Assembly (NCBI GenBank): GCA_036674765.1
Contig: JARVKI010000045.1
Span: forward strand, 62,001 to 126,000
DNA length: 64,000 nt
Direction: 5' to 3'
From: Seiridium cupressi
Taxonomy: Eukaryota; Ascomycota; Sordariomycetes; Amphisphaeriales; Sporocadaceae
A program made the position numbers and the translations under genes. Under the pieces are notes generated by a model. That model was not told the DNA's origin. It did not search any database and saw nothing but the letters and a program-made list of their open reading frames with translations. Shown in pieces: positions 1-64,000 of the stretch (the stretch's first letter is position 1; every line of letters begins with the position of its first letter).

Positions 1-2
1 AG

Positions 3-1389
3 GAAAACCCTAAAGATCCGCTGCACCACGGTAATGCACCTCACAACATTGTATCCGCTGGAAGAGAGTTCCATGCCACTATTAGGAGGGTACTCTCTCA
101 TGGGTTTTCCGCTCAAAACGTCATCAAGCAGCAGCCGTTGATGATCTCGTCAATCCGTCTTTTCATACAACGACTATATGAGCAAACTGCAGGGTTTTCG
201 CGCGAAGATTGTCCTCCAGTAGAGATGACCTCCTGGCTCAATTTTGTGAGCTTCGATGTCATGGGTGACTTGGCATTCGGGGAGACATTTGGCTGCCTAG
301 AACGGTCAGAGTATCATCCGTGGATCAAGCTGATCCATGCCAACGCCAAAAGGGCAACCTACTTGCTCGCGGCTGGACGAATCCCAATACTAGTACCGGT
401 CCTCCGCGTCTTATTCCGGAAACAGCTTGTACAGGCTGAGTACGATCTGAACAACTTCGTTCGCCAGAAAGTTGACCAGAGAATCCGCTTGAGTAGTGCG
501 CGTCCTGATCTAGCCGAGTCCTTGATCAAGGCCATGGATCGTCATGTACGTGAGCCACACATGTCCTGCCCTTCTGAATCTCGAAGAAAAAGAACCAATT
601 CTGAACAATGTCTTAGATCATAGATCGAGAGGCTGTCTATGAGAACTCGAAGGTGCTGCTCGCCGCTGGATCAGAAACAACTGCCACTGCGCTCATGGGT
701 GCAGTTTACCTTATCGCTGCCAATCAGGTGGCTAGGGAGAGGCTTAATACGGAAATACGCGCTGCCTTTGAGGCAGAAGAGCAAATCGATATCAAAACTA
801 CGGCCAACCTAAAATACTTGGCTGCAGTTATCGAAGAAAGCTTGCGACTATATCCACCCTCACCGCATGCATCGACACGCATCACGCCTCCGGGTGGTCA
901 GACAATCTTGGGAAGATGGGTACCCGAGAACGTGAGTGCTACCAATTCCTGCCCCGGACTAAAACTGAAAGTGTAATAGACTATACTGGGCCTTTGGCAG
1001 TGGGCCATCTACCACAACGACAGCATGTTCCACGAACCTTTCGAATTTCGGCCAGAGCGCTGGTTGAATGACCCGAAGTTCCAGAGCGACTGTAAGGATG
1101 TCTTCAAACCGTTTCACACTGGTCCGCGCAGCTGCTTAGGAGTCAAGTAAGTGACACTGGATTGAAATGTAACCTCTCGAAACACGGTACTAATCAAGTA
1201 ACATCGGACAGTCTTGCAAATGCTTTGATACGAGTCATTCTAGCCAGAATCATCTGGAGTTTTGATTTAGGCTTACCGCCAGAGGGTCGCGACTGGCTCC
1301 AGCGCGAGGACCACAAGATATTCATCGGATATACAAAGCCACTGCTGTTCCTCCGGCTCACACCACGTCAACCCGCCAGAGTGGAGTGA
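3..1389 (+). CDS. Cytochrome P450 monooxygenase, 5' truncated by window edge
   Basis: This is a heme-thiolate monooxygenase, of which about 400 C-terminal residues are visible. The reading frame is open from base 3, so the N-terminal membrane anchor lies outside the window. I read four exons: 3-545, 617-931, 980-1146 and 1212-1389. The diagnostic motifs appear in order: a helix-C region rich in R/F/S before base 140, the I-helix AGSETTA at about 662-682, ExxR in EESLRLYPP at about 833, the FRPERW motif at about 1045, and the heme loop FHTGPRSCLG at about 1111-1140 with its Cys ligand. It resembles the isotrichodermin C-15 hydroxylase/CYP65-like P450s common in fungal clusters (family knowledge). 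It lies 0.8 kb upstream of the FAD monooxygenase on the same strand, so a tailoring oxidation is likely; the substrate is unknown. The second intron is only 48 bp. Confidence 0.9.
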
Positions 1390-2177
1390 CGAAGCTGTTT
1401 GACGGGCTGAGACCCAGGAGTAGATAACATTTGCTGTTGTATAAGACGATATCGTGAAACGGTAATTGACGAGATTGCCCCGTAATCAGATGTCCTGAGG
1501 CTATGATATCGGGTTGCCAACTATGTCTCAGTTATTTCCCTTGAACTCTATAGATAAACTATCTCCATAACAGTACAATCAAGAACTATCGATGAATACC
1601 TAATGATTTTCGATTGATTGCTAGTTACTCACTCACTCATTTAACTGCCGCCTGTTTCGTCATTGGGTAAAAAGCACGGATCTTGTCTGCTACGATATTG
1701 AGCCATTTAGTAATCGGGTTTCGCTTTTATTATTATTTAGGGCCAAAACTCTTTAGTATGTTGTGGTCGTTGACGTATAATCTAGTTTGCAGGCAAGATG
1801 TATATGTCGATACGTCCAGGGCGAATGGGTGTTCGTTTAAATGAACAGCTGGCTTTATCCAGACCCCGAGAAACAGTGCAAAGTAATCGGAATCATACAC
1901 GAACGTTGATGTGTGTGAACTTACACCAGTGCGAAGAGATGGAAAACACAATGATTGAATTGGCGGTCGTTGGAAAAGTCCGGCCCCACCCCGGACTTAC
2001 ATTATTGTTCTCGGATTGGGATGTGGAATACACAAAGGTCTGTCATCCTATGCGATATCGACCCCTCCGCTTAGATTCACATATTGCACAGTAACGCCTA
2101 CCCGCGTGCAATCCTTTTAGGTGTTTGGCGCCTTGACCTACTTCAAACTCACTTCATCAGCTATCATCACTGCTATC
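1390..2177. other. Intergenic region between P450 and FAD monooxygenase
   Basis: This 788-bp stretch has no recognisable gene on either strand. Short open frames here lack family motifs. It presumably holds the P450 terminator and the promoter of the monooxygenase, but I cannot point to a specific site. Confidence 0.5.
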
Positions 2178-3674
2178 ATGTCGTTAGCGTCCGACCAGAC
2201 AACGGGTGGTTCACCCAATAGGACAGAATCGGGCGACACGCTCGGCAGCGCCCGATTGAAAATTGCTATTATAGGAAGTGGCATAATTGGCGTGATGACC
2301 GCTTTGGGCTTATTGCAGCGTGGCTTCGACGTAAAGATCTACGAGCAAGGCGCGAGCTTCCAGGAAGTAAGTGCCGGGTTCGCATTCACTGGTGTGGCAC
2401 GTGAATGCATGGAGCGTTTGAGTCCGTGCATCCTAGAGGCGTTGAAAAGGGTCGGAGAAGAGAACAAGCATCCACAGAATCGGTACTGGGACGGTTTCAG
2501 CAATAAACAGACAGCCCGAGACCAAGATTCTTTGCTCTTCCAGCTTTCCGCTCGCGACCTGGCTTACTGGGGTTGCCTCCGATCTTCTCTGCTTCGAGAG
2601 TTGGCGGCTGATCTTCCGCCAGGAGTCACCGAATTCAACAAGAAGCTGGTAAGCTGTATTGACAACGATAGTCAGGAAGCTGTTTTGCTGTCATTTGAGG
2701 ACGGCACCATTGCATTAGCAGATGCAGGTATGACAAGATAGAACGTGATCGCTGTGAAATTCTCTTACTAACTGACCACAGTCATCGGGTGTGATGGGAT
2801 CCACTCTCGGACGCGTCAACTAGTTCTGGGGGAGGATGATTCAGCCTCATACGCGAGCTACTCTCATCACACCGCCTATCGCGCGGTTTTGCCCATCGAC
2901 AAAGCAATTGCCGCAATCGGAAGTGATAAGGCAATGAATCAGTGCATACACATGGGTCCTGATGCAGCGATTGTGTCTTATCCCGTAAGTACATGATATC
3001 TACATTCAATCCTAATCCTGCGCACATCAATGCGGAATATTGTTAATACGGCAAAGGTCAGCAATTGGACACTCTGGAACGTGGCGATATTCGTACACGA
3101 TCCGGAAGAATGGCCCAATCCCAATTTGACTACGGTTAATGGCAGTCGGACCGAAGTGGAGACCGCCTTGAGAGAGTGGAGTGCAGATATACAACAAATT
3201 GCCAAGCAACTCCCAGAGTCTGTGACGAAGTGGGCCATCTTCGACATGGCCGACCACCCAGCACGTACATACGCTTGCGGTAGGGTTTGTGTGACAGGCG
3301 ATGCTGCACACGCGAGCAGCCCTTTCCAAGGTGCGGGAGCATGTATGGGCGTAGAAGATGCTCTCGTGGTCGCCACTACGCTGGAGGCGGCTTCGAAGAG
3401 AGCTGAGCAGAGACCTACACTAGGCATGGCGAGTGCCACTACCGCGGCGTTTGAGGCGTATAGTAGAGTCCGCATTGAGCGCTCGCAATGGCTCGTCAAA
3501 AGCTCACGCGAGACGGGAGACATGTATCAATGGAGGCTACCCACGACGAAGAATGACGCCAAAAAGTGCCACGCAGAGATGCAACAGCGAACAAGGATGA
3601 TTTGGGACTTTGACGTGCAAAGAATGGTTAATGATGCAGAAGCGGTTCTCGAGGAGGAGCTTTCTCGACGTTGA
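2178..3674 (+). CDS. FAD-dependent monooxygenase, salicylate-hydroxylase/dearomatase type (AfoD/AzaH/CazL-like)
   Basis: This is a class A flavoprotein hydroxylase of 456 aa from three exons: 2178-2727, 2782-2984 and 3057-3674. An N-terminal Rossmann motif GSGIIG (residues 33-38) binds FAD. A second motif, VIGCDGIHSRTR, begins exon 2. The conserved FAD-ribityl motif GDAAHASSPFQGAG lies near residue 332. I chose the ATG at 2178 because it places the Rossmann fold at the usual distance; an in-frame upstream codon at 2121 gives a less typical leader. In azaphilone and asperfuranone pathways such enzymes hydroxylate and dearomatise the aldehyde released by the NR-PKS (established for AfoD, AzaH and CazL). 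The position directly upstream of an NR-PKS with a reductive release domain fits that role. The exact substrate is inferred. Confidence 0.88.
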
Positions 3675-4795
3675 ATGATGGCGGAGATCTGATATGATAA
3701 CCAAATTGACAGTCCTAGTCAGATTAGTGATGTCGCTTCAGTATTAGACCCAATTTGTTTTATTCTATGTGTAATGCGAGCCCTCGCCGCGCAAGAATCT
3801 CTATCACTAGCATAGCCGTTCCTCATAGGGACCAGTACTTCAGAGTGAAATACTGGGAGGCTGTGCGCACAGACAATAATATAATGCTAACCCCGATCTC
3901 TGAAAAGCACGCACAATGGTTCTAAGCAAACCAATGCAAGTTGGATAATGGCATCTACGACATCTGCATACTATCCAATGATATCGACCCCTGTAACAAT
4001 ACATAGCTGTTCTTTTTGATGTAACGGCCTGCATTTCGCACTAATTCGCTGTTGTGCAGCAAATCTTGGCTATACGGAGTCCCAACAATCCGAGCCAGGA
4101 TGTGCAACCAAATTACTCGGCTAAATATCAATCAAGACCATCCACATGCTTGTACAGCAACAATCTCGTTTCGTCCATTGGTGGAGCAGCGCAGTAGGCG
4201 GAGACTTACGAGGTCACAGCACAAAGTCAGGCTACCATGCACTCGGTAAGCATTCTACAGAAAACTAGATTTGCAGTGGAGATTCTCTCCATTCCTGTTG
4301 AAACTTGAGAATGATCAAAGGAGTATTCTCAAGGAGTTTCCTCATTGTTGAGTTATCATGAACCACCATTGACCGGAGTTTCTTTTCCATTTTACCCCCC
4401 TCCCCGCGACAAGGGACCCCCGGGGCTGATGGATACACCATATACTATACCCAATCTGGGTCTCCAGTATCTATATCCGCCACTAGAAACATTGTTGTTG
4501 GGTAGTAACGAGTTAGTAGAACCACATATGAGTTAATATTGTAGCAGAATTTAGAGTAACGGTCAACTCAAGAAAACTTGTATTCCGGTCCCTCATTTTG
4601 AGTTTTCGTTTTCTATCTTGGGACGGAAATTTCCATTTCACTCCCAGTGCCACAAGCATCTCTTTAGACTTTGAGCGTTCCGTCCTCTATCCTGCTAAGG
4701 TTCGTGAATCCTACTTTGTACCACTGCGTGAGGACTAACACTGACTGGACAAGACGGACGATACTTCCGTTCGTTTTTAAGCAGAATACGCAATC
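3675..4795. promoter_or_regulatory. 1.1-kb upstream region of the NR-PKS
   Basis: No gene is recognisable. The 3' end contains an inverted CGG/CCG pair (CGG, nine bases, CCG at 4755-4769) 27 bp before the PKS start. That layout is the type bound by Zn2Cys6 dimers. With a single example in the window this is only suggestive. A pyrimidine-rich stretch lies at about 4380-4410. Confidence 0.35.
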
Positions 4796-7700
4796 ATGAC
4801 TACTTCCCAACCACGTCCGCAGAAGAATGAGGTCCTTCTGTTTGGGCCGCAGGCCCTCCAATTTGACAGGCAATACTTGGAGAAACTTCGGAGAACGATT
4901 GCCACCGACCCTGATCAACGATGGATGCTACAGGTCGTTGGCGAGCTTCCAAGGTACTGGATTGCGTTGGCCAAAACATTGCCCGATCTGGCACATACTC
5001 TCCGTAATGAGCGAGTTGTCTTGGACCTAGGGGCTTGGCTTATGTCGGAAGATGACGTCGAGTTCCCATTCGGAGAAGCGGGCAACGCAGTACTTACGCC
5101 CCTTGTCGTACTACACCAACTCACCCAGTACTGGCAGTACGTTCAGAAGAAATATGGCGAAAGTCAAGCTAGCGGCACCACGGTCGATTCGCAAGCCGAG
5201 TTGGTGGCGACTCAGCAATATGGTTCCGAGACTCACTCTCTGGGACTATGTACAGGAATGCTTAGCTCCTTTGCTGTCTCTAGTGCGAAAAGTCGACTAG
5301 AATTTGAAAAGTATGGATCAGTTGCTGTCCGTTTGGCTATGCTCATCGGCGCTGTCGTCGACGCCGAAGAGTCTTCGAATCAAGCGCTCGGCCAAGGCAA
5401 GGCCACGTCCTTTGCCACTGCCTGGCATAACGACAAGGAGGAACAAGATTTTCGTCGTATCTTGGATAGTTCTTTTCCTGACACCTACATATCGGTACGC
5501 TATGACGAAGCACGCGCGACAGTGACTACGTCCGAGCATACTGCCGGAGAGCTACTGCAGCAACTTCGGGATGCTGGCATCACGGTTGCTGAGGTTGGTC
5601 TGAAGGGTCGCTTTCACAACCCGGACTCTGAAACCAGTCGTCATGCAGACGCGTTAGTTGCGCTCTGCGATGGTGATGCAACACTGCAGTTTGCCGAGCC
5701 CGATGAGTTGGCCTTTCCGAGTTATACGAATGCGGGCGACGGTGCACCAGTGTCGAAAAACGGCGAGAGTTTACATAAGCTGGCACTGCAAGCTATATTA
5801 ACTCAGCAATCGAACTGGTGTGCGACGTTCAAGGCTATCAATTCTTCTTGCATCGATGGACATGATGGGGCCAGAGTGGTGTCTTTCGGGCCTGATCGAT
5901 GCGTTCCACCCACATTCATCAGGTCTCTGAGTCCAAAGATCATCCACTCTTCTGGTCTGAACCATGAAGAACAGCAAAGTCACAATAGTCTGCTCGACCC
6001 GGGGTTGCCGTTCCAGAACTGGGACTCGACACGCGCTAGACCCTTGGATCACCAGGCGCAGCAGCACCGACTTGCAAGAAACGACGAGTCCATCGCTGTG
6101 GTGGGTATGTCTATAAAGGTCGCCGGTGCAGATGACTTGAACGAATTTTCGGACTTGCTCAGAACAGGTCTGTCGCAGCATGAACTCATAGGCGACGATC
6201 GCTTGATGCTTGACACCCTCTTCCGAGAAGGAGACAAGGACCCCGAACGGAAATGGTACGGAAACTTCGTGCGAGATCCAGGAGCTTTTGATCACAAATT
6301 CTTCAAGCGCAGCCCTCGCGAGTCATCTACGATGGACCCTCAGCAGCGCTTGTTCTTGCAGGCAGCATACCAAGCCGTCGAGCAATCAGGCTACTTCAAC
6401 GAGACGACTAGAAGTGACAATAGACGGAACAAAGAGCATGTTGGCGTCTACCTCGGCGCTTGTTCCGGCGATTGGGAGCACCATGCTGCCTGTCATACGG
6501 CAAATGCTTTTACAGCCACGGGCAATCTGAAGAGCTTTATCCCAGGTAAAGTGTCACACTACTTTGGGTGGACCGGCCCCTCAATAGCATTTGACACAGC
6601 ATGCTCCGCATCAGCAGTGGCTATCCACACAGCATGTCGCAACTTGCTTTCAGGCGAATGCACAGCTGCACTGGCTGGAGGGGTCGCCATGATGAGTAAC
6701 TTTCTCTGGTTTCAAAACTTAGCAGGCGCAAGTTTCTTAAGCCCCACGGGCCAATGCAAGCCTTTTGACGAGTCTGCCGACGGCTATTGTCGCGGCGAAG
6801 GTATCGCATGCGTATTTCTGAAGAAGATGTCTGACGCCCTGGCGGATGGCAATCCAATCCTAGGCTGCATCCCAAGCACTGCCGTCTACCAAAATCAGAA
6901 CTGCACTCCACTTTTTGTCCCGAACTCACCTTCGCTATCTCAACTGTTCACAGACGTTGTCCAGAATGCGAAGTTAAGCCCTCGAGACATCTCTCTAGTT
7001 GAAGCACACGGGACCGGAACTCCCGTAGGGGACCCAGCTGAGTACGAAAGTATTCGCATGTCACTCGGCGGCGGAAACCGCTTGGATACGCTGACTATCG
7101 GCTCGGTCAAAGGCCATATTGGCCATACTGAGGGCGCTTCAGGCGTCATTGCTTTGATCAAAGTTATCTTGATGATGCAGGGGAACTATATCCCCCCTCA
7201 GGCAAGCTTCTCGAAGATGAGCAGCCATATCAAAGTTACACCGGAGGATCACCTGGAAGTGGCCACATCTTTACGCTCGTGGAACCCAAAGTTCAAAGCC
7301 GCTCTCATCAATAACTACGGCGCAAGTGGATCCAACGCCTCCATGATTGTAACGCAACCTCCACAAGGATTTGATGGCCTGCCAACTGCTCCTATTCGGA
7401 ATTTCGCCGACAGCCAATCATTCCCTTTCTCTATCGCGGGCTTAGATGGTCGCGCGATTAGCTTGTATGCCGAAAAGCTGCTTAATTCCATTCGCTCTCG
7501 CCCCGATCTCAGGCTTGCGGATCTATCCTTCCAACTGAATCTACAGTCAAATCGCCGGCTCCTACAAAGGTCAATTTTCACTTGTCGCTCCATTGGGGAG
7601 TTGGAAGGCAAACTGTCCAAGTTGAGCTCTCAGTCTGACCAGCCGGGAAGTACCTTCAGTGCTGCAAAGCCCGAGAGGCCTGTAATTCTTTGCTTTGGGG

Positions 7701-10700
7701 GGCAGGTATCAACATTTGTTGGACTGGACGAGAAGCTGTACAACAGTATTTCAGTCCTGCGTCATCATCTGGATCGTTGTGATGCGGTTATACAGTCACT
7801 CGGACACAATACAATCTATCCGGATATCTATAGGCGGCAGCCAGTAAAAGACACGGTCAAGCTTCAGACTATGCTGTTCGCTCTGCAATACTCTTGCGCC
7901 AAGAGCTGGATGGACTGCGGTCTCGACGATAAAATTGTCGCTGTCGTCGGCCACAGCTTCGGTGAGCTTACGGCTTTATGCATCTCAGGTGTCTTAAGCC
8001 TGAAGGACGCAGTTAAACTTGTTGCGGGCCGGGCTCGACTGGTCCGTGACAACTGGGGCCCAGAATCCGGCGCCATGATGGCTGTAGACTCGGACGAGAC
8101 ATTGATCAATGAGCTTCTGAAGGAGTCAAACGCAAACTACGGCGGGGAGCACAAGGCTAGCATTGCTTGCTTCAACGGGCCCCGAAGCTTCACGCTGGCT
8201 GGTTCTGTCAGTGCCATAGACAGGGTCGATGCCACGATAGCAACTTCAGCAAGATTTTCGGGGATCAAGCACAAACGACTCAATGTGACCAATGCTTTTC
8301 ATTCAAGCCTGGTCGATCCTCTGATGGACAACTTAGAGCTGATCGGCAAGGAGCTCACCTTCAACGAGCCTTTCATTCCCTTTGAGCGTGCAACTGCGAC
8401 GGAACACACAGGCAGCCTTACGCCGAGATTCGTGCCCGACCACATGAGATCACCAGTATACTTCAATCATGCTGTCCAGCGGTTGTCACAGAAGTACTCG
8501 TCCGCGATTTTCCTCGAGGCTGGCTCGCAATCAACGATCACCCTTATGGCCAGTCGAGCGTTAGCTCACACCGCCGCGTCCAGTTCTTCCCATTTCCAAG
8601 CGCTCAATATTACAAACGACCATGGACTTGATGGGCTCACAGATGCCACCATATCCCTGTGGAAAGAGGGTGTGTCTGTCAGCTTTTGGGGTCACCACCA
8701 TCTTCAGTCGCACGAGTACCCACCGCTATTTCTACCACCCTATCAATTTGATAAAAGTACCAACCATTGGTTGGAACTCAAGTCGCCAGCAAAAGCTGTC
8801 GCGGATGCCGTGGCCTCTGCTACAGCTCGACAAGTGCTCGACCATCACTCTCATGGACTGGAAGATAAGGCGTCTCAACTCTGGACCTTCGTGGGATACA
8901 CCGACAGTGCTAGCAAGCGGCCCCGGTTTCGTATCAACACGGACTCGGCGTCTTACAAAGAGTACATCTCAGGACATTTGATAGCACAGACCGCACCAAT
9001 CTGCCCAGCCACCCTGGAAGTCGACATGGCCGTTGAAGCTCTATTTAGTTTGCATACAGAGTGGAGATCCACCGGGCTACAGCCCGTAGTTCACGACATG
9101 GTCAATCACGCACCCTTGTGCGTAGATCACTCACGCGTTGTGTGGCTCGATTTTCAGAACAAGGATGAGGACAGCACTCAATGGCTCTGGAAGATTACTA
9201 GCGAGGATGTCGGGTCTCCGCAAAACTCTCAGACCCACGTTGAGGCACGTATACATATCCGCGCATCAGCTGATGTGTCCTACATAGCCGAGTTTTCTCG
9301 GTTCGAACGACTGGTCGGGCATGCTAAATGTCTCTCGATGCTGTCACTAGATCTGAACAGCGGAAAAACTTTCGACGTTTTAACCGGCCGCAACGTCTAC
9401 CGCACTTTCAGCCCCGTCGTAGACTATGGTGAGCCTTACCGCTGTGTACAGGCCGTGGTTGGAGGGGATGACGAGTGCGCTGGTCTTGTTCACAAGCGCC
9501 ATACTGGTCAGACCTGGCTCGATGTGCTTCTCAGCGATAGTTTCAGTCAGGTTGGTGGCATATTCGTGAACTGCATGACGGATCACAGCCCGACTGACAT
9601 GTTCATCGCCACGGGATGCGAGTTGACCATGCGATCACCTCGAGTAGCCACCCAGCAGGGCCAAGAGGGTCCAAATGTATGGCATATTTATGCACGCCAT
9701 ACTCGACAATCCGAGAAATTATTCATTACAGACGTGTTTGTATTTAATGCCGCGAGCGGGGTGCTTACTGAGGTCATGATGGGTATCCAATATGCGAGGG
9801 TTGCGAAATCTTCAATGGCCAAGATGTTGACCAGGCTCACTAAGGACGAGTCTATGTTGAAGAATATCGTTCCCACTGCCCATAGTAAGCTCACTTCTGT
9901 GGTGAGTGCGGTCGAGAATCAGTCTCCCGATGCTCCATCTCCGAACCACGTTACTACGAGTAGCAGCGAAGCCCGTACGATCAAAGAAAAGATACCGGAG
10001 ACTGCTAAGAGCAAGAGCGGTAGCGCCAAGCCGAAGCACCCTGACATAACAGATGATGTCAGAAAGGTGGTCGCCAATGTTTCAGGCATTGAGGAAGACG
10101 AGATCGGGCTTGACTCTGAGATGGCCGATTTCGGTATCGACTCTCTTATGGGCATGGAGCTCGCTCGTGAAGTTGAGGTCATTTTCAAGTGTAAGCTGGA
10201 TCAGGATGAACTCATGGAAGCGACAAGTTTGCGCAAGTTTGTCGTGTGCATATCAAATGCCTTATTTGGACCCGTGACGGACAGCAGTGGCAGTGGAGAT
10301 CTAAGCGACGAGGGTGACGACAAATCCTGGTCCAGCGACAGCAAAGGTAGCACTACGGCGACATCCGTGCAGGAAGCGCATGAAGTTCTGCCCAAAGCAA
10401 ATGCAGTTGTATCGAACGGGCATGGAAGTACGACCGCCAAGTCCGATCTAGGCCCAGTTCACAACAATCTTGAACTGATACAACAGGACATCCTGGACGC
10501 ATTCGGAGAGGTCAAAATGCTTACTGATACCCACATCAAGAACTTTCATCTCGACAACATTGATAAAGTAATCATCGCTGCCACCAATCGTCTCAGTGCT
10601 ACATTAATCGTCGAAGCTTTTGACGAACTCGGCTCTCCATTACGAACAGCAATAGCAGGCGACGTGATAGACCCTGTCCCATATCTACCAAAGCATGACC

Positions 10701-12931
10701 GGCTGATGGACTTCATTTACACGTTCCTTGAATATGATGCCCGATTACTGGAAACTGACGCAGAAAGTGGGCGACTGATACGCACCGCTATTCCGGCGCC
10801 GCGCAAAAGCAGTGCGGCCATCCTTCAAGAGCTTCTCTCAAGCTATCCAGAGTTTTGTGTGGCTAATAAGTTGACATATTATGCTGGTAAACATCTGGCA
10901 GGAGTTCTAAGCGGCACGACCGATGGCATCAGAGCCCTTTTCGGTTCAATCGAGGGTCGAGAGCTGGTTCAAGACTTATATTACAACCATACTTTTAACC
11001 GGATGAACTATACTCAGATGCGGGATACTATCGCCGGCGTAGTCAAACGAATTAAGCCTTATCTACGCCATGAGCCTCTCAAGATCCTTGAAATGGGTGC
11101 CGGAACTGGCGGGACTACACACATTCTGGCCCCGTTCCTGCACTCCCTCGATATCCCCGTGGTATATACCTTTACGGACCTGTCTCCGTCCATGGTTGCA
11201 AATGCACGACGCAAGTTTGGAAAGCAATATTCTTTCATGCGATTTGAGACGCATGATATCGAAAAGCCACCCATTGACGCTCTAAAAGACCAACACATCA
11301 TTCTTGCAAGCAATGCGGTCCACGCTACGCATAACCTCGTCCAATCTTTAACGAATATACGCAAAGCACTACGTCCAGATGGTTTCCTGATGATCTTGGA
11401 GATGACAGAGAAGGCACCATTTATCGATGTTATCTTTGGTCTGCTAGAGGGCTGGTGGCTTTTTGATGACGGTCGTAAGCACGCTATCGTGCCTGAGGAG
11501 TATTGGGAACGTGAACTACATGCTTCCGGGTTCAGCCACGTCGATTGGACCGACGGCAACTTACCCGAGAACACCTTTCAGAAGGTGATGGTTGCATTTG
11601 CCTCTGGTCCAGTGCGCGAACGTCTGCCCAAGCCCGCTCCCACATCGGATGTCGCGGCCACTTTGCCTTCGGCGTTGAATGTCACAAGCAGGACGGAAAA
11701 GGCTGAGTCCTATATTATCAAGTACACCTCGGATTTTCCTCACTCTAAGTTGTCCTTTACGCCGAGAAGGGTCGATGGCCACGACTTGGCGGAGATCGGC
11801 GATGCAGTTGTTATTGTCACAGGAGCCACAGGAAGTCTCGGCGCACATACAGTCGCAGAGCTTGCCGAACGTCCATCTGTCAAATCCGTGGTATGCTTGA
11901 ACCGCCGCACCAGCAGCCCAGTCGAGACGCGACAGAAAGACGCGTTTTTGTCTCGTGGAATCGAACTCTCTGCAGCGGGTCAGGCCAAACTGCGTATCAT
12001 CGACGGGGACTCGTCTAAACAGCAACTCGGTTTGTCAGCCGACGACTACGACTGGCTCAGACAGCACGTCACGCACATAATACACAACGCTTGGCCGATG
12101 AGCGGAACTCGACCGCTGGGCAACTTTGAGCCACAATTCCAGACACTACGAAACCTGTTGACCCTTGCATTCGACATCGCGGCACGCGATCCCGGCAATA
12201 CGATTGGTTTCCAACTTGTCTCATCCATTGGCGTAGTGGGCCACTCTAGCGATAGGCGGGTACCTGAGACACCCGTGTCCATGCAGAGCGTTCTGCCAAT
12301 TGGTTACTGTGAGGCCAAGTGGGTCTGTGAGCGCATGCTAGACGAGACATTACACCAGCACCCTGAGCATTTCCGAACCATGGTCGTCCGACCTGGACAG
12401 ATTGCTGGTTCCAAGACCAGCGGATTCTGGAACCCTATCGAGCACTTCGCTTTCCTGGTCAAGTCAGCCCAGGCGCTGAGGGCCTGGCCCAACTTTGACG
12501 GCGTTTTGCAATGGATACCGGTCAACGATGTGGCTGGCACCATGGCGGACCTTCTTCACATCGAAAACCCGCGTGCTCCGAAGCCATATCTTGTATATCA
12601 CATCGACAACCCCATCGGCCAGCCATGGAAGGAGATGTCGCCCGTTGTGGCAGACGCGCTCGGCATCCCCAAGGACAGAATCATTCCGTTCCGGACCTGG
12701 GTCAGGCTCGTTCGCCACTCTCCCCTACACGCCGAGACCGACAATCCGGCCGCCAGACTTATTGACTTCTTGGACGGGAACTTTGAGCGGATGTCCTGTG
12801 GTGGCCTGATCCTGGATACAGCTCATTCCCAAGAGCATTCTAAAACCATGGCACACGCTCAGCCGGTAACCGAGGAAGTTGCACGGCGTTACATTGCCAG
12901 TTGGAAGAGAATGGGGTTTCTCAAGCCTTAG
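4796..12931 (+). CDS. Non-reducing polyketide synthase, SAT-KS-AT-PT-ACP-CMeT-R
   Basis: This is an intronless 2,711-aa iterative type I PKS. Domains and residues by position: SAT (about 1-390; GLCTG with Cys152, His274), KS (about 431-850; Cys603 in DTACSAS, His738 in EAHGTG, His777 in GHTEG), AT (Ser1054 in GHSFGE, His1169), PT (His1394, Asp1581), one ACP (Ser1783 in FGIDSLMG), C-methyltransferase (LEMGAGTGG at about 2098) and a C-terminal thioester reductase (TGATGSLG at about 2342, Tyr2504 and Lys2508 as YxxxK). There is no thioesterase, so the chain should be released reductively as an aldehyde. This architecture is that of AfoE, AzaA, CazM and Monascus PigA, which make methylated aromatic aldehydes for azaphilones and asperfuranone (family knowledge). 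The PT domain directs regiospecific aldol cyclisation. An intact SAT next to an HR-PKS allows a reduced starter unit. All catalytic residues checked are present. Confidence 0.96.
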   Translation: MTTSQPRPQKNEVLLFGPQALQFDRQYLEKLRRTIATDPDQRWMLQVVGELPRYWIALAKTLPDLAHTLRNERVVLDLGAWLMSEDDVEFPFGEAGNAVLTPLVVLHQLTQYWQYVQKKYGESQASGTTVDSQAELVATQQYGSETHSLGLCTGMLSSFAVSSAKSRLEFEKYGSVAVRLAMLIGAVVDAEESSNQALGQGKATSFATAWHNDKEEQDFRRILDSSFPDTYISVRYDEARATVTTSEHTAGELLQQLRDAGITVAEVGLKGRFHNPDSETSRHADALVALCDGDATLQFAEPDELAFPSYTNAGDGAPVSKNGESLHKLALQAILTQQSNWCATFKAINSSCIDGHDGARVVSFGPDRCVPPTFIRSLSPKIIHSSGLNHEEQQSHNSLLDPGLPFQNWDSTRARPLDHQAQQHRLARNDESIAVVGMSIKVAGADDLNEFSDLLRTGLSQHELIGDDRLMLDTLFREGDKDPERKWYGNFVRDPGAFDHKFFKRSPRESSTMDPQQRLFLQAAYQAVEQSGYFNETTRSDNRRNKEHVGVYLGACSGDWEHHAACHTANAFTATGNLKSFIPGKVSHYFGWTGPSIAFDTACSASAVAIHTACRNLLSGECTAALAGGVAMMSNFLWFQNLAGASFLSPTGQCKPFDESADGYCRGEGIACVFLKKMSDALADGNPILGCIPSTAVYQNQNCTPLFVPNSPSLSQLFTDVVQNAKLSPRDISLVEAHGTGTPVGDPAEYESIRMSLGGGNRLDTLTIGSVKGHIGHTEGASGVIALIKVILMMQGNYIPPQASFSKMSSHIKVTPEDHLEVATSLRSWNPKFKAALINNYGASGSNASMIVTQPPQGFDGLPTAPIRNFADSQSFPFSIAGLDGRAISLYAEKLLNSIRSRPDLRLADLSFQLNLQSNRRLLQRSIFTCRSIGELEGKLSKLSSQSDQPGSTFSAAKPERPVILCFGGQVSTFVGLDEKLYNSISVLRHHLDRCDAVIQSLGHNTIYPDIYRRQPVKDTVKLQTMLFALQYSCAKSWMDCGLDDKIVAVVGHSFGELTALCISGVLSLKDAVKLVAGRARLVRDNWGPESGAMMAVDSDETLINELLKESNANYGGEHKASIACFNGPRSFTLAGSVSAIDRVDATIATSARFSGIKHKRLNVTNAFHSSLVDPLMDNLELIGKELTFNEPFIPFERATATEHTGSLTPRFVPDHMRSPVYFNHAVQRLSQKYSSAIFLEAGSQSTITLMASRALAHTAASSSSHFQALNITNDHGLDGLTDATISLWKEGVSVSFWGHHHLQSHEYPPLFLPPYQFDKSTNHWLELKSPAKAVADAVASATARQVLDHHSHGLEDKASQLWTFVGYTDSASKRPRFRINTDSASYKEYISGHLIAQTAPICPATLEVDMAVEALFSLHTEWRSTGLQPVVHDMVNHAPLCVDHSRVVWLDFQNKDEDSTQWLWKITSEDVGSPQNSQTHVEARIHIRASADVSYIAEFSRFERLVGHAKCLSMLSLDLNSGKTFDVLTGRNVYRTFSPVVDYGEPYRCVQAVVGGDDECAGLVHKRHTGQTWLDVLLSDSFSQVGGIFVNCMTDHSPTDMFIATGCELTMRSPRVATQQGQEGPNVWHIYARHTRQSEKLFITDVFVFNAASGVLTEVMMGIQYARVAKSSMAKMLTRLTKDESMLKNIVPTAHSKLTSVVSAVENQSPDAPSPNHVTTSSSEARTIKEKIPETAKSKSGSAKPKHPDITDDVRKVVANVSGIEEDEIGLDSEMADFGIDSLMGMELAREVEVIFKCKLDQDELMEATSLRKFVVCISNALFGPVTDSSGSGDLSDEGDDKSWSSDSKGSTTATSVQEAHEVLPKANAVVSNGHGSTTAKSDLGPVHNNLELIQQDILDAFGEVKMLTDTHIKNFHLDNIDKVIIAATNRLSATLIVEAFDELGSPLRTAIAGDVIDPVPYLPKHDRLMDFIYTFLEYDARLLETDAESGRLIRTAIPAPRKSSAAILQELLSSYPEFCVANKLTYYAGKHLAGVLSGTTDGIRALFGSIEGRELVQDLYYNHTFNRMNYTQMRDTIAGVVKRIKPYLRHEPLKILEMGAGTGGTTHILAPFLHSLDIPVVYTFTDLSPSMVANARRKFGKQYSFMRFETHDIEKPPIDALKDQHIILASNAVHATHNLVQSLTNIRKALRPDGFLMILEMTEKAPFIDVIFGLLEGWWLFDDGRKHAIVPEEYWERELHASGFSHVDWTDGNLPENTFQKVMVAFASGPVRERLPKPAPTSDVAATLPSALNVTSRTEKAESYIIKYTSDFPHSKLSFTPRRVDGHDLAEIGDAVVIVTGATGSLGAHTVAELAERPSVKSVVCLNRRTSSPVETRQKDAFLSRGIELSAAGQAKLRIIDGDSSKQQLGLSADDYDWLRQHVTHIIHNAWPMSGTRPLGNFEPQFQTLRNLLTLAFDIAARDPGNTIGFQLVSSIGVVGHSSDRRVPETPVSMQSVLPIGYCEAKWVCERMLDETLHQHPEHFRTMVVRPGQIAGSKTSGFWNPIEHFAFLVKSAQALRAWPNFDGVLQWIPVNDVAGTMADLLHIENPRAPKPYLVYHIDNPIGQPWKEMSPVVADALGIPKDRIIPFRTWVRLVRHSPLHAETDNPAARLIDFLDGNFERMSCGGLILDTAHSQEHSKTMAHAQPVTEEVARRYIASWKRMGFLKP

Positions 12932-13724
12932 GGTTGTTTTTGATGCACTATATCTTCCTCTCTTTTTTTCTGTTGTATCTAGCTGTTCCCTTCCTCCTAG
13001 GAGCATGATTCTCAGCCAGCTTCGCACTTTATCACGCACTAGATCCAATCAGTAAATAACTGGTCTTGAGTATGTAATTCTTGACATTACTCTAGTGCTC
13101 AGGTAGTGTGTCCAAAAGCTATTGACGGTGGTTTACGCGAGATATGTTGCGTAATGGTAGGATGCAGGACTAGTACAAGATCTTTCGGAAAGACAATAGT
13201 GTTTCATAATTTAGTTTGATGGTGCTCAGAGAATGTAGAGCCTCTCCTTTGGCCGTAGGTCGTGTGTAGATTTGAATAGACGTGTTAGAATTCTCATGTT
13301 CACAATCAACCATGCAGAGCATCATCAATGGACAGTCGTAGCTCAAGCGGTTTTCAAGTTCGATCTGTCTCCAGTGAGGTCAATTGGCCCACCTAATCAT
13401 TAATCCTTAATATCGAAAGTAACTACATGTCTCATACTCTAGGAGATCAAGAGTTCAAAGTAATCCACGAGCTATGCTACATTAAGATGTCGCCGCACCA
13501 GGGTTTACGATCGAACTACTACTATGATAAGAGTGGGTTTTCGAAGTGTATTTTAAGACCGGCTATGATTCAGAGACCTCATCGGCGAGAAGCTTGCGCA
13601 TATTACGAACCTCCTCAATGACCTCGATAAGTAAGAAATTTGGATATGGAACTACACCATGATTTCGGACAAAATTATCGCTTTGAGTTTTAATCCCAAA
13701 ATATAATTCTATCTGTTCATTGTT
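12932..13724. other. Intergenic region downstream of the NR-PKS
   Basis: This 793-bp gap lies between the convergent NR-PKS and SnoaL-like genes. I see no gene in it. It presumably holds both terminators. Confidence 0.5.
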
Positions 13725-14538
13725 TCATGTATGTTCTGGCCGATCCATCCAAACCATACTAGTCAGGTGTGTGGTGATCCTCCAGGGATTCTGACCTTGC
13801 GGCTCTAGATCTTCAAATCTTGCAAGAACAAACTCATACTTTCCCTACTCGAAGCCATTGGTTAGAGACGGTATTCCTTTAATAGCTGGCGCTTATATGC
13901 CATGTGCAATGGGGAAATTTACGGGAAATTCACGGACAATACACGGTGATGTGCATGAACTTACTCCGTTACGCATCACCAACTGGGATGGTTTTCCCTC
14001 GGCATCCTTCTCGTAGAACACGGCATGCGCATATGCGGTTACGTTACACAGATCCGGAGCCAGATAGTTGATATCGGGAGTAGGCTGTGGAAGATCGATC
14101 AAAATGTTTCTACGTATCGAGCAGATGTCAGAAGATTAGGCACCCAACCTACTATTTTGAAAAGAAAAAATGGTCTGTGATGCGGGTAATATCTGGAAAG
14201 GCTTACAGCACGCTATGTTGCATCGACTCAAAAGGGGCATGCAGTCTGTCCAACTCACTCGCCAAAGCCTCTCTTGACATTACTTGTGGTGGATTTTCTG
14301 GAGATGTATCATAACCAGTGACGACGTCAGCTGCGTACACCAATTCCATGGCTGTCAGGTCCACCATAGCATCAAAGCTATGGACCTGCTACAGTGTCAG
14401 CTTTCGCCAGTTTGAAACGCAGATATCAGAAGATGCTGAGGGGATAAACGCGTATGCATCACTCACCAGTCGTACAACGGTGTCATGGATATTGGCCCGA
14501 TCCAGCAAGAATTTCTCAACGTTGTATGAAGCTGTCAT
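13725..14538 (-). CDS. SnoaL-like (NTF2-fold) polyketide cyclase/isomerase-type protein
   Basis: This is a four-exon gene read on the minus strand: 14538-14467, 14385-14207, 14109-13965 and 13838-13725. The frames close exactly to 169 aa, and every junction uses GT-AG. The protein starts MTASYNVEKFLLDRANIHDT and then has a helix-rich segment containing SFDAMVDL. A strand segment with MQHSVLNILIDL follows, then AYAHAVFYEK and the late motif NPWRITTHLTSMVWM. That pattern (aqueous His near QH, hydrophobic strands, late W-R-I) is typical of SnoaL-like/NTF2-fold proteins, which in clusters act as cyclases, isomerases or dehydratases (family knowledge). No single exon is longer than 60 codons, so simple open-frame scans miss it. 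It is convergent with the NR-PKS and divergent from the Zn2Cys6 regulator. The reaction catalysed is unknown. An earlier start at 14583 is possible but adds an atypical leader. Confidence 0.75.
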
Positions 14539-16103
14539 TGGTAGAAAGACCAGTGAAGAGAGGAACTTTTCGTTCAAGAGCATGGTTAAGCTGAGTGCTG
14601 GTCTTGTCCGAGTAACAGATACGGTGTCCCCTGACCCTTACCATGTAAACCATCGATAGCATGAATGAGTGAGTTCGTGCCCAACATAAAGACCTACAAT
14701 GGGCCCACTCTTGTTATGCCAGGCAACTCTGATAAAGTAAATGGCTTCCTCGCAAGACACAATGGGTGTCCCCCATGAGGTTCGCTTTGGATTCTGGGCA
14801 CAAGGAACTTTTAAAAGAATGTCCGGACGGCTTCCAAATATATTCATGAAACTGTAGAAACTCCGGCGCAGATCCTCGGCTATTGAATTACTGCTGCTTT
14901 AAACTTTATTGCTTTCAACTTGAGTCAAAACCAGATCCCTCTGTCGGATGATAAGAACGACCTTGGTTACGGCAGATACACTCGGCTGGGGATCGTCATT
15001 TTCACGCCAACCACGTGGGCGACAAGAACAATCGTGATGGTGGAAGTGCCGTCGGCTGGGATCATGCAAATTTCTCGTCGGCAAACTCATGTAGTGTAAA
15101 GTGTAAAAGCCCATTGGACGTCAACGGCCTTGGTTATTTACAATGGGCTTCGTCGTCAGCTCCCAAATCCGCGCGTCATACGCCGCCTGGGTTCGCGATA
15201 ATCTATCCGGTGGTCGTCAAGTCGTATTCCGCTTTCTGTGGAGAAATTAACCGAGGCGTTTTTTTCCTTATTTTCCAATACGAAAGCTTAACAAAGGCGT
15301 TTAGACCTGATTTGGAAGTTATCCGCTTTTACAGCGCGCACACTATGCATGGATCGTGCTGGTCGGTGGACAGGGGTCCTTGTACCGCCATTTCATCCCG
15401 CACTCGCTTTTGTCGTTTAGGAGTTTAACCTAAAAGTCCAGATTGCCTTGGCAAAGTTTAAAAATGGGCGCATGAGTAGACCCTGGCCGACTGCATCTGG
15501 ACTCCGATGTAACCGCCGAAGCTTGATGGCGTGTGAGCAGTTACCTACAAACCCAGATCTGCGGGAGCCTCCCGGCCGCGCCCAAGAGCCTCCTAATGCA
15601 TGTGCCCATGTGTGTCTTGAGCTACTAGGGGGTCAGCGAGAAGCTAGCTACGTATCAAAGACTCGGGTTTGTCACCAGAGCCCGGCTCGTCCACGTTGCA
15701 AATAGATACCAGCTTCAGGACACAAGTTAAACTTCCGCCCTTCCGCCTTGACCCGGAAACGCTAGCTGATTCGAGCAAGTCCCGCTGTGACTATCTGTCG
15801 GCAAGTGATATAGTGGTGAAGGATAGCGGCGTCGCCGTCCGGATGTGAAGCAAGCCATAAGGCCACGAACATAAGATGTTACATCAATGGGCCTGAACGA
15901 AGGCCTCAAGATCTCCATTTCTGAGACTTCAGAGCTCCGTATAACACAAAAAGGTCGTGTAGATTCGATATTATACTTAACGGGCTTTGCGAGTTTCCTG
16001 AATTGTCTTCTCCTACTTTCCGACAGCCCGCTACTCTTCTGTAATATAGTGGCTTCCAAGTGTTCACAAAACAGTCACCATCATAAGATCAACAGCAGAC
16101 CGC
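14539..16103. other. Intergenic region upstream of the SnoaL-like gene and first regulator
   Basis: This is a 1.6-kb divergent promoter region. The minus strand has an 85-codon open stretch at about 14640-14900 and another at 14899-15114. Neither matches a family I know and I could not link them into a convincing gene. No RNA gene is seen. Confidence 0.4.
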
Positions 16104-18331
16104 ATGAGTCATAGACAGCAGCCCGGCCTAGCCTGCGAGGAATGCCGTCGCCGTAAGTCAAAATGTGACAGAGAGCGTCCGCAATGTGGCGGGTGCGTCG
16201 AATTAGGGCTTACCTGCGTCTTCATCGACGAGAGGCCAAAGAGGGGACCCAAGAAAGGCCAATTGTCAACCTTACGTCACCGTATAGGTATGTATCAAAT
16301 CACCTGTTGCCGACAAGTTCCAGCTAGCCTAAGCGATCCCTCATGCTTTCCAAAGTCGTAGAGATCTCTCAACTTGCATGTTACAATGCATTATGCTGAT
16401 AGCTATATTCTACTAGCGACCCTAGAGCAGCAGCTCGGCAAACAGGTGGACTCGGACTCCAGCCGGCCCGGCTCGGCTCCCGTAGTCCCAATTAGTCCAC
16501 CGATGTTCGACGACATCCAGCAAACCATGAGCATAGACGTATCCACAACTATATGTCACGAAGAAATTCCTGCTGTAACGACCCTGGAGCAGCAGCTCGG
16601 CAAACAAGTTGACTCGGACTCCAGCCGGCGCAGTTCAGCACCGGTATTCCCAACTAGTCCAGCAATGTTCAACGACATCCATCAAGCCATGAGTATAGAC
16701 GTATCCACAACCGCATGTCACGAAAAAGTTCCAGCCACATCGGAGCCGGCCTTATCTAGTCTTTGGACAGATGAGGACTTGAAATACGATTCATTAGAAC
16801 AGTTTTCATCAAGTCCGATCCTATTTGGGACAAACCCTGAGTACATATCAGCTCTCGTGGGTGCCGACCTGTAAGTCGCCCTCGTAAGTCAAGAGGAGAG
16901 GAAGTCTAGCTAATAGTAAACTGTTCAAAGCGATCAAATTTATTTCGATAGGGTTCATGTGTTCGCGCCGATGATTCAGAAGACTCGCTATTTTACGTGG
17001 GCATATCAAGAGCACCCGTCACCGGAGCGTATGTGCTTGCGCCTAGCCATGAGATCCCTTGCAGCGGCCGTTTCTACTCAGCTACGCAATCTCGCTGACT
17101 CCCTATACGCTCAAACCAAGCAAATGCTGAACGCCTTGGATAGTATCAAATTGAAGCTGGAGCAGGTACAGGCATGGGTTTTGGTGTCATATTTTGAGGT
17201 ATTGTTCCACAGCAGGACCCAAACCCTTCTGACAGCCGGACGAGCGATGCGGCTGGTGCAAGTCTTGCGCTTGAACCTTGGCGACACGCCCGAAGCACAA
17301 TCACCTGAAAAAAGCCTCGTGGATGCGTCGTGGATGCAGGAAGAGATGCTCATGGTTGCCGAGGAGAGAAGACGGACGTATTGGGTTGCATACTGTCTGG
17401 ATCGGCTTCTGTGTCTTGCACCTAACATGACACTGACTTTGCAGGAAAACATGGCAAGTTTCCATCACATTTAGGCCCTATACTAGAGAAATATTTTAGA
17501 CTAGGCGGTACTAATGTGGAGCAAACAGAGTTACTTACGACTACCTAACCCGGAGTCGAACTTCGAGAACGGCCAGCTCAATCTTATGGGATTTCTACCC
17601 GAGATCCCGACACGCGGTGAGCATGAACCCTCTCCTGCATTAGCCGAAGCTATTTTCATGTCAACGCTTTACGGACGATGCATGTTTCACAGGTGCATTG
17701 TGCTTTCAGACTGTATGTCGGGCAAGATTCATTACGATTTCTGGAAACGGCAGGAAGAGCTCTCGCAAGATGTCGAGAAGCAAATGAAGCTGCTGCAGCG
17801 CGCAGGAGCACCCTCGATCATGGAGAGACGAGACCCGTTACTGGCATTCAGCCTCATCCTTGGGCACAGCCTTGTCGTTTACCATAGCGAGACTGCAAAG
17901 CTGCAGACATACCAGACGGTAGAACAACATATTGTGACAATCAATTGTGTGACCCGAGCACACCAGTCAGCGAAGAGCATTGTAGAGTGGGCTAGAGAAT
18001 TTGGTCCTTCTCGCTGCCTGAAGGTTGGTGTTCTGCTGGTGCTAAGAGAATATTTTGCGCAAAACACCAGAACATCCCTCGGCTAATGATCTTACAGGCT
18101 CATCCGTTCTTGTCGTCCACAATTTCGATAGTAGTGCGCTTCCTTATATCGTCCTCTCGAGAGCCAAGCGAACCTACGGAAGATTACAAGGATGACATTC
18201 AGACATTGTTATCAGTTTTGAGGAGTTTGAGCGGTATCTATCGGTGTGCCTCCCAGCTGCTTGATGAGCTGGAATCGGAAGAGATGTTTCTGGGCATGAG
18301 TATGGACTACACGTCACTCTCTGCATGTTGA
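16104..18331 (+). CDS. Zn(II)2Cys6 transcription factor with a 54-residue tandem duplication
   Basis: This is a likely pathway regulator of 622 aa from five exons: 16104-16287, 16417-16870, 16952-17453, 17529-18023 and 18098-18331; total length closes in frame. The N-terminal zinc cluster is C-x2-C-x6-C-x6-C-x2-C-x6-C ([11 protein letters not shown] onwards), followed by a basic linker KRGPKKG. Exon 2 contains two near-identical 54-codon units, the first from 16419 and the second from 16581. They begin [16 protein letters not shown] in both copies and end near CHEEIPAVT and CHEKVPATS. The C-terminal half has a fungal-specific TF region with a [11 protein letters not shown] motif. The third intron appears to use a GC donor (gcaagt at 17454). 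It sits centrally in the cluster between the SnoaL-like gene and the hydrolase/transporter pair, which suggests a cluster-specific activator. DNA target sites are not established. Confidence 0.88.
16419..16742 (+). repeat. In-frame 162-bp tandem duplication inside the regulator
   Basis: Two consecutive units of 162 bp (16419-16580 and 16581-16742) encode the two 54-residue repeats. They differ at scattered positions, several of which change amino acids (PG/RS, PIS/PTS, DDIQQT/NDIHQA). The frame is preserved, so this is a recent but not brand-new duplication. Confidence 0.85.
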
Positions 18332-18901
18332 TTGTTGTTTGATAGCCCACAAGCGCCGGTCCCTATTCATAGCGTGCATTAGCTTAGCGGGTTTTAATAT
18401 GACTAGATACCAATATTTCCACTCACGTTCAAGAGGTCACCGTAATTCATCTGACTTTGCTATTTTATGTATTTCAGTGATCGTTGCCAATGGACTACTC
18501 AATGAACGGTAATTAATGGCTATCAGGATTTGATTACCGTCTCTGTTTGTATTGGTTTGTATCTATTTATACTTTCTCGGATTTGTCGTATCGGTAGCGC
18601 TTTACTATCTAACTTTCATCAATTTATAGTTGTTGGAGGTAATCTGCCGTCACAGGTGAGGAGCTGTAACCTCGAGGGCGCTGTGATCTATAGGCTACGA
18701 AAAAGATCTTGTAGATTAAGAACATATTTGAATTGGTGGTGCACACCTTTGCAACGATCAACCACACGCTTGTGCAAGAAAAAAAAGGGCGAAAGCCAAG
18801 CGCCAGAGCCGAGACGCGAGAGCCGAGATCTGGCTCTTTCACAATGTATGGAAGCTTGCGGGCAAGGCCGGCCCGCTTTCCCGTTATGGGCCTAGGCCGT
18901 C

Positions 18902-19675
18902 GTGACGCCTGGTATGGATCGTCTTCTTACTTTGTTAGCGTTTCTCGGTCTCCGGTCTCATATGGGCTTGGTGGGAGGATGTTGGGAAACAATCGGCTGA
19001 ACGATAACATCATTGCGAGGTGCGGCGCGGCCAGCTTTGCACACATTAGGCCTAGAGTCCTAATCACCAGCCAGCCAGGCTGCCAGAGTGCCAGTCAACG
19101 ACAAAATTAGATATTTTATCGATAGACGGGGAGCAACGGCGGCTGACCCGGAGGGCCGTTGCGCAACAATACGGGCGCACGGGCCAAAAACAGACCATAC
19201 TAACCCCAAATAGGAAGCAATTGCAAAAGGTGCTACGCTGCCAGCTCTGCACATCACCAGCCAACCAACCGTTATACAATCTTTGAACCTCCTGCCAGCC
19301 AGTAAGCCCAGTTTGACAAGGGAGTCGCTTACCTGTGGCGCTGCTGTCAGCTGCCAGTTGTCAGGTGCCGGCAATTGCCAGTAATACAGGCCAGCAGCAC
19401 GGGCCAATACCATACCGTACAGGACTAATCCCAAATAAAAAGCAATTTGCCCGGGATTATTTATCGAGAACAAATCCCTAACCTTTTGTCTTTACCAAGA
19501 TCTAGGCGTTAAGTACTTGCCCGGTGTCTTTCTTATTTTAAACTTTGATCGAGAATATCGAAAACGAAAACGAAAACGAAAACCTAGCTTTCCATCTCTA
19601 CCAAGATCTGGACCCCTAGGCATTATCACCTAATAAGAGTGTACATCGGCGTAACGGCAGCGACACGCCAACTAA
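18902..19675. repeat. Dispersed repeat copy A, split by about 600 bp
   Basis: The left part begins at a GTGACGCC word and contains GGTGGGAGGATGTTGGGAAA at 18970-18989. The right part (19617-19675) contains a CATTATCACCTAATA block followed by GCGTAACGGCAGCGACACG. Both blocks recur, adjacent to one another, at about 25.7 kb and 60.3 kb. The middle (about 19015-19617) looks like an insertion or extra internal sequence. The element class is not determined. Confidence 0.45.
19559..19584. repeat. GAAAAC hexanucleotide microsatellite, four units
   Basis: Four consecutive copies of the hexamer lie in the repeat-rich gap. Nothing indicates function. Confidence 0.8.
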
Positions 19676-20631
19676 GCTTTTAATAAAATATTTGCTATAA
19701 GACAATCTATATCTGCTATCGGGGTCCGAATCTGACGACGCACGATCCAGGCTTCCGAGAACTCCGATGTCGCGTTGGGACTGGGCTGCGTCCTTGAATG
19801 TGTTGACTTTAATAAACTCCGACTCCTCGGCCGGTAACTCGAACCGGATAGCTTGGGCGATATTGACGTTGCATTTGACGTGTCCAAAATACTGGGCCTT
19901 ACCTTATTTTCTCCACAATGGCGCGAGGTCTTCATGCCATGGAATTCCAGAAACATCCTCTGCCAAGAAACGCCCCTGTAAAACCCCTCCTCAGCTTCGC
20001 CATTATTACCCTTTCCTCTCAAACAGGAAACTATTAACGTAACTTCTACACCATACATACTGTCATTTACCATGGAAACATGGCCGCGACCGCGGACATT
20101 ACATGGGCGGTTCATGCCGAAGCACATGTAAGGGGGATGTGGCAGGCATAGTGCGACATGACCCATTCTAGTAGTAGATTTCGTTCTAGAGTTGCCCGTT
20201 TGTTAAGTCCTTTCGCAAGCATTTTCGAGGAATTGAACTATGTAATCAGCACATTCCATTTGAAAGATAGATAGACCATCGAAGGAACTAGTCCAGTCTG
20301 CTGATAGCATTGATTGGTGTATAACCCAAACAAGATGGGTCTGATTTCTGTAGACAAGTCCCTCGGCTGATAATTGATCCATAGGTCGTGAGGATAACAA
20401 TCGACGAGTATCTTAAGATGCTGAATTGACCAAGTTTATTTGGGCAACTGAATTGTGCACAAAGCGAATCTAATTACAGAACTTATTACCAACCGACGGC
20501 TACCTACGGTCCACATTGTGAACAAGCCCTCCCAGCTTCAACTAGCAGAAACGAAATGTAAAGTCGTGTCAGATTTGAGCGGGCGCTGCGTGTGAATATT
20601 GTCGAACATCAATACTCTTGCCACAAACACA

Positions 20632-22559
20632 TCAAACGAGACCGATAGTGTTGAGTTGCTGACACAAGGCAATAAGCTCTTCGACTGACCCAAGTGAGCC
20701 TTTGGCTGAGGTTTTGTCATTCCCCACCTTCTTTAGAGTGACCTGCAAGGCGCGGAGTTCAATCTCTGAGCTGGTGCCTGACAGCTCGTCCACCTTGAAA
20801 ATGATCTCATCCAGGGCTTTATAGCCGTAACCAAGTCTGTCAAGGGTACCGAACGTCGGGCAAGATGACTGATCCCATATAAGACTAGCATCCTGCTGCG
20901 ACAATTCATCCGCTGTTTTGGTGACGGTGACGGATCTCCACGCTTCATGGGTGGGGGTGTGGAGATTGGAGGGGTAGTAGCGGATGCTCGCCGGGTTGCC
21001 CTGGGGGCCGAACATCATGTTGACACCACGCACCACATACTCCTTCACAGATAGGCCAGGACCGTCGTCGATCCCAAGGACAAGTCTGGAATCGGTCTCA
21101 TCGTCCACGTATGTGCCACTATACTTTGCTGAAGCCTCATCCTTGGCCGCTTGGTCGAGGATAGGCACCATCCGCTGAATAAACCTCGATCTATAGTAGA
21201 ACTCGAGTGCTTCATCAGCTTCGTCAGCTGGGCCCGCCAGAAGGATTGTCAAGACCAAATCGTAGTCCGGAACAAGGATCAGGGCTGCTTGATACCCAGG
21301 GAGGTGTCCAGACTTGTAGAACGCTGGTGTGATGCGCTCATCCCCCGTGAGGTTCTTGGTTCGCAGGATCTCCCATCCGTGGCCGACGAGAACCCCGGCG
21401 GATGGAGTGAAACCTGCTGGCTTGAGCCACCTGTTTGTCGTTGTCGGATGCAGAAGCTTGCTGCTCAAGATTGAATCTCCAAAAGCGATAAGATCCTTTG
21501 TATTGGAGTACACCCCTCCAGCGCTGGCGACATGTTAGCATATCTGTTCACTTATATCACAAACTTTAGGGATGGCATACGCATTTTCGAATCCCAGATC
21601 CAAACCCCAGGCTGTGTGGTTGTGGGGTATAGCCCCCCAAGATGTATGTGAGGGGGGTTTGCTGATGGTTGTGTTGGTCATACCAAGTGGAGCAAGGATA
21701 TTCTCTCTGATATATGATTCGTAGGGCACCTTGGACACAGCTTCGACGACCTGGCTCAGGAGGAATATTCCCACGTTCGAATATACCGCTGTCGTGTATG
21801 GCGCAAATACTGGGTGCCGTACACCAAAGTCCCGTAAAAAGTCCTCGGAGGTACAAGCTTGCAGTGCCTCCAACTCGAAACCCGTTATGGCGCACGCTGG
21901 CTTGGACGGGCCCGCCAGAACAGGAAATCCAGGAAATGGGGGCCCGGGGCGTCCGGCCAGGTCAACGCCGACTGTAACAGCTTTGTTAGCGAAACTTTCT
22001 TCATGACATATCATTAGATGAGTGGACGGCTAGACGCACATTCAGCAGAGATACCACTTAGATGGCTTGCCAATGATCCAATCGTCACATGATCCCAATC
22101 AACCGTCGCGATGGGGCTTGTGGGGTCATCGGTCTCAATATCTTTTAACCGAGGGACGTAGGTTGTAATTGGGACTTCGAAGTTGACGCTCAATTGGAGC
22201 AACGCGTAGACGGGGAAAATTTTGGATATGCTCGAAACGCGGTATACCGTCTCGTCGGTGATATCGGCGGTGCCACTCGTATTCAATCCTCCACTGGGGG
22301 TAATCTGGATGGATGCAAACGGTTTGGTTTCGTGCAGCGATTTTGCGGATACCGACATTGCAGTGTGCGGAAGATAGCCTGAGTACGTCTCGAGCGCTCG
22401 CAAGAGGTCTGCAACACCCTCTTGTACCACTTTGTGGGTACTTGGAGCTCGAGCAGCTGGCAACACAGGCCCTGCTGGAGGGCAATAATGCTTAGCGGTA
22501 GCATGTTGAAGGGCGAAGGTAGCCACTAAGGCGAAGCATGACCACCCGCAGGCCACCAT
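20632..22559 (-). CDS. Secreted beta-lactamase-like serine hydrolase/transpeptidase
   Basis: This is a 600-aa protein of the serine beta-lactamase/class C esterase superfamily. Three exons (22559-22040, 21971-21581, 21523-20632) close in frame. A hydrophobic N-terminus of about 22 residues looks like a signal peptide. Three active-site elements are visible: SxxK as SISK (Ser110, Lys113), YSN within AVYSNVGIF, and a GHGW triad in exon 3. The fungal hallmark AAGGVYSNTKDL is formed only when the second intron is removed using the GTATGC donor, which supports that splice choice. Family members hydrolyse or transfer acyl groups (LovD is an acyl-transferring relative); some are found in biosynthetic clusters. 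Its 517-bp head-to-head spacing with the transporter suggests co-regulation. The substrate is unknown, and a secreted location would argue for detoxification or late maturation. Confidence 0.85.
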
Positions 22560-23076
22560 TGTGACTTGGCTGATCTCGATGAGCTAAGAAAAAAAGTGGA
22601 AGTCGAGATTACGAGGTGCCAAAAGACTGACGAGGATCGCTGAAGACCTACACCTTTCCTGGTATGCAACCAAAACCCTGACGCTGGATAGCTCTGTGGG
22701 TGTTGCGAAAACGAGCTTATAAAGCATAGCCAATCATCGCAATGACGCTGGACTGATTTATGCTTTCGCTAGAAGTTGGCACTTGAGCTGAGCAACCCAG
22801 ACAAACTAAAGTCCGCCGTCATATCGGCTACTCCACTTATTATAGTTGGTGGGAAACTCCTGCGGGGGAAAAGTGATGTTGGTATATCCATGTTACGTAC
22901 CCAAGCGCGAGCTAGTGTGAAGATAGTCCGGAAGTAAGGAAGCCGACCGGTCTATTCCACCTTGGTCTGTGCCTAAAAACGCTGGCTCTCAAGATTCCAA
23001 AATATCAATCAGCACCAAGTTGTCAGTCAAGTTCGTTCCACTTCTCGAGTTTTATTTTGGGTTTTCTCGAAATTAG
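22560..23076. promoter_or_regulatory. Bidirectional promoter between hydrolase and transporter
   Basis: This 517-bp head-to-head intergenic region separates the minus-strand hydrolase from the plus-strand transporter. Around 22927-22946 there are CCGG/CGG/CCG words, with CGG and CCG separated by about 11 bases. Co-regulation is inferred from layout only. Confidence 0.4.
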
Positions 23077-25443
23077 ATGTGTCTGGAAAATCCCGGCACG
23101 ATGCAAGATAAAGATCATGAGGTTACTGATATCGGCGACTCCGGATTGGAAGTAACTTGGACCGACCCGTCTACCCCAGTACCAGACGCATCGGGGGGAT
23201 TGGAAAACCCTAATATCGCTATAGCTCAATCGCAGTGGGGAACATTGGGATTACGGCTTGTCTACGTTGGGTATGTTTGCTAGAATATGTAGGGCTTTCT
23301 TAGTGCTGTGTTGCTAATACCTTCCACATTATACAGTCTTACTTTGTTCCTGATTGTTTAGTAAGGTGGAGTTCCTTCTCCGAACATGTATGCGATGCTG
23401 ACGCGGCAAAAGTGAACTCGATAACGCAACAGTCTATGGCTTAAACAACTACGCTGCGTCTGCTCTAAACGAAGTATCGTCGTTGGGAACATTGACAGCG
23501 GCCGCGAATATCGTATACGCCGTGGCGAAGCTGCCTTTGGCACAGCTTTCTTCTATAATCGGGCGTGGGGGCGCTCTAACAATCACAATAACCTTCTACG
23601 TCGTCGGTTACATTTTCAAAGCATCTGCAGGCTCCTTCGCCTTGTATGCTGTGGGCCATGTCTTGTACTCTATCGGTCAATCCGGCTGCAATATCGTCAC
23701 CGTGAGTATATCCCGACCATGTGGCGATGATGAATAATGAGAGTATTGCTTGAAGCTGTGCCATTCACCTTACTGTTTAGTAGTTGAGGCCTTGCTGATT
23801 CATCGTGCAGACAATAATTATTGCCGACTTCACGCAGCCAAGATGGAGACCGTTCGCTTTTTCGGCATTCCACATTTCGTTATTGATAACACCTTGGATT
23901 TCCGGGCCAATGCTAAATGCTGTTGTCGCACCTGACGGCATCGGCTGGCGATGGGGAATCGGGTTGTTTGCAATTGGTAAGTAGAGCTCTCAAGGAAGAG
24001 ACAAAAGACACTACGATTCGGAATACTCTTGTTTTCTGGAAAAATAAGCTCCTAACAGGCTCTCCGTTTGTTTGAACTGTATGACGTCTGACTTCCGTGA
24101 CCACAGTTGTTCCTGCCGGCTCCGCTCTACTACTCGGCACTTTGGCGTATTACCATCATATAGCCAAAAGGTCGGGCCTGCTGGTGAAATATGCATGGTC
24201 TTTGCTTGACCTAGCTTCGCAGCTGGATATCGGGGGTTCTATCCTTTTCGTGGCAAGTCTCTCCTGCGTGCTGCTCCCTCTATCTATCGCCACACGCCTG
24301 ACAGACGGATGGCGAACCCCGTGGGTCATCGCTCTGCTCATAGTGGGGTGCTTGCTGCTTGGCTGCCTGTTGTTCTACGAACTTCGCGTCGCGAATCATC
24401 CATTGCTTCCATTGGGGCATTTCAGGAACTCCACTATGATTCTTTCCTGCCTCCTCCTCCTCTTGGACGCTGTCGCCTACAACGTGACACACACCTACCT
24501 TTTCGCTTGGAGCGTTGTGACCCACGATTTGTCCCCCCAGATTGCTACCTACTTTACATATACGGCTCCCGTCGTTCAGTACGTGTCAGGAATAATTTCG
24601 GGACTGGTGATCGTGGCCACCTATAGCTACAAGTGGCTCACCGTTGCCGCCTGCGTTTGCCGACTGGTGGGATATGGCCTCATGGTTCGACTGAGAGGCT
24701 CCGAAAACACCCTTGGAGAGCTTTTCGGACAGCAGGTAATCCAGGGATTCGGAAGCGGCGCTATCGGCTCAGCTCTGCTCTTGGCTCCGCAGATGGTTGT
24801 CTCGCAAGCGAAGGTACCACAGGCAATAGCGCTCGCGTACAGCTCCGCCTTTATCGGAGCAAGCATCGGCGCATCGGTTGCCGGACTGATCTACACTAAT
24901 ACCATGCGTCGATCGCTCTACAAGTGGCTAGGTAACGATACTTCCAGTGAGCTCGTAGATTCACTGTTCAATTCAATAACAACGGAGCTGCCTCCTTGGG
25001 GGTCAGCTGAGCGGATGGCCATAGGCTATGCAGTAAGTCCTCACGTCTCATAGCAACAACTGAACCGCCCGTATCCATCCAAGGCCCAATGATGTCTCGA
25101 GCAGCTACAAGATCAAAAAAAAATTGACTTCCTTTTTCATGCAGTATTCTGATGTATCGAGATATTTGACGTACGTTGCCGTGGGCGTGGCTGCAGTATC
25201 ACTCCTCCTTTGCTTTTTGCTTCCCAACCTCAAACTCCCTAGGTAAGTCAAACCTATTGCGTACGATGTTTGGACTTAACTAATTATAATGTTAACTGGA
25301 AAAGGTCACAAGGGAAAGTTCATTCCACATCGGGAGATGTGAATAAAAAACGAAACGGGAGCCCCCAAGCCATTGTCGAAAGCTTCGAAGAGCCAAGTCG
25401 GGCTGTGAAAAGAGCCCAAGCGGCGGCTGGTTTACTCGGTTAA
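23077..25443 (+). CDS. MFS transporter of the SIT (siderophore-iron transporter-like) family
   Basis: This is a 611-aa polytopic membrane protein from seven exons: 23077-23270, 23337-23360, 23413-23701, 23811-23976, 24107-25032, 25145-25242 and 25305-25443. The 24-bp second exon is required to produce the first helix LTLFLIVYELDNATVYGLN. Characteristic SIT features include YGLNNYAASAL, GRGGALTITITFYVVGYIF, a tryptophan-rich GWRWGIGLFAIV, and a helix with GSALLLAPQMVVSQAKVPQ before the last segments. The N- and C-termini are hydrophilic. An alternative start at 23101 is in frame. SIT members classically carry ferric siderophores, but homologues in polyketide clusters may act in efflux (inference). 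Gene order and the shared promoter with the hydrolase suggest a role in this pathway. All introns are 50-130 bp. Confidence 0.87.
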
Positions 25444-25608
25444 GGGACGCAGATCTGGATTGCACGCATAATCCCGTCCCACAAAGTCTTAGGACGCCTC
25501 GTATCTGTACGAGGCTGGCTCATATTTTAATACATTTGTCTTCTTGAAGCCTAGGGTTATAAAGATATAAATCGAACTGCTTATTATAAACGATCATTCT
25601 TAGCGTTT

Positions 25609-25810
25609 GTGACACCCGAAAACGTGGGTTACCCACGTTGTTAAGTTATGTAAAGGTAGCTGATCGCTGGCTTTGCCTTGAAATAAACTTCCTCCCGCTA
25701 CGGTGGTGGGGGTATATTAGGAAACAACCATCTGAAACCAGAACATAATTACCAACCTAATACGTCACTTTGGCGCAACGGCATCTACACCTCAACTAAA
25801 GGCGGGCGAG
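25609..25810. repeat. Dispersed repeat copy B
   Basis: This copy starts at GTGACACCC. It carries GGTGGGGGTATATTAGGAAA at 25705-25724 and then an AATTACCAACCTAATA block with GGCGCAACGGCATCTACACC. The same order is seen at about 60.27-60.41 kb and, split, at 18.9-19.7 kb. A 19-bp perfect palindrome (25621-25639, AACGTGGGT and its complement around one base) lies near its left end. Confidence 0.5.
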
Positions 25811-25839
25811 CTTGACAATACATGTTTTGACACTATAAT

Positions 25840-26035
25840 ATTTAATCCTTATACTAGCTATTTAATAACCTTGGTATTAAAAAGAAACTCCGCTAAAGAT
25901 ATCTACCACGTAATTATCTCTATTATAATTTAATAATAGTATTTCTTTTAATATGAGGGATAATAAAACGCCGCATTATAAATTATATAATTACTTTATA
26001 TATTTATATATAAATATTAATAGCTTTAAAATGTG
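25840..26035. repeat. AT-rich RIP-like island within the cluster
   Basis: This tract of roughly 200 bp is strongly AT-rich with many TA steps and almost no GC, unlike the flanking coding DNA. It directly follows the repeat copy. This fits a RIP-degraded transposon remnant; the mechanism is inferred from composition. Confidence 0.6.
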
Positions 26036-26305
26036 TTGTTCTCTAGAGGACTATATTGTACCAGAACCAAGTTACAGATGACAGCTCGTTCTATAATCAT
26101 CTAAGGCTCTCAGATTACAAGACGACTCTCAATCATCCTATCGCATCAGACCATTAATAATATATCTTCACATGGACCACTGAATAACCATCGAATCGCA
26201 AGATCTCAGGCACCAGCGATTAGTTCCCTATTTCGAATCAAGAGAGTTCCTTAGACCTTCATCTTGTCCGGGACCTCCTCTAGACGGGCTTTGAAGCAAT
26301 AGGAA

Positions 26306-27070
26306 ATGACTCCATACAATAAATTAGCCAATCAGCACGTGGTAATCATCGGAGGCACAAAAGGCATTGGCCGCAGCGTCGCGATTGCCGCAGCCGAGGC
26401 TGGCGCCCATGTGAGCATCATCGGAGCTACGAAGGCGAGCGCTGATGCCACTACTTCCGAAATCATATCCCTACACCCGCCATCCAAGGTGACTGGCTAT
26501 CATTGCGATCTCGGCGCACCATCTATTGAGAACGACCTCGAGACACTATTCAGTCAACTTGGTGAAGTGAATCATCTCATATACACTGCTACCAACTCCC
26601 TTCCTTCCAGAAGCCCGGTGCAACAAATAACTGCTCGATCGATCGAGGATAGTACCACGCGACTGGTAGCAACCCTGCTGGCAATCAAAGTTGCTTCACG
26701 GTACCTTGTTCAAAGTCGACGATCAAGTGTCACTTTGACCACGGGTTCTATAGCCGATCAGCCGCAGCCTGGATGCTCGTTGTTAGCATATGCAGCGCAA
26801 GGACTTGTAGGTCTGACACGGGCATTAGCCTTGGACTTGAAACCCATCCGTGTCAATATTGTTGAACCGGGCTTCGTGTTGAATACTGGTCTGTGGTCTC
26901 AGCTGACGTCGGAACAACTGGAGGCTATATCTCAAGACCTGACTCAAAGAATGCCCACGGGGTCCCCTGGAGCTGCTGAAGATGTAGCCGAAGCTTACAT
27001 GTACTGCATGAAAGACCACAACTGTACGGGAGAGACGATCAAGACAAGAAGTGGTCAGCACTTAGTTTGA
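26306..27070 (+). CDS. Short-chain dehydrogenase/reductase, atypical active site
   Basis: This is an intronless 254-aa SDR. The cofactor motif GGTKGIG lies at residues 16-22 and the central strand is followed by a catalytic Ser in TTGSIADQ. The usual YxxxK is altered: the region reads LLAYAAQGLVGLTRAL, in which the Lys four residues after Tyr is Gly. A subgroup of fungal SDRs shares the pattern YA-x-GL-x-G-x-TR-x-LALDL (family knowledge), including cluster ketoreductases of azaphilone pathways. It could reduce a polyketide side-chain ketone (inference from AzaE-like and PigC-like enzymes). It lies alone between an AT island and the aldo-keto reductase, with its own promoter. Confidence 0.85.
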   Translation: MTPYNKLANQHVVIIGGTKGIGRSVAIAAAEAGAHVSIIGATKASADATTSEIISLHPPSKVTGYHCDLGAPSIENDLETLFSQLGEVNHLIYTATNSLPSRSPVQQITARSIEDSTTRLVATLLAIKVASRYLVQSRRSSVTLTTGSIADQPQPGCSLLAYAAQGLVGLTRALALDLKPIRVNIVEPGFVLNTGLWSQLTSEQLEAISQDLTQRMPTGSPGAAEDVAEAYMYCMKDHNCTGETIKTRSGQHLV

Positions 27071-27546
27071 ATCGGTTATACCGTGGCGAATGGTTTATCG
27101 CGGTCTGAATGCGTAGTCATCAAGTGTGAAACTGTCAACAGTAGAGACCTTTGAATGGAATTCTATTATATCTACGACTCCTTTACAATTCTCAAATTGC
27201 CTAAAAGGCAAGAACCGCTTCGTTATACGGATTTTAAACAACCTTCCGATAGTATAATTAGGCACTGCTTTTTTGTGAATCGTTCGAGTCCGCCTTTGCG
27301 CAAAATTATTCATTGGTACAGAGGGACAGCCTATGCCGGATATTTGTTGATTTGATGATGCAAGGCACATATCGGATACGCTAATAATGTTGAAACAGGT
27401 GGTCCAGCCACACACACATGTACATATACTAGATTATCTCCTTCTACTTCTCTCTCTGATACTCAACCAACTAATTAATCAATTCACCCCTCATAACCTT
27501 CGTCCATCTTGACAAATAAGTCACTTATCTCTCAACTTCCGGGTGG
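27071..27546. other. Intergenic region between convergent SDR and aldo-keto reductase
   Basis: This 476-bp gap sits between two convergent 3' ends. I see only short unmatched frames and a pyrimidine-rich stretch near 27440-27480. Confidence 0.5.
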
Positions 27547-28554
27547 CTAACTCCAGTCCTGTGGTCCAAATCTGTCCGTCAAAAACTTTCTGAACTTCGT
27601 CTGCCTTCCTGCTCGAGAGACCTCAGCGACTTCTTCTTCTGTCAATTCGAACTCTGGAACATCTTCTATCCACCCCCTAAGTCTATCTTCATTCACACTC
27701 GAGGTGACGACTGCTATACCCTGATCTAAGCACCATCGAATAGCAACGGCAGAAGTGGTTACATTGTATTTATCTGCCAGGCGATTGTACAATGTCGTAA
27801 CAGGACCTTCAAAGACTGATGTCAGTGGGCTCAAGACCGCATATGCAGAGGTGGTGATGTTGTGTTGTCGGTGAAAGTCGATCAGCTCCTCACGCTGTAG
27901 GTATGGATGGAACTCGACCGAATTCACCGCCGGCGTGATCTCTGCCACTTTCATAATTGCTTCTAGATGTTCCCGGCGGAAATTAGACACACCGATGGAC
28001 CTAGCTTTGCCGGAATTCTTAAGCTCTTCCATGCATCTCCACAATTCTTGAAGTTCTGCGGGTGTATCAGCGACGTATGGCGAGTGGATCAGATACAAGT
28101 CAACGTAATCCAAGCCTAGCCGGGATAGGGATTGGCAGACCGCGGCTTCGAACTCGCACTTTTGTGTTGGCAACTTGGTCACGATGTATAGCTCTTCACG
28201 AGGAGTAGAACAAGCTCGGATAGCCTGGCCAAGGGCCTCTTCATTCCCATATACTGCGTTTTTCTTTCAATTAGATCAACATATCATAAGGACTTTTTCA
28301 GCTTTTGTGGAAGGGGTCTTACATTCCGCAGTATCGATATGGCGATAGCCCATGGCTATACACCTGCCAATAAGCGAGGCTATTACTTCGGTCGTAGCGC
28401 CTTCCATGGCGGCTCTGTAGACTGCGGTACCTAGGCCGAAGGCCAGCTGGAATTACATGTTAGCCTTTTTGCAATCATGGTCATAGATTGAGGCCAATTT
28501 CACCGTTGGGATGCTGTTGCCATCGTTTAGCCTTATTTCTGGGACCCTTGCCAT
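27547..28554 (-). CDS. Aldo-keto reductase
   Basis: This is a 293-aa NAD(P)H-dependent AKR with a TIM-barrel fold. Three exons (28554-28504, 28446-28323, 28253-27547) close in frame. The catalytic tetrad is complete: Asp55 and Tyr60 in HIDTAELYG, Lys85 in VTKLP and His115 in YLIHSP. SIGVSNF and the late TSSVNEDRL-like phosphate/cofactor segment are also present. The first exon is only 51 bp. AKRs in fungal clusters reduce aldehydes or ketones, and an NR-PKS with a reductive release domain provides an aldehyde. Assignment to this pathway is from location only. The shorter reading starting at the internal Met (28182) would lose Asp, Tyr and Lys of the tetrad, so the spliced model is preferred. 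Confidence 0.9.
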
Positions 28555-29204
28555 ATCAATTTGTCGGCGAATCGCAAGTTCTGCTGTCGGAATGAAACAA
28601 ATGGCGGTACAAAGTACATGAGCAACAGAAGAAAGAGAACAATCGCAAGCTATTCAGGTAGCACTTTTCCATCCTTCTGGACTGCTTTGTAGCATATGCA
28701 TCAAAGCGCCAAATACTTTTGTCCGTGTCTTTTGTCCGAGAAAGAGTGGGGCGATGTTAAAACCAGAGTCAATTCAACAAAGTCCCAGCTCTTGGCCATG
28801 AATTATGGGACGGACCTCGCGTGCTATTCCTGACAGCTCAGTCGATCGTGAGGCGCCCGTGTAAAGCTTCAATTCCAATACAAGCAGCATAGCGATTATA
28901 CAAGGACAGGCGAGCCAAGGAAAAACAACCTTCCACCCGACCTTCCATAGAGACTTGACCAGACGGATCTAATTGAACCTATGCCAATTTTGTAGCCAAA
29001 CCCGACAGGAAGCAATCAAGAGATGCTAAAGGCGATTTTTTTTAAAATTCTAAGTAAACAAATGTTTCTCTATCGGCCTGTTTCGCCTGATATCCATAAA
29101 CACAATGCCCCGCTAAAATTGTCAACGAGTATCGTTAACCGCGGTGTATCGCATTTGACAAGTCTATCTTAATATTCTAGACCCAAGTGGTCCCTATACA
29201 CATT
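28555..29204. other. Intergenic region upstream of the aldo-keto reductase
   Basis: This 650-bp region has no gene. It holds the AKR promoter and the 3' flank of the serine hydrolase. An AT-rich run lies near 29030-29060. Confidence 0.5.
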
Positions 29205-30062
29205 TCAGCACTTTGTAACACCATATTCGTGTGCGACGTCGAGGACCTGCCCTACTACTAGATTCACATCCTGCGTTTTGATGGGGACGCGATGATCACC
29301 ATCCCATTCCACATGTCTGGCTGCTATCTGGTCACAATAGCGATATTGTAGCTCTCTATGCATGGGAAGCCCCGGGTCGCGCAGGCCGTGAACATGGATT
29401 GTCGGTAGATGCAGAAGCCCCTCATGGAAGGGTCGATCGTTGTATAATTCCACTGTGGCTCGATCCAGCACGAGCGGACCTCTTCCCGCAAGCAAAACGG
29501 CGAATATGAATTCGACATCCCCGAGTTTGGCCCCCTCACTGGTCTTGACTGGCGGGCGATGCGATAGACAAATCCGGGCCTGCTGTCGCAACAATAAGCT
29601 GGCAGCCATCTTGGCCCCTTGGCTGAATCCCAATATTCCAGCCCAGGATCCAATGGCTCCCTGCGCATCATCCAATTCCATTGCCTTCACAATACACTCA
29701 TCTGTTATCGAAATGTCATTGTCGTCTGCATCGACTGCGAATGAGGCAGGTCCGGGGCCACCTTGCGGACGCAACCAACTTCGGAAAGGTCCCCATTCCG
29801 CATACACGGATTCCACATCCGGGCCAGCTTGGCTGAGGAACGGTGCGTCTACGAACACAAGTCGGAATATGTGTGCCAGATGGTGCCTGATGACTCGACA
29901 CTGTGCGCGGAAAATGCGCGCATTGGTCCCCCCGCCATGGAGGCAGAGTATGCGAGGAAGATGTAGGTTATGATTGAATGCCAATGGTAGTAGATCGCGA
30001 CGTATAGACTTATCTGTCCTTGTCAAAGAATCGAAACCTGCCCGATTTTGTGACAAAGCCAT
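29205..30062 (-). CDS. FSH1-type serine hydrolase (AfoC/azaphilone cluster type)
   Basis: This is an intronless 285-aa alpha/beta hydrolase of the FSH1/DUF341 family. It shows the oxyanion region LCLHGGGTNA, the nucleophile elbow GFSQG (Ser147), the acid in HGLRDPG (Asp229) and the base in GDHRVP (His257), so the triad looks intact. Related proteins sit beside azaphilone and asperfuranone NR-PKSs (AfoC, Monascus PigG-like) and are thought to assist product release, acyl transfer or a knoevenagel-type step (family knowledge, role debated). It runs in the same direction as, and 447 bp from, the acyltransferase. The first 35 residues precede the hydrolase core, so a slightly later start cannot be excluded. 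Confidence 0.9.
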   Translation of the reverse strand: MALSQNRAGFDSLTRTDKSIRRDLLPLAFNHNLHLPRILCLHGGGTNARIFRAQCRVIRHHLAHIFRLVFVDAPFLSQAGPDVESVYAEWGPFRSWLRPQGGPGPASFAVDADDNDISITDECIVKAMELDDAQGAIGSWAGILGFSQGAKMAASLLLRQQARICLSHRPPVKTSEGAKLGDVEFIFAVLLAGRGPLVLDRATVELYNDRPFHEGLLHLPTIHVHGLRDPGLPMHRELQYRYCDQIAARHVEWDGDHRVPIKTQDVNLVVGQVLDVAHEYGVTKC

Positions 30063-30509
30063 GAGCGTCGAATTTCAATTCGCTGGTGATCCCGAGTGAA
30101 GAAACTGAGAATCAGATACCAGGCTAAAGAAAAGCGCTCGCGGAGACGTTGATGTCTTGATTCTGCTGCAAATGATTGTTTGACATTGAGATGTATGGCG
30201 TTACTTGAGCTGGGGTTGTGAGATTGCTCAAATAAGGAAAGCACACTCCAACAAACAGTCTATACATTTAGTCCGAGAGCAGCCCGGACATATGTTACGG
30301 ACAGGGCTCTTTCCAGCCGGGCTTCGTCAATCGCCATGCTGCAATCGGCAGGGGTTGGCTAACCGTTATGGGCAATTTGCTGTACGCGACATGAACCTCG
30401 AATGCATACTGGGTAAGAACTTTTTGTCTAAGAGCAGGCGAAGGCCTATCAAATACTATCTATTTCATGCTGATCTACACCGATTTCGTATGATCATATC
30501 AGCGTGGTC
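30063..30509. other. Spacer between serine hydrolase and acyltransferase
   Basis: This 447-bp spacer between two same-strand genes has no recognisable gene. It should contain the hydrolase promoter. Confidence 0.5.
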
Positions 30510-31859
30510 CTAGCCAACATGTTTCATGTAGCGCCTCCATTCGGGGTCTTTCTTCAGATCAATAATGTCTTTCTCTGGTAAACAGAGCGCGATTGGAACA
30601 CTACCATCTTCAACCATGCTGATAGAGATTGAACCCGGAATTGGTGTCGACCTGGGGCGACGAAAGAATCGAGCTACGCCCAGAGCGGGCCCAAACTTCA
30701 GTGGCCAGTCGCCAGAGCCAATAATGGTTGATGTTGCGCCTAGATCAGTATTAGGATTGGTGACACCGCCGTACAGCAAGGTAGACTTGTCGGGCTCTCG
30801 TGCTACGAAGGTGGCATAACTCCGTACCGCCCACTCGTTGTTCGCAGCATTGAGCTCGCGCCGTAGCAACTGCGCGAGCTTGTGGAGAGGCGCCGAGACG
30901 AGCTCCCCGAGACGCAATCTCGCAATCGCATGGCAAACAACGTGGCCCATGTAGCTCATGGGAACACCTACGACTGGTCTCACGTCAATTGGTCGGTGAA
31001 ACTGTGATATTGTGCTACTCGTGAATTGTTTTCCACCTCGTGTGAGCCGAATCGCACTGATGCGCTGCCAGCAGAACGCACACAAGGCATCGTTTTCGGA
31101 GATAAGCTGGGACTGTGAGGACGCTTCCCTTTTCAATACAGCCACCCTTGACGCTGGAATCTTGAAAAGGCACCACGTAGGTGCAGATTCGGGGGCTTGA
31201 TACATGAACCCAGGCGGTCGACGTAGGTGACTATGCTCTTTAACTGGTTCGCTCCTTGACAACAATTTGACCACAGAGCTCCTGTCGCGGTTGGCCTGCT
31301 CAATATCAGCAGACGAGAGCCTGCCGCCGTTTAAGATTGTTGCTAGATGTAGGATAAACTGCACCGCCGCTGTGCCGTCCATGACGATGTGGTGAAAGCA
31401 CATTGTAAGGATGAGGCCGTTTTCGAGGAAGTTTGCTTGCAGCGCCACGATGGGTACCGGTGGCGACAACTTGTGGCCCTCGCTCAAACCAGGAAATGGC
31501 GAGAGCAATTTCGAGTCTAATCGCTCCATGGGTACACTCTCACGTAGAAGTTGGTCCATAGACGGGAGGAGGTCTTTGCAGTCTTTGACCCGAAGAATGA
31601 GATTTTCGGGGGCATCGGCAGGCCATGGCGCTGGTTTGAGTATGCCTGCGCTCCCTCCTTCGCGGGCAACTTGGCCGCCTAACCATGGTATCTGCGTGAC
31701 CATTTCGGCTATTGCGCCCTTGATTGCTTCAACAACGCTCGAACGAGGTGTCTCGGGTGTTAATTGGAAGCCAATAAGCAGTTGAGTATGGCCGTTCAGC
31801 GCCGGGAACTGGGACATGACATCTTGAAATAGGCTTTCTGCTCGAGGTGTGTCTGCCAT
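30510..31859 (-). CDS. BAHD/trichothecene 3-O-acetyltransferase-type acyltransferase (AzaD/CazE-like)
   Basis: This is an intronless 449-aa CoA-dependent O-acyltransferase. The catalytic HxxxD motif is HHIVMDG (His157, Asp161). The second family motif (DFGWG) is represented by a degenerate SGDWPLKFGPALG near the C-terminus. In azanigerone and chaetoviridin pathways similar enzymes esterify the bicyclic core with a chain made by the HR-PKS (AzaD, CazE; family knowledge). This gene is divergently arranged with the HR-PKS across 1.75 kb, which fits that partnership. Whether the donor is a polyketide or acetyl-CoA cannot be told from sequence. Confidence 0.88.
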   Translation of the reverse strand: MADTPRAESLFQDVMSQFPALNGHTQLLIGFQLTPETPRSSVVEAIKGAIAEMVTQIPWLGGQVAREGGSAGILKPAPWPADAPENLILRVKDCKDLLPSMDQLLRESVPMERLDSKLLSPFPGLSEGHKLSPPVPIVALQANFLENGLILTMCFHHIVMDGTAAVQFILHLATILNGGRLSSADIEQANRDRSSVVKLLSRSEPVKEHSHLRRPPGFMYQAPESAPTWCLFKIPASRVAVLKREASSQSQLISENDALCAFCWQRISAIRLTRGGKQFTSSTISQFHRPIDVRPVVGVPMSYMGHVVCHAIARLRLGELVSAPLHKLAQLLRRELNAANNEWAVRSYATFVAREPDKSTLLYGGVTNPNTDLGATSTIIGSGDWPLKFGPALGVARFFRRPRSTPIPGSISISMVEDGSVPIALCLPEKDIIDLKKDPEWRRYMKHVG

Positions 31860-33606
31860 GGTAGCTCCCTTCAGCTCGCTTGTACTTGCAATACTATCGA
31901 AGAAGCCGCTCAGTGATTTGTTTTATAGTTTGTACCAATACGTGTGGTCCAACTCAAGTCATCAAACCTCCGGGTAAATTGGGGGAAGACACAACTGCTC
32001 GTCTAAAAGTGTCATTAACCTCAACGCTATATAAGCTTAATAGGCCATGACGTCGGTGATGAGTGGATATGAGGCTCCGCTCCTTCTACCAGCGGTCATG
32101 AAGTTTGATACGTCTAGTGCGTGATTTATAGTCCCGCGATACGACGTGCTCAGACTAACATGAGTGATTACGCAGATAGCCCAGCGAAATCGAAGATAAG
32201 CCAGATATCACGCTGACATCATTCATGATGTCATTGTCTCTCCATCGGGATCCAGGGTATCTCATGTCGCCTATTGGCTGTGTTGTTGAATGCCGTCTTC
32301 GACCTATACGTTGGTTGCGGGTCCCGGAGTTACTACACATCGAAAAGAGGACGAGGAAGTTTATCCGCCACTAGGCCCGAATGATGACTTTGGAGAAATT
32401 CGTGTTATTTACTAAGTCTAGACGATGTCCATCCATTTCACCACGGTGGTTACCTGATCTAACAGGAATCGTAGCTCAAACAGTTGTCTCGGTGATGAGG
32501 ACTGGTTGATGGACAGAGTTTCGAAAATCCCAAATGTAAAAGGCATCTCGACCTGACGCCTGAGAATCATACACGGATTGCTATCATTATAACCATATAC
32601 TGAATACTCGCTTCGCTGTGTGTTAGTGGTATGCCATTTGCTGCATCAGAAAACGAGGCATGACTTTTAGTCCATTTACCATACACGATAGCCACAACTG
32701 ACACTATCTCGGGTTGAGAGGAAAATAATGAGGGGGTTGATGAAGCACCATCTACGTTTGATGATCTGGGGTTAGGGGCTTAAAATACGCTAATTGAAGA
32801 TACGAATGTTTCCGCTACAAAGATCAATCGCGTTTAATTCGATAGAGAGTACCAATATGAATGATATTTTAGTCTATTCGATTGTTTGGAACAGAAAACT
32901 CGGAGAGCTGTGGCTTTAGCGACACATTGCTGCAGATGCGCAAGATACTCCCACTTCAGCGAACAGGAAGCGGGAAGGCGAGACGATGGAATCGATAAAC
33001 TATACAAGTCTTATCTAGTTGCTGATTCTGATTTTGGTACATACTACTGTCACCAAGTTCGAGTGCCCGGATCACCAGTATGTCCACGTTCGTTGTCGGC
33101 CAGCCGCTTGCTGTCCTTCACCGCACTAGACCAACTCACTTTGGAAACCGAACCTTGTCATATAGGATACTCGGTGCAAGCTGGTGTATAAATTAATTTA
33201 TCGTTGATTCATCGCTGCAATTAGCATTAGGCCAACGGAGTTTATTCTGCCAGGTTCTCCCTAGTCGGATGAAGCGGGGCATTTCACTCCCGATAGATAT
33301 CCCACAAAAGTCCGGCTGCTATTGTGAGCCAATTTGCATTACCGAATCACCCGCTCTTTGTTTCCGAGCTGAGACGATGCAATCAAAGAAGCGTCTCACA
33401 CAGTATAGGGACTCTGAACCGTCGAGGCATTATTTGACTGGAAGCCTGCCAACATACATCTATCTTGCTCCGATCTCCCACGCCTTTGCAGAGGGCGGTT
33501 GCATTTGTTACTACCTCATATAATTACTTCAGGCATAACCGACGAAAGGAAGAAACGGGTGCGCGTTGTCGGGTGCTGTCCGGTGCCCACGTAACCTCCA
33601 CACATC
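31860..33606. promoter_or_regulatory. Divergent promoter region between acyltransferase and HR-PKS
   Basis: This is a 1.75-kb head-to-head region. No gene is recognised; open frames up to 101 codons (32886-33191) have no family features. A CGG-N7-CCG inverted pair lies at 33570-33582, about 25 bp before the HR-PKS start, comparable in position to the pair before the NR-PKS but with a different spacing. Confidence 0.4.
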
Positions 33607-36600
33607 ATGGACAATCTTCAGAGTGACTTCGCCACTGAGCCGATCGCTATCATTGGCTTGAGCTGCAAGTTTGCTGGTGACGCAAGAAGTCCCGAGGACT
33701 TTTGGAGGTTATTGGCCGAAGGACGGGATGCATGGACCGAGATCCCAAGTTCTCGATTCAATTGGAAGGGGGTATATCATCCGAGTCCCGAGAAGTCTGG
33801 AGCTGTACGTAATAGTTCTGTGTCTATGTTAACAAAATGTGTCTAACGTGCAAAGATGAACGTGAAGGGTGGTTACTTCCTAGAAGAGGACATCGGTCTA
33901 TTTGACACGACATTCTTCGGGTTTTCAACCGAGACGGCGGCGGTGAGTTCATTCCGAATAGTGTGAAGGCCTCGAGGAAGAGGACTGAACCCGAAAATTC
34001 ACAGACACTAGATCCTCAATTCCGGCTAGAGTTGGAGTCAGTCTATGAAGCTCTTGAAAATGGTTTGTAGTCAGAAAGAATCCCTCCTAGCAGTATTGTG
34101 GCATGCGCTGACGCATCTCGTACCATACCAGCCGGTCTGCCTTTGACAAAGCTTGCAGGAAGCAACACATCTGTATTTGCCGGGGCTTTCAATCACGACT
34201 ATCGGGAAGGCATGGTTAGGGATGAGGACAATATCCCAAGGCTCATGATCACTGGAACTGGTGCCGCCATGGCATCCAACAGGATTTCACACTTTTTTGA
34301 CCTTCGCGGAGCGAGTATGACAATCGATACCGGGTGCTCAACTAGCATGGTCGCACTACACCAGAGCGTACAAAGCCTCCGGGGGTCGGAATCTGAAATG
34401 GCAATTGTGACGTGCTCCAACATAATGCTGAATCCAGACATGTTCAAGGCTCTGGGATCCATCAGGTAGGCGGTCTTACCACTATTTGCACCAAGACCGA
34501 GTCACTTACTTTCAATAGAGTGCTGTCCCCAGACGGGAAAAGCTATTCCTTTGACTCCCGGGCAAATGGCTATGGCCGCGGCGAGGGTACTGCAACAGTC
34601 GTGCTCAAGCGTTTGCGGGATGCAGTCACGCAGGGTGACCCTATTCGAGCTATCATTCGTGAAACGGCAATTAACCAGGACGGCAAGACTGAGACAATAA
34701 CAACCCCTAGCATGAGCGCACAGGTTGACTTGATGCGAGAATGCTACCGCAAAGCGGGGCTTGATCCATCGGATACGCAGTATTTCGAAGCTCACGGTAC
34801 GGGTACGCCGACTGGTGACCCTATCGAGATGCAAGCTGTGGCGTCTGTTTTCAATGCGAGACAATCTTCCGATAACCCAATACTGATGGGGGGTGTGAAA
34901 TCTAATATCGGTCACACTGAACCAGTAAGCGGGCTGGCCAGCCTAATCAAAACGGTCTTGTCGTTGGAAAGGGGGCTGGTCCCGCCAGCTATAAACTTCG
35001 AGAGCCCCAACCCAAAGATACGGTTGGATGAGTGGCACATCCAAATTCCTAGGAACCTAACAGTGTGGCCTAGTGTTGCACATGGAGTCCGGCGTGCATC
35101 CATCAACAATTTCGGGTACGGCGGCACAAATGTTCATGTCATTGTCGAGGCCAAGGACTCCTGGATGACGAGATTCAATCCCCAAAGCCGGATCTCTAAT
35201 GGTATTCAAAACGGTAACCTGAATGGCAATCATCGAAGCGCACCTGGAGGCCAAGTTTTTCAGGTCAATGGAGACGCCAATACAACATCAAATGGTACTA
35301 TATCTCACACCAGACCATGGCGGAACAAGACCAAGGTTTTTGTTCTCAGCGCCAAAGATGAGCAGACTTGCCGCCAGATGGTTTCAACCCTGAAAAGCTA
35401 TCTGCAGCAAAATCATCCAGTCGATATCGAGAACTACCTTCAGAGCCTAGCGTACACTCTGGGTGAGCGTCGCACATTATTTCCCTGGGTTGCCGCCGGT
35501 TCTGTCTCTTACGTGAAGGGTATCGAGGAATTTGTGAAGAATCTTGGCTCGCTCGAGCTCAAAGCTACCAAAATAACGCGCTCGCCTCGAATAGGTATGG
35601 TGTTCACAGGTCAAGGGGCACAGTGGCATGCTATGGGACGAGAGCTCATGATTGCTTACCCTACGTTCAAGCAATCGTTGGTCGAGGCCGATGGATACCT
35701 GCGAGAATTGGGTACTCAGTGGAGTCTTCTCGATGAGTTGTCTCATGATGAAGAATCGAGTAGAGTGAACCACACGGGGCTGAGTATCCCGATATGCGTG
35801 GCGCTCCAGATCTCTCTCGTCCGCCTCCTTCGCGACTGGGGCATTACACCAAAAGCGGTCACAAGCCATTCAAGTGGAGAAATTGCAGCTGCTTTCACGG
35901 TCGGTGCAATCTCATACCAAGGTGCCATGGCCATAGCGTACTATCGCAGTGTACTCGCTGCTGACGATAGTCTCCGTGGCTCTCTGAGGGGTGGTATGAT
36001 CGCTCTCGGTATAGGTGAGGAAGAGGCCCGGGCCCATTTGGAGACCTTGAAATCACGCAGTGTGGCAGTAGTCGCATGCGTAAATAGCCAGTCAAGTGTT
36101 ACGGTTGCTGGCGATATCGACGCGATAGAAGAGCTTGAGACCAACGCCAAGGAAGATGGCGTATTTGCTCGCAGATTGAAGGTCGACACGGCTTACCATT
36201 CACATCACATGGAGCCGATTGCCGGTCCATATCTCAAGGCATTAAGCAACATCAATTTGCGCGGTAACGTTCCCACGGGCTCAAGTCCAATCACTTTCTC
36301 ATCACCTGTCACTGGAGGACGTATTGACAATTTGGCGGAACTCGGTGGTCCAGAGCATTGGGTCGCAAGTCTGCTTCGACCTGTACAATTCTTAGACGCT
36401 TTTTCTGGCATGGTCCAAAACGCTGCAGATCCTGCAGGATTACATGTGGACGTGGTCATCGAGGTAGGCCCCCACTCTGCCCTCAGAGGACCCATCAGGC
36501 AGATTCTAGAGCTTCCTGAGTTTGATGGCGTCAAACTTCCATATTACAGCTGCCTCGAACGGAAAATTGATGCTAGGGATAGCATGCAGGCCCTCGCTGC

Positions 36601-39600
36601 TTCACTATTTAGTGAGGGCCAATCGCTCAATCTGGAAGCTTTGAACTTTCCTTACGGAAAGGATAGCAATATCATTCGAGTGTTGACCGACCTGCCATCT
36701 TATCCTTGGAACCACAAGGTGCGTCACTGGTCAGAGCCTCGTTTTAACCGAGCACTACGGGAGAGAGCCGATATGCCACATGACTTACTTGGGTCACTTA
36801 TTCTTGGCGCGAATCCAGAAGCACCGTCGTGGCGACACATCATTCGTACTTCCGACGCACCCTGGCTTCGCGACCATGTTGTCCAAAACAGTATTCTCTT
36901 TCCAGCTGCAGGGTTCATGTCCCTTGCAATCGAGGCCATCGCTCACGCTCCTCACACGACAACCAGCCACGTTCAAAGCGCCTCAACACAGATCGCTGGG
37001 ATTCGTCTGCAAGATGTTGATGTCATGCAGGCCCTGGTTGTACCAGATGATGCAGCGGGTATTGAAATCCAAATCCAGCTTCGCTCTGCAGACGAGAAGA
37101 TCATTGGCCTGAAAGACTGGAAGCATTTCGACATTTATTCTGTGACAGCCGACAATCAATGGACACAACATGCGAAAGGCAAAATTTCAGTAGAGTTTGA
37201 GGATCCTTCAGCAGTGCCAACACTGCGGGACATCGATGAGTGGAGCATCACGGGTCCTACGAGACGGATCGACCCTGACGCGGTATTCGCCACTCTGGGG
37301 TCCGTAGGTATTAAGCATGGACCAGTGTTTCGCAACATCAAAAGCATCATTCAAGCTAGCACACAGCGACAATCTCAAAGCGTCTTCACTGTGGCCGATA
37401 CGGGAAGCACTTCGGACGCGCCCTGCCATCCATTGGTTCACCCCACAACTCTCGACTCAGTCATCCAGGCCGCTTATACCGCCTTGCCTGAAATAGTATC
37501 TAGGCAGAAAGTCGCTCGCGTACCTCGCGCTGTCAAGAGTTTGTGGGTTTCCAGCAACATTAGCTCTCAGCACGGACACACATTCAGGGCGCATTCGGTG
37601 GTGAATGCGGCCGAAAGCGAGCATTTTCAGGCCGATATCACGGTGTTCAACGACGCAGTGGGTAATCACACGACCGCCGAACCGCTTCTAGAGGTCTCTG
37701 GGCTCACATGCCAGTCATTGGGACATGTGATGCCATTAGAACAAACAAAGCCGTGGGAGAAATGTCTCGCTAACAAGGTCGAATGGGCGACTGACCTGAC
37801 CCTCATGTCACCTGCCAAACTTGGGTCTTTAGCAAAGGATCTGGGCTACGACGTTGACCCAAAAGAAATTGGCCCAATCGATCTTCGCCCGGTCTGCATA
37901 TATTTCATACAAGACGCTCTGGCTGCGCTCTCGCAGGAAGACGTGGACAGGCTGGAGCCCCACCACGTCAAATATCACAAGTGGATGGGGGAACAGCTGG
38001 AACTCGCGGCCTCTTCCTCTTTAGGTCCTGATAGTAGGGCCTGGCTCTACCACAGTCGCTCCGAGCGACAGCGACGGATAAAAGCGGTGGCGGGAGCCAA
38101 TGTCACTGGCGAAATGATTTGCCACCTCGGGCCACATATAGGGTCCATGGTCCGCCGCGAAAAGTCCCCTCTTGAGCTGATGATGCACGATAAGCTCTTG
38201 TATCGTTATTACGAGGATGGACCCAAACTAAAGCGCTGCTACGTGCAAGCCGGCTCGCTATTGCAGCAGATAGTACACAAAAACCCACGCGCACGCATAT
38301 TGGAGATCGGTGCCGGTACTGGAAGTGTCACTCGATACGCCCTCAAAGCACTGGGAACTGCTGACTCGGGAGGTCCTCTGGCAGCCTCCTATCACTACAC
38401 TGATGTCTCCAAGGGGTTTTTCGACACTGCCCGAGAGGAGTTTGCCTCTTGGGCCGAGATACTAAGTTTCGAAAAACTCGACATCGAACAAGACCCGCTC
38501 GTCCAGGGATTTGAACCAGAGAGTTTCGATGTTGTGATTGCCTGTGAAGTTTTGCATGCCACGAGATCAATGCACAACACCATGACCAACGTACGAAGCT
38601 TGATGAAGCCAGGAGGGACTCTACTGCTCATCGAAACGACCCAGGACCAAGTTGATCTACATTTTGTCTTTGGCCTGCTTCCCGGTTGGTGGCTCAGCGA
38701 GGAACCCGAGAGGGCGTCAGGGCCTACTGTCACTTTGCCACTCTGGGAACGGTATCTGAAAGAGACTGGTTTCACTGGGGTAGACCTCAGCATTCCGGAT
38801 TGTGAAAGCGATGACTCGCACTCTTTCCGGACCATCATGTCTAGAGCATCGCCCAGTAGCCCCTCTACGTTGGCGCCAGAAGAGCTGATCATCGTAACGA
38901 CCGGCGAAGCGCCACTGCCAACGGCTTGGCAAGAAGCCCTGCGAAAACGATTCAACGCAGATGAAACCCAGCTCGTTATACACAAACTGGGAACAGCGGC
39001 TCCAGAGACATATAACGGCAAGCTATGTGTATTTATTGGTGAAGTGGAACAGCCTGTTTTACACGAAATCGATGCTGAGACATTTAAGAATGTCAAGGCC
39101 CTGTGTACAGCCTGTAAATGTCTCCTGTGGGTCACTCGGGGTGGATCAGTTGGGTGCGAGCAGCCGGAGTTGGCGCTGGCGACTGGGTTCCTTCGATCAT
39201 TACGCAACGAATACGTGGGCCGCCGGTTCGTACAACTCGATCTCGACCCAAGCACCCCAGCTTGGTCAGACAGAAGTATTTCAGCGATTTCTGACGTACT
39301 GCTGGCCTGCTTTGTCAGTAGCTCTCATGTTACGTATCTCACCGATTTACCACCAGATGAGAACGAGTATGCTGAGAGAGATGGCACCATACTACTTCCG
39401 AGATACTACGCAGATGTCGTGCGAAATGATTTTATTGCGGCTGATAAGTCTGACACGTTTGACCCAACCAAAGCCCAAATGGAACCTCTCCAGCAACCAC
39501 ACAGGTATCTCGCGATTCAGGTGGGAGTTCGTGGCTTGCTAGACACACTCGCGTTTGGGGATGATCCTCGGGTCGACTTGCACAGTGACATCCTGCCGCC

Positions 39601-41726
39601 TGATTATGTAGAAATTGAGCCGCGGGCATACGGCCTCAACTTCCGCGATGTCATGGTAGCTCTAGGGCAGATTGATGATGACACCATGGGAATTGAATGT
39701 GCCGGAATCATCGCCCGTGTCGGAGACGAAGCGGGCCTTAATGGACACAAAGTCGGCGACCACGTGTGCTGCATCCTGCGAGGCACCTTTGGAAGCCGGG
39801 CTCGAATCGAATGGTGGAATGTGGTCCCCATACCAGCCCGCTTGACCTTTGAGCAGGCTGCGTCTCTGCCGATGATCTTTGGCACTGCCTACTACAGTCT
39901 GGTGGAGTTAGCTAGACTTGAGGCGGGTCAGTCTGTGCTAATACACGCCGCGGCCGGCGGCGTGGGACAGGCAGCCATAATGATTGCCATGAACATTGGG
40001 GCTGAGATATTCGCCACCGTCAGCTCACCTCAGAAGCGGGGGCTCCTGATAGAGAAATATGGAATTCCTGAGGATCACATCTTTAACAGTCGCAACGACT
40101 CATTCGTTTCAGCCTTGAAACAGGCGACCAGTAGCCGTGGCGTGGATGTGGTACTCAACTCACTAGCTGGGCCTCTCTTACAACAAAGTTTCGATGCGCT
40201 CTCACCTTTTGGTCACTTCATCGAGCTCGGGAGACGAGATTTCGAGTTGAACAGTGCGCTGGGGATGAAAAATTTCATTGGGCATGTGTCATTCTCATCA
40301 GTTGATATGCTGGCCCTGTCGCGTCATAAAGGGTATATTGTGCACCGCGTATTGAGGGAGATTATGCGACAATTCGAGGACAATCTCCTCAGTCCCGTAG
40401 AATCGGTGACAGTCTACCCGATTGGTGAGATATCGAAAGCCTTTCGTATGTTGCAGTCAGGAAATCACACAGGCAAGGTTGTGCTGTCGACTGGTGAGGG
40501 GGCGATGGTTCCCACTTTGCCTCCCGTGAAGAGTGCCAGCTTTTCACCAGAGGCCTCTTACTTGATGGTTGGCGGCCTTGGTGGGATTGGGCGCAGCATT
40601 GCAGCCTGGTTCGCGAGCCGTGGTGCAAAAAACTTGATCGTTCTGTCACGTAACGCAGGCTCATCGCTGCAGACCGAAGAGTTCGTTGCTGAGCTACAAG
40701 AGCTGAATTGTCGAGTTCATGCTGTTGACTGCGACGTTGCAAACGAGAAAGACCTTTCAAAGGCACTGACAGATTCTGCGAACCTTGGGCTGCCACCTGT
40801 CCGGGGCGTCATTCAAGCTGCAATGGTCCTTAAGGTCGGTCCCTCCATGAATCCCATCAAAGCAAGGTCAGGATACACTCCACTAACACAATTTTCTCCA
40901 GGATTCTATCATTGAGCAAATGACACTAAACGATTTCCAAGCTGCAATCCGTCCCAAAGTTAATGCAACTTGGAATTTGCACAAACAATTCGAGAAAGTG
41001 GACTTTTTCGTCATGCTATCATCCATCAATGGCATCGTCGGCTATGCAAGTCAGTCGAACTACTCTGCCGGCGGATCCTACCAAGATGCGCTAGCCAGGT
41101 GGCGGGTGGCGAGAGGGTATCCCGCAGTATCTCTCGATCTGAGTGCCATTGAATCGGTTGGATATGTTGCTGAAACTGAAGGGGTGGCAGAGCGTATGCG
41201 CAGGGCCGGTCACCTGCTACTGAACGAGGACCAGTTGATTGGAGTGATTGAAAGTGCCATCTTGGAACCATATCAGCCTCAGGTCGTTGTTGGTCTCAAC
41301 GCCGGTCCAGGGCCGCAATGGGATCGCGAGGGCGAGTCCCAACTTGGACGTGATGCGCGTTTCACTGCGCTGCGTCACCACACCACCAAGCACCATCTTA
41401 CAGGACCTGCGTCGAACAAAAAGCAAAACTCGCTCGGGAACAGACTTTCCAATGTTACGTCACCCGAAGAAGCCCAACAACTCATCTGCGATGCAATTTC
41501 ACAGAAGCTGAGTGACATTTTCATGCTCTCTGTCGACGACATCGACCCGAGCCTTCACCCATCGCGTTTTGGAGTCGACTCATTGGTCGCTGTCGAGCTC
41601 CGGAACATGCTAGCGCAGGAAGCTGCCGCAGAGATATCTATCTTTGGTATCCTCCAGAGCCCATCTCTGACGGCTCTCGCGGCTGAAGTGGCGTCCAAGA
41701 GCCGTTACGTCAGTTCGGATGTTTGA
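33607..41726 (+). CDS. Highly reducing polyketide synthase, KS-AT-DH-CMeT-ER-KR-ACP
   Basis: This is a 2,605-aa iterative PKS from six exons: 33607-33804, 33856-33942, 34005-34062, 34132-34465, 34519-40834 and 40902-41726. Active-site residues: KS Cys183 (DTGCSTS), His318 (EAHGTG) and His358 (NIGHTE); AT Ser677 (SHSSGE, the first Gly of the usual GHS replaced by Ser); DH His1012 and Asp1205; CMeT LEIGAGTG near 1488; ER nucleotide motif AAAGGVGQA near 2039; KR GGLGGIG near 2244 with Tyr2385 (SQSNYSAG); ACP Ser2558 (GVDSLVA). All seven domains look functional, so a methyl-branched, largely saturated acyl chain is expected. There is no release domain, so the chain must be handed to the NR-PKS SAT or to the acyltransferase, as for CazF and AzaB (family knowledge). 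The four small 5' exons follow the intron pattern common in HR-PKS KS regions. Confidence 0.95.
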
Positions 41727-42849
41727 GTCTCAATATAACGTTACCAGTCTGTTCCGAATCCCAATTTCATCATTATGTGGATTCATAATTGGGGCAGACC
41801 TACTATTAGGTTATGGAAGATTGAATTAGCAATGGGCTCTAAATGGATTGTGATAGGGAGGGCGGAATTATGTAACAGTTTTGGTAGAATTCTGTCTTTT
41901 GCTTCAGTTACGTGATCTTACTTAACTTGCTCAACAGCACACCTAGATCCCATACTTGAGCGCCGTCCAAAGGTTTAAGTTGCATGCAAATCAATTGATA
42001 ACGAGACACGCAGAGTGGCCAGATAAAAATGACTATTGCGACACCACCACTTTCGAAACACAAAGGAATTTTGCTACTCCATCATCGCGGGCGCAGATGG
42101 ATGTCAGGCGACACGGGTGATAATCTTTAGATATACGTCAAGCACTTTACCCTGTGTTGAGGTCTAAAACATGACATTGTAGTCCTCGAATCGTGTGAAG
42201 CGATTTCCTTTCGATGCTATTGTGGCCGTTTCAAGCTCATTTTACCAATATTTCCATGTCGGTATCAATCCAGGTCCATCAAGCGAAGCCCCATATATTC
42301 CATGTTACTCGCGAGGTTTCGCTGTCAGATTTACCTGGTCTATCCAGGACCAATGGCAGACGCTGCAAAGGAATGGTGTCCAGTACTGTCCTATGAAGCT
42401 CTACCGGGGGAGTTTTAAAAGTCCGAAAGTGTTAGTGCGGTCGATGTAGTACGCGTGAATTATAGCTCAATCGAACTCCGCTTCATAGATCTAAAATTGC
42501 GTTCCCTCAGTATTTCCGCTCATTTTACGTCGTATAATTTCGAAAAGGATTTTGATGGAGTTATGCCTCGAGGCCTTTTTCATACTACTTACCGCACTTT
42601 CCAAACAGGATGGAGGTCGGGTTCGTGAAAGACGATTTCTTATTGTTGTATCTATGCTATTCAGAATTACCTTTGTCCTCTGGTAGTGCCTCCTCTCGGT
42701 GCATTGAGAGTTATAGACACTACAACTAGATACCTTGAGCTGTCAACATCCAACAATCTATCGTTCAGAGGCTATTTGTATTCCTCATATACTTATCAAG
42801 ATTTCACTTCATTTGCGCCCAAAATTCCACGAGCAGATGTTCAGTCGGT
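41727..42849. other. Intergenic region downstream of the HR-PKS
   Basis: This 1.1-kb gap has plus-strand frames open at 42195-42449 and about 42420-42625. They encode no motif I recognise. It holds the HR-PKS terminator and the promoter of the next oxidoreductase. Confidence 0.45.
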
Positions 42850-44362
42850 ATGTCTGAGATAGTTGGCCGGTACGAATGCGCTCCAGCGCAAAATCTTTCT
42901 CCCTTAGGCCAGCCCCTGAATTTCGGATATTCAGGACAGATTGCGAAAAATAGATTTCTCAAAACTGCGATGGCTGAGACCTTAGCAACATGGCATGATA
43001 CCGACCTGAAAGCGCGAGGACATCCTACCGAGGGATACGTCAGACTGTATTCACAGTAAGTCCTGGATCGTCGCTTGTATGTGACATGAGTTGACGTGGT
43101 ATCACTTAGATGGGGCAAGGGCGGTTACGGAATGATCATCACCGGGCAAACAGACGTCGACAACAAGCTTTGCAACATGGGTTGCCCTACTATCGGACTC
43201 GAGGATGAACTGACAGAGCCTAAATTCGACGAGTTCAAGCGAGTTGCTAGTGCTGCCACAGCTGAAGGAAGTCTAATACTAGCTCAAATATCACACGTTG
43301 GAAGACAACTTGATACTCGAGTTAGTAGTGACACCATAAGCGCCTCTGAGCAAGACTTAGGTATGGAGACCCAGCAGTCGCGGACAGAACTAATCGTTCA
43401 CGTTCAGTGTTTAGTAGCACTGAATATGTGATACACCACACCATAGTTATTCATGGCTGACTCGTCGAACTGCAGATGACAAATTAGGTATGACGTTTGC
43501 CAAGACCCATGAGGCCACGAAAGCCGATATACAGCGTGTCATTGAAAGTTTTGCCCATGCTGCGTGGTTTCTCGATAAAGCAGGATTCTCGGGTGTTCAG
43601 CTCCATGGTGCCCATGGATTTCTCATATCTAGCTTCCTGTCTCGAAGCACCAACCATCGCATAGATGAATACGGCGGGAGCTTAGAAAATCGCATGCGAC
43701 TCATTATCGAAATCGCAGCAGCAATACGCAATCGCGTACCGCCTAAATTTATTCTTGGCATCAAGATTAATAGTGTCGAGTTTGAAGCCAATGGGTTCAC
43801 AGCTGATGAGGCGAAAGTCCTGTGCCAGACTCTAGAGCAACATCATTTCGATTTTGTTGAGCTGACTGGGGGTACATGCGAAGATTTGGGCTTAGTTCAC
43901 ACCAAGACAAGCACACTGAAGCGAGAGGCTTTTTTTCTGGAGTTTGCGGAAAGCATTGTACCAGTCCTGAAGAACACTAAGTGCTACATCACTGGTGGTA
44001 TCCGCACAGCTCCAGCAATGGTCGAGATCCTCCAAGTCGTTGATGGTATCGGGCTCGGCCGCCCCGCCGCACAGGAGCCGAATTTTCCCAGTGGTATTCT
44101 GTCTGGAAAGATCGGAAGCGCTGCCAAACCTATTTCTGCCATCGAACACAACCAACATGTGTCGCTCGCCTGTGCTGGCGGTCAGATATTACAGCTGTCC
44201 AAGGACGTTGAACCAGTCGATATAAGCGACCCAGCTGTTGCAAATGGTGTATACAAACAGCTAATTGCATGGACAACGGCGCCAGTTCATGAAAGACCCT
44301 ATCTGGGCTGGCCACGGCTGCCTACTACTACTACACAAAGATCTACTGCGGCCCTGGAATGA
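42850..44362 (+). CDS. NADH:flavin oxidoreductase, old yellow enzyme family
   Basis: This is a 447-aa FMN-dependent ene-reductase-type TIM barrel. Exons 42850-43055, 43110-43360 and 43476-44362 close in frame. Features include QISHVGRQ in exon 2 and the signature GVQLHGAHGFLISSFLS followed by NHRIDEYGGSLENRMRL in exon 3, with the conserved His/Gly/Arg of the substrate and FMN sites. The C-terminus carries GLGRPAAQEP for FMN phosphate. OYE members reduce activated C=C bonds or catalyse related demethylation/oxidation steps. It is tandem to the HR-PKS and may act on the enone system of a dearomatised product (inference). Confidence 0.9.
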
Positions 44363-44912
44363 CGGATGTATACATAGTAATTCATGCGCCTACATAAGTT
44401 AATCCAAACAACAAAAAACCAGCCATCGCTAGCTAAGCTCTACTAGCTCTTTCATCATTCGAATAGATGCTCTTTTCTCAAGCAAATCAAAGTTGTCATT
44501 TTATGCAGGCAATTTTATAACGTACGGGATCAGGTTACAAGTTAGCTGCTTATGCCACATAAAAGACTTCGGGCTGGATAGTCTCGACAGTCTTCGGCTG
44601 GTGGCAGCATGAGACTTGCTTATGTTTACGTCTTACCAGTATTACATCCCTTATATTGCGGTGAAGCAAATGAATGGACAAGATTGCTGGAAAAGAAACT
44701 CCGACAACTTTCCCAGCCTCTTTAATTACTCCCAGTCAGCGTGCCATAGTTCTTTCTATAAATGATTTCATAGCGATAACATGGATGAGCCGCTTCTAAC
44801 GTCGAAAAGGCGACACAATCAAATGTTCTAAAAGCTTGCAGCTTTGTACAGCTTGACCTCGGTCAACCTTTCTTCCTAGCGACCCAGAGAGGCTCAGAGT
44901 ATCACCCAGTTA
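44363..44912. other. Intergenic region upstream of the NmrA-like gene
   Basis: This 550-bp gap shows no gene. Confidence 0.5.
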
Positions 44913-45833
44913 ATGATGCTCGTCTTGGTCGTCGGAATCACAGGCGATTTCGGCCAGCGCTTGGCTCGAGAGGCACTGGCTCGTGGCCTCCGGGTTCGCG
45001 GGCTTGGTCGCAACCCTGCCAAGCTGAACGATGACATCTCAGCAAGACTCGAATCTTTCATCACCAGCGATTCTATTTACGATATTCCAGCTCTAGATAG
45101 AGGTGTTTCCGGAGTTGATGCCGTTGTGTGCGCATACCAGGCGACTCCTCTTCTATGGCTGGACGGCAGCCTACTGCTGCTCCGAGCCGCCGAGCGCGCC
45201 CAGATCAAGATATTTGTCGCTTCATCCTGGAACAGCGACTGGACGAACCTTTCTTACGGAGACTTTGAGCTCTATGACAGCATGATCGCCTTCCGAGACA
45301 CGGTGGAGAAGACAAGCCCTATACGACCAGTCTATGTCATTAATGGTTTCTTCGCTGACTATCTCTTTGTCTCGGTCCCAGGCGGTCCGTTCGAAGACGA
45401 CGGCTATTCCATGAAGGTTCATTACTGGGGAGACATGCTTGACGTAAGATTCCCATGGGTATTTGAAGACGATAGCGCTTCCTGGACTATCGACCTTATC
45501 TTACAAGATGAAAATGTACGAGATGGGCAGGGAGGGATTTTCAAGTTTATTGGCGGGACGAACTCATTGAAAGACCATATAAAGACTTACGAGGGGGTGA
45601 CGGGTGCGATGGTCGAGTGTGTCTGCGATGGAAGCAGGGAAGATTTGGAAGAGGCAGTGCAACTCGCCAGAAAAGAGAAGGGAAAATCAAGATGGATGGA
45701 GTATATGTGGTTAGCTTGGTGCCGTATTGCCCTGAAGGGATTGTGGGAGATCCATGGTGATACAACGCCCCCGAAGGGTGGGAGACCCTCAGCGACTGTT
45801 GTAGAGCACTTCATGAAACGCTTTTCCCAGTAG
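44913..45833 (+). CDS. NmrA-like/isoflavone-reductase-like NAD(P)-dependent protein
   Basis: This is an intronless 306-aa atypical SDR. The N-terminal cofactor motif VVGITGDFGQ is of the GxxGxxG type, and the second strand ends RGLGRNPAKL, whose basic residues suggest NADPH. There is no YxxxK in the classical place, as is usual for NmrA/isoflavone-reductase-like proteins. The C-terminal half has SWTIDLILQDENVRDGQGG, typical of this fold. Members act as reductases or as redox-sensing regulators; in fungal clusters they are usually tailoring reductases. It is the last plus-strand gene before the apparent right border, and pathway membership is uncertain. Confidence 0.82.
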   Translation: MMLVLVVGITGDFGQRLAREALARGLRVRGLGRNPAKLNDDISARLESFITSDSIYDIPALDRGVSGVDAVVCAYQATPLLWLDGSLLLLRAAERAQIKIFVASSWNSDWTNLSYGDFELYDSMIAFRDTVEKTSPIRPVYVINGFFADYLFVSVPGGPFEDDGYSMKVHYWGDMLDVRFPWVFEDDSASWTIDLILQDENVRDGQGGIFKFIGGTNSLKDHIKTYEGVTGAMVECVCDGSREDLEEAVQLARKEKGKSRWMEYMWLAWCRIALKGLWEIHGDTTPPKGGRPSATVVEHFMKRFSQ

Positions 45834-46663
45834 CTCAATGCAATTGAGGTTCAACTATGCATGACTCAGTATAGATGACCTGAATACAATGCCCCCGGGC
45901 GTATATATTCGACGATTGGCGTCATCAAAAGTCACTAATGTCGCATCTAATTCTAACATAGCTTTCACGGGTTGGCGCTAGCCCACCGCTGGGAGCTGCC
46001 TGCATCCACCAAACTGCGCTGCCAGCTGACAACCTGGTGTACTTAGGTAGGAGCTCGGAACTTAATTACAGTTCCTCAGCTTTTGTAATCTACACAATTC
46101 AATGGGGCACCTTTGAGCTCACCCTTTTTGACCCTCCTGATCCGTGAAAATAGCTCTTATCCTATCAGAAACCCATAGGGAAAAGAGTATACTTCTTGGA
46201 ATGCTAGTGCTAGCAGTTGATCCCGAACATTCGAGGAACCTTGAGCCCGCCTCGTGATCCACTGCTACAGCGATGACCAACAATGTGATGGTATGGGTCG
46301 GGATTGTTCTACCAATGCTGGGCAGGAATACTCCGAAACATGAGGTAAATCACTGTGTTCCTTCCTTATCAGTGTCTCCTGCGTCATATAGAAACCAAAT
46401 AAATTATAGGCATTAGCGAGCCGGACTTTCCAGAATCTTACCATTTGTTATTTTCGCCCGTGCTCCCGTTGCTCTTGGTCCAATAGAATGCCATCAAAGA
46501 GCAATGGAATGCGCCAGACCCGTCTATAGTCTGCATAAAGTGTTGTTTCGTCTTATTCAACCAGAAACCATTACGCATCTTCGACAAGTATTCAAATTAC
46601 CTCACCACTCTCTTATAACTGTCGCATCACGCTTAAGCACTTGTCTAACGACCGCAAAGAACA
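45834..46663. other. Intergenic region between NmrA-like and PHO88-like genes
   Basis: This 830-bp gap contains no gene I can support. Plus-strand open frames near its 3' end read into the first exon and intron of the PHO88-like gene in the wrong frame. Confidence 0.45.
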
Positions 46664-47286
46664 ATGGGGCTTCTCAGTATCCTGTGAGTATCCTTCAAAC
46701 GTCCATCGCCACAGAAGTCATAAGACAGTATACCACTCGCGAATGTCGATCTGATAAGTTGCAACAGCACAAATCTGATCCTCGCGGTCGGCATAGCCCA
46801 GATCGCCAAGCACATTCCCATGACGGATCCCTTTGTCCTGAACACCGTGCGCGGGCTTTTTGCTCTCACCCACGTATTCATCGCCCTAGTTCACATATAC
46901 GTGTACATTCAGATCAGCAAGAAGCATGGTATGCGTGTCACTTATCCTCACATGAGCTGACGCGGGGGCCGCTACCACTGACCGAATCCGCAGATTCGAC
47001 CCACATCCGCTGGCCCGCACCCAAGGGTGGTTGGTGGCGGAGAAACAATACGGACAAATTACTGACCACTACCATCCACGACTACGATACTCGACAACTC
47101 CGTGGGGCTGTTCGTGGCCAAATCGTAATCATTGCGCTTGCTAGCTTCTTGCATTTCTATCTCAAGCTCGCGCCACCGATTCTTGTGCAGAGCGTCCTGC
47201 CGCTGAAGAACACATACTGGAATCCTTTGGTGCAAGTGCATGCCTTTGGACAGCTTGCTATTGGTGATTTCAAGCGACCTTTCTGA
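46664..47286 (+). CDS. PHO88/SND3-like ER membrane protein
   Basis: This is a 157-aa protein from three exons: 46664-46683, 46768-46928 and 46994-47286. A 20-bp first exon joins a second exon carrying TNLILAVGIAQIAKHIPM, a Leu/Val-rich helix and VYIQISKKH. The third exon has TTTIHDYDTRQLR, a second helix ASFLHFYLKLAPPILVQSVL, PLKNTYWNPLVQVHAFGQ and GDFKRPF at the C-terminus. The order and spacing match PHO88, an ER protein linked to phosphate-transporter maturation and SRP-independent targeting (SND3 in yeast). It is shorter and more diverged than the usual housekeeping protein, so it may be a paralogue. The start was chosen because the intron donor GTGAGT gives in-frame entry to the conserved helix. 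Confidence 0.78.
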
Positions 47287-47878
47287 TTCGGCAATGGCTT
47301 TGGACTCAGAGCGGTCAGAGGAGCTAGGAAAATGAGTCTTTTATACTTTATCTTGATCCGGAATAGCATACGCGGGGTTTATGAACAATAAGAGTTGAAT
47401 TGGCCTCTATTGCGTAGTATAACTGCTAGGAATTGAGAATATCACTTTTAGCGGCACTGGATTAGCTAGCCGGTCGCGATGCATGGAAATGCCCCGTGAA
47501 CGTATCATAGCTCCAAAGCATCTTTTATCCAAATGTCGAGTACATTGTGCGACTCGGCTGTCTTAGTTGTATTGAAGGAACAAACCTACGTGGTATCAAG
47601 TGTTGGCAGATATTTCCGGATGATTTTGCGTGCTGTGGGCCCACTCATATTTTCATCCCGGGTTGCGACTGACGGAGTTTTATAGCCCCTCATGGTGTGA
47701 ATTTGAGTGTGGCATCGCCACGCTCTTTAAAGAGCCTGTGGTTTTTTGGAACCTGACAGTATTGTTCAAAGGATGTCTGCATAATCATACAATCCAGTTT
47801 CGCTCACATCGTGATTGGGTTTTATAGTGTTCTACTTGGCGTCACTCAGATAGCCCGAAATACTGAAGAGCCAAAAGG
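47287..47878. other. Intergenic region upstream of the AYR1-like SDR
   Basis: This 592-bp gap shows no gene. Confidence 0.5.
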
Positions 47879-48798
47879 ATGACCCCCAAAAGCGTTTTAA
47901 TCACCGGATGCAGTGATGGTGGAATTGGGTCCTCCTTCGCAAGAGCCTTCCAACAGGTTGGCTATCGAGTTTTCGCAGCAGTTCGGGATATCACCAAAGC
48001 GAAGCAATTAGAGTCAGTAGAGAACATTCAACTCATCACACTGGATGTCACATCTTCCAAAGCCATCGCGTCCTGCGTCGGTGAGGTAGAGAAGGAGCTG
48101 GATGGCAGGTTAGACATCCTGGTCAACAATGCTGGAGGTGCTATCTTCGGACCACTGGCACACGCCTCTATAACTGACAGCAAAGCGTTGTACGATATCA
48201 ATGTGTGGGGCGCACTGTCTGTCACACAGGCCTTCCTACCATTTCTGATACGTGCGAAGGGTGTTATCGTCAACATATCATCGATGGCTGGCGCAGTTCC
48301 TCTGGCATGGCAAGGTAGGATTGAGCTGAGTTCCGCAGAGCGTGCGTGATGCAAGACTGTCCACTTACTTGCCATACAGGTATATACAACAGCTCCAAGG
48401 CGGCTTTGACGTTCTTGTCTGAGACCCTCAAGATGGAGCTCGAGCCTCTAGGGGTCAGAGTGGTGACGGCCATGGTCGGTGCTGTAAATACCCAGATATA
48501 CTCAAATTCAACGCTTCTAATGCCCGAAGATTCATGGTACGCGCCAATCGAGAGTATCATCAGGGATCAGGCCGAAGGAAAGCTACAAGAGCCCAACAAT
48601 GAAGCCGTCGAGATCACGACCGGTAACATCGTGCGCGACGTCCTCAGGGGGTGTCGAGGCCAGATTTGGCGCGGCGGTGAGGCTGGGGCAGCCAGCGTTG
48701 GCTCATGGATGTTACCAACGCGAGTCCGCGAGTTCCTTTTACACCGGAACCGTGGTCTCTCCTTACTGAGGCGGGTATACAAGAAAAAAGGCTTCTGA
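47879..48798 (+). CDS. SDR related to AYR1 (1-acyl-DHAP reductase-like)
   Basis: This is a 284-aa classical SDR from two exons (47879-48314, 48380-48798). The cofactor motif is TGCSDGGIG, and NNAG occurs as LVNNAGG. The catalytic Ser lies in NISSMAG, and Tyr148/Lys152 in the motif YNSSK is assembled across the splice. The TGCSDGGIG form and the hydrophobic C-terminal tail with LLRRVYKKK are typical of the AYR1/NADPH-dependent 1-acyldihydroxyacetone-phosphate reductase group of lipid bodies and ER. Cluster paralogues also occur. Its position beyond the NmrA-like and PHO88-like genes makes pathway membership uncertain. Confidence 0.88.
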
Positions 48799-50111
48799 AA
48801 GGGTATACACTCCAATTTACCTGCCAAGAGCCTATATATTTATTAAATGGCTATGCAAAGTAATACTACCTTTATTACAGTAGAACATGCTGTTTGAATA
48901 TGTTTAGTGAAGTTGATACAATATTGAGAATTTACAAAGTCCCAAAGTTTTTGAAATTTTGTTCAAGATATTATTTATCAATCGAAAATGGTCTCACGCA
49001 CCGTCTCTTTAGAAAGTCTCTTAGGCAATTTACCAAGGCTTTGATGATCAGTATCGACGCTCAGACTACCGAATTACCGGGTACGTCTGGCCCAGCAAAA
49101 GCATCACTGGATGCCTAGATGTATGCAAGGACAAATGGGTAGATGCCTTTGTCCCATAATCTCAAGATTTGCTTGTGCAAAGAGAGCTTCTCACCACACC
49201 TGAGGGCCACGTTGAAATCTTTCCAGCTTATACAATAGAAATTGACTTCTTTTGTGCCATTCTGGGTCGTGAGCTCCCAGTTATCATTTGAAATATTAAT
49301 AATGAGCATTATACGTTACCGCGGATGGCAAGTGGCTTTTCAGAAATTAAGAGTCCCGGTACTGTCAATCATGAAGACCCGCGCTACTGCAGGTTACCTG
49401 TTGATTTGGAGTTATTTCAGAAATCGTGGCAGAACAATCGAAAGATGGGGCTCATAACCGATGCGGCAAGCCACGGGAGTACAAGGACGCAATAATACTT
49501 TTTTATGTGTAAAATCGTAATAACTTCGCGTATAGAGTCTGGAGAAATTTCTCCCATTTGATTCAACACATTTCTTTCTGTACTTTACTATTCTTTAGCA
49601 CACCGTTCATCTGAACTTTGATGGGTGACTCACAGTGGCCACTGCCTTGGATCCCCATAACTTTCTATTGTTCTTTTTGAGTGACCGTGCTATTTCTCTT
49701 CTGCGTCCTTTCTTGTTGACTTATCGGAGCTCGCGTGTGTATAGTAGAGGGTATATATATGCTAATTTTGGAAGATGGAGAGTGACCCAACACAGTTCAG
49801 ACAAAACCAAGCATACATGTTCGATAATGCATTGACTTATGCCAAGATTCTGGAGGCATAGTGCTCGATATTTTCGGTAAAGGTACTGTATCTCTAGCAC
49901 TTTATGCACATCGGCATAATTGAAAGGTGTAGAGCCTGGCTTCACCATTACGAAAACTCTTGGCTCTGGCCCCATGGGAGACAGAATGTGAAGAGTTTTG
50001 CGACTCTATTCAACTTTCGAAAATGAAAAACATCTAAACCCAAATCAATTAGTAGAAAAATAAAGGTTTTTACCATCCTAACCGAGTTTATGATCCTATC
50101 AATTCAATATA
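48799..50111. other. Intergenic region, no gene seen
   Basis: This 1.3-kb, moderately AT-rich stretch lies between the SDR and the convergent ankyrin gene. Open frames of 60-85 codons show no family motif. Confidence 0.5.
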
Positions 50112-53100
50112 CTAGGGGCCACGCATTACTTGAGTTGCCGAATCTATCCAGCATGCCATATCTTCTTGTGTTTGGTCGAAGGACGGTGGCACTGAAAGTC
50201 CATTCGACATGATATCCTTGATGAGGTCCCTACAAGCTAGATGACCCCGTTTTTCCGCAAGATCCATTGCTCTTTCACACACCTCCTTTGCTGGAAAGCC
50301 AATCCTTCCAAGATATTCGATCATCTCGATGCGCCCATTCTCGGCGGCCCCCTCCAAAGGCCAACGGCCATCGGCTAGAGGCGGTGGTTGGTTCAAGTCG
50401 GCTCCATGGTCAATGAGTACAGCAGCGATAACGAGGTCTCCGTAGATAGCGGCTAACTGGAGTGCTGTTGCTCCATGACACATGGCTGGCTTGCCATTGG
50501 GGTCTGCTCCATTGTCAAGAAGAAAGCCCACGATTTCGAGGTTGCCGACTTCGCAAGCTTTTTGTAGTGGAGTCCGTCGGATTCTGAGGCACACAGGCTT
50601 GTTCACATCTGCGCCATCCTCGACAAGCATCTTTGACAATGGCAAACTCCTCATTTCGATGGCTAGGAGCAATATTGTCTGATTCTGAAAGACGTAGCTT
50701 CCAGAAATGCAGTCTCTATTCCATGAGCCCACAATGACTCTATTCGGCTCGTAGTTTGTGCCAAAGAACCACCTCGCCATATCCAGATCCTCTTCACCAT
50801 CAGAAAACAATCACTGGATCATCCTACTGACTGGTGTGAAAAAGTCGTCGTCTATTTCACTTGACTGGGCGAGTGGCATGTTCCATACGTCAGCAACTCC
50901 AGAATCTTGCAACTGCTTCAAGAGCTTCTTGTTGATCGATTTCTGTTCAAGTGCAGCTATTATTGTCGAGCTTCCAGTGCCTGGGTGCGTGAAGTTGGAA
51001 GGAATAAGATGTGACTTTAAAACACAATCCAGCATTTGTGGATAGTCCAATGCAGCCATTTCCAAGATCTTATTACCTCTGGGATCAGCACCCATGGTCA
51101 CAAGATTTCCGAACAGATCTTTGTTTTCGATGCTAATTGCGTACTCCAGGCATCTCGTGATGGCCTTTCGACACAGCCGATTGGATGCTATCAGAAAATT
51201 GAACATGGCTTGATCGTCTCTCGCCAGCGCTTGTAGAAGTTCATTATCTCCCAGAAGCACCCCAGGATATGCCATTGGAAGATCTGAAACGATCGAAACA
51301 TCACCCGACATCACTTCTATTTCGAACACGGTCGAATCTTGCTGTGTCTCGGATTTGTAGATAAGCCTGCAATCTTGCGGGCATCCGCGCCCAAGGCTTG
51401 GTGTATGTGAGGCTCCAATGATTGCACTAATCAACGCATGATTTCCTGTTGTCGTTGCATTGATCAACGCGCTGTTCGAACAAAGCATCATTTCGATGTC
51501 GGATTCGCCCCCTGCATTCAGCAGTAACATTGCGAGGACTTCATGACAGTTCGTACAAGCACGAGATATGGCGTGAATGAACTCAGACGAGCGCGGATAG
51601 CGATGATAGTTAAACAGGGATTGAACCATAGAAAAGTCTCCTGTTTCTGCGGCGGCTGCGAGGGCAGTTTCGAATCGCATACCATCTGCAAGCTTATCAA
51701 AATAGCCTGCATTTATTATCCTTGATATGAGGTCGTCATTTCCAGCTCGGATGGCCTCGGACAGTGGTGTGACGAACTCTTCATGGGTGACAATTACCCT
51801 ACCCCTGCTGTCTACATCTATCCCATGGGCGGATGCTGTCAGATCTGGTTCAAGTTTCAGAACGATGTCGATCACCTCCGGTATGTCAGATCTGATCGCC
51901 GCACTGAGGACCCTATCGGTTCTTTTGACGTAGGGAATGAGAACTTGTATTAATTGCAGCTTCCCTGTGCGAGCGGCCATGATCAGACCAGCTTCTATTC
52001 GGTTTGGCTGCTCAGCAAGACAATCGTGGCCATGCTCTTGCTGACAGACCTGAACCGTGACTTTTATTAGTTCAGATGCTTGATCGTCATCCAGGATTTG
52101 AGCAACCCTGTTCAATGACACTTTCGACACGAACTCTGAATGTGAGTGTTGGATGTAAGCTTTGCCGAGGATGTAAGCTGCATTGGCCCGAGCATGCGAG
52201 TTGGTAACAAAGGCTGACAGGTATTCCCCAGAAAGGCTGTTTTCCATGATACGAATAAATTTATGACTGAGGACGTCTTCAGTTGACCGATAACCAGCTT
52301 CAAGAAGCTCGTGGATGATATCCACAACCTCTTTGGGGCCTTGGTGAACCTCTTGGTCGCCTTCCATTACATTTAACCCGTGGAGCAAGCATAGAAGGGG
52401 ACTATCCCCACGTGTATCCCTCAATTCGGGACCATTCTCAGCGGCTCTTCGGAGTGTTCTCACTATTTCTAAACTGCCGAGACATGCTGCGCGACCGATC
52501 GGAGCACACGTTCGGTTATTGACAACGTATGTAATTCTACTTACGTCCATTGATGGGATTTCCAGGATGGCTTTCAAGGCCGTTACATTGCACGCTTCAA
52601 TAGAAGCGCGGAAGAGGTTCTCTGCAAGCGCCCGCGCCACATACGACTGGCTTTGCTTGAGGAACTGTAACAAGAGCGAGGTCGTATGCCTGTAGCGTAC
52701 TAGGTGCCGCAGGACTTGTTCAATGGGAATATTCTGGAGCCCCGCACATCCATTGGCCAACGATGAAAGCAAGATTCTGTTGAAGTTGGTATAAAAAGCA
52801 TCGTCCTCGCTAATGAGAGAACTGGTTTTCTCAACATAACTTGGTCCCGCAGATATACGCAATCGTTTCTGCAGTAGAGAAGTCGAATACAATTGCAGCG
52901 CGTTAAAACTGATCTCCTGGCAGATTGAAAATCCCGGGCTGTGGTGTGTATGGTCAAAGGTAAACGACGATGATGGGCGCATTTGATGAGCCTGGATCGG
53001 CCTAGACAACGCTGTGATGAGCCACGGCAACCTCACATGAATCCCTAAGAGTATGTTAAGTAGCTTGCATACATGACGCTTAACGAGTTTTACACCTCAA

Positions 53101-54247
53101 TAGTTGAGATTGAGCCACGTACCTCTGATACCTAGATCGGTTTCAAAACGCTGAAACCCTAGATTATCAAGCTTTGATGATGCGTTATGTCTGGAAGAAG
53201 GATAACCCTGTTGGGTTGAGGCGAGTGGTTCTCGTGCACCAGGCCTGTGAAGTCTTGATGCCTGCGCAAGACAGTCTTGGAAAGGTAACTGCATAGTATC
53301 TGACAGATGTTCCACATTGGATCCTGAATCTTCCGCCTCCTGAAAAGGAGTTCCAAAGATACTTCGAGCATCGAGACTGTGGGTGTGTTCCCGTAGATGC
53401 AAAGACCCTGAGTTCTGTACCAGAATATTCGAGGACTGTCTACTGTCCGTGATGAAGTCGTTTCCAACGTCTTGCATCCCTAGAGATAGATCAAAACTGG
53501 AATTTACCGCAGCTTCCATGCCTGGGCTATAGTCCATAACAAGGGCATCAATGTCAAAGGGGTATTGTTCTTCATCCTGTTCAATGTATACATCGTCATG
53601 GGATGTGGTGCTCTGTTGTGCTCCAACATGCTCAGTGTCAAGAGAAGCTGCCACTGGAGTGTCCCCCAGTGGAATAATGAAGGGTAATTGTTCATTGGCA
53701 TGGTTCGAAGCTGTTCGTCGAGGAAATTGCTTGTGTATGTGCCACTGCCCATTCTCTGCTTGAAGATGGATTTGAACTTGGCTTAAGTCAAGGCGTGATG
53801 AGTCTGAGGATGATCTAGCAGAGTTCACAAGATGTTCATGTGAAAGTTTACTTACGCTTCTTGGCTCGACCATCGAGGCTTTTGCAATGCTTTCTAGCTC
53901 GGGTAACTCTGCTAGGGGCCATCGGTTTCCCGCATATGGTCACCTTACTACGAGTTCCAGACGGATCGATTTCGTCGATTTCGCCAAGAATGACGCGCCA
54001 TTCATCTCTGCTAAGGTTTTTGCGGTATTGCCACGAGACAAGCTTTGCTTCGAGTTGACTTAAACTAGGAAAGTCAATTTATAATAGTGCCCGACCAAGC
54101 AGGCTGAACTTACGTGACATTGAAGCCATGCTGCTCGTTTAGGATTTGCACGACTTCCACCTTGGTTTTGCTGCTGAGCAATTGCAGTATGGTGTCCCTG
54201 TGACCCGCCCAGAGTCTTTCGGATACCGGTAGAGTGACAGAGCTCAT
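50112..54247 (-). pseudogene. Clr5-domain ankyrin-repeat protein interrupted by an in-frame TGA
   Basis: Exons read 54247-54114, 54064-53856, 53803-53123 and 53044-50112. The N-terminus has a Clr5-like domain (LWAGHRDTILQLL, NEQHGFNVT, LVSWQYRKNLSRDEW), then a low-complexity linker rich in Ser and Gln, then many degenerate ankyrin repeats. The last are canonical: VEDGADVNKP, LLDNGADPNGKP, LIDHGADLNQPP. The frame stays open across about 2.9 kb of the last exon except for one TGA at 50811-50813. The first part encodes 1,085 aa, and 232 further codons continue in the same frame with the best-preserved repeats. A single nonsense change, a sequencing error, or a rare 42-bp intron (GTCAGT to GAAGAG around the stop) could explain this. 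Clr5-ankyrin proteins are common in fungi with unknown roles. It marks the likely cluster edge. Confidence 0.72.
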
Positions 54248-54806
54248 GATGATTGTATTTTATATTATTGAGTTCGAGGCAGGTATTTGTCTGGAGGAGT
54301 GGAGATATGGAGAGATAATATTGTTGACTCGGGCGATGAGAGCGGGCGGAGGCAGCCTTATCTAGCAGAAGTAATGCTTGTTCCACAATACAGGGCTGCT
54401 CGCAACGTAAAGTTGGGGGACAAATAATGTAAGGGTGGCTTGCAAGTCTTCATACCAGGCATGCAGGTGCGATCCAATCATGGTACGCCAGGTTTTGTCC
54501 GCGCTTGCTCCTAACAAGATATCGTGCCAGGTTTGAGAAACGACATAGCCCCACAGCCTGCATGAATCTCAAAACTCGACCATCCTTTGGCCAGGTTTTG
54601 TCCAGATGAGGGGTCGAAAAGTGTTCTGCCCATTAGATTTTGGCCCAAGACTAAAAACTTAAAAATTTGTAGCTGAGATCTCGGCAATGTGATTCATATT
54701 GCATTCCATAACTTGCGGCAACTGGGCTACTAAAGTCCGTCTTTTCGTAGCGTTGATGAAACCGATGAACAACCCCTTCTCCCAATTTCGTGCAGAAATT
54801 TAGTGT
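54248..54806. other. Intergenic region upstream of the Clr5-ankyrin gene
   Basis: This 559-bp gap has no gene. The word GCCAGGTTTTGTCC occurs twice, near 54488 and 54591, with a related GCCAGGTTTGAG between them. Confidence 0.5.
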
Positions 54807-55067
54807 TCAATTGCCGCCCCATCGCCATTTCCACCCGCCTTGTGTGTGTCTAGCAGCAAGAAACAAAAACGCCGCCGTCGCGAGCAAGAACAGGGCTGCG
54901 CGAATCCCAGAATTTAGGATCCGCTCGGTCGCAGCGACAAAGATGATATAAACTGCCAAGGCAATCCAACCTTGTCTGGCGATCGGAAGCCCCGCACCGA
55001 ACCCGTAGGACTTGTGCGCGAACCATGGTTCCATATCGGTAGCCATTTGGAGTATAATTTGGAGCAT
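54807..55067 (-). CDS. Small two-helix membrane protein, bacterial-looking
   Basis: This is an intronless 86-aa protein; the conserved part probably starts at the internal Met before EPWFAHKSYGFGAG. It has a short aromatic leader, the segment GLPIARQGWIALAVYIIFVA (first membrane helix), a second helix rich in Ala/Leu, and a basic-aromatic tail HTQGGWKWRWGG. The pattern resembles a family of small hypothetical proteins that I associate mainly with alphaproteobacteria; this is from memory and not checked. The function is unknown. It stands alone between the ankyrin gene and pseudogene remains. Horizontal origin is possible but unproven. Confidence 0.55.
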   Translation of the reverse strand: MLQIILQMATDMEPWFAHKSYGFGAGLPIARQGWIALAVYIIFVAATERILNSGIRAALFLLATAAFLFLAARHTQGGWKWRWGGN

Positions 55068-55679
55068 AATTTGGTAGTTAAATCGATGTAACTCAGTTGG
55101 ATAGGAACTTGGAGTTGAAGGATGCCGTTATTTTCCTGTCAACTAGAAAAGACGGCTTTGAAGGCATTACACATGTTGGTTCTACAGCCGCCGGGCGGGT
55201 AAGACGGCGCAACTTTCCACGACTTCCCCACTCTGCGGATTACCATAGACCAGAATGCTCGAACTTGCGGTAGTAGTAAGCCGGGGCCGACGATAATTTG
55301 GTTATGCTTAATTTAATTTGTATTGAAGCCCTTGCCTGTCCTTAAATAATGATTCGCTTAAGATGGAGGCCAACGTTATGTTATGGTAAGTAATGTTAGC
55401 AGTCCAGCAAATTAGCTTCTCAGTAGACCTCTGGCATGGCTGACGTTGCGAACCAGAGAAGTTCGCAAACCTTATATCAAAATGAACTCCCCTCCAATTC
55501 AGAATAAAGCCCTGCTATTGCGAAATGGTAATCTTGTGTGCTCGTCCACATGTCACGCGGGGCAGTGCGCTCCTGGCTCTTGTTATGCCCCCCTTGGCGT
55601 AGTGGCGCAATCGGTTGAGGTTCCATCTAGGCTGCACGAAATTGCTAGCAACAATAGTCCCGTATTTAGTGAGCCCAAC
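55068..55679. other. Intergenic region, no gene seen
   Basis: This stretch of about 610 bp holds no supported gene. A short triplicated TAATTTGGAG-like word lies at about 55046-55075 over the start of the small membrane protein gene. Confidence 0.45.
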
Positions 55680-56968
55680 TAACAACATGGGATCATTCTC
55701 GCAAGTGAACTTCATCGTACCATGGTATGCCACTGTGCTTGAATTTATGCCTGTAAACCTCATCGGTGGTTCGCGTTCCTCTTCGGCCAATTTCGGCTCC
55801 GAGCCCTTGCTAGCCTTACCCGGCGGTCGCATTTTTGACTTGGCGCATGGCTACGTCCTGCTGCTGGTGGACTTTGCACAGCAGGACAAGGCGGCCAAGG
55901 GACTATGGAAATACAGGCCGAACGAGAGGCCCAAAAGGCCGGTTCACTTCTCAGCGTTACGGCTGATGCGCGATGAGAGGGTTCTTCTGGTGAGCGGGCC
56001 GGTGGACGAGCTTCGCGAAGCACCTAAGTCACCGCTTAAACACGGATAACCTGAAGCCCTGGCCAATGGTGCGCAATGAGTTCGGCGAGCTCTGCGAGGA
56101 GAGTTGGACGGACCTGGTAGGCGTCATACCGGTCTACTTCTCGCTGGGAAACGTGGTGACACTACGGACTCTCTGCAATACAACCTTGCCCGCGTTGGTA
56201 AACTCATAGTCGCATAATCCTCCAAAGAAACCGACAAATGGAACCAGCTTGTTGATGATTGCCGACGCGCTCGAGCAGGTAGAATGTACTAAGGGTCGCG
56301 AGTTGGTCAAGGACATAGTGGCTGTGGTTAGTCAATCTGGAATATGCGTTTCTCATTCGAGAGACTGGTCGTGAGTGGTTCAGCTCTGACAGGTCAATGC
56401 CCGAGTACCAGAACGCGCCCGCCACTGATCTTATCTGGTACGATGCACAAGCGTGTTTCACATTGTTGAGAAAGCGGTGGCGCACTGATGAAATTATCAC
56501 AGCAAGTGGAGAGATGCGACTCCTAACCGACCCGGAATGGGAACACACAGCATGAGGTAATCAAGACAGCACCGGTCATGATGGCAATATTGTCTATTGA
56601 TGGAACGAGGAGTGGAGGGGTGATGAGGCTAACAGTGAGGCGACTGGTTTTAACAGACAGTGTGCTGTGGGACTTTTCACGGCTGGGCGCTCGCCATACG
56701 GTTGTTACGATATGGCAGGGCAGGTATGGGAGTGGTGCACAACGCTCTGGGCGAAGACATGACAACGCCAACCCTCCAATACCCTTACATTGTGAGCGAT
56801 GGTCGTGAAGCCATGGGCGACACCGTACTTGGGCAGTCACGCCGAGTGGTTCGTGGTGGTTGCTTTTCGAGTGAGCGTAAGGCCTGCTGCACCTACCGGG
56901 GCAGCCTAGAGCCGACATGGTTTTGGCCTGGGGACGGATTTCATATCGTTGTTGCGATTCTTTCATAG
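55680..56968 (+). pseudogene. Decayed gene with FGE-sulfatase (formylglycine-generating-enzyme-like) domain
   Basis: The FGE-like domain is visible in three frame-shifted pieces. Piece one (56367-56552) has GREWFSSDRSMPEY, LIWYDAQACFTLL and MRLLTDPEWEHT. Piece two (about 56650-56745) has SPYGCYDMAGQVWEWC. Piece three (about 56745-56968) has RRVVRGGCFSSERKACC, TYRGSLEPTWFWPGDGF and a stop at 56966-56968. These match, in order, the WYDA, RLPTEAEWE, GNVWEW, RGGS and GF/R-V blocks of the family (PF03781). Upstream, about 56015-56210 stays open and contains VGVIPVYFSLG, which may come from a NACHT-like NTPase, but no Walker A is visible. Because frame changes and stops separate the pieces, I call it a pseudogene. 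Its domain partner remains uncertain. Confidence 0.68.
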
Positions 56969-57282
56969 CATAAGGACTCCATACTATCGTCTATAAGCTA
57001 CATTGTTGCTATTAGGCTTTAGATATCAGGAAAACGCGATATAAAGGTACTCGTTGAGAATAGTCTAGAATTGAATCCTCATGTTTGCAAGTGGCGATGG
57101 TTGGAACGCATGAGGTCATTTGGAAGAAAAAATATCATTCCTATTGCCATTTCATAATCGGTGCTGCTTTTCTCCACTCACGCTTTGGTACAGGCAGACG
57201 AAGAATTTACGACATAGATGAACAAACTCAGCCATTAGCTCTTGTATCTCCCAGATTTGATGTAGGGTATACCGGTATCTTT
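56969..57282. other. Spacer between two pseudogenes
   Basis: This 314-bp spacer between the FGE relic and the convergent hydrolase relic has nothing recognisable. Confidence 0.5.
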
Positions 57283-58417
57283 CTAGACAACTCCAGCACG
57301 GCCTTTCATCCACGGAGATATTTTTCGCAGAAATTCAAGTTGAACTTGAGAGTTTCGCTCAAAGAGCGGACCTGAGTATCCATCGAGATGACCAGCTTCC
57401 GGCAGGATGTGGATCTGTTTGGGTTCCAAGGCCCTTGAGTAAGACTCCAAGGCGATGGTAGTTGGCGTGAGAACATCGTTTTCAGCCACCGGCATCAGCA
57501 GGGGCGTAGGCTCTATTCTATGGATATAGGCGGATGGATTGTGGGCACGGAACAGTTCAATTCTAAATGACGTGGGGACACGAAGGTCAGCAATCTGATA
57601 ATCTAGATGTATTGGCGAAACCACGCGGCGTCAAAGTCTCCAAATGAGACTGTTGAATCACGGAAGATATCAATGCAAGGGTATCGACTCACGATTTCAC
57701 CGTGACTTCATTCTTCCAGTCTGACTTCTTTTCCCAGTTGGTGAAGAACTCAAAGCTGTCTGGCGAAGGCAGTGCGGATGGCTTGTGGACGTCAGCGTCA
57801 ACAACTGGGAGCATTGAAGGCCGATTGCCTTTCGCCCGAGAGTGCCGATCTGGATACGTCAGTCACCCATGATCATGTTTAGCACTCAGTTCCAATAACT
57901 TGCCTTCCTGAAAAAGCTGATTCAAGCCGGGAACAAAGTCGGGTCGAATCAACCGCTCAAAATTGGCCCAACCGTCCACACAGGGCACTTGAGACAGCAC
58001 CGCCTTGACTCTCCGATCGCAAGCACCCACTTGTGTAACACATGCCCTCCGCTGTATTAACTGCCCCAGATGCCAATTTTGTTCGTGTTGACCTCGGGTT
58101 GAGTTTGAATGTAAGTCATGGCGTCTGAGTAGTCGCTGACCTGCAGAGCAGGAACAATCTCCTGGCGCGGCTGCCCATCACTGTCGCCGAAGCAACGATT
58201 ATCGTAGACAAGACATGTTAAGAACAAATTCGAGGTAAAGAACTCGGCGAAGGTGTCGAGGTCCATTCACTTCAATGCCGAGAAGCCGTGTGCCATGATA
58301 AGACACGGAAAGTGCAGATGACGTGGATCCTTCATCATGGCTGGATAAAGGCTTATAGAACCAGCCGCAAAGCGTCACGTTATCGGCGGTCTGGAAGGAA
58401 ATATCCTCGCGAGACAT
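57283..58417 (-). pseudogene. Inactivated alpha/beta hydrolase of the polyketide-transferase type
   Basis: The relic starts MSREDISFQTADNVTLCGWF at 58417. A frame shift at about 58325 leads into CLIMAHGFSALK, a stop follows immediately, then MDLDTFAEFF and VYDNRCFGDSDGQPRQE. Next comes the nucleophile region, IGIWGS-stop-YSGGHVL, where TAA stands at the position of the catalytic Ser. A further frame change and at least one intron follow. The C-terminal part (57624-57283) is intact, with the acid in AENDVLTP and the base in AGHLDGYSGP. The whole follows the layout of X-Pro-peptidase-like hydrolases that act as polyketide transferases in fungal clusters (family knowledge). At least two stops and two frame changes make it non-functional. 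Confidence 0.82.
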
Positions 58418-58439
58418 TTTTTGGCTCTATACTAAGGAC

Positions 58440-59110
58440 CTAGATCCAGTGGATATTTGAGTTCAATTACATTAAAACGCCAGGCGCACTATTTAAATAA
58501 ATAGGATTAATATAACGTCGAGCGATTATATAACGAATATATTATCGTTAAAATAAACCTTTAAGATAATATATTGATATTAGGTTTATATTAATAAAAT
58601 ATATAATATAAAATAAAAATATTAAGTTTTAATAAATAAAAATATAATCGTTAAAATTTAATAAATTTTATTTATAAATAAATAAATATTTAAATTAATT
58701 ATTAAAATAATAATTATTTATATAAAAATATTTTTATATATATATTTGTTTATTTTTTTATTAATATTTTTATAAAACTTTTTAAAACGTGTCACGGCAC
58801 CAAGACGCCACCCCGGCGTTAGCGGCACGGCGCCTACAAAAAGCCGTCACACTAGCTTAGAACTTAGTTTTCTCCTTTCTTCTTCGTGCAACAACAATAT
58901 ACCAAATCACCAGCATATAGGACCGTGACAAAACGCGTTATTTTTATCGTTTTTAAAATATTTTAAAACGTGTTATTTTTAACGTTTTTATATTATATAA
59001 TTTTTAAACCCGCGCTTTTAATATTCGACTTAGTTAAAATATTTTTTATTTAATTAATTTTTTTTTACGTTTTATCTTTATTATTAAGCCGCGATTTCGG
59101 TTTTATTCGT
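58440..59110. repeat. AT-rich RIP-like tract flanking a solo LTR
   Basis: Except for the inserted 141-bp element, this tract is almost pure A/T with dense TAT/ATA words and very few G or C. It directly abuts the broken hydrolase. The composition fits a transposon destroyed by C-to-T mutation; RIP is inferred. Confidence 0.75.
58785..58935. mobile_element. Solo-LTR-like insertion with 5-bp target duplication
   Basis: A 141-bp segment (58790-58930) begins TGTCACGG and ends CCGTGACA, a perfect 8-bp terminal inverted repeat with TG...CA ends. It is flanked on both sides by AAACG (58785-58789 and 58931-58935), a 5-bp target-site duplication. Its balanced base composition contrasts with the AT-rich tract it interrupts, so it inserted after, or escaped, the decay. 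Length and ends fit a small solo LTR; a short DNA element is the alternative. Confidence 0.75.
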
Positions 59111-59596
59111 AATACGATATCGTGCGGCTATTACGTTAGTATAGCTTGTAGAAGACTAGTGTGGCCTATGTAACGTCATAACCCCGCCTGGATCCTAGTT
59201 ATAACGGTTCCGCAGCGCTTTTACGTGGCCCCTATTGTCTGGAGAGCTCTTGGCGTGGATTCCCTACCTTTCAAGTCGAAAAGTTGCTTGATCTGACGTG
59301 AGTTATCACCAACCCCACAGATGTCCATTGCCTCATATTAATAAGTACTATAAGTGGATATTGGTCCATATGTGAGATGGCATTCGCGATGACACGTTTA
59401 TTTGCTACCAGAAACACATCGTCAGTATTGTACGGATCTATGAACGCAACATAGCCAGACCACCGTGTTTATCTCGTTCTTAAGTCAAGATGACACCGCA
59501 CGCTAACAAAGAGCAGGATTGTCCTGAATCACAAGGCTTAGCCGTTAGTGTGAACCACATCAGTGGCAAAGCATTTTCACCGTTTCAAGAGGCATA
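59111..59596. other. Non-coding region beside the AT-rich tract
   Basis: This 486-bp stretch has normal composition and no recognisable coding motif. The missing 5' exons of the following relic could lie here but were not identified. Confidence 0.4.
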
Positions 59597-59982
59597 ACAC
59601 ATGCTGCTGGTCACTCGCCAGACGTTAACGAACTCTGGGAGATCGACCCCTTCGCTCGCACCGGCCGCCCCTTTCTGCTCATTCCCGAAGTTGAATCCCT
59701 TATAGACATGTGTGAGGTGTCTTCCGACGTCTACGTCATGGGCGGCGGCACCTATCGCGTCGAGACATATGAAGACCCTCTTCTAAGGTCCTTTGGCGTG
59801 TGGCTTGTTGATTTCACCACCGACGGCCCAAATTGGATCCAGTGCCACGAATCCCCGAAACACGCCAGTTGAACGACCTAGCAACCTGTGATGGCCAGAC
59901 GGTCATCGCGGCCGACAGGTATCATGGGAAAGTCTATCGCATCAACCTTCGAGATAAAACCAGCTCAGTGTGTTTCGAGTAG
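59597..59982 (+). pseudogene. SMP-30/gluconolactonase-like beta-propeller relic
   Basis: Frame one (59597-about 59845) reads ELWEIDPFARTGRPFLLIPE, SSDVYVMGGGTYRV and FGVWLVDFTTDGPN. A frame change near 59845 gives IPETRQLNDLATCDGQTVIA and DRYHGKVYRINLRD, ending at a stop at 59980-59982. These blades match the fungal SMP-30/gluconolactonase-like six-bladed propeller proteins, usually about 320 aa and secreted. Only about 125 residues remain, and the 5' part, the frame and the C-terminus are lost. Confidence 0.68.
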
Positions 59983-60640
59983 GGCACCCTTACTCTCAAG
60001 CGGGCGCCTAACTTCAACTTCTATATTTTCTACACATCCATGTATTCATTACCGGTTCCATATCTGATCATACGTGCCGTAAAACGTTATAAAGATGACT
60101 GATACGACCTGGTATCCAATATAAAGAGTAGAAAATTAATCCACAGAATTAGAATCACTTTTGGTAGCTCAAAAGGTCATAAATGCCCTCCCGTTGTGTT
60201 ACTATAATAGCCCCGAAGGGGCTACTCTCTCCATTTACACCTATTATCCACTTTGTGGCACATCAGTGACGCCAAAAACGGCGCCAGAAGTCAATATGAC
60301 TTTTTAACATCATACTCTGGTGGGAGGATATTGGAAAATAGGCGTCTGCACGATTACATCATTACCACCTAATACAAATACTTGCTGGCATAATGGCCAC
60401 GACACTTCAGATAATTCCATATAAGCTCATGTATGATATAGAATAAGTTTACGACAGTTTATGCCCATAACAGTCGAAACCTTTTTATATTCATGGGGAA
60501 ACGTAACACAGAATCGCCCACTATTTCAAAGACGTGTATGTGTTTATTATCGCAGGGTCGATAAAATTATAACAAAGAATTCACAATAACATATCCACGA
60601 AAACTTGATAGTTCCCATATGCCCTCAGTTCCAAGTCCGT
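59983..60640. other. Intergenic region with dispersed repeat copy C
   Basis: No gene is seen. The region contains repeat copy C and otherwise AT-leaning unique-looking sequence. Confidence 0.5.
60266..60410. repeat. Dispersed repeat copy C
   Basis: This copy starts at GTGACGCC, carries GGTGGGAGGATATTGGAAAA at 60319-60338 and then CATTACCACCTAATA and a GGCCACGACAC end. It shares block order with copies near 18.9 and 25.7 kb. The element class is unknown. Confidence 0.5.
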
Positions 60641-60850
60641 TATAGAGGTCAACAAATTGGGAGGCCAAGACGATTCTTGTTGATCATGACTGACCTGCCA
60701 CTATTAAAGCGTAGTATAACGCTTCAATTGCATGAGATGCTCTTCGATCGTATGCATTGGGATCAGCGCCCTTTTCAACAACCATTCAGCAAATGTTCAG
60801 GTTTGGCAGCTGTGAGATTTTTGGAGTTGAGAGTGGCAGAAGCAATAATA
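60640..60850 (-). pseudogene. Ankyrin-repeat scrap
   Basis: The minus strand encodes VEKGADPNAYDRRASHAIEA, a typical ankyrin loop and helix, preceded by shifted fragments with leucine-rich residues and stops. It is too short and broken to be a gene; it is probably the remains of another ankyrin-containing gene. Confidence 0.4.
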
Positions 60851-60879
60851 GAGGTCCTATTGGATAACAACTAAAGTCT

Positions 60880-61803
60880 ACTAAAATTCCTAAAATTCGG
60901 TAACGTTAATATGTAGAAACAATCAAGTGATTATCCTTTTCCTTCGGCCCGTGCTCGGCCCGAATTATCTTCTAACCTTAATTGCGAAAGCCGATAACCT
61001 TAAATACGGAAACCATCGCCGAGATCCCGTCACTCCGGGCGTAGTCCTGCAGCCAACTGCGTGGGACAGAGGCGTAGCTTGGAGCACTCGCTCACGGGTA
61101 TGATACTATATGGTTTGATGGTATCCGATCCATATCAGGAAAATAATGTTACCTACTCATTCTATTATCGAAAAGTTTTCTGTGCCGACCTAGAGACTAA
61201 TAAAATGGTCCATTTGAACTCACACATTATCCAGGCTATGGATATCTTCTCTGAGACTTATCAAACGGTCTGCCATATCATATCGAGCCGGTTCTACTGG
61301 TAAACCCGGCGTGTCGTCTGATTAATCTGTGGCGGGAGAACGTTAAACGAGGCAATGCAGTAATCTGCCATATTCGAGCTTTGCCCTATAAGGAAGTAAT
61401 GGGTCTATCACTTTCTAGGCAAAACTCCGGACTTAGGCAGCACTGACGCGCGATCTGGGAAGAGCTGGAAGACAGGGGACATGACGTACTTTAGTCAACC
61501 GTCAGATCGACGTACTTTAGTCGACCGTTAGATCGGCTCCACTATTCAGAAGTAGCCGCAGTACGGGTAAATCTCCGATTCATCGGGCATAATGTTGAGG
61601 AACCCACATTTTCTAATGCGCGGAGGACGGGAATAGTGAACTAGCCCTTCAATGGTTCGGAGAATGTCGGCTCCGTCCGTCTACAAGACTTCTTCGGCCG
61701 ACGGACATCGGGTTCATATGTCCTTGCCACTCTTCATTACATATAAACAGAAAAAGGTTTTCCGTCGGAGTTTAGATGTATCGGCGTGTCTTAAGTAGAT
61801 ACA
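60880..61803. promoter_or_regulatory. Upstream region of the second Zn2Cys6 regulator
   Basis: This 0.9-kb region has no supported gene. It contains a 26-bp direct tandem repeat at 61483-61534. Confidence 0.4.
61483..61534. repeat. Two tandem 26-bp units upstream of the regulator
   Basis: Each unit starts GACGTACTTTAGTC and ends AGATC; the two copies differ at two positions. It lies about 270-320 bp before the start codon of the downstream regulator, where it could be a duplicated operator or a neutral duplication. Confidence 0.8.
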
Positions 61804-64000
61804 ATGATGTCTGCCCCGATGATTGGCAACCTAGAGGTCCCGGTCCCGGGAACCGCTGCAAAATGCCACACCGAGACGGCGAGACCCCCGGCCCCGAGAC
61901 GTCGAAGACCTGCTCTTTCGTGCCTCCAATGCCGGACGAGTAAAGTCCGGTGCGACAGAAGAATACCCGCTTGCAGTCGATGCGATCTGGCCGGCCGTGG
62001 CTCAGAATGCGCATACCGCAACAACGCCCCTCATGACGCTGTCAAATCGAAGCCAACTGTCAAACCGACTCACCTTCAAACTGAAATCGAACCATCCTAC
62101 CCTTCAACCTCCGTGGAAAGCGGCCATCATGCCACGCCAGAATCTCAACTCCGGATTGGAGCTTCTCCGACTAGAAGTAGTCCTGCAGCCATCATTGGGA
62201 CGACGTTTCTCCAGAAAGGAGCCGACGCTCAACCACAATTCTTTGGCCAGTCCCATGCAATGAACATGTACTCTCAGGTACTGACCTCTTCCGCAAACTA
62301 CATTGCCATAAAACGGGTACTAAAAGCCACAGTTTGACGAAATTCGAAAACACTCGAAGGCTGTCAAATCACAGAATGCGATGCTCGAAAGAATGCGAAC
62401 CGATTTCCAACCATCCAAAGCAGCACCTCGAAATCATGCAAGCATCGATCTACCTAAATACTTAGGTCTCCTTCCCCCACCCGACAGAATCCAGCATTTT
62501 ATCGATATTTATCTTCGTCGTCTAGAGCCCGTCTATAACATTCTCCATGTCCCGACGTTCAATGAGGAGCTCGCCAGGTTCGGCCAAAGCCAATTCAACG
62601 CATCGACGGCCTTCGTTGTTCAGCTGCTTGTCATCATCTCTATAGGGTCGATACTAGAGAAGCAATTCACGGAGGCTTCCATGGAAGATATGTCCCTAAT
62701 GTCACGGACCAATGTTGAGCGGCTGAAGGTGGCAGAATCCTGGTTACAACAGAACATGGACCGTCCTGACCTGAGTGTCATACGGGTATTCTGTATTTTG
62801 ATCATCAGCAAAAGGCTGTACCGGCTAGGAGGTAGCCAGGCATGGATAGCCACTGGTAACCTTGTGAAGTTATCCATGTCGATGGGGTACCACCGTGAAC
62901 CCGCTCAGATGGCCAGCATTTCCCAACACGACAGAGAAATCCGCAGACGAATTTGGGTGACGGTTGTAGAGCTAGACCTTCAGGCATGTGCCGACCGCGG
63001 TATGCCTCCTTCGGTGAGGAGTGAGGATTTCGATAATCTGCCCCCGTCGAATATCGACGACCATCCTGTTCGGAACAAAGGCGACGAGCTTGGAGTACTA
63101 CAGCCCAGAAACGTTCGCACAAGCTCATCCTTCCAATGTGTGACGAGCCAGTCTCTTTCCACCAGGTTAAAGATATGTGCAATGGTTAATGGCCCGGAAA
63201 CCAATATGAGGTACGATGAAGTCCTACGACTGGATGGAGAAATCGCCAAATGCGTCCAGGAGATTTCTTCTTGGTCATTCGGATGTAGCGTGGAACCCAC
63301 CGAAGAGGAAACATTTCTGGACTCACTACTGTATCTGATCATCCAGAACTGGTGTATAATATTGCATACCCCATTTGCATACAAGTCCCGACAGGACTCG
63401 GCGTATGTGAATTCTAGGCGAGCGCGACTGGAGGCGGCAACCAGTGTTCTTTGCCACCATCAAGCCATCTTTAGGACCGGCGACAACACGCTTGTCTTTT
63501 TCGAGCAAGGTGCTCCCAGAGCTGCTCTTGCGATATGTCATGAGTTATATATGAGCAATTTGGGTTACGGTATGTCATTCCAGGTTTCTTGTTCATATAC
63601 ATGGCTGACATCAACGAGGCTCCATGCCAATAAGGCAAGTCCTGCCTACGATTGTAGAGTCGCTATTATCACTAGCTGAGGGAGTTTTACACATGCTAGA
63701 GGCTGCCATAATCACAACTGGAAAGGGACTGAACGAATATTATGTGCTCGTCATGGTGTTCTCTTTGATCAAAACCCAAATATGGCCAGCTTCCGCTTCC
63801 ACCCACAAGAAGAACGCCTTGGACCAGATTATAACAATGGGCTGCAAGTTATATGCCATAAAGGCTGGCAATCAACCTCAGGCGATGCCAACCCAAGTGA
63901 GTAACTTAGTAACCCTTCAGTCAAAGTTTTGCTCACATCATCATACAGATGCCATCCAACACTGAGTATTTTCATGCAGATAACTCCGATGAGGTAGAGG
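61804..64000 (+). CDS. Zn(II)2Cys6 transcription factor with fungal-specific TF domain, 3' truncated by window edge
   Basis: Exons are 61804-62277, 62333-63569, 63619-63896 and 63949 to beyond 64000. The zinc cluster is C-x2-C-x6-C-x6-C-x2-C-x8-C (CLQCRTSKVRC onwards), preceded by an Arg-rich PRRRRPALS. The middle region carries the fungal-specific TF domain, including IDIYLRRLEPVYNILHVPTF, SMGYHREP and REIRRRIWVTVVELDLQ. The third-exon start is ambiguous: the acceptor at 63618 or at 63638 both keep frame. The first intron has a TACTAA branch site. This factor could regulate genes beyond the right edge or the now-decayed genes to its left. A link to the PKS genes 20 kb away is not shown. Confidence 0.88.

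What the first reader, a model, noticed from the sequence alone, without database searches (positions are those of the whole stretch)
3..45833. Two-PKS cluster of azaphilone type with an unusual tailoring set
Seen: NR-PKS ending in a reductase domain, dearomatase-type FAD monooxygenase, HR-PKS with all reducing domains and CMeT, HxxxD acyltransferase and FSH1 hydrolase. This core is shared with azanigerone, chaetoviridin, Monascus pigment and asperfuranone clusters (established). The added SnoaL-like protein, OYE, AKR, NmrA-like, secreted beta-lactamase-like protein and SIT transporter are a combination I do not recall. The berberine-bridge-type FAD oxidase common in those clusters (AzaG, AfoF, PigF) is not visible, so pyran/quinone oxidation may differ or be done by the P450 or an off-window gene.
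Basis: partly seen in the sequence, partly recalled or inferred. Interest (0 to 1): 0.8.

Follow-up and report, generated by a model that had tools for sequence, protein, structure and literature searches.

The report
Azaphilone cluster with translocon-protein gene copy
This stretch of the cypress-canker fungus Seiridium cupressi holds a fairly standard set of genes for making an azaphilone-type compound, but beside them, apparently under the same control signal, sits a second, altered copy of a gene for a basic membrane-protein insertion factor, which hints at what the compound might act on or how the fungus protects itself.

Summary
This is a two-PKS azaphilone-type cluster of Seiridium cupressi (the HR-PKS is 100% identical to a record on a contig of the same 338,051 bp). 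All five published azaphilone core proteins are present. The FMO is nearest AfoD but carries Tyr at the stereo-switch residue (TropB 239), predicting an R product. No PF01565 oxidase was found on the contig.

The beta-lactamase is not unique: it groups with Fusarium/Ilyonectria/Verticillium proteins, 4 of 13 of which share a contig with a PKS. HR-PKS and beta-lactamase trees, and a reduced NR-PKS tree, place Seiridium beside that lineage; nine of its NR-PKSs begin at the KS, without SAT.

New: the cluster runs past 45.8 kb. CGGA(C/G)TTT lies upstream of 13 of 19 genes examined, including an SDR and a divergent second Pho88/SND3 gene (46664-47286; 43% identical to the other copy, C-tail missing). 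A published Verticillium nubilum cluster lists an 'inorganic phosphate transport' gene, which I read as the same kind.

Verdict: ordinary azaphilone core, new variant of a known kind. The SND3 copy is a testable self-resistance or accessory candidate on weak evidence. Product unknown.

The parts
1..1498 (+). Cytochrome P450 (gene begins at -413, left of the window)
   Evidence: PF00067 183 bits on spliced model; CGGASTTT at -708
2178..3674 (+). FAD-dependent monooxygenase, dearomatase type, AfoD-like, Tyr at TropB position 239
   Evidence: PDB search: AfoD 453, TropB 326, SorC 290 bits; residues; site 1975
4796..12931 (+). NR-PKS, SAT-KS-AT-PT-ACP-CMeT-R
   Evidence: Pfam; motifs; 96% identical to S. 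cardinale, 60% to LijE; SAT like CazM; site 4374
13725..14690 (-). SnoaL_4-domain protein; exon model and start uncertain
   Evidence: PF13577 32.9 bits; site 14858
16104..18512 (+). Zn2Cys6 transcription factor TF1; 3' end uncertain
   Evidence: PF00172, PF04082; no CGGASTTT within 800 bp
20632..22559 (-). Secreted beta-lactamase-like serine hydrolase, 600-aa class
   Evidence: PF00144; SISK, YSN, KSG conserved; fold; clade; site 22808 shared with MFS
23077..25443 (+). MFS transporter; SIT class not proven
   Evidence: PF07690 47.5 bits
26306..27070 (+). Short-chain dehydrogenase SDR1
   Evidence: PF23441/PF00106; site 25885
27547..28554 (-). Aldo-keto reductase
   Evidence: PF00248 154 bits; no CGGASTTT within 800 bp
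29205..30062 (-). FSH1 serine hydrolase (AfoC/AzaC/CitA role)
   Evidence: PF03959; GFSQG
30510..31859 (-). HxxxD O-acyltransferase (AzaD/CazE role)
   Evidence: PF22664/PF02458; HIVMD; nearest solved: trichothecene 3-O-acetyltransferase 168 bits
33607..41726 (+). HR-PKS, KS-AT-DH-CMeT-ER-KR-ACP
   Evidence: Pfam; 100% identical to S. cupressi P0211, 2606 aa; sites 33236, 33307
42850..44362 (+). OYE-type FMN oxidoreductase; model approximate
   Evidence: PF00724 125 bits; site 42418
44913..45833 (+). NmrA-like NAD(P)-binding protein
   Evidence: PF05368; site 44696
46664..47286 (+). SND3L: divergent second copy of Pho88/SND3, 157 aa, exons 46664-46683, 46768-46928, 46994-47286
   Evidence: PF10032 148 bits; other copy on C67, 43% identical; site 46422, 242 bp upstream
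47879..48798 (+). Short-chain dehydrogenase SDR2
   Evidence: PF00106 146 bits; site 47673, 206 bp upstream
61804..64000 (+). Zn2Cys6 transcription factor TF2, optional member (runs past the window end)
   Evidence: PF00172, PF04082; CGGASTTT 38 and 382 bp upstream

Best explanation
This is a two-PKS azaphilone-type biosynthetic cluster of Seiridium cupressi, about 51 kb (-2.5 to 48.8 kb). Gene content, catalytic motifs and relationships are shown; the chemistry is inferred from characterised azaphilone pathways. The HR-PKS builds a reduced, C-methylated acyl chain. The CazM-like SAT loads it on the NR-PKS, which extends, C-methylates and cyclises it; the reductase releases a benzaldehyde, with FSH1 editing stalled chains. 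The AfoD-type FMO hydroxylates and dearomatises the ring (R predicted from Tyr at TropB position 239) and the pyran closes. The HxxxD transferase acylates the new tertiary alcohol, perhaps with a second HR-PKS product as in chaetoviridin. P450, SDRs, AKR, OYE and NmrA protein modify ring and side chain in place of the missing PF01565 oxidase. The secreted beta-lactamase-like hydrolase does a late deacylation or acyl transfer. A regulator that binds CGGA(C/G)TTT drives most genes, and with them a divergent Pho88/SND3 copy that is an accessory or protective factor.
For: Five core proteins of PMC8596599 present; catalytic motifs intact; NR-PKS 60% to LijE, 54-55% to AfoE record and P. sclerotiorum; FMO 453 bits to AfoD against 326 TropB and 290 SorC; SAT matches CazM SAT alone among solved structures; HR-PKS and beta-lactamase trees and the 21-row NR-PKS tree agree on the sister lineage; CGGASTTT at 13 of 19 promoters against 1 of 50 random and 3 of 29 same-contig ones, 14 sites where about 2.4 are expected, and 3 of 3 promoters not used for discovery carry it.
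Against: No product or expression data. The 44-row NR-PKS tree does not resolve the place of the window. AzaA, CitS, CazM, TropA and SorB were not in the NR-PKS trees. Six of 19 promoters (TF1, AKR, FSH1, AT, the far P450, FkbM) lack the motif, though AKR, FSH1 and AT lie inside the cluster, and the motif is also upstream of an ankyrin gene at 54 kb; 200 control sets gave best p-values within a factor of four.
Confidence: 0.78

Rival explanations
1. A dearomatised product of another class (sorbicillinoid or tropolone) rather than an azaphilone.
For: The same FMO family serves all three classes (TropB and SorC also match); two-PKS sorbicillin clusters exist (recalled).
Against: FMO is 128-163 bits nearer AfoD. 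No PF03171 dioxygenase (TropC type, recalled) among 41 matches lies on C45, and no PF01565 oxidase (SorD type, recalled) among 78. NR-PKS is nearest LijE among named enzymes in the list.
Confidence: 0.08
2. Azanigerone-type division of labour: the NR-PKS starts from acetate and the HR-PKS chain is used only as the ester group put on by the HxxxD transferase.
For: A transferase is present, as in azanigerone; the asperfuranone cluster has none in the review table. Nine sister NR-PKSs have no SAT.
Against: The SAT is intact and its only solved match is CazM's, which takes an HR-PKS chain; the NR-PKS is closer to AfoE/LijE records. AzaA itself was not compared.
Confidence: 0.2
3. The SND3 copy is a bystander: an old divergent paralogue at the cluster's edge with no part in making or tolerating the compound.
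For: Loss of the C-tail and a more basic N-claw suggest it may not work like SND3; four of six groove changes are about what 43% identity gives; Dactylonectria, of the same lineage, was not the best match of the V. nubilum gene; yeast PHO88 is not essential (recalled).
Against: Intact frame with both introns kept, lies between NmrA and SDR2 genes that carry the motif, and has the motif itself 242 bp upstream; an 'inorganic phosphate transport' gene is listed in a V. nubilum cluster.
Confidence: 0.4
4. The SND3 copy helps to insert the pathway's own ER membrane proteins (P450, transporter) rather than giving resistance.
For: SND3 is a membrane insertase (PMC12572126); the cluster has a P450 and an MFS protein.
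Against: No precedent known to me; the copy lacks the C-tail that contacts CCDC47 and the ribosome together with other cytosolic elements.
Confidence: 0.15

Closest known systems
Lijiquinone cluster (LijE, Ascomycota sp. F53 / Muyocopron) and the lijiquinone-like V. nubilum cluster VNR-PKS-I-4 (PMC9495618)
   Same: Two PKSs, serine hydrolase, dehydrogenases; NR-PKS 60% identical to LijE; V. nubilum lists a second hydrolase and an 'inorganic phosphate transport' gene
   Different: V. nubilum has an O-methyltransferase and an oxidase listed; its NR-PKS is reported without SAT. The lij paper (PMC7415360) is not held, so its gene list was not seen
Asperfuranone (afo)
   Same: HR-PKS + NR-PKS-R + FSH1 + AfoD-type FMO
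   Different: No AfoF-type PF01565 oxidase on the contig; acyltransferase present; FMO has Tyr, not Phe, at position 239
Chaetoviridin (caz)
   Same: HR-PKS + NR-PKS with SAT, FMO, O-acyltransferase
   Different: FSH1 present here, absent in caz; no halogenase matched in the models scanned, but none was searched for by family
Azanigerone (aza)
   Same: Five core proteins
   Different: AzaA uses acetate and AzaB feeds only the ester; PF01565 oxidases AzaG/AzaL (recalled) are missing here
Fusarium/Ilyonectria/Dactylonectria/Verticillium PKS pair with beta-lactamase (uncharacterised)
   Same: HR-PKS and beta-lactamase sister groups; 4 of 13 beta-lactamases share a contig with a PKS
   Different: Their NR-PKSs begin at the KS (9 of 11 short ones printed); the Seiridium enzyme has an intact SAT
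Fungal SND3/Pho88 (Chaetomium thermophilum, PDB 9I78)
   Same: PF10032 over the whole length; 111 bits to 9I78; Q101 and Q124 of the groove kept
   Different: S41T, N42H, S100G, S135N; no C-tail; N-claw net +3 against 0 in the C67 copy

Membership tests
Azaphilone biosynthetic cluster | NR-PKS SAT-KS-AT-PT-ACP-(CMeT)-R | tested here: met
Azaphilone biosynthetic cluster | HR-PKS (or FAS) in the same locus | tested here: met
Azaphilone biosynthetic cluster | Dearomatising FMO of the AzaH/AfoD kind with the anchoring Arg (TropB 206) | tested here: met
Azaphilone biosynthetic cluster | Serine hydrolase and O-acyltransferase (common, not obligatory) | tested here: met
Azaphilone biosynthetic cluster | NR-PKS inside the azaphilone clade | tested here: inconclusive
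   60% to LijE, 54-55% to AfoE record and P. sclerotiorum enzyme; 44-row tree unresolved, 21-row tree SH-aLRT 95 with the SAT-less lineage; AzaA, CitS, CazM, TropA, SorB not included
Azaphilone biosynthetic cluster | Pyranoquinone product | not testable with these tools
   needs expression and structure
Asperfuranone | AfoF-type PF01565 oxidase | tested here: not met
   78 PF01565 matches, none on C45
Tropolone cluster | TropC-type 2OG/Fe dioxygenase (PF03171) beside the FMO | tested here: not met
   41 matches, none on C45
Self-resistance gene (target duplicate) | Second copy of a housekeeping gene in the cluster, other copy elsewhere | tested here: met
   PF10032 on C45 and C67 only
Self-resistance gene (target duplicate) | Co-regulation with the cluster | tested here: inconclusive
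   motif 242 bp upstream, no expression data
Self-resistance gene (target duplicate) | Copy keeps the function of the target and gives tolerance | not testable with these tools
   C-tail missing argues against full function
Class C beta-lactamase/PBP hydrolase | SxxK, YxN and KTG-like motifs and fold | tested here: met
   S110/K113, Y237/N239, K374/G376; fold

The most novel reading that the evidence does not exclude
The azaphilone of this lineage acts on the fungal SND3 multipass-translocon insertase (or a partner of it), and the cluster-borne, co-regulated, altered SND3 copy protects the producer. It would be a first compound-target link for the SND pathway, as far as my limited searches show, and would explain why such a gene sits in azaphilone clusters of Seiridium and, if my reading of the published list is right, Verticillium nubilum.
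Probability: 0.15. Interest if true: 0.82.

Novelty: new variant of a known kind. Interest (0 to 1): 0.5.

Why it matters
The azaphilone core itself is one more of a large set: a cblaster search in PMC8596599 found 193 candidate clusters, 185 of them orphans. What deserves a look: (1) a second SND3/Pho88 copy that appears to share the cluster's promoter signal, which makes the compound's target, or a need for extra ER insertion, directly testable; (2) a secreted class-C-type hydrolase found with this PKS pair in Seiridium, Fusarium, Ilyonectria and Verticillium, suggesting a late step outside the cell; (3) a sister lineage whose NR-PKS records begin at the KS while the Seiridium enzyme keeps its SAT, a natural experiment on starter loading; (4) an AfoD-like FMO with the opposite stereo-switch residue, a sharp prediction.

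Tried and rejected
Tried without result: spaced CGG/CCG palindromes in promoters, none enriched (the half-site came). AlphaFold on P0121 alone, pLDDT 35.5, not used; with 41 sequences 85.0. PDB search with FSH1, no match. Papers: no azaphilone gene cluster of Seiridium was seen in one search (20 of 6,579 listed) or 73 (5 of 5 listed, one opened for passages: seiridins, seiricuprolide, seiricardines); no link of Pho88/SND3 to a natural product was seen in searches (20 listed of 386, 36 and 502).

Considered and rejected: an off-window PF01565 oxidase on this contig; tropolone and sorbicillinoid classes; the right-hand Pho88 gene as a plain housekeeping boundary (my first reading, dropped).

Weak points: the 44-row NR-PKS tree is unresolved; the 21-row tree is a chosen subset by a short search with SH-aLRT only. 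The HR-PKS tree is also 'quick', and the program warned that the place of long rows such as P0121 in the beta-lactamase tree is unsure. Linkage of beta-lactamase and PKS rests on equal contig lengths and locus-tag numbers: 4 of 13 clade members; of the other 9, six are on contigs of 9-14 kb and three on larger ones (90 kb, 2.8 Mb, 3.3 Mb) without a PKS row of equal contig length in lists capped at 120. The V. nubilum gene is called only 'inorganic phosphate transport'; that it is Pho88 is my reading. Promoter starts for SnoaL, OYE and FMO are model-based. SND3L and SDR2 were printed beside the discovery list but not used for ranking. BLA and MFS share one site, so 13 promoters are 12 units.

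Recalled, from no call: AzaG/AzaL/PigF and SorD as PF01565 oxidases, TropC as PF03171, the label SorA for P0323, ClbP as a prodrug peptidase, PHO88 not essential in yeast, and the by-eye names of flanking genes.
Full report
WHAT AND WHERE. The window is C45:62001-126000 of a 45.4-Mb genome in 228 contigs. The HR-PKS is 100% identical, over 97% of the query, to a Seiridium cupressi protein whose contig has exactly the length of C45, 338,051 bp. The NR-PKS is 96% identical to one of S. cardinale. The organism is therefore taken as S. cupressi. The public beta-lactamase P0121 differs from the window's by one residue. Gene models come from a small gene finder written here and retrained on this genome, corrected by ORFs and Pfam; ends of small genes are uncertain. 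Window coordinates are used; negative numbers lie left of base 1.

OBSERVATION. On alignments the NR-PKS shows SAT Cys and His, KS Cys, AT Ser, PT His and Asp, ACP Ser and the reductase nucleotide site; the HR-PKS shows KS, AT, CMeT, KR and ACP motifs. The berberine-bridge-type oxidase is missing beyond the window too: 78 PF01565 matches in the genome, none on C45.

FAMILY. Williams et al. 2021 (PMC8596599; sections 2 and 3 read) propose five proteins for azaphilone mining: NR-PKS, HR-PKS, serine hydrolase, FMO and O-acyltransferase. All five are here. The NR-PKS is 60% identical to LijE and 54-55% to an AfoE record and the P. sclerotiorum enzyme; AzaA and AfoE are 46% identical in that review. 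The SAT finds one solved relative, the CazM SAT. The FMO scores 453 bits against AfoD, 326 against TropB, 290 against SorC. At TropB positions 206, 239 and 250 it has Arg, Tyr and Ala; AfoD has Phe at 239 and 250. PMC10789314 (passages) reports that Y239 promotes R and F239 promotes S, with AzaH an exception; an R product is predicted with that caution. Tropolone- and sorbicillin-type partners were not found on the contig.

LINEAGE. The HR-PKS tree of 37 rows puts S. cupressi beside Ilyonectria, Verticillium and Fusarium (SH-aLRT 100), and the beta-lactamase tree of 31 rows groups it with the same genera (100/100; the program warns that the place of long rows, P0121 among them, is unsure). The NR-PKS tree of 44 rows does not resolve it; a 21-row subset puts it with Dactylonectria, Verticillium and Fusarium at 95. 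Of 13 non-Seiridium beta-lactamases of that clade (P0122-P0134), 4 share a contig with a PKS hit, judged by equal contig length: Ilyonectria (HR-PKS), Fusarium VM40 (NR-PKS, tags 039350 and 039410), V. albo-atrum (HR-PKS, 004335 and 004333), Fusarium DS 682 (HR-PKS, 004225 and 004227). For the other 9 no shared contig was seen; six of these are on contigs of 9-14 kb. V. albo-atrum's NR-PKS is on another contig than its HR-PKS. In the three Hypoxylaceae strains compared (FL0890, FL1857, Parahypoxylon) the 41-42% relatives lie on other contigs than the PKSs. So the beta-lactamase looks like a lineage trait. Of 11 short NR-PKSs printed, 9 (Dactylonectria, Verticillium, Fusarium) begin at the KS; whether a separate SAT gene exists was not tested. 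The three of these that were aligned keep the PT His and Asp, whereas PMC9495618 (passages and section 15 read) reports both SAT and PT missing in V. nubilum.

BETA-LACTAMASE. It has a hydrophobic N-terminus and SISK, YSN and KSG motifs, invariant or nearly so in 41 aligned proteins. A model with mean pLDDT 85 matches, at 14-20% identity, Lip3 DL-peptidase, esterase IS11, R61 DD-peptidase, AmpC and ClbP; the match is to the class-C part, TM-score 0.39-0.45 by query length. A late hydrolysis or acyl transfer outside the cell is the likely role, by inference.

REGULON. A search of 12 core promoter groups for 7-mers, 8-mers and gapped patterns ranked a poly-A pattern first and AAACTCC, AAACTCCG and AAAGTCCG next. 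Merged as CGGA(C/G)TTT they mark 13 of 19 promoters of 500 bp from -5.2 to 48 kb, against 1 of 50 in 20 random 10-kb regions and 3 of 29 elsewhere on the contig: an ankyrin gene, TF2 and a weak model. In a like-for-like scan it was the cluster's best pattern (9 of 12 promoters) and its p-value lay beyond the best of each of 200 control sets, the nearest within a factor of four. The genome has 2,229 sites in 45.36 Mb, so about 2.4 are expected from -1.5 to 48 kb; 14 are there. Three promoters not used for discovery, SDR0 (-2481..-1471), SND3L and SDR2, each carry a site 136-242 bp upstream. TF1, AKR, FSH1, AT, the far P450 (-4712) and the FkbM methyltransferase lack it; the site at 19814 belongs to no gene that I can name. 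The sites suggest a cluster from about -2.5 to 48.8 kb.

SND3 COPY. Gene 46664-47286 matches Pho88 PF10032 at 148 bits. The genome search gave one other gene, on C67; fetched, it gives a 192-aa model. The two are 43% identical over 158 columns. Against C. thermophilum SND3 (9I78) the C67 copy scores 300 bits, the cluster copy 111. Exon lengths are 20/161/293 against 23/161/395: introns are kept, so it is no retrocopy. The cluster copy ends at KRPF, without the C-tail. Of six groove residues named in PMC12572126 (outline, passages and section 10 read), four differ in the cluster copy (S41T, N42H, S100G, S135N) and none in the C67 copy, read off the alignments; at 43% identity that is about chance. 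The N-claw, negative in C. thermophilum, has net charge +3 here and 0 in the C67 copy. A V. nubilum lijiquinone-like cluster lists an 'inorganic phosphate transport' gene 42% identical to a Scedosporium protein; I read it as Pho88 but have not seen its sequence, and Dactylonectria, of the same lineage, is not named as its match. Readings: protection or target duplicate; help for the pathway's membrane proteins; bystander. The lost tail argues against a simple drop-in replacement. I give self-resistance 0.15.

CONCLUSION. An azaphilone-type cluster, new variant of a known kind, product unassigned. PMC8403587 (passages and section 18) shows that two-PKS azaphilone clusters with varied tailoring genes are usual in the related Hypoxylaceae.

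Noticed in passing
window 16419-16742: In-frame tandem duplication of a 162-bp unit (135 of 162 bases alike, 10 silent and 13 amino-acid-changing codon differences) in the linker of TF1.
   Followed up: partly
window 61804-64190: A second Zn2Cys6 regulator (TF2) with two CGGASTTT sites 38 and 382 bp upstream; it may also belong to the regulon although it lies 13 kb away.
   Followed up: partly
window 50112-54247, minus: Long ankyrin-repeat protein with one CGGASTTT site about 490 bp upstream.
   Followed up: no
L012, window coordinates -6255 to -3028: FkbM-type methyltransferase and a P450 in divergent order; their shared promoter has only CGGAGTTA, not the full motif, so membership is open.
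   Followed up: partly
P0025, P0039, P0075, P0085, P0086, P0093, P0101, P0107, P0108: NR-PKS records of Dactylonectria, Verticillium and Fusarium begin at the KS without SAT, beside a HR-PKS/beta-lactamase pair in some; how their starter is loaded is unknown.
   Followed up: partly
left of the window, -14183 to -10401: By eye, proteins like a glutathione S-transferase, mitochondrial acyl carrier protein and complex I NDUFS8 (names recalled, no search) suggest housekeeping DNA left of the cluster.
   Followed up: no
window 19814: One CGGASTTT site between TF1 and the beta-lactamase gene with no gene model beside it.
   Followed up: no
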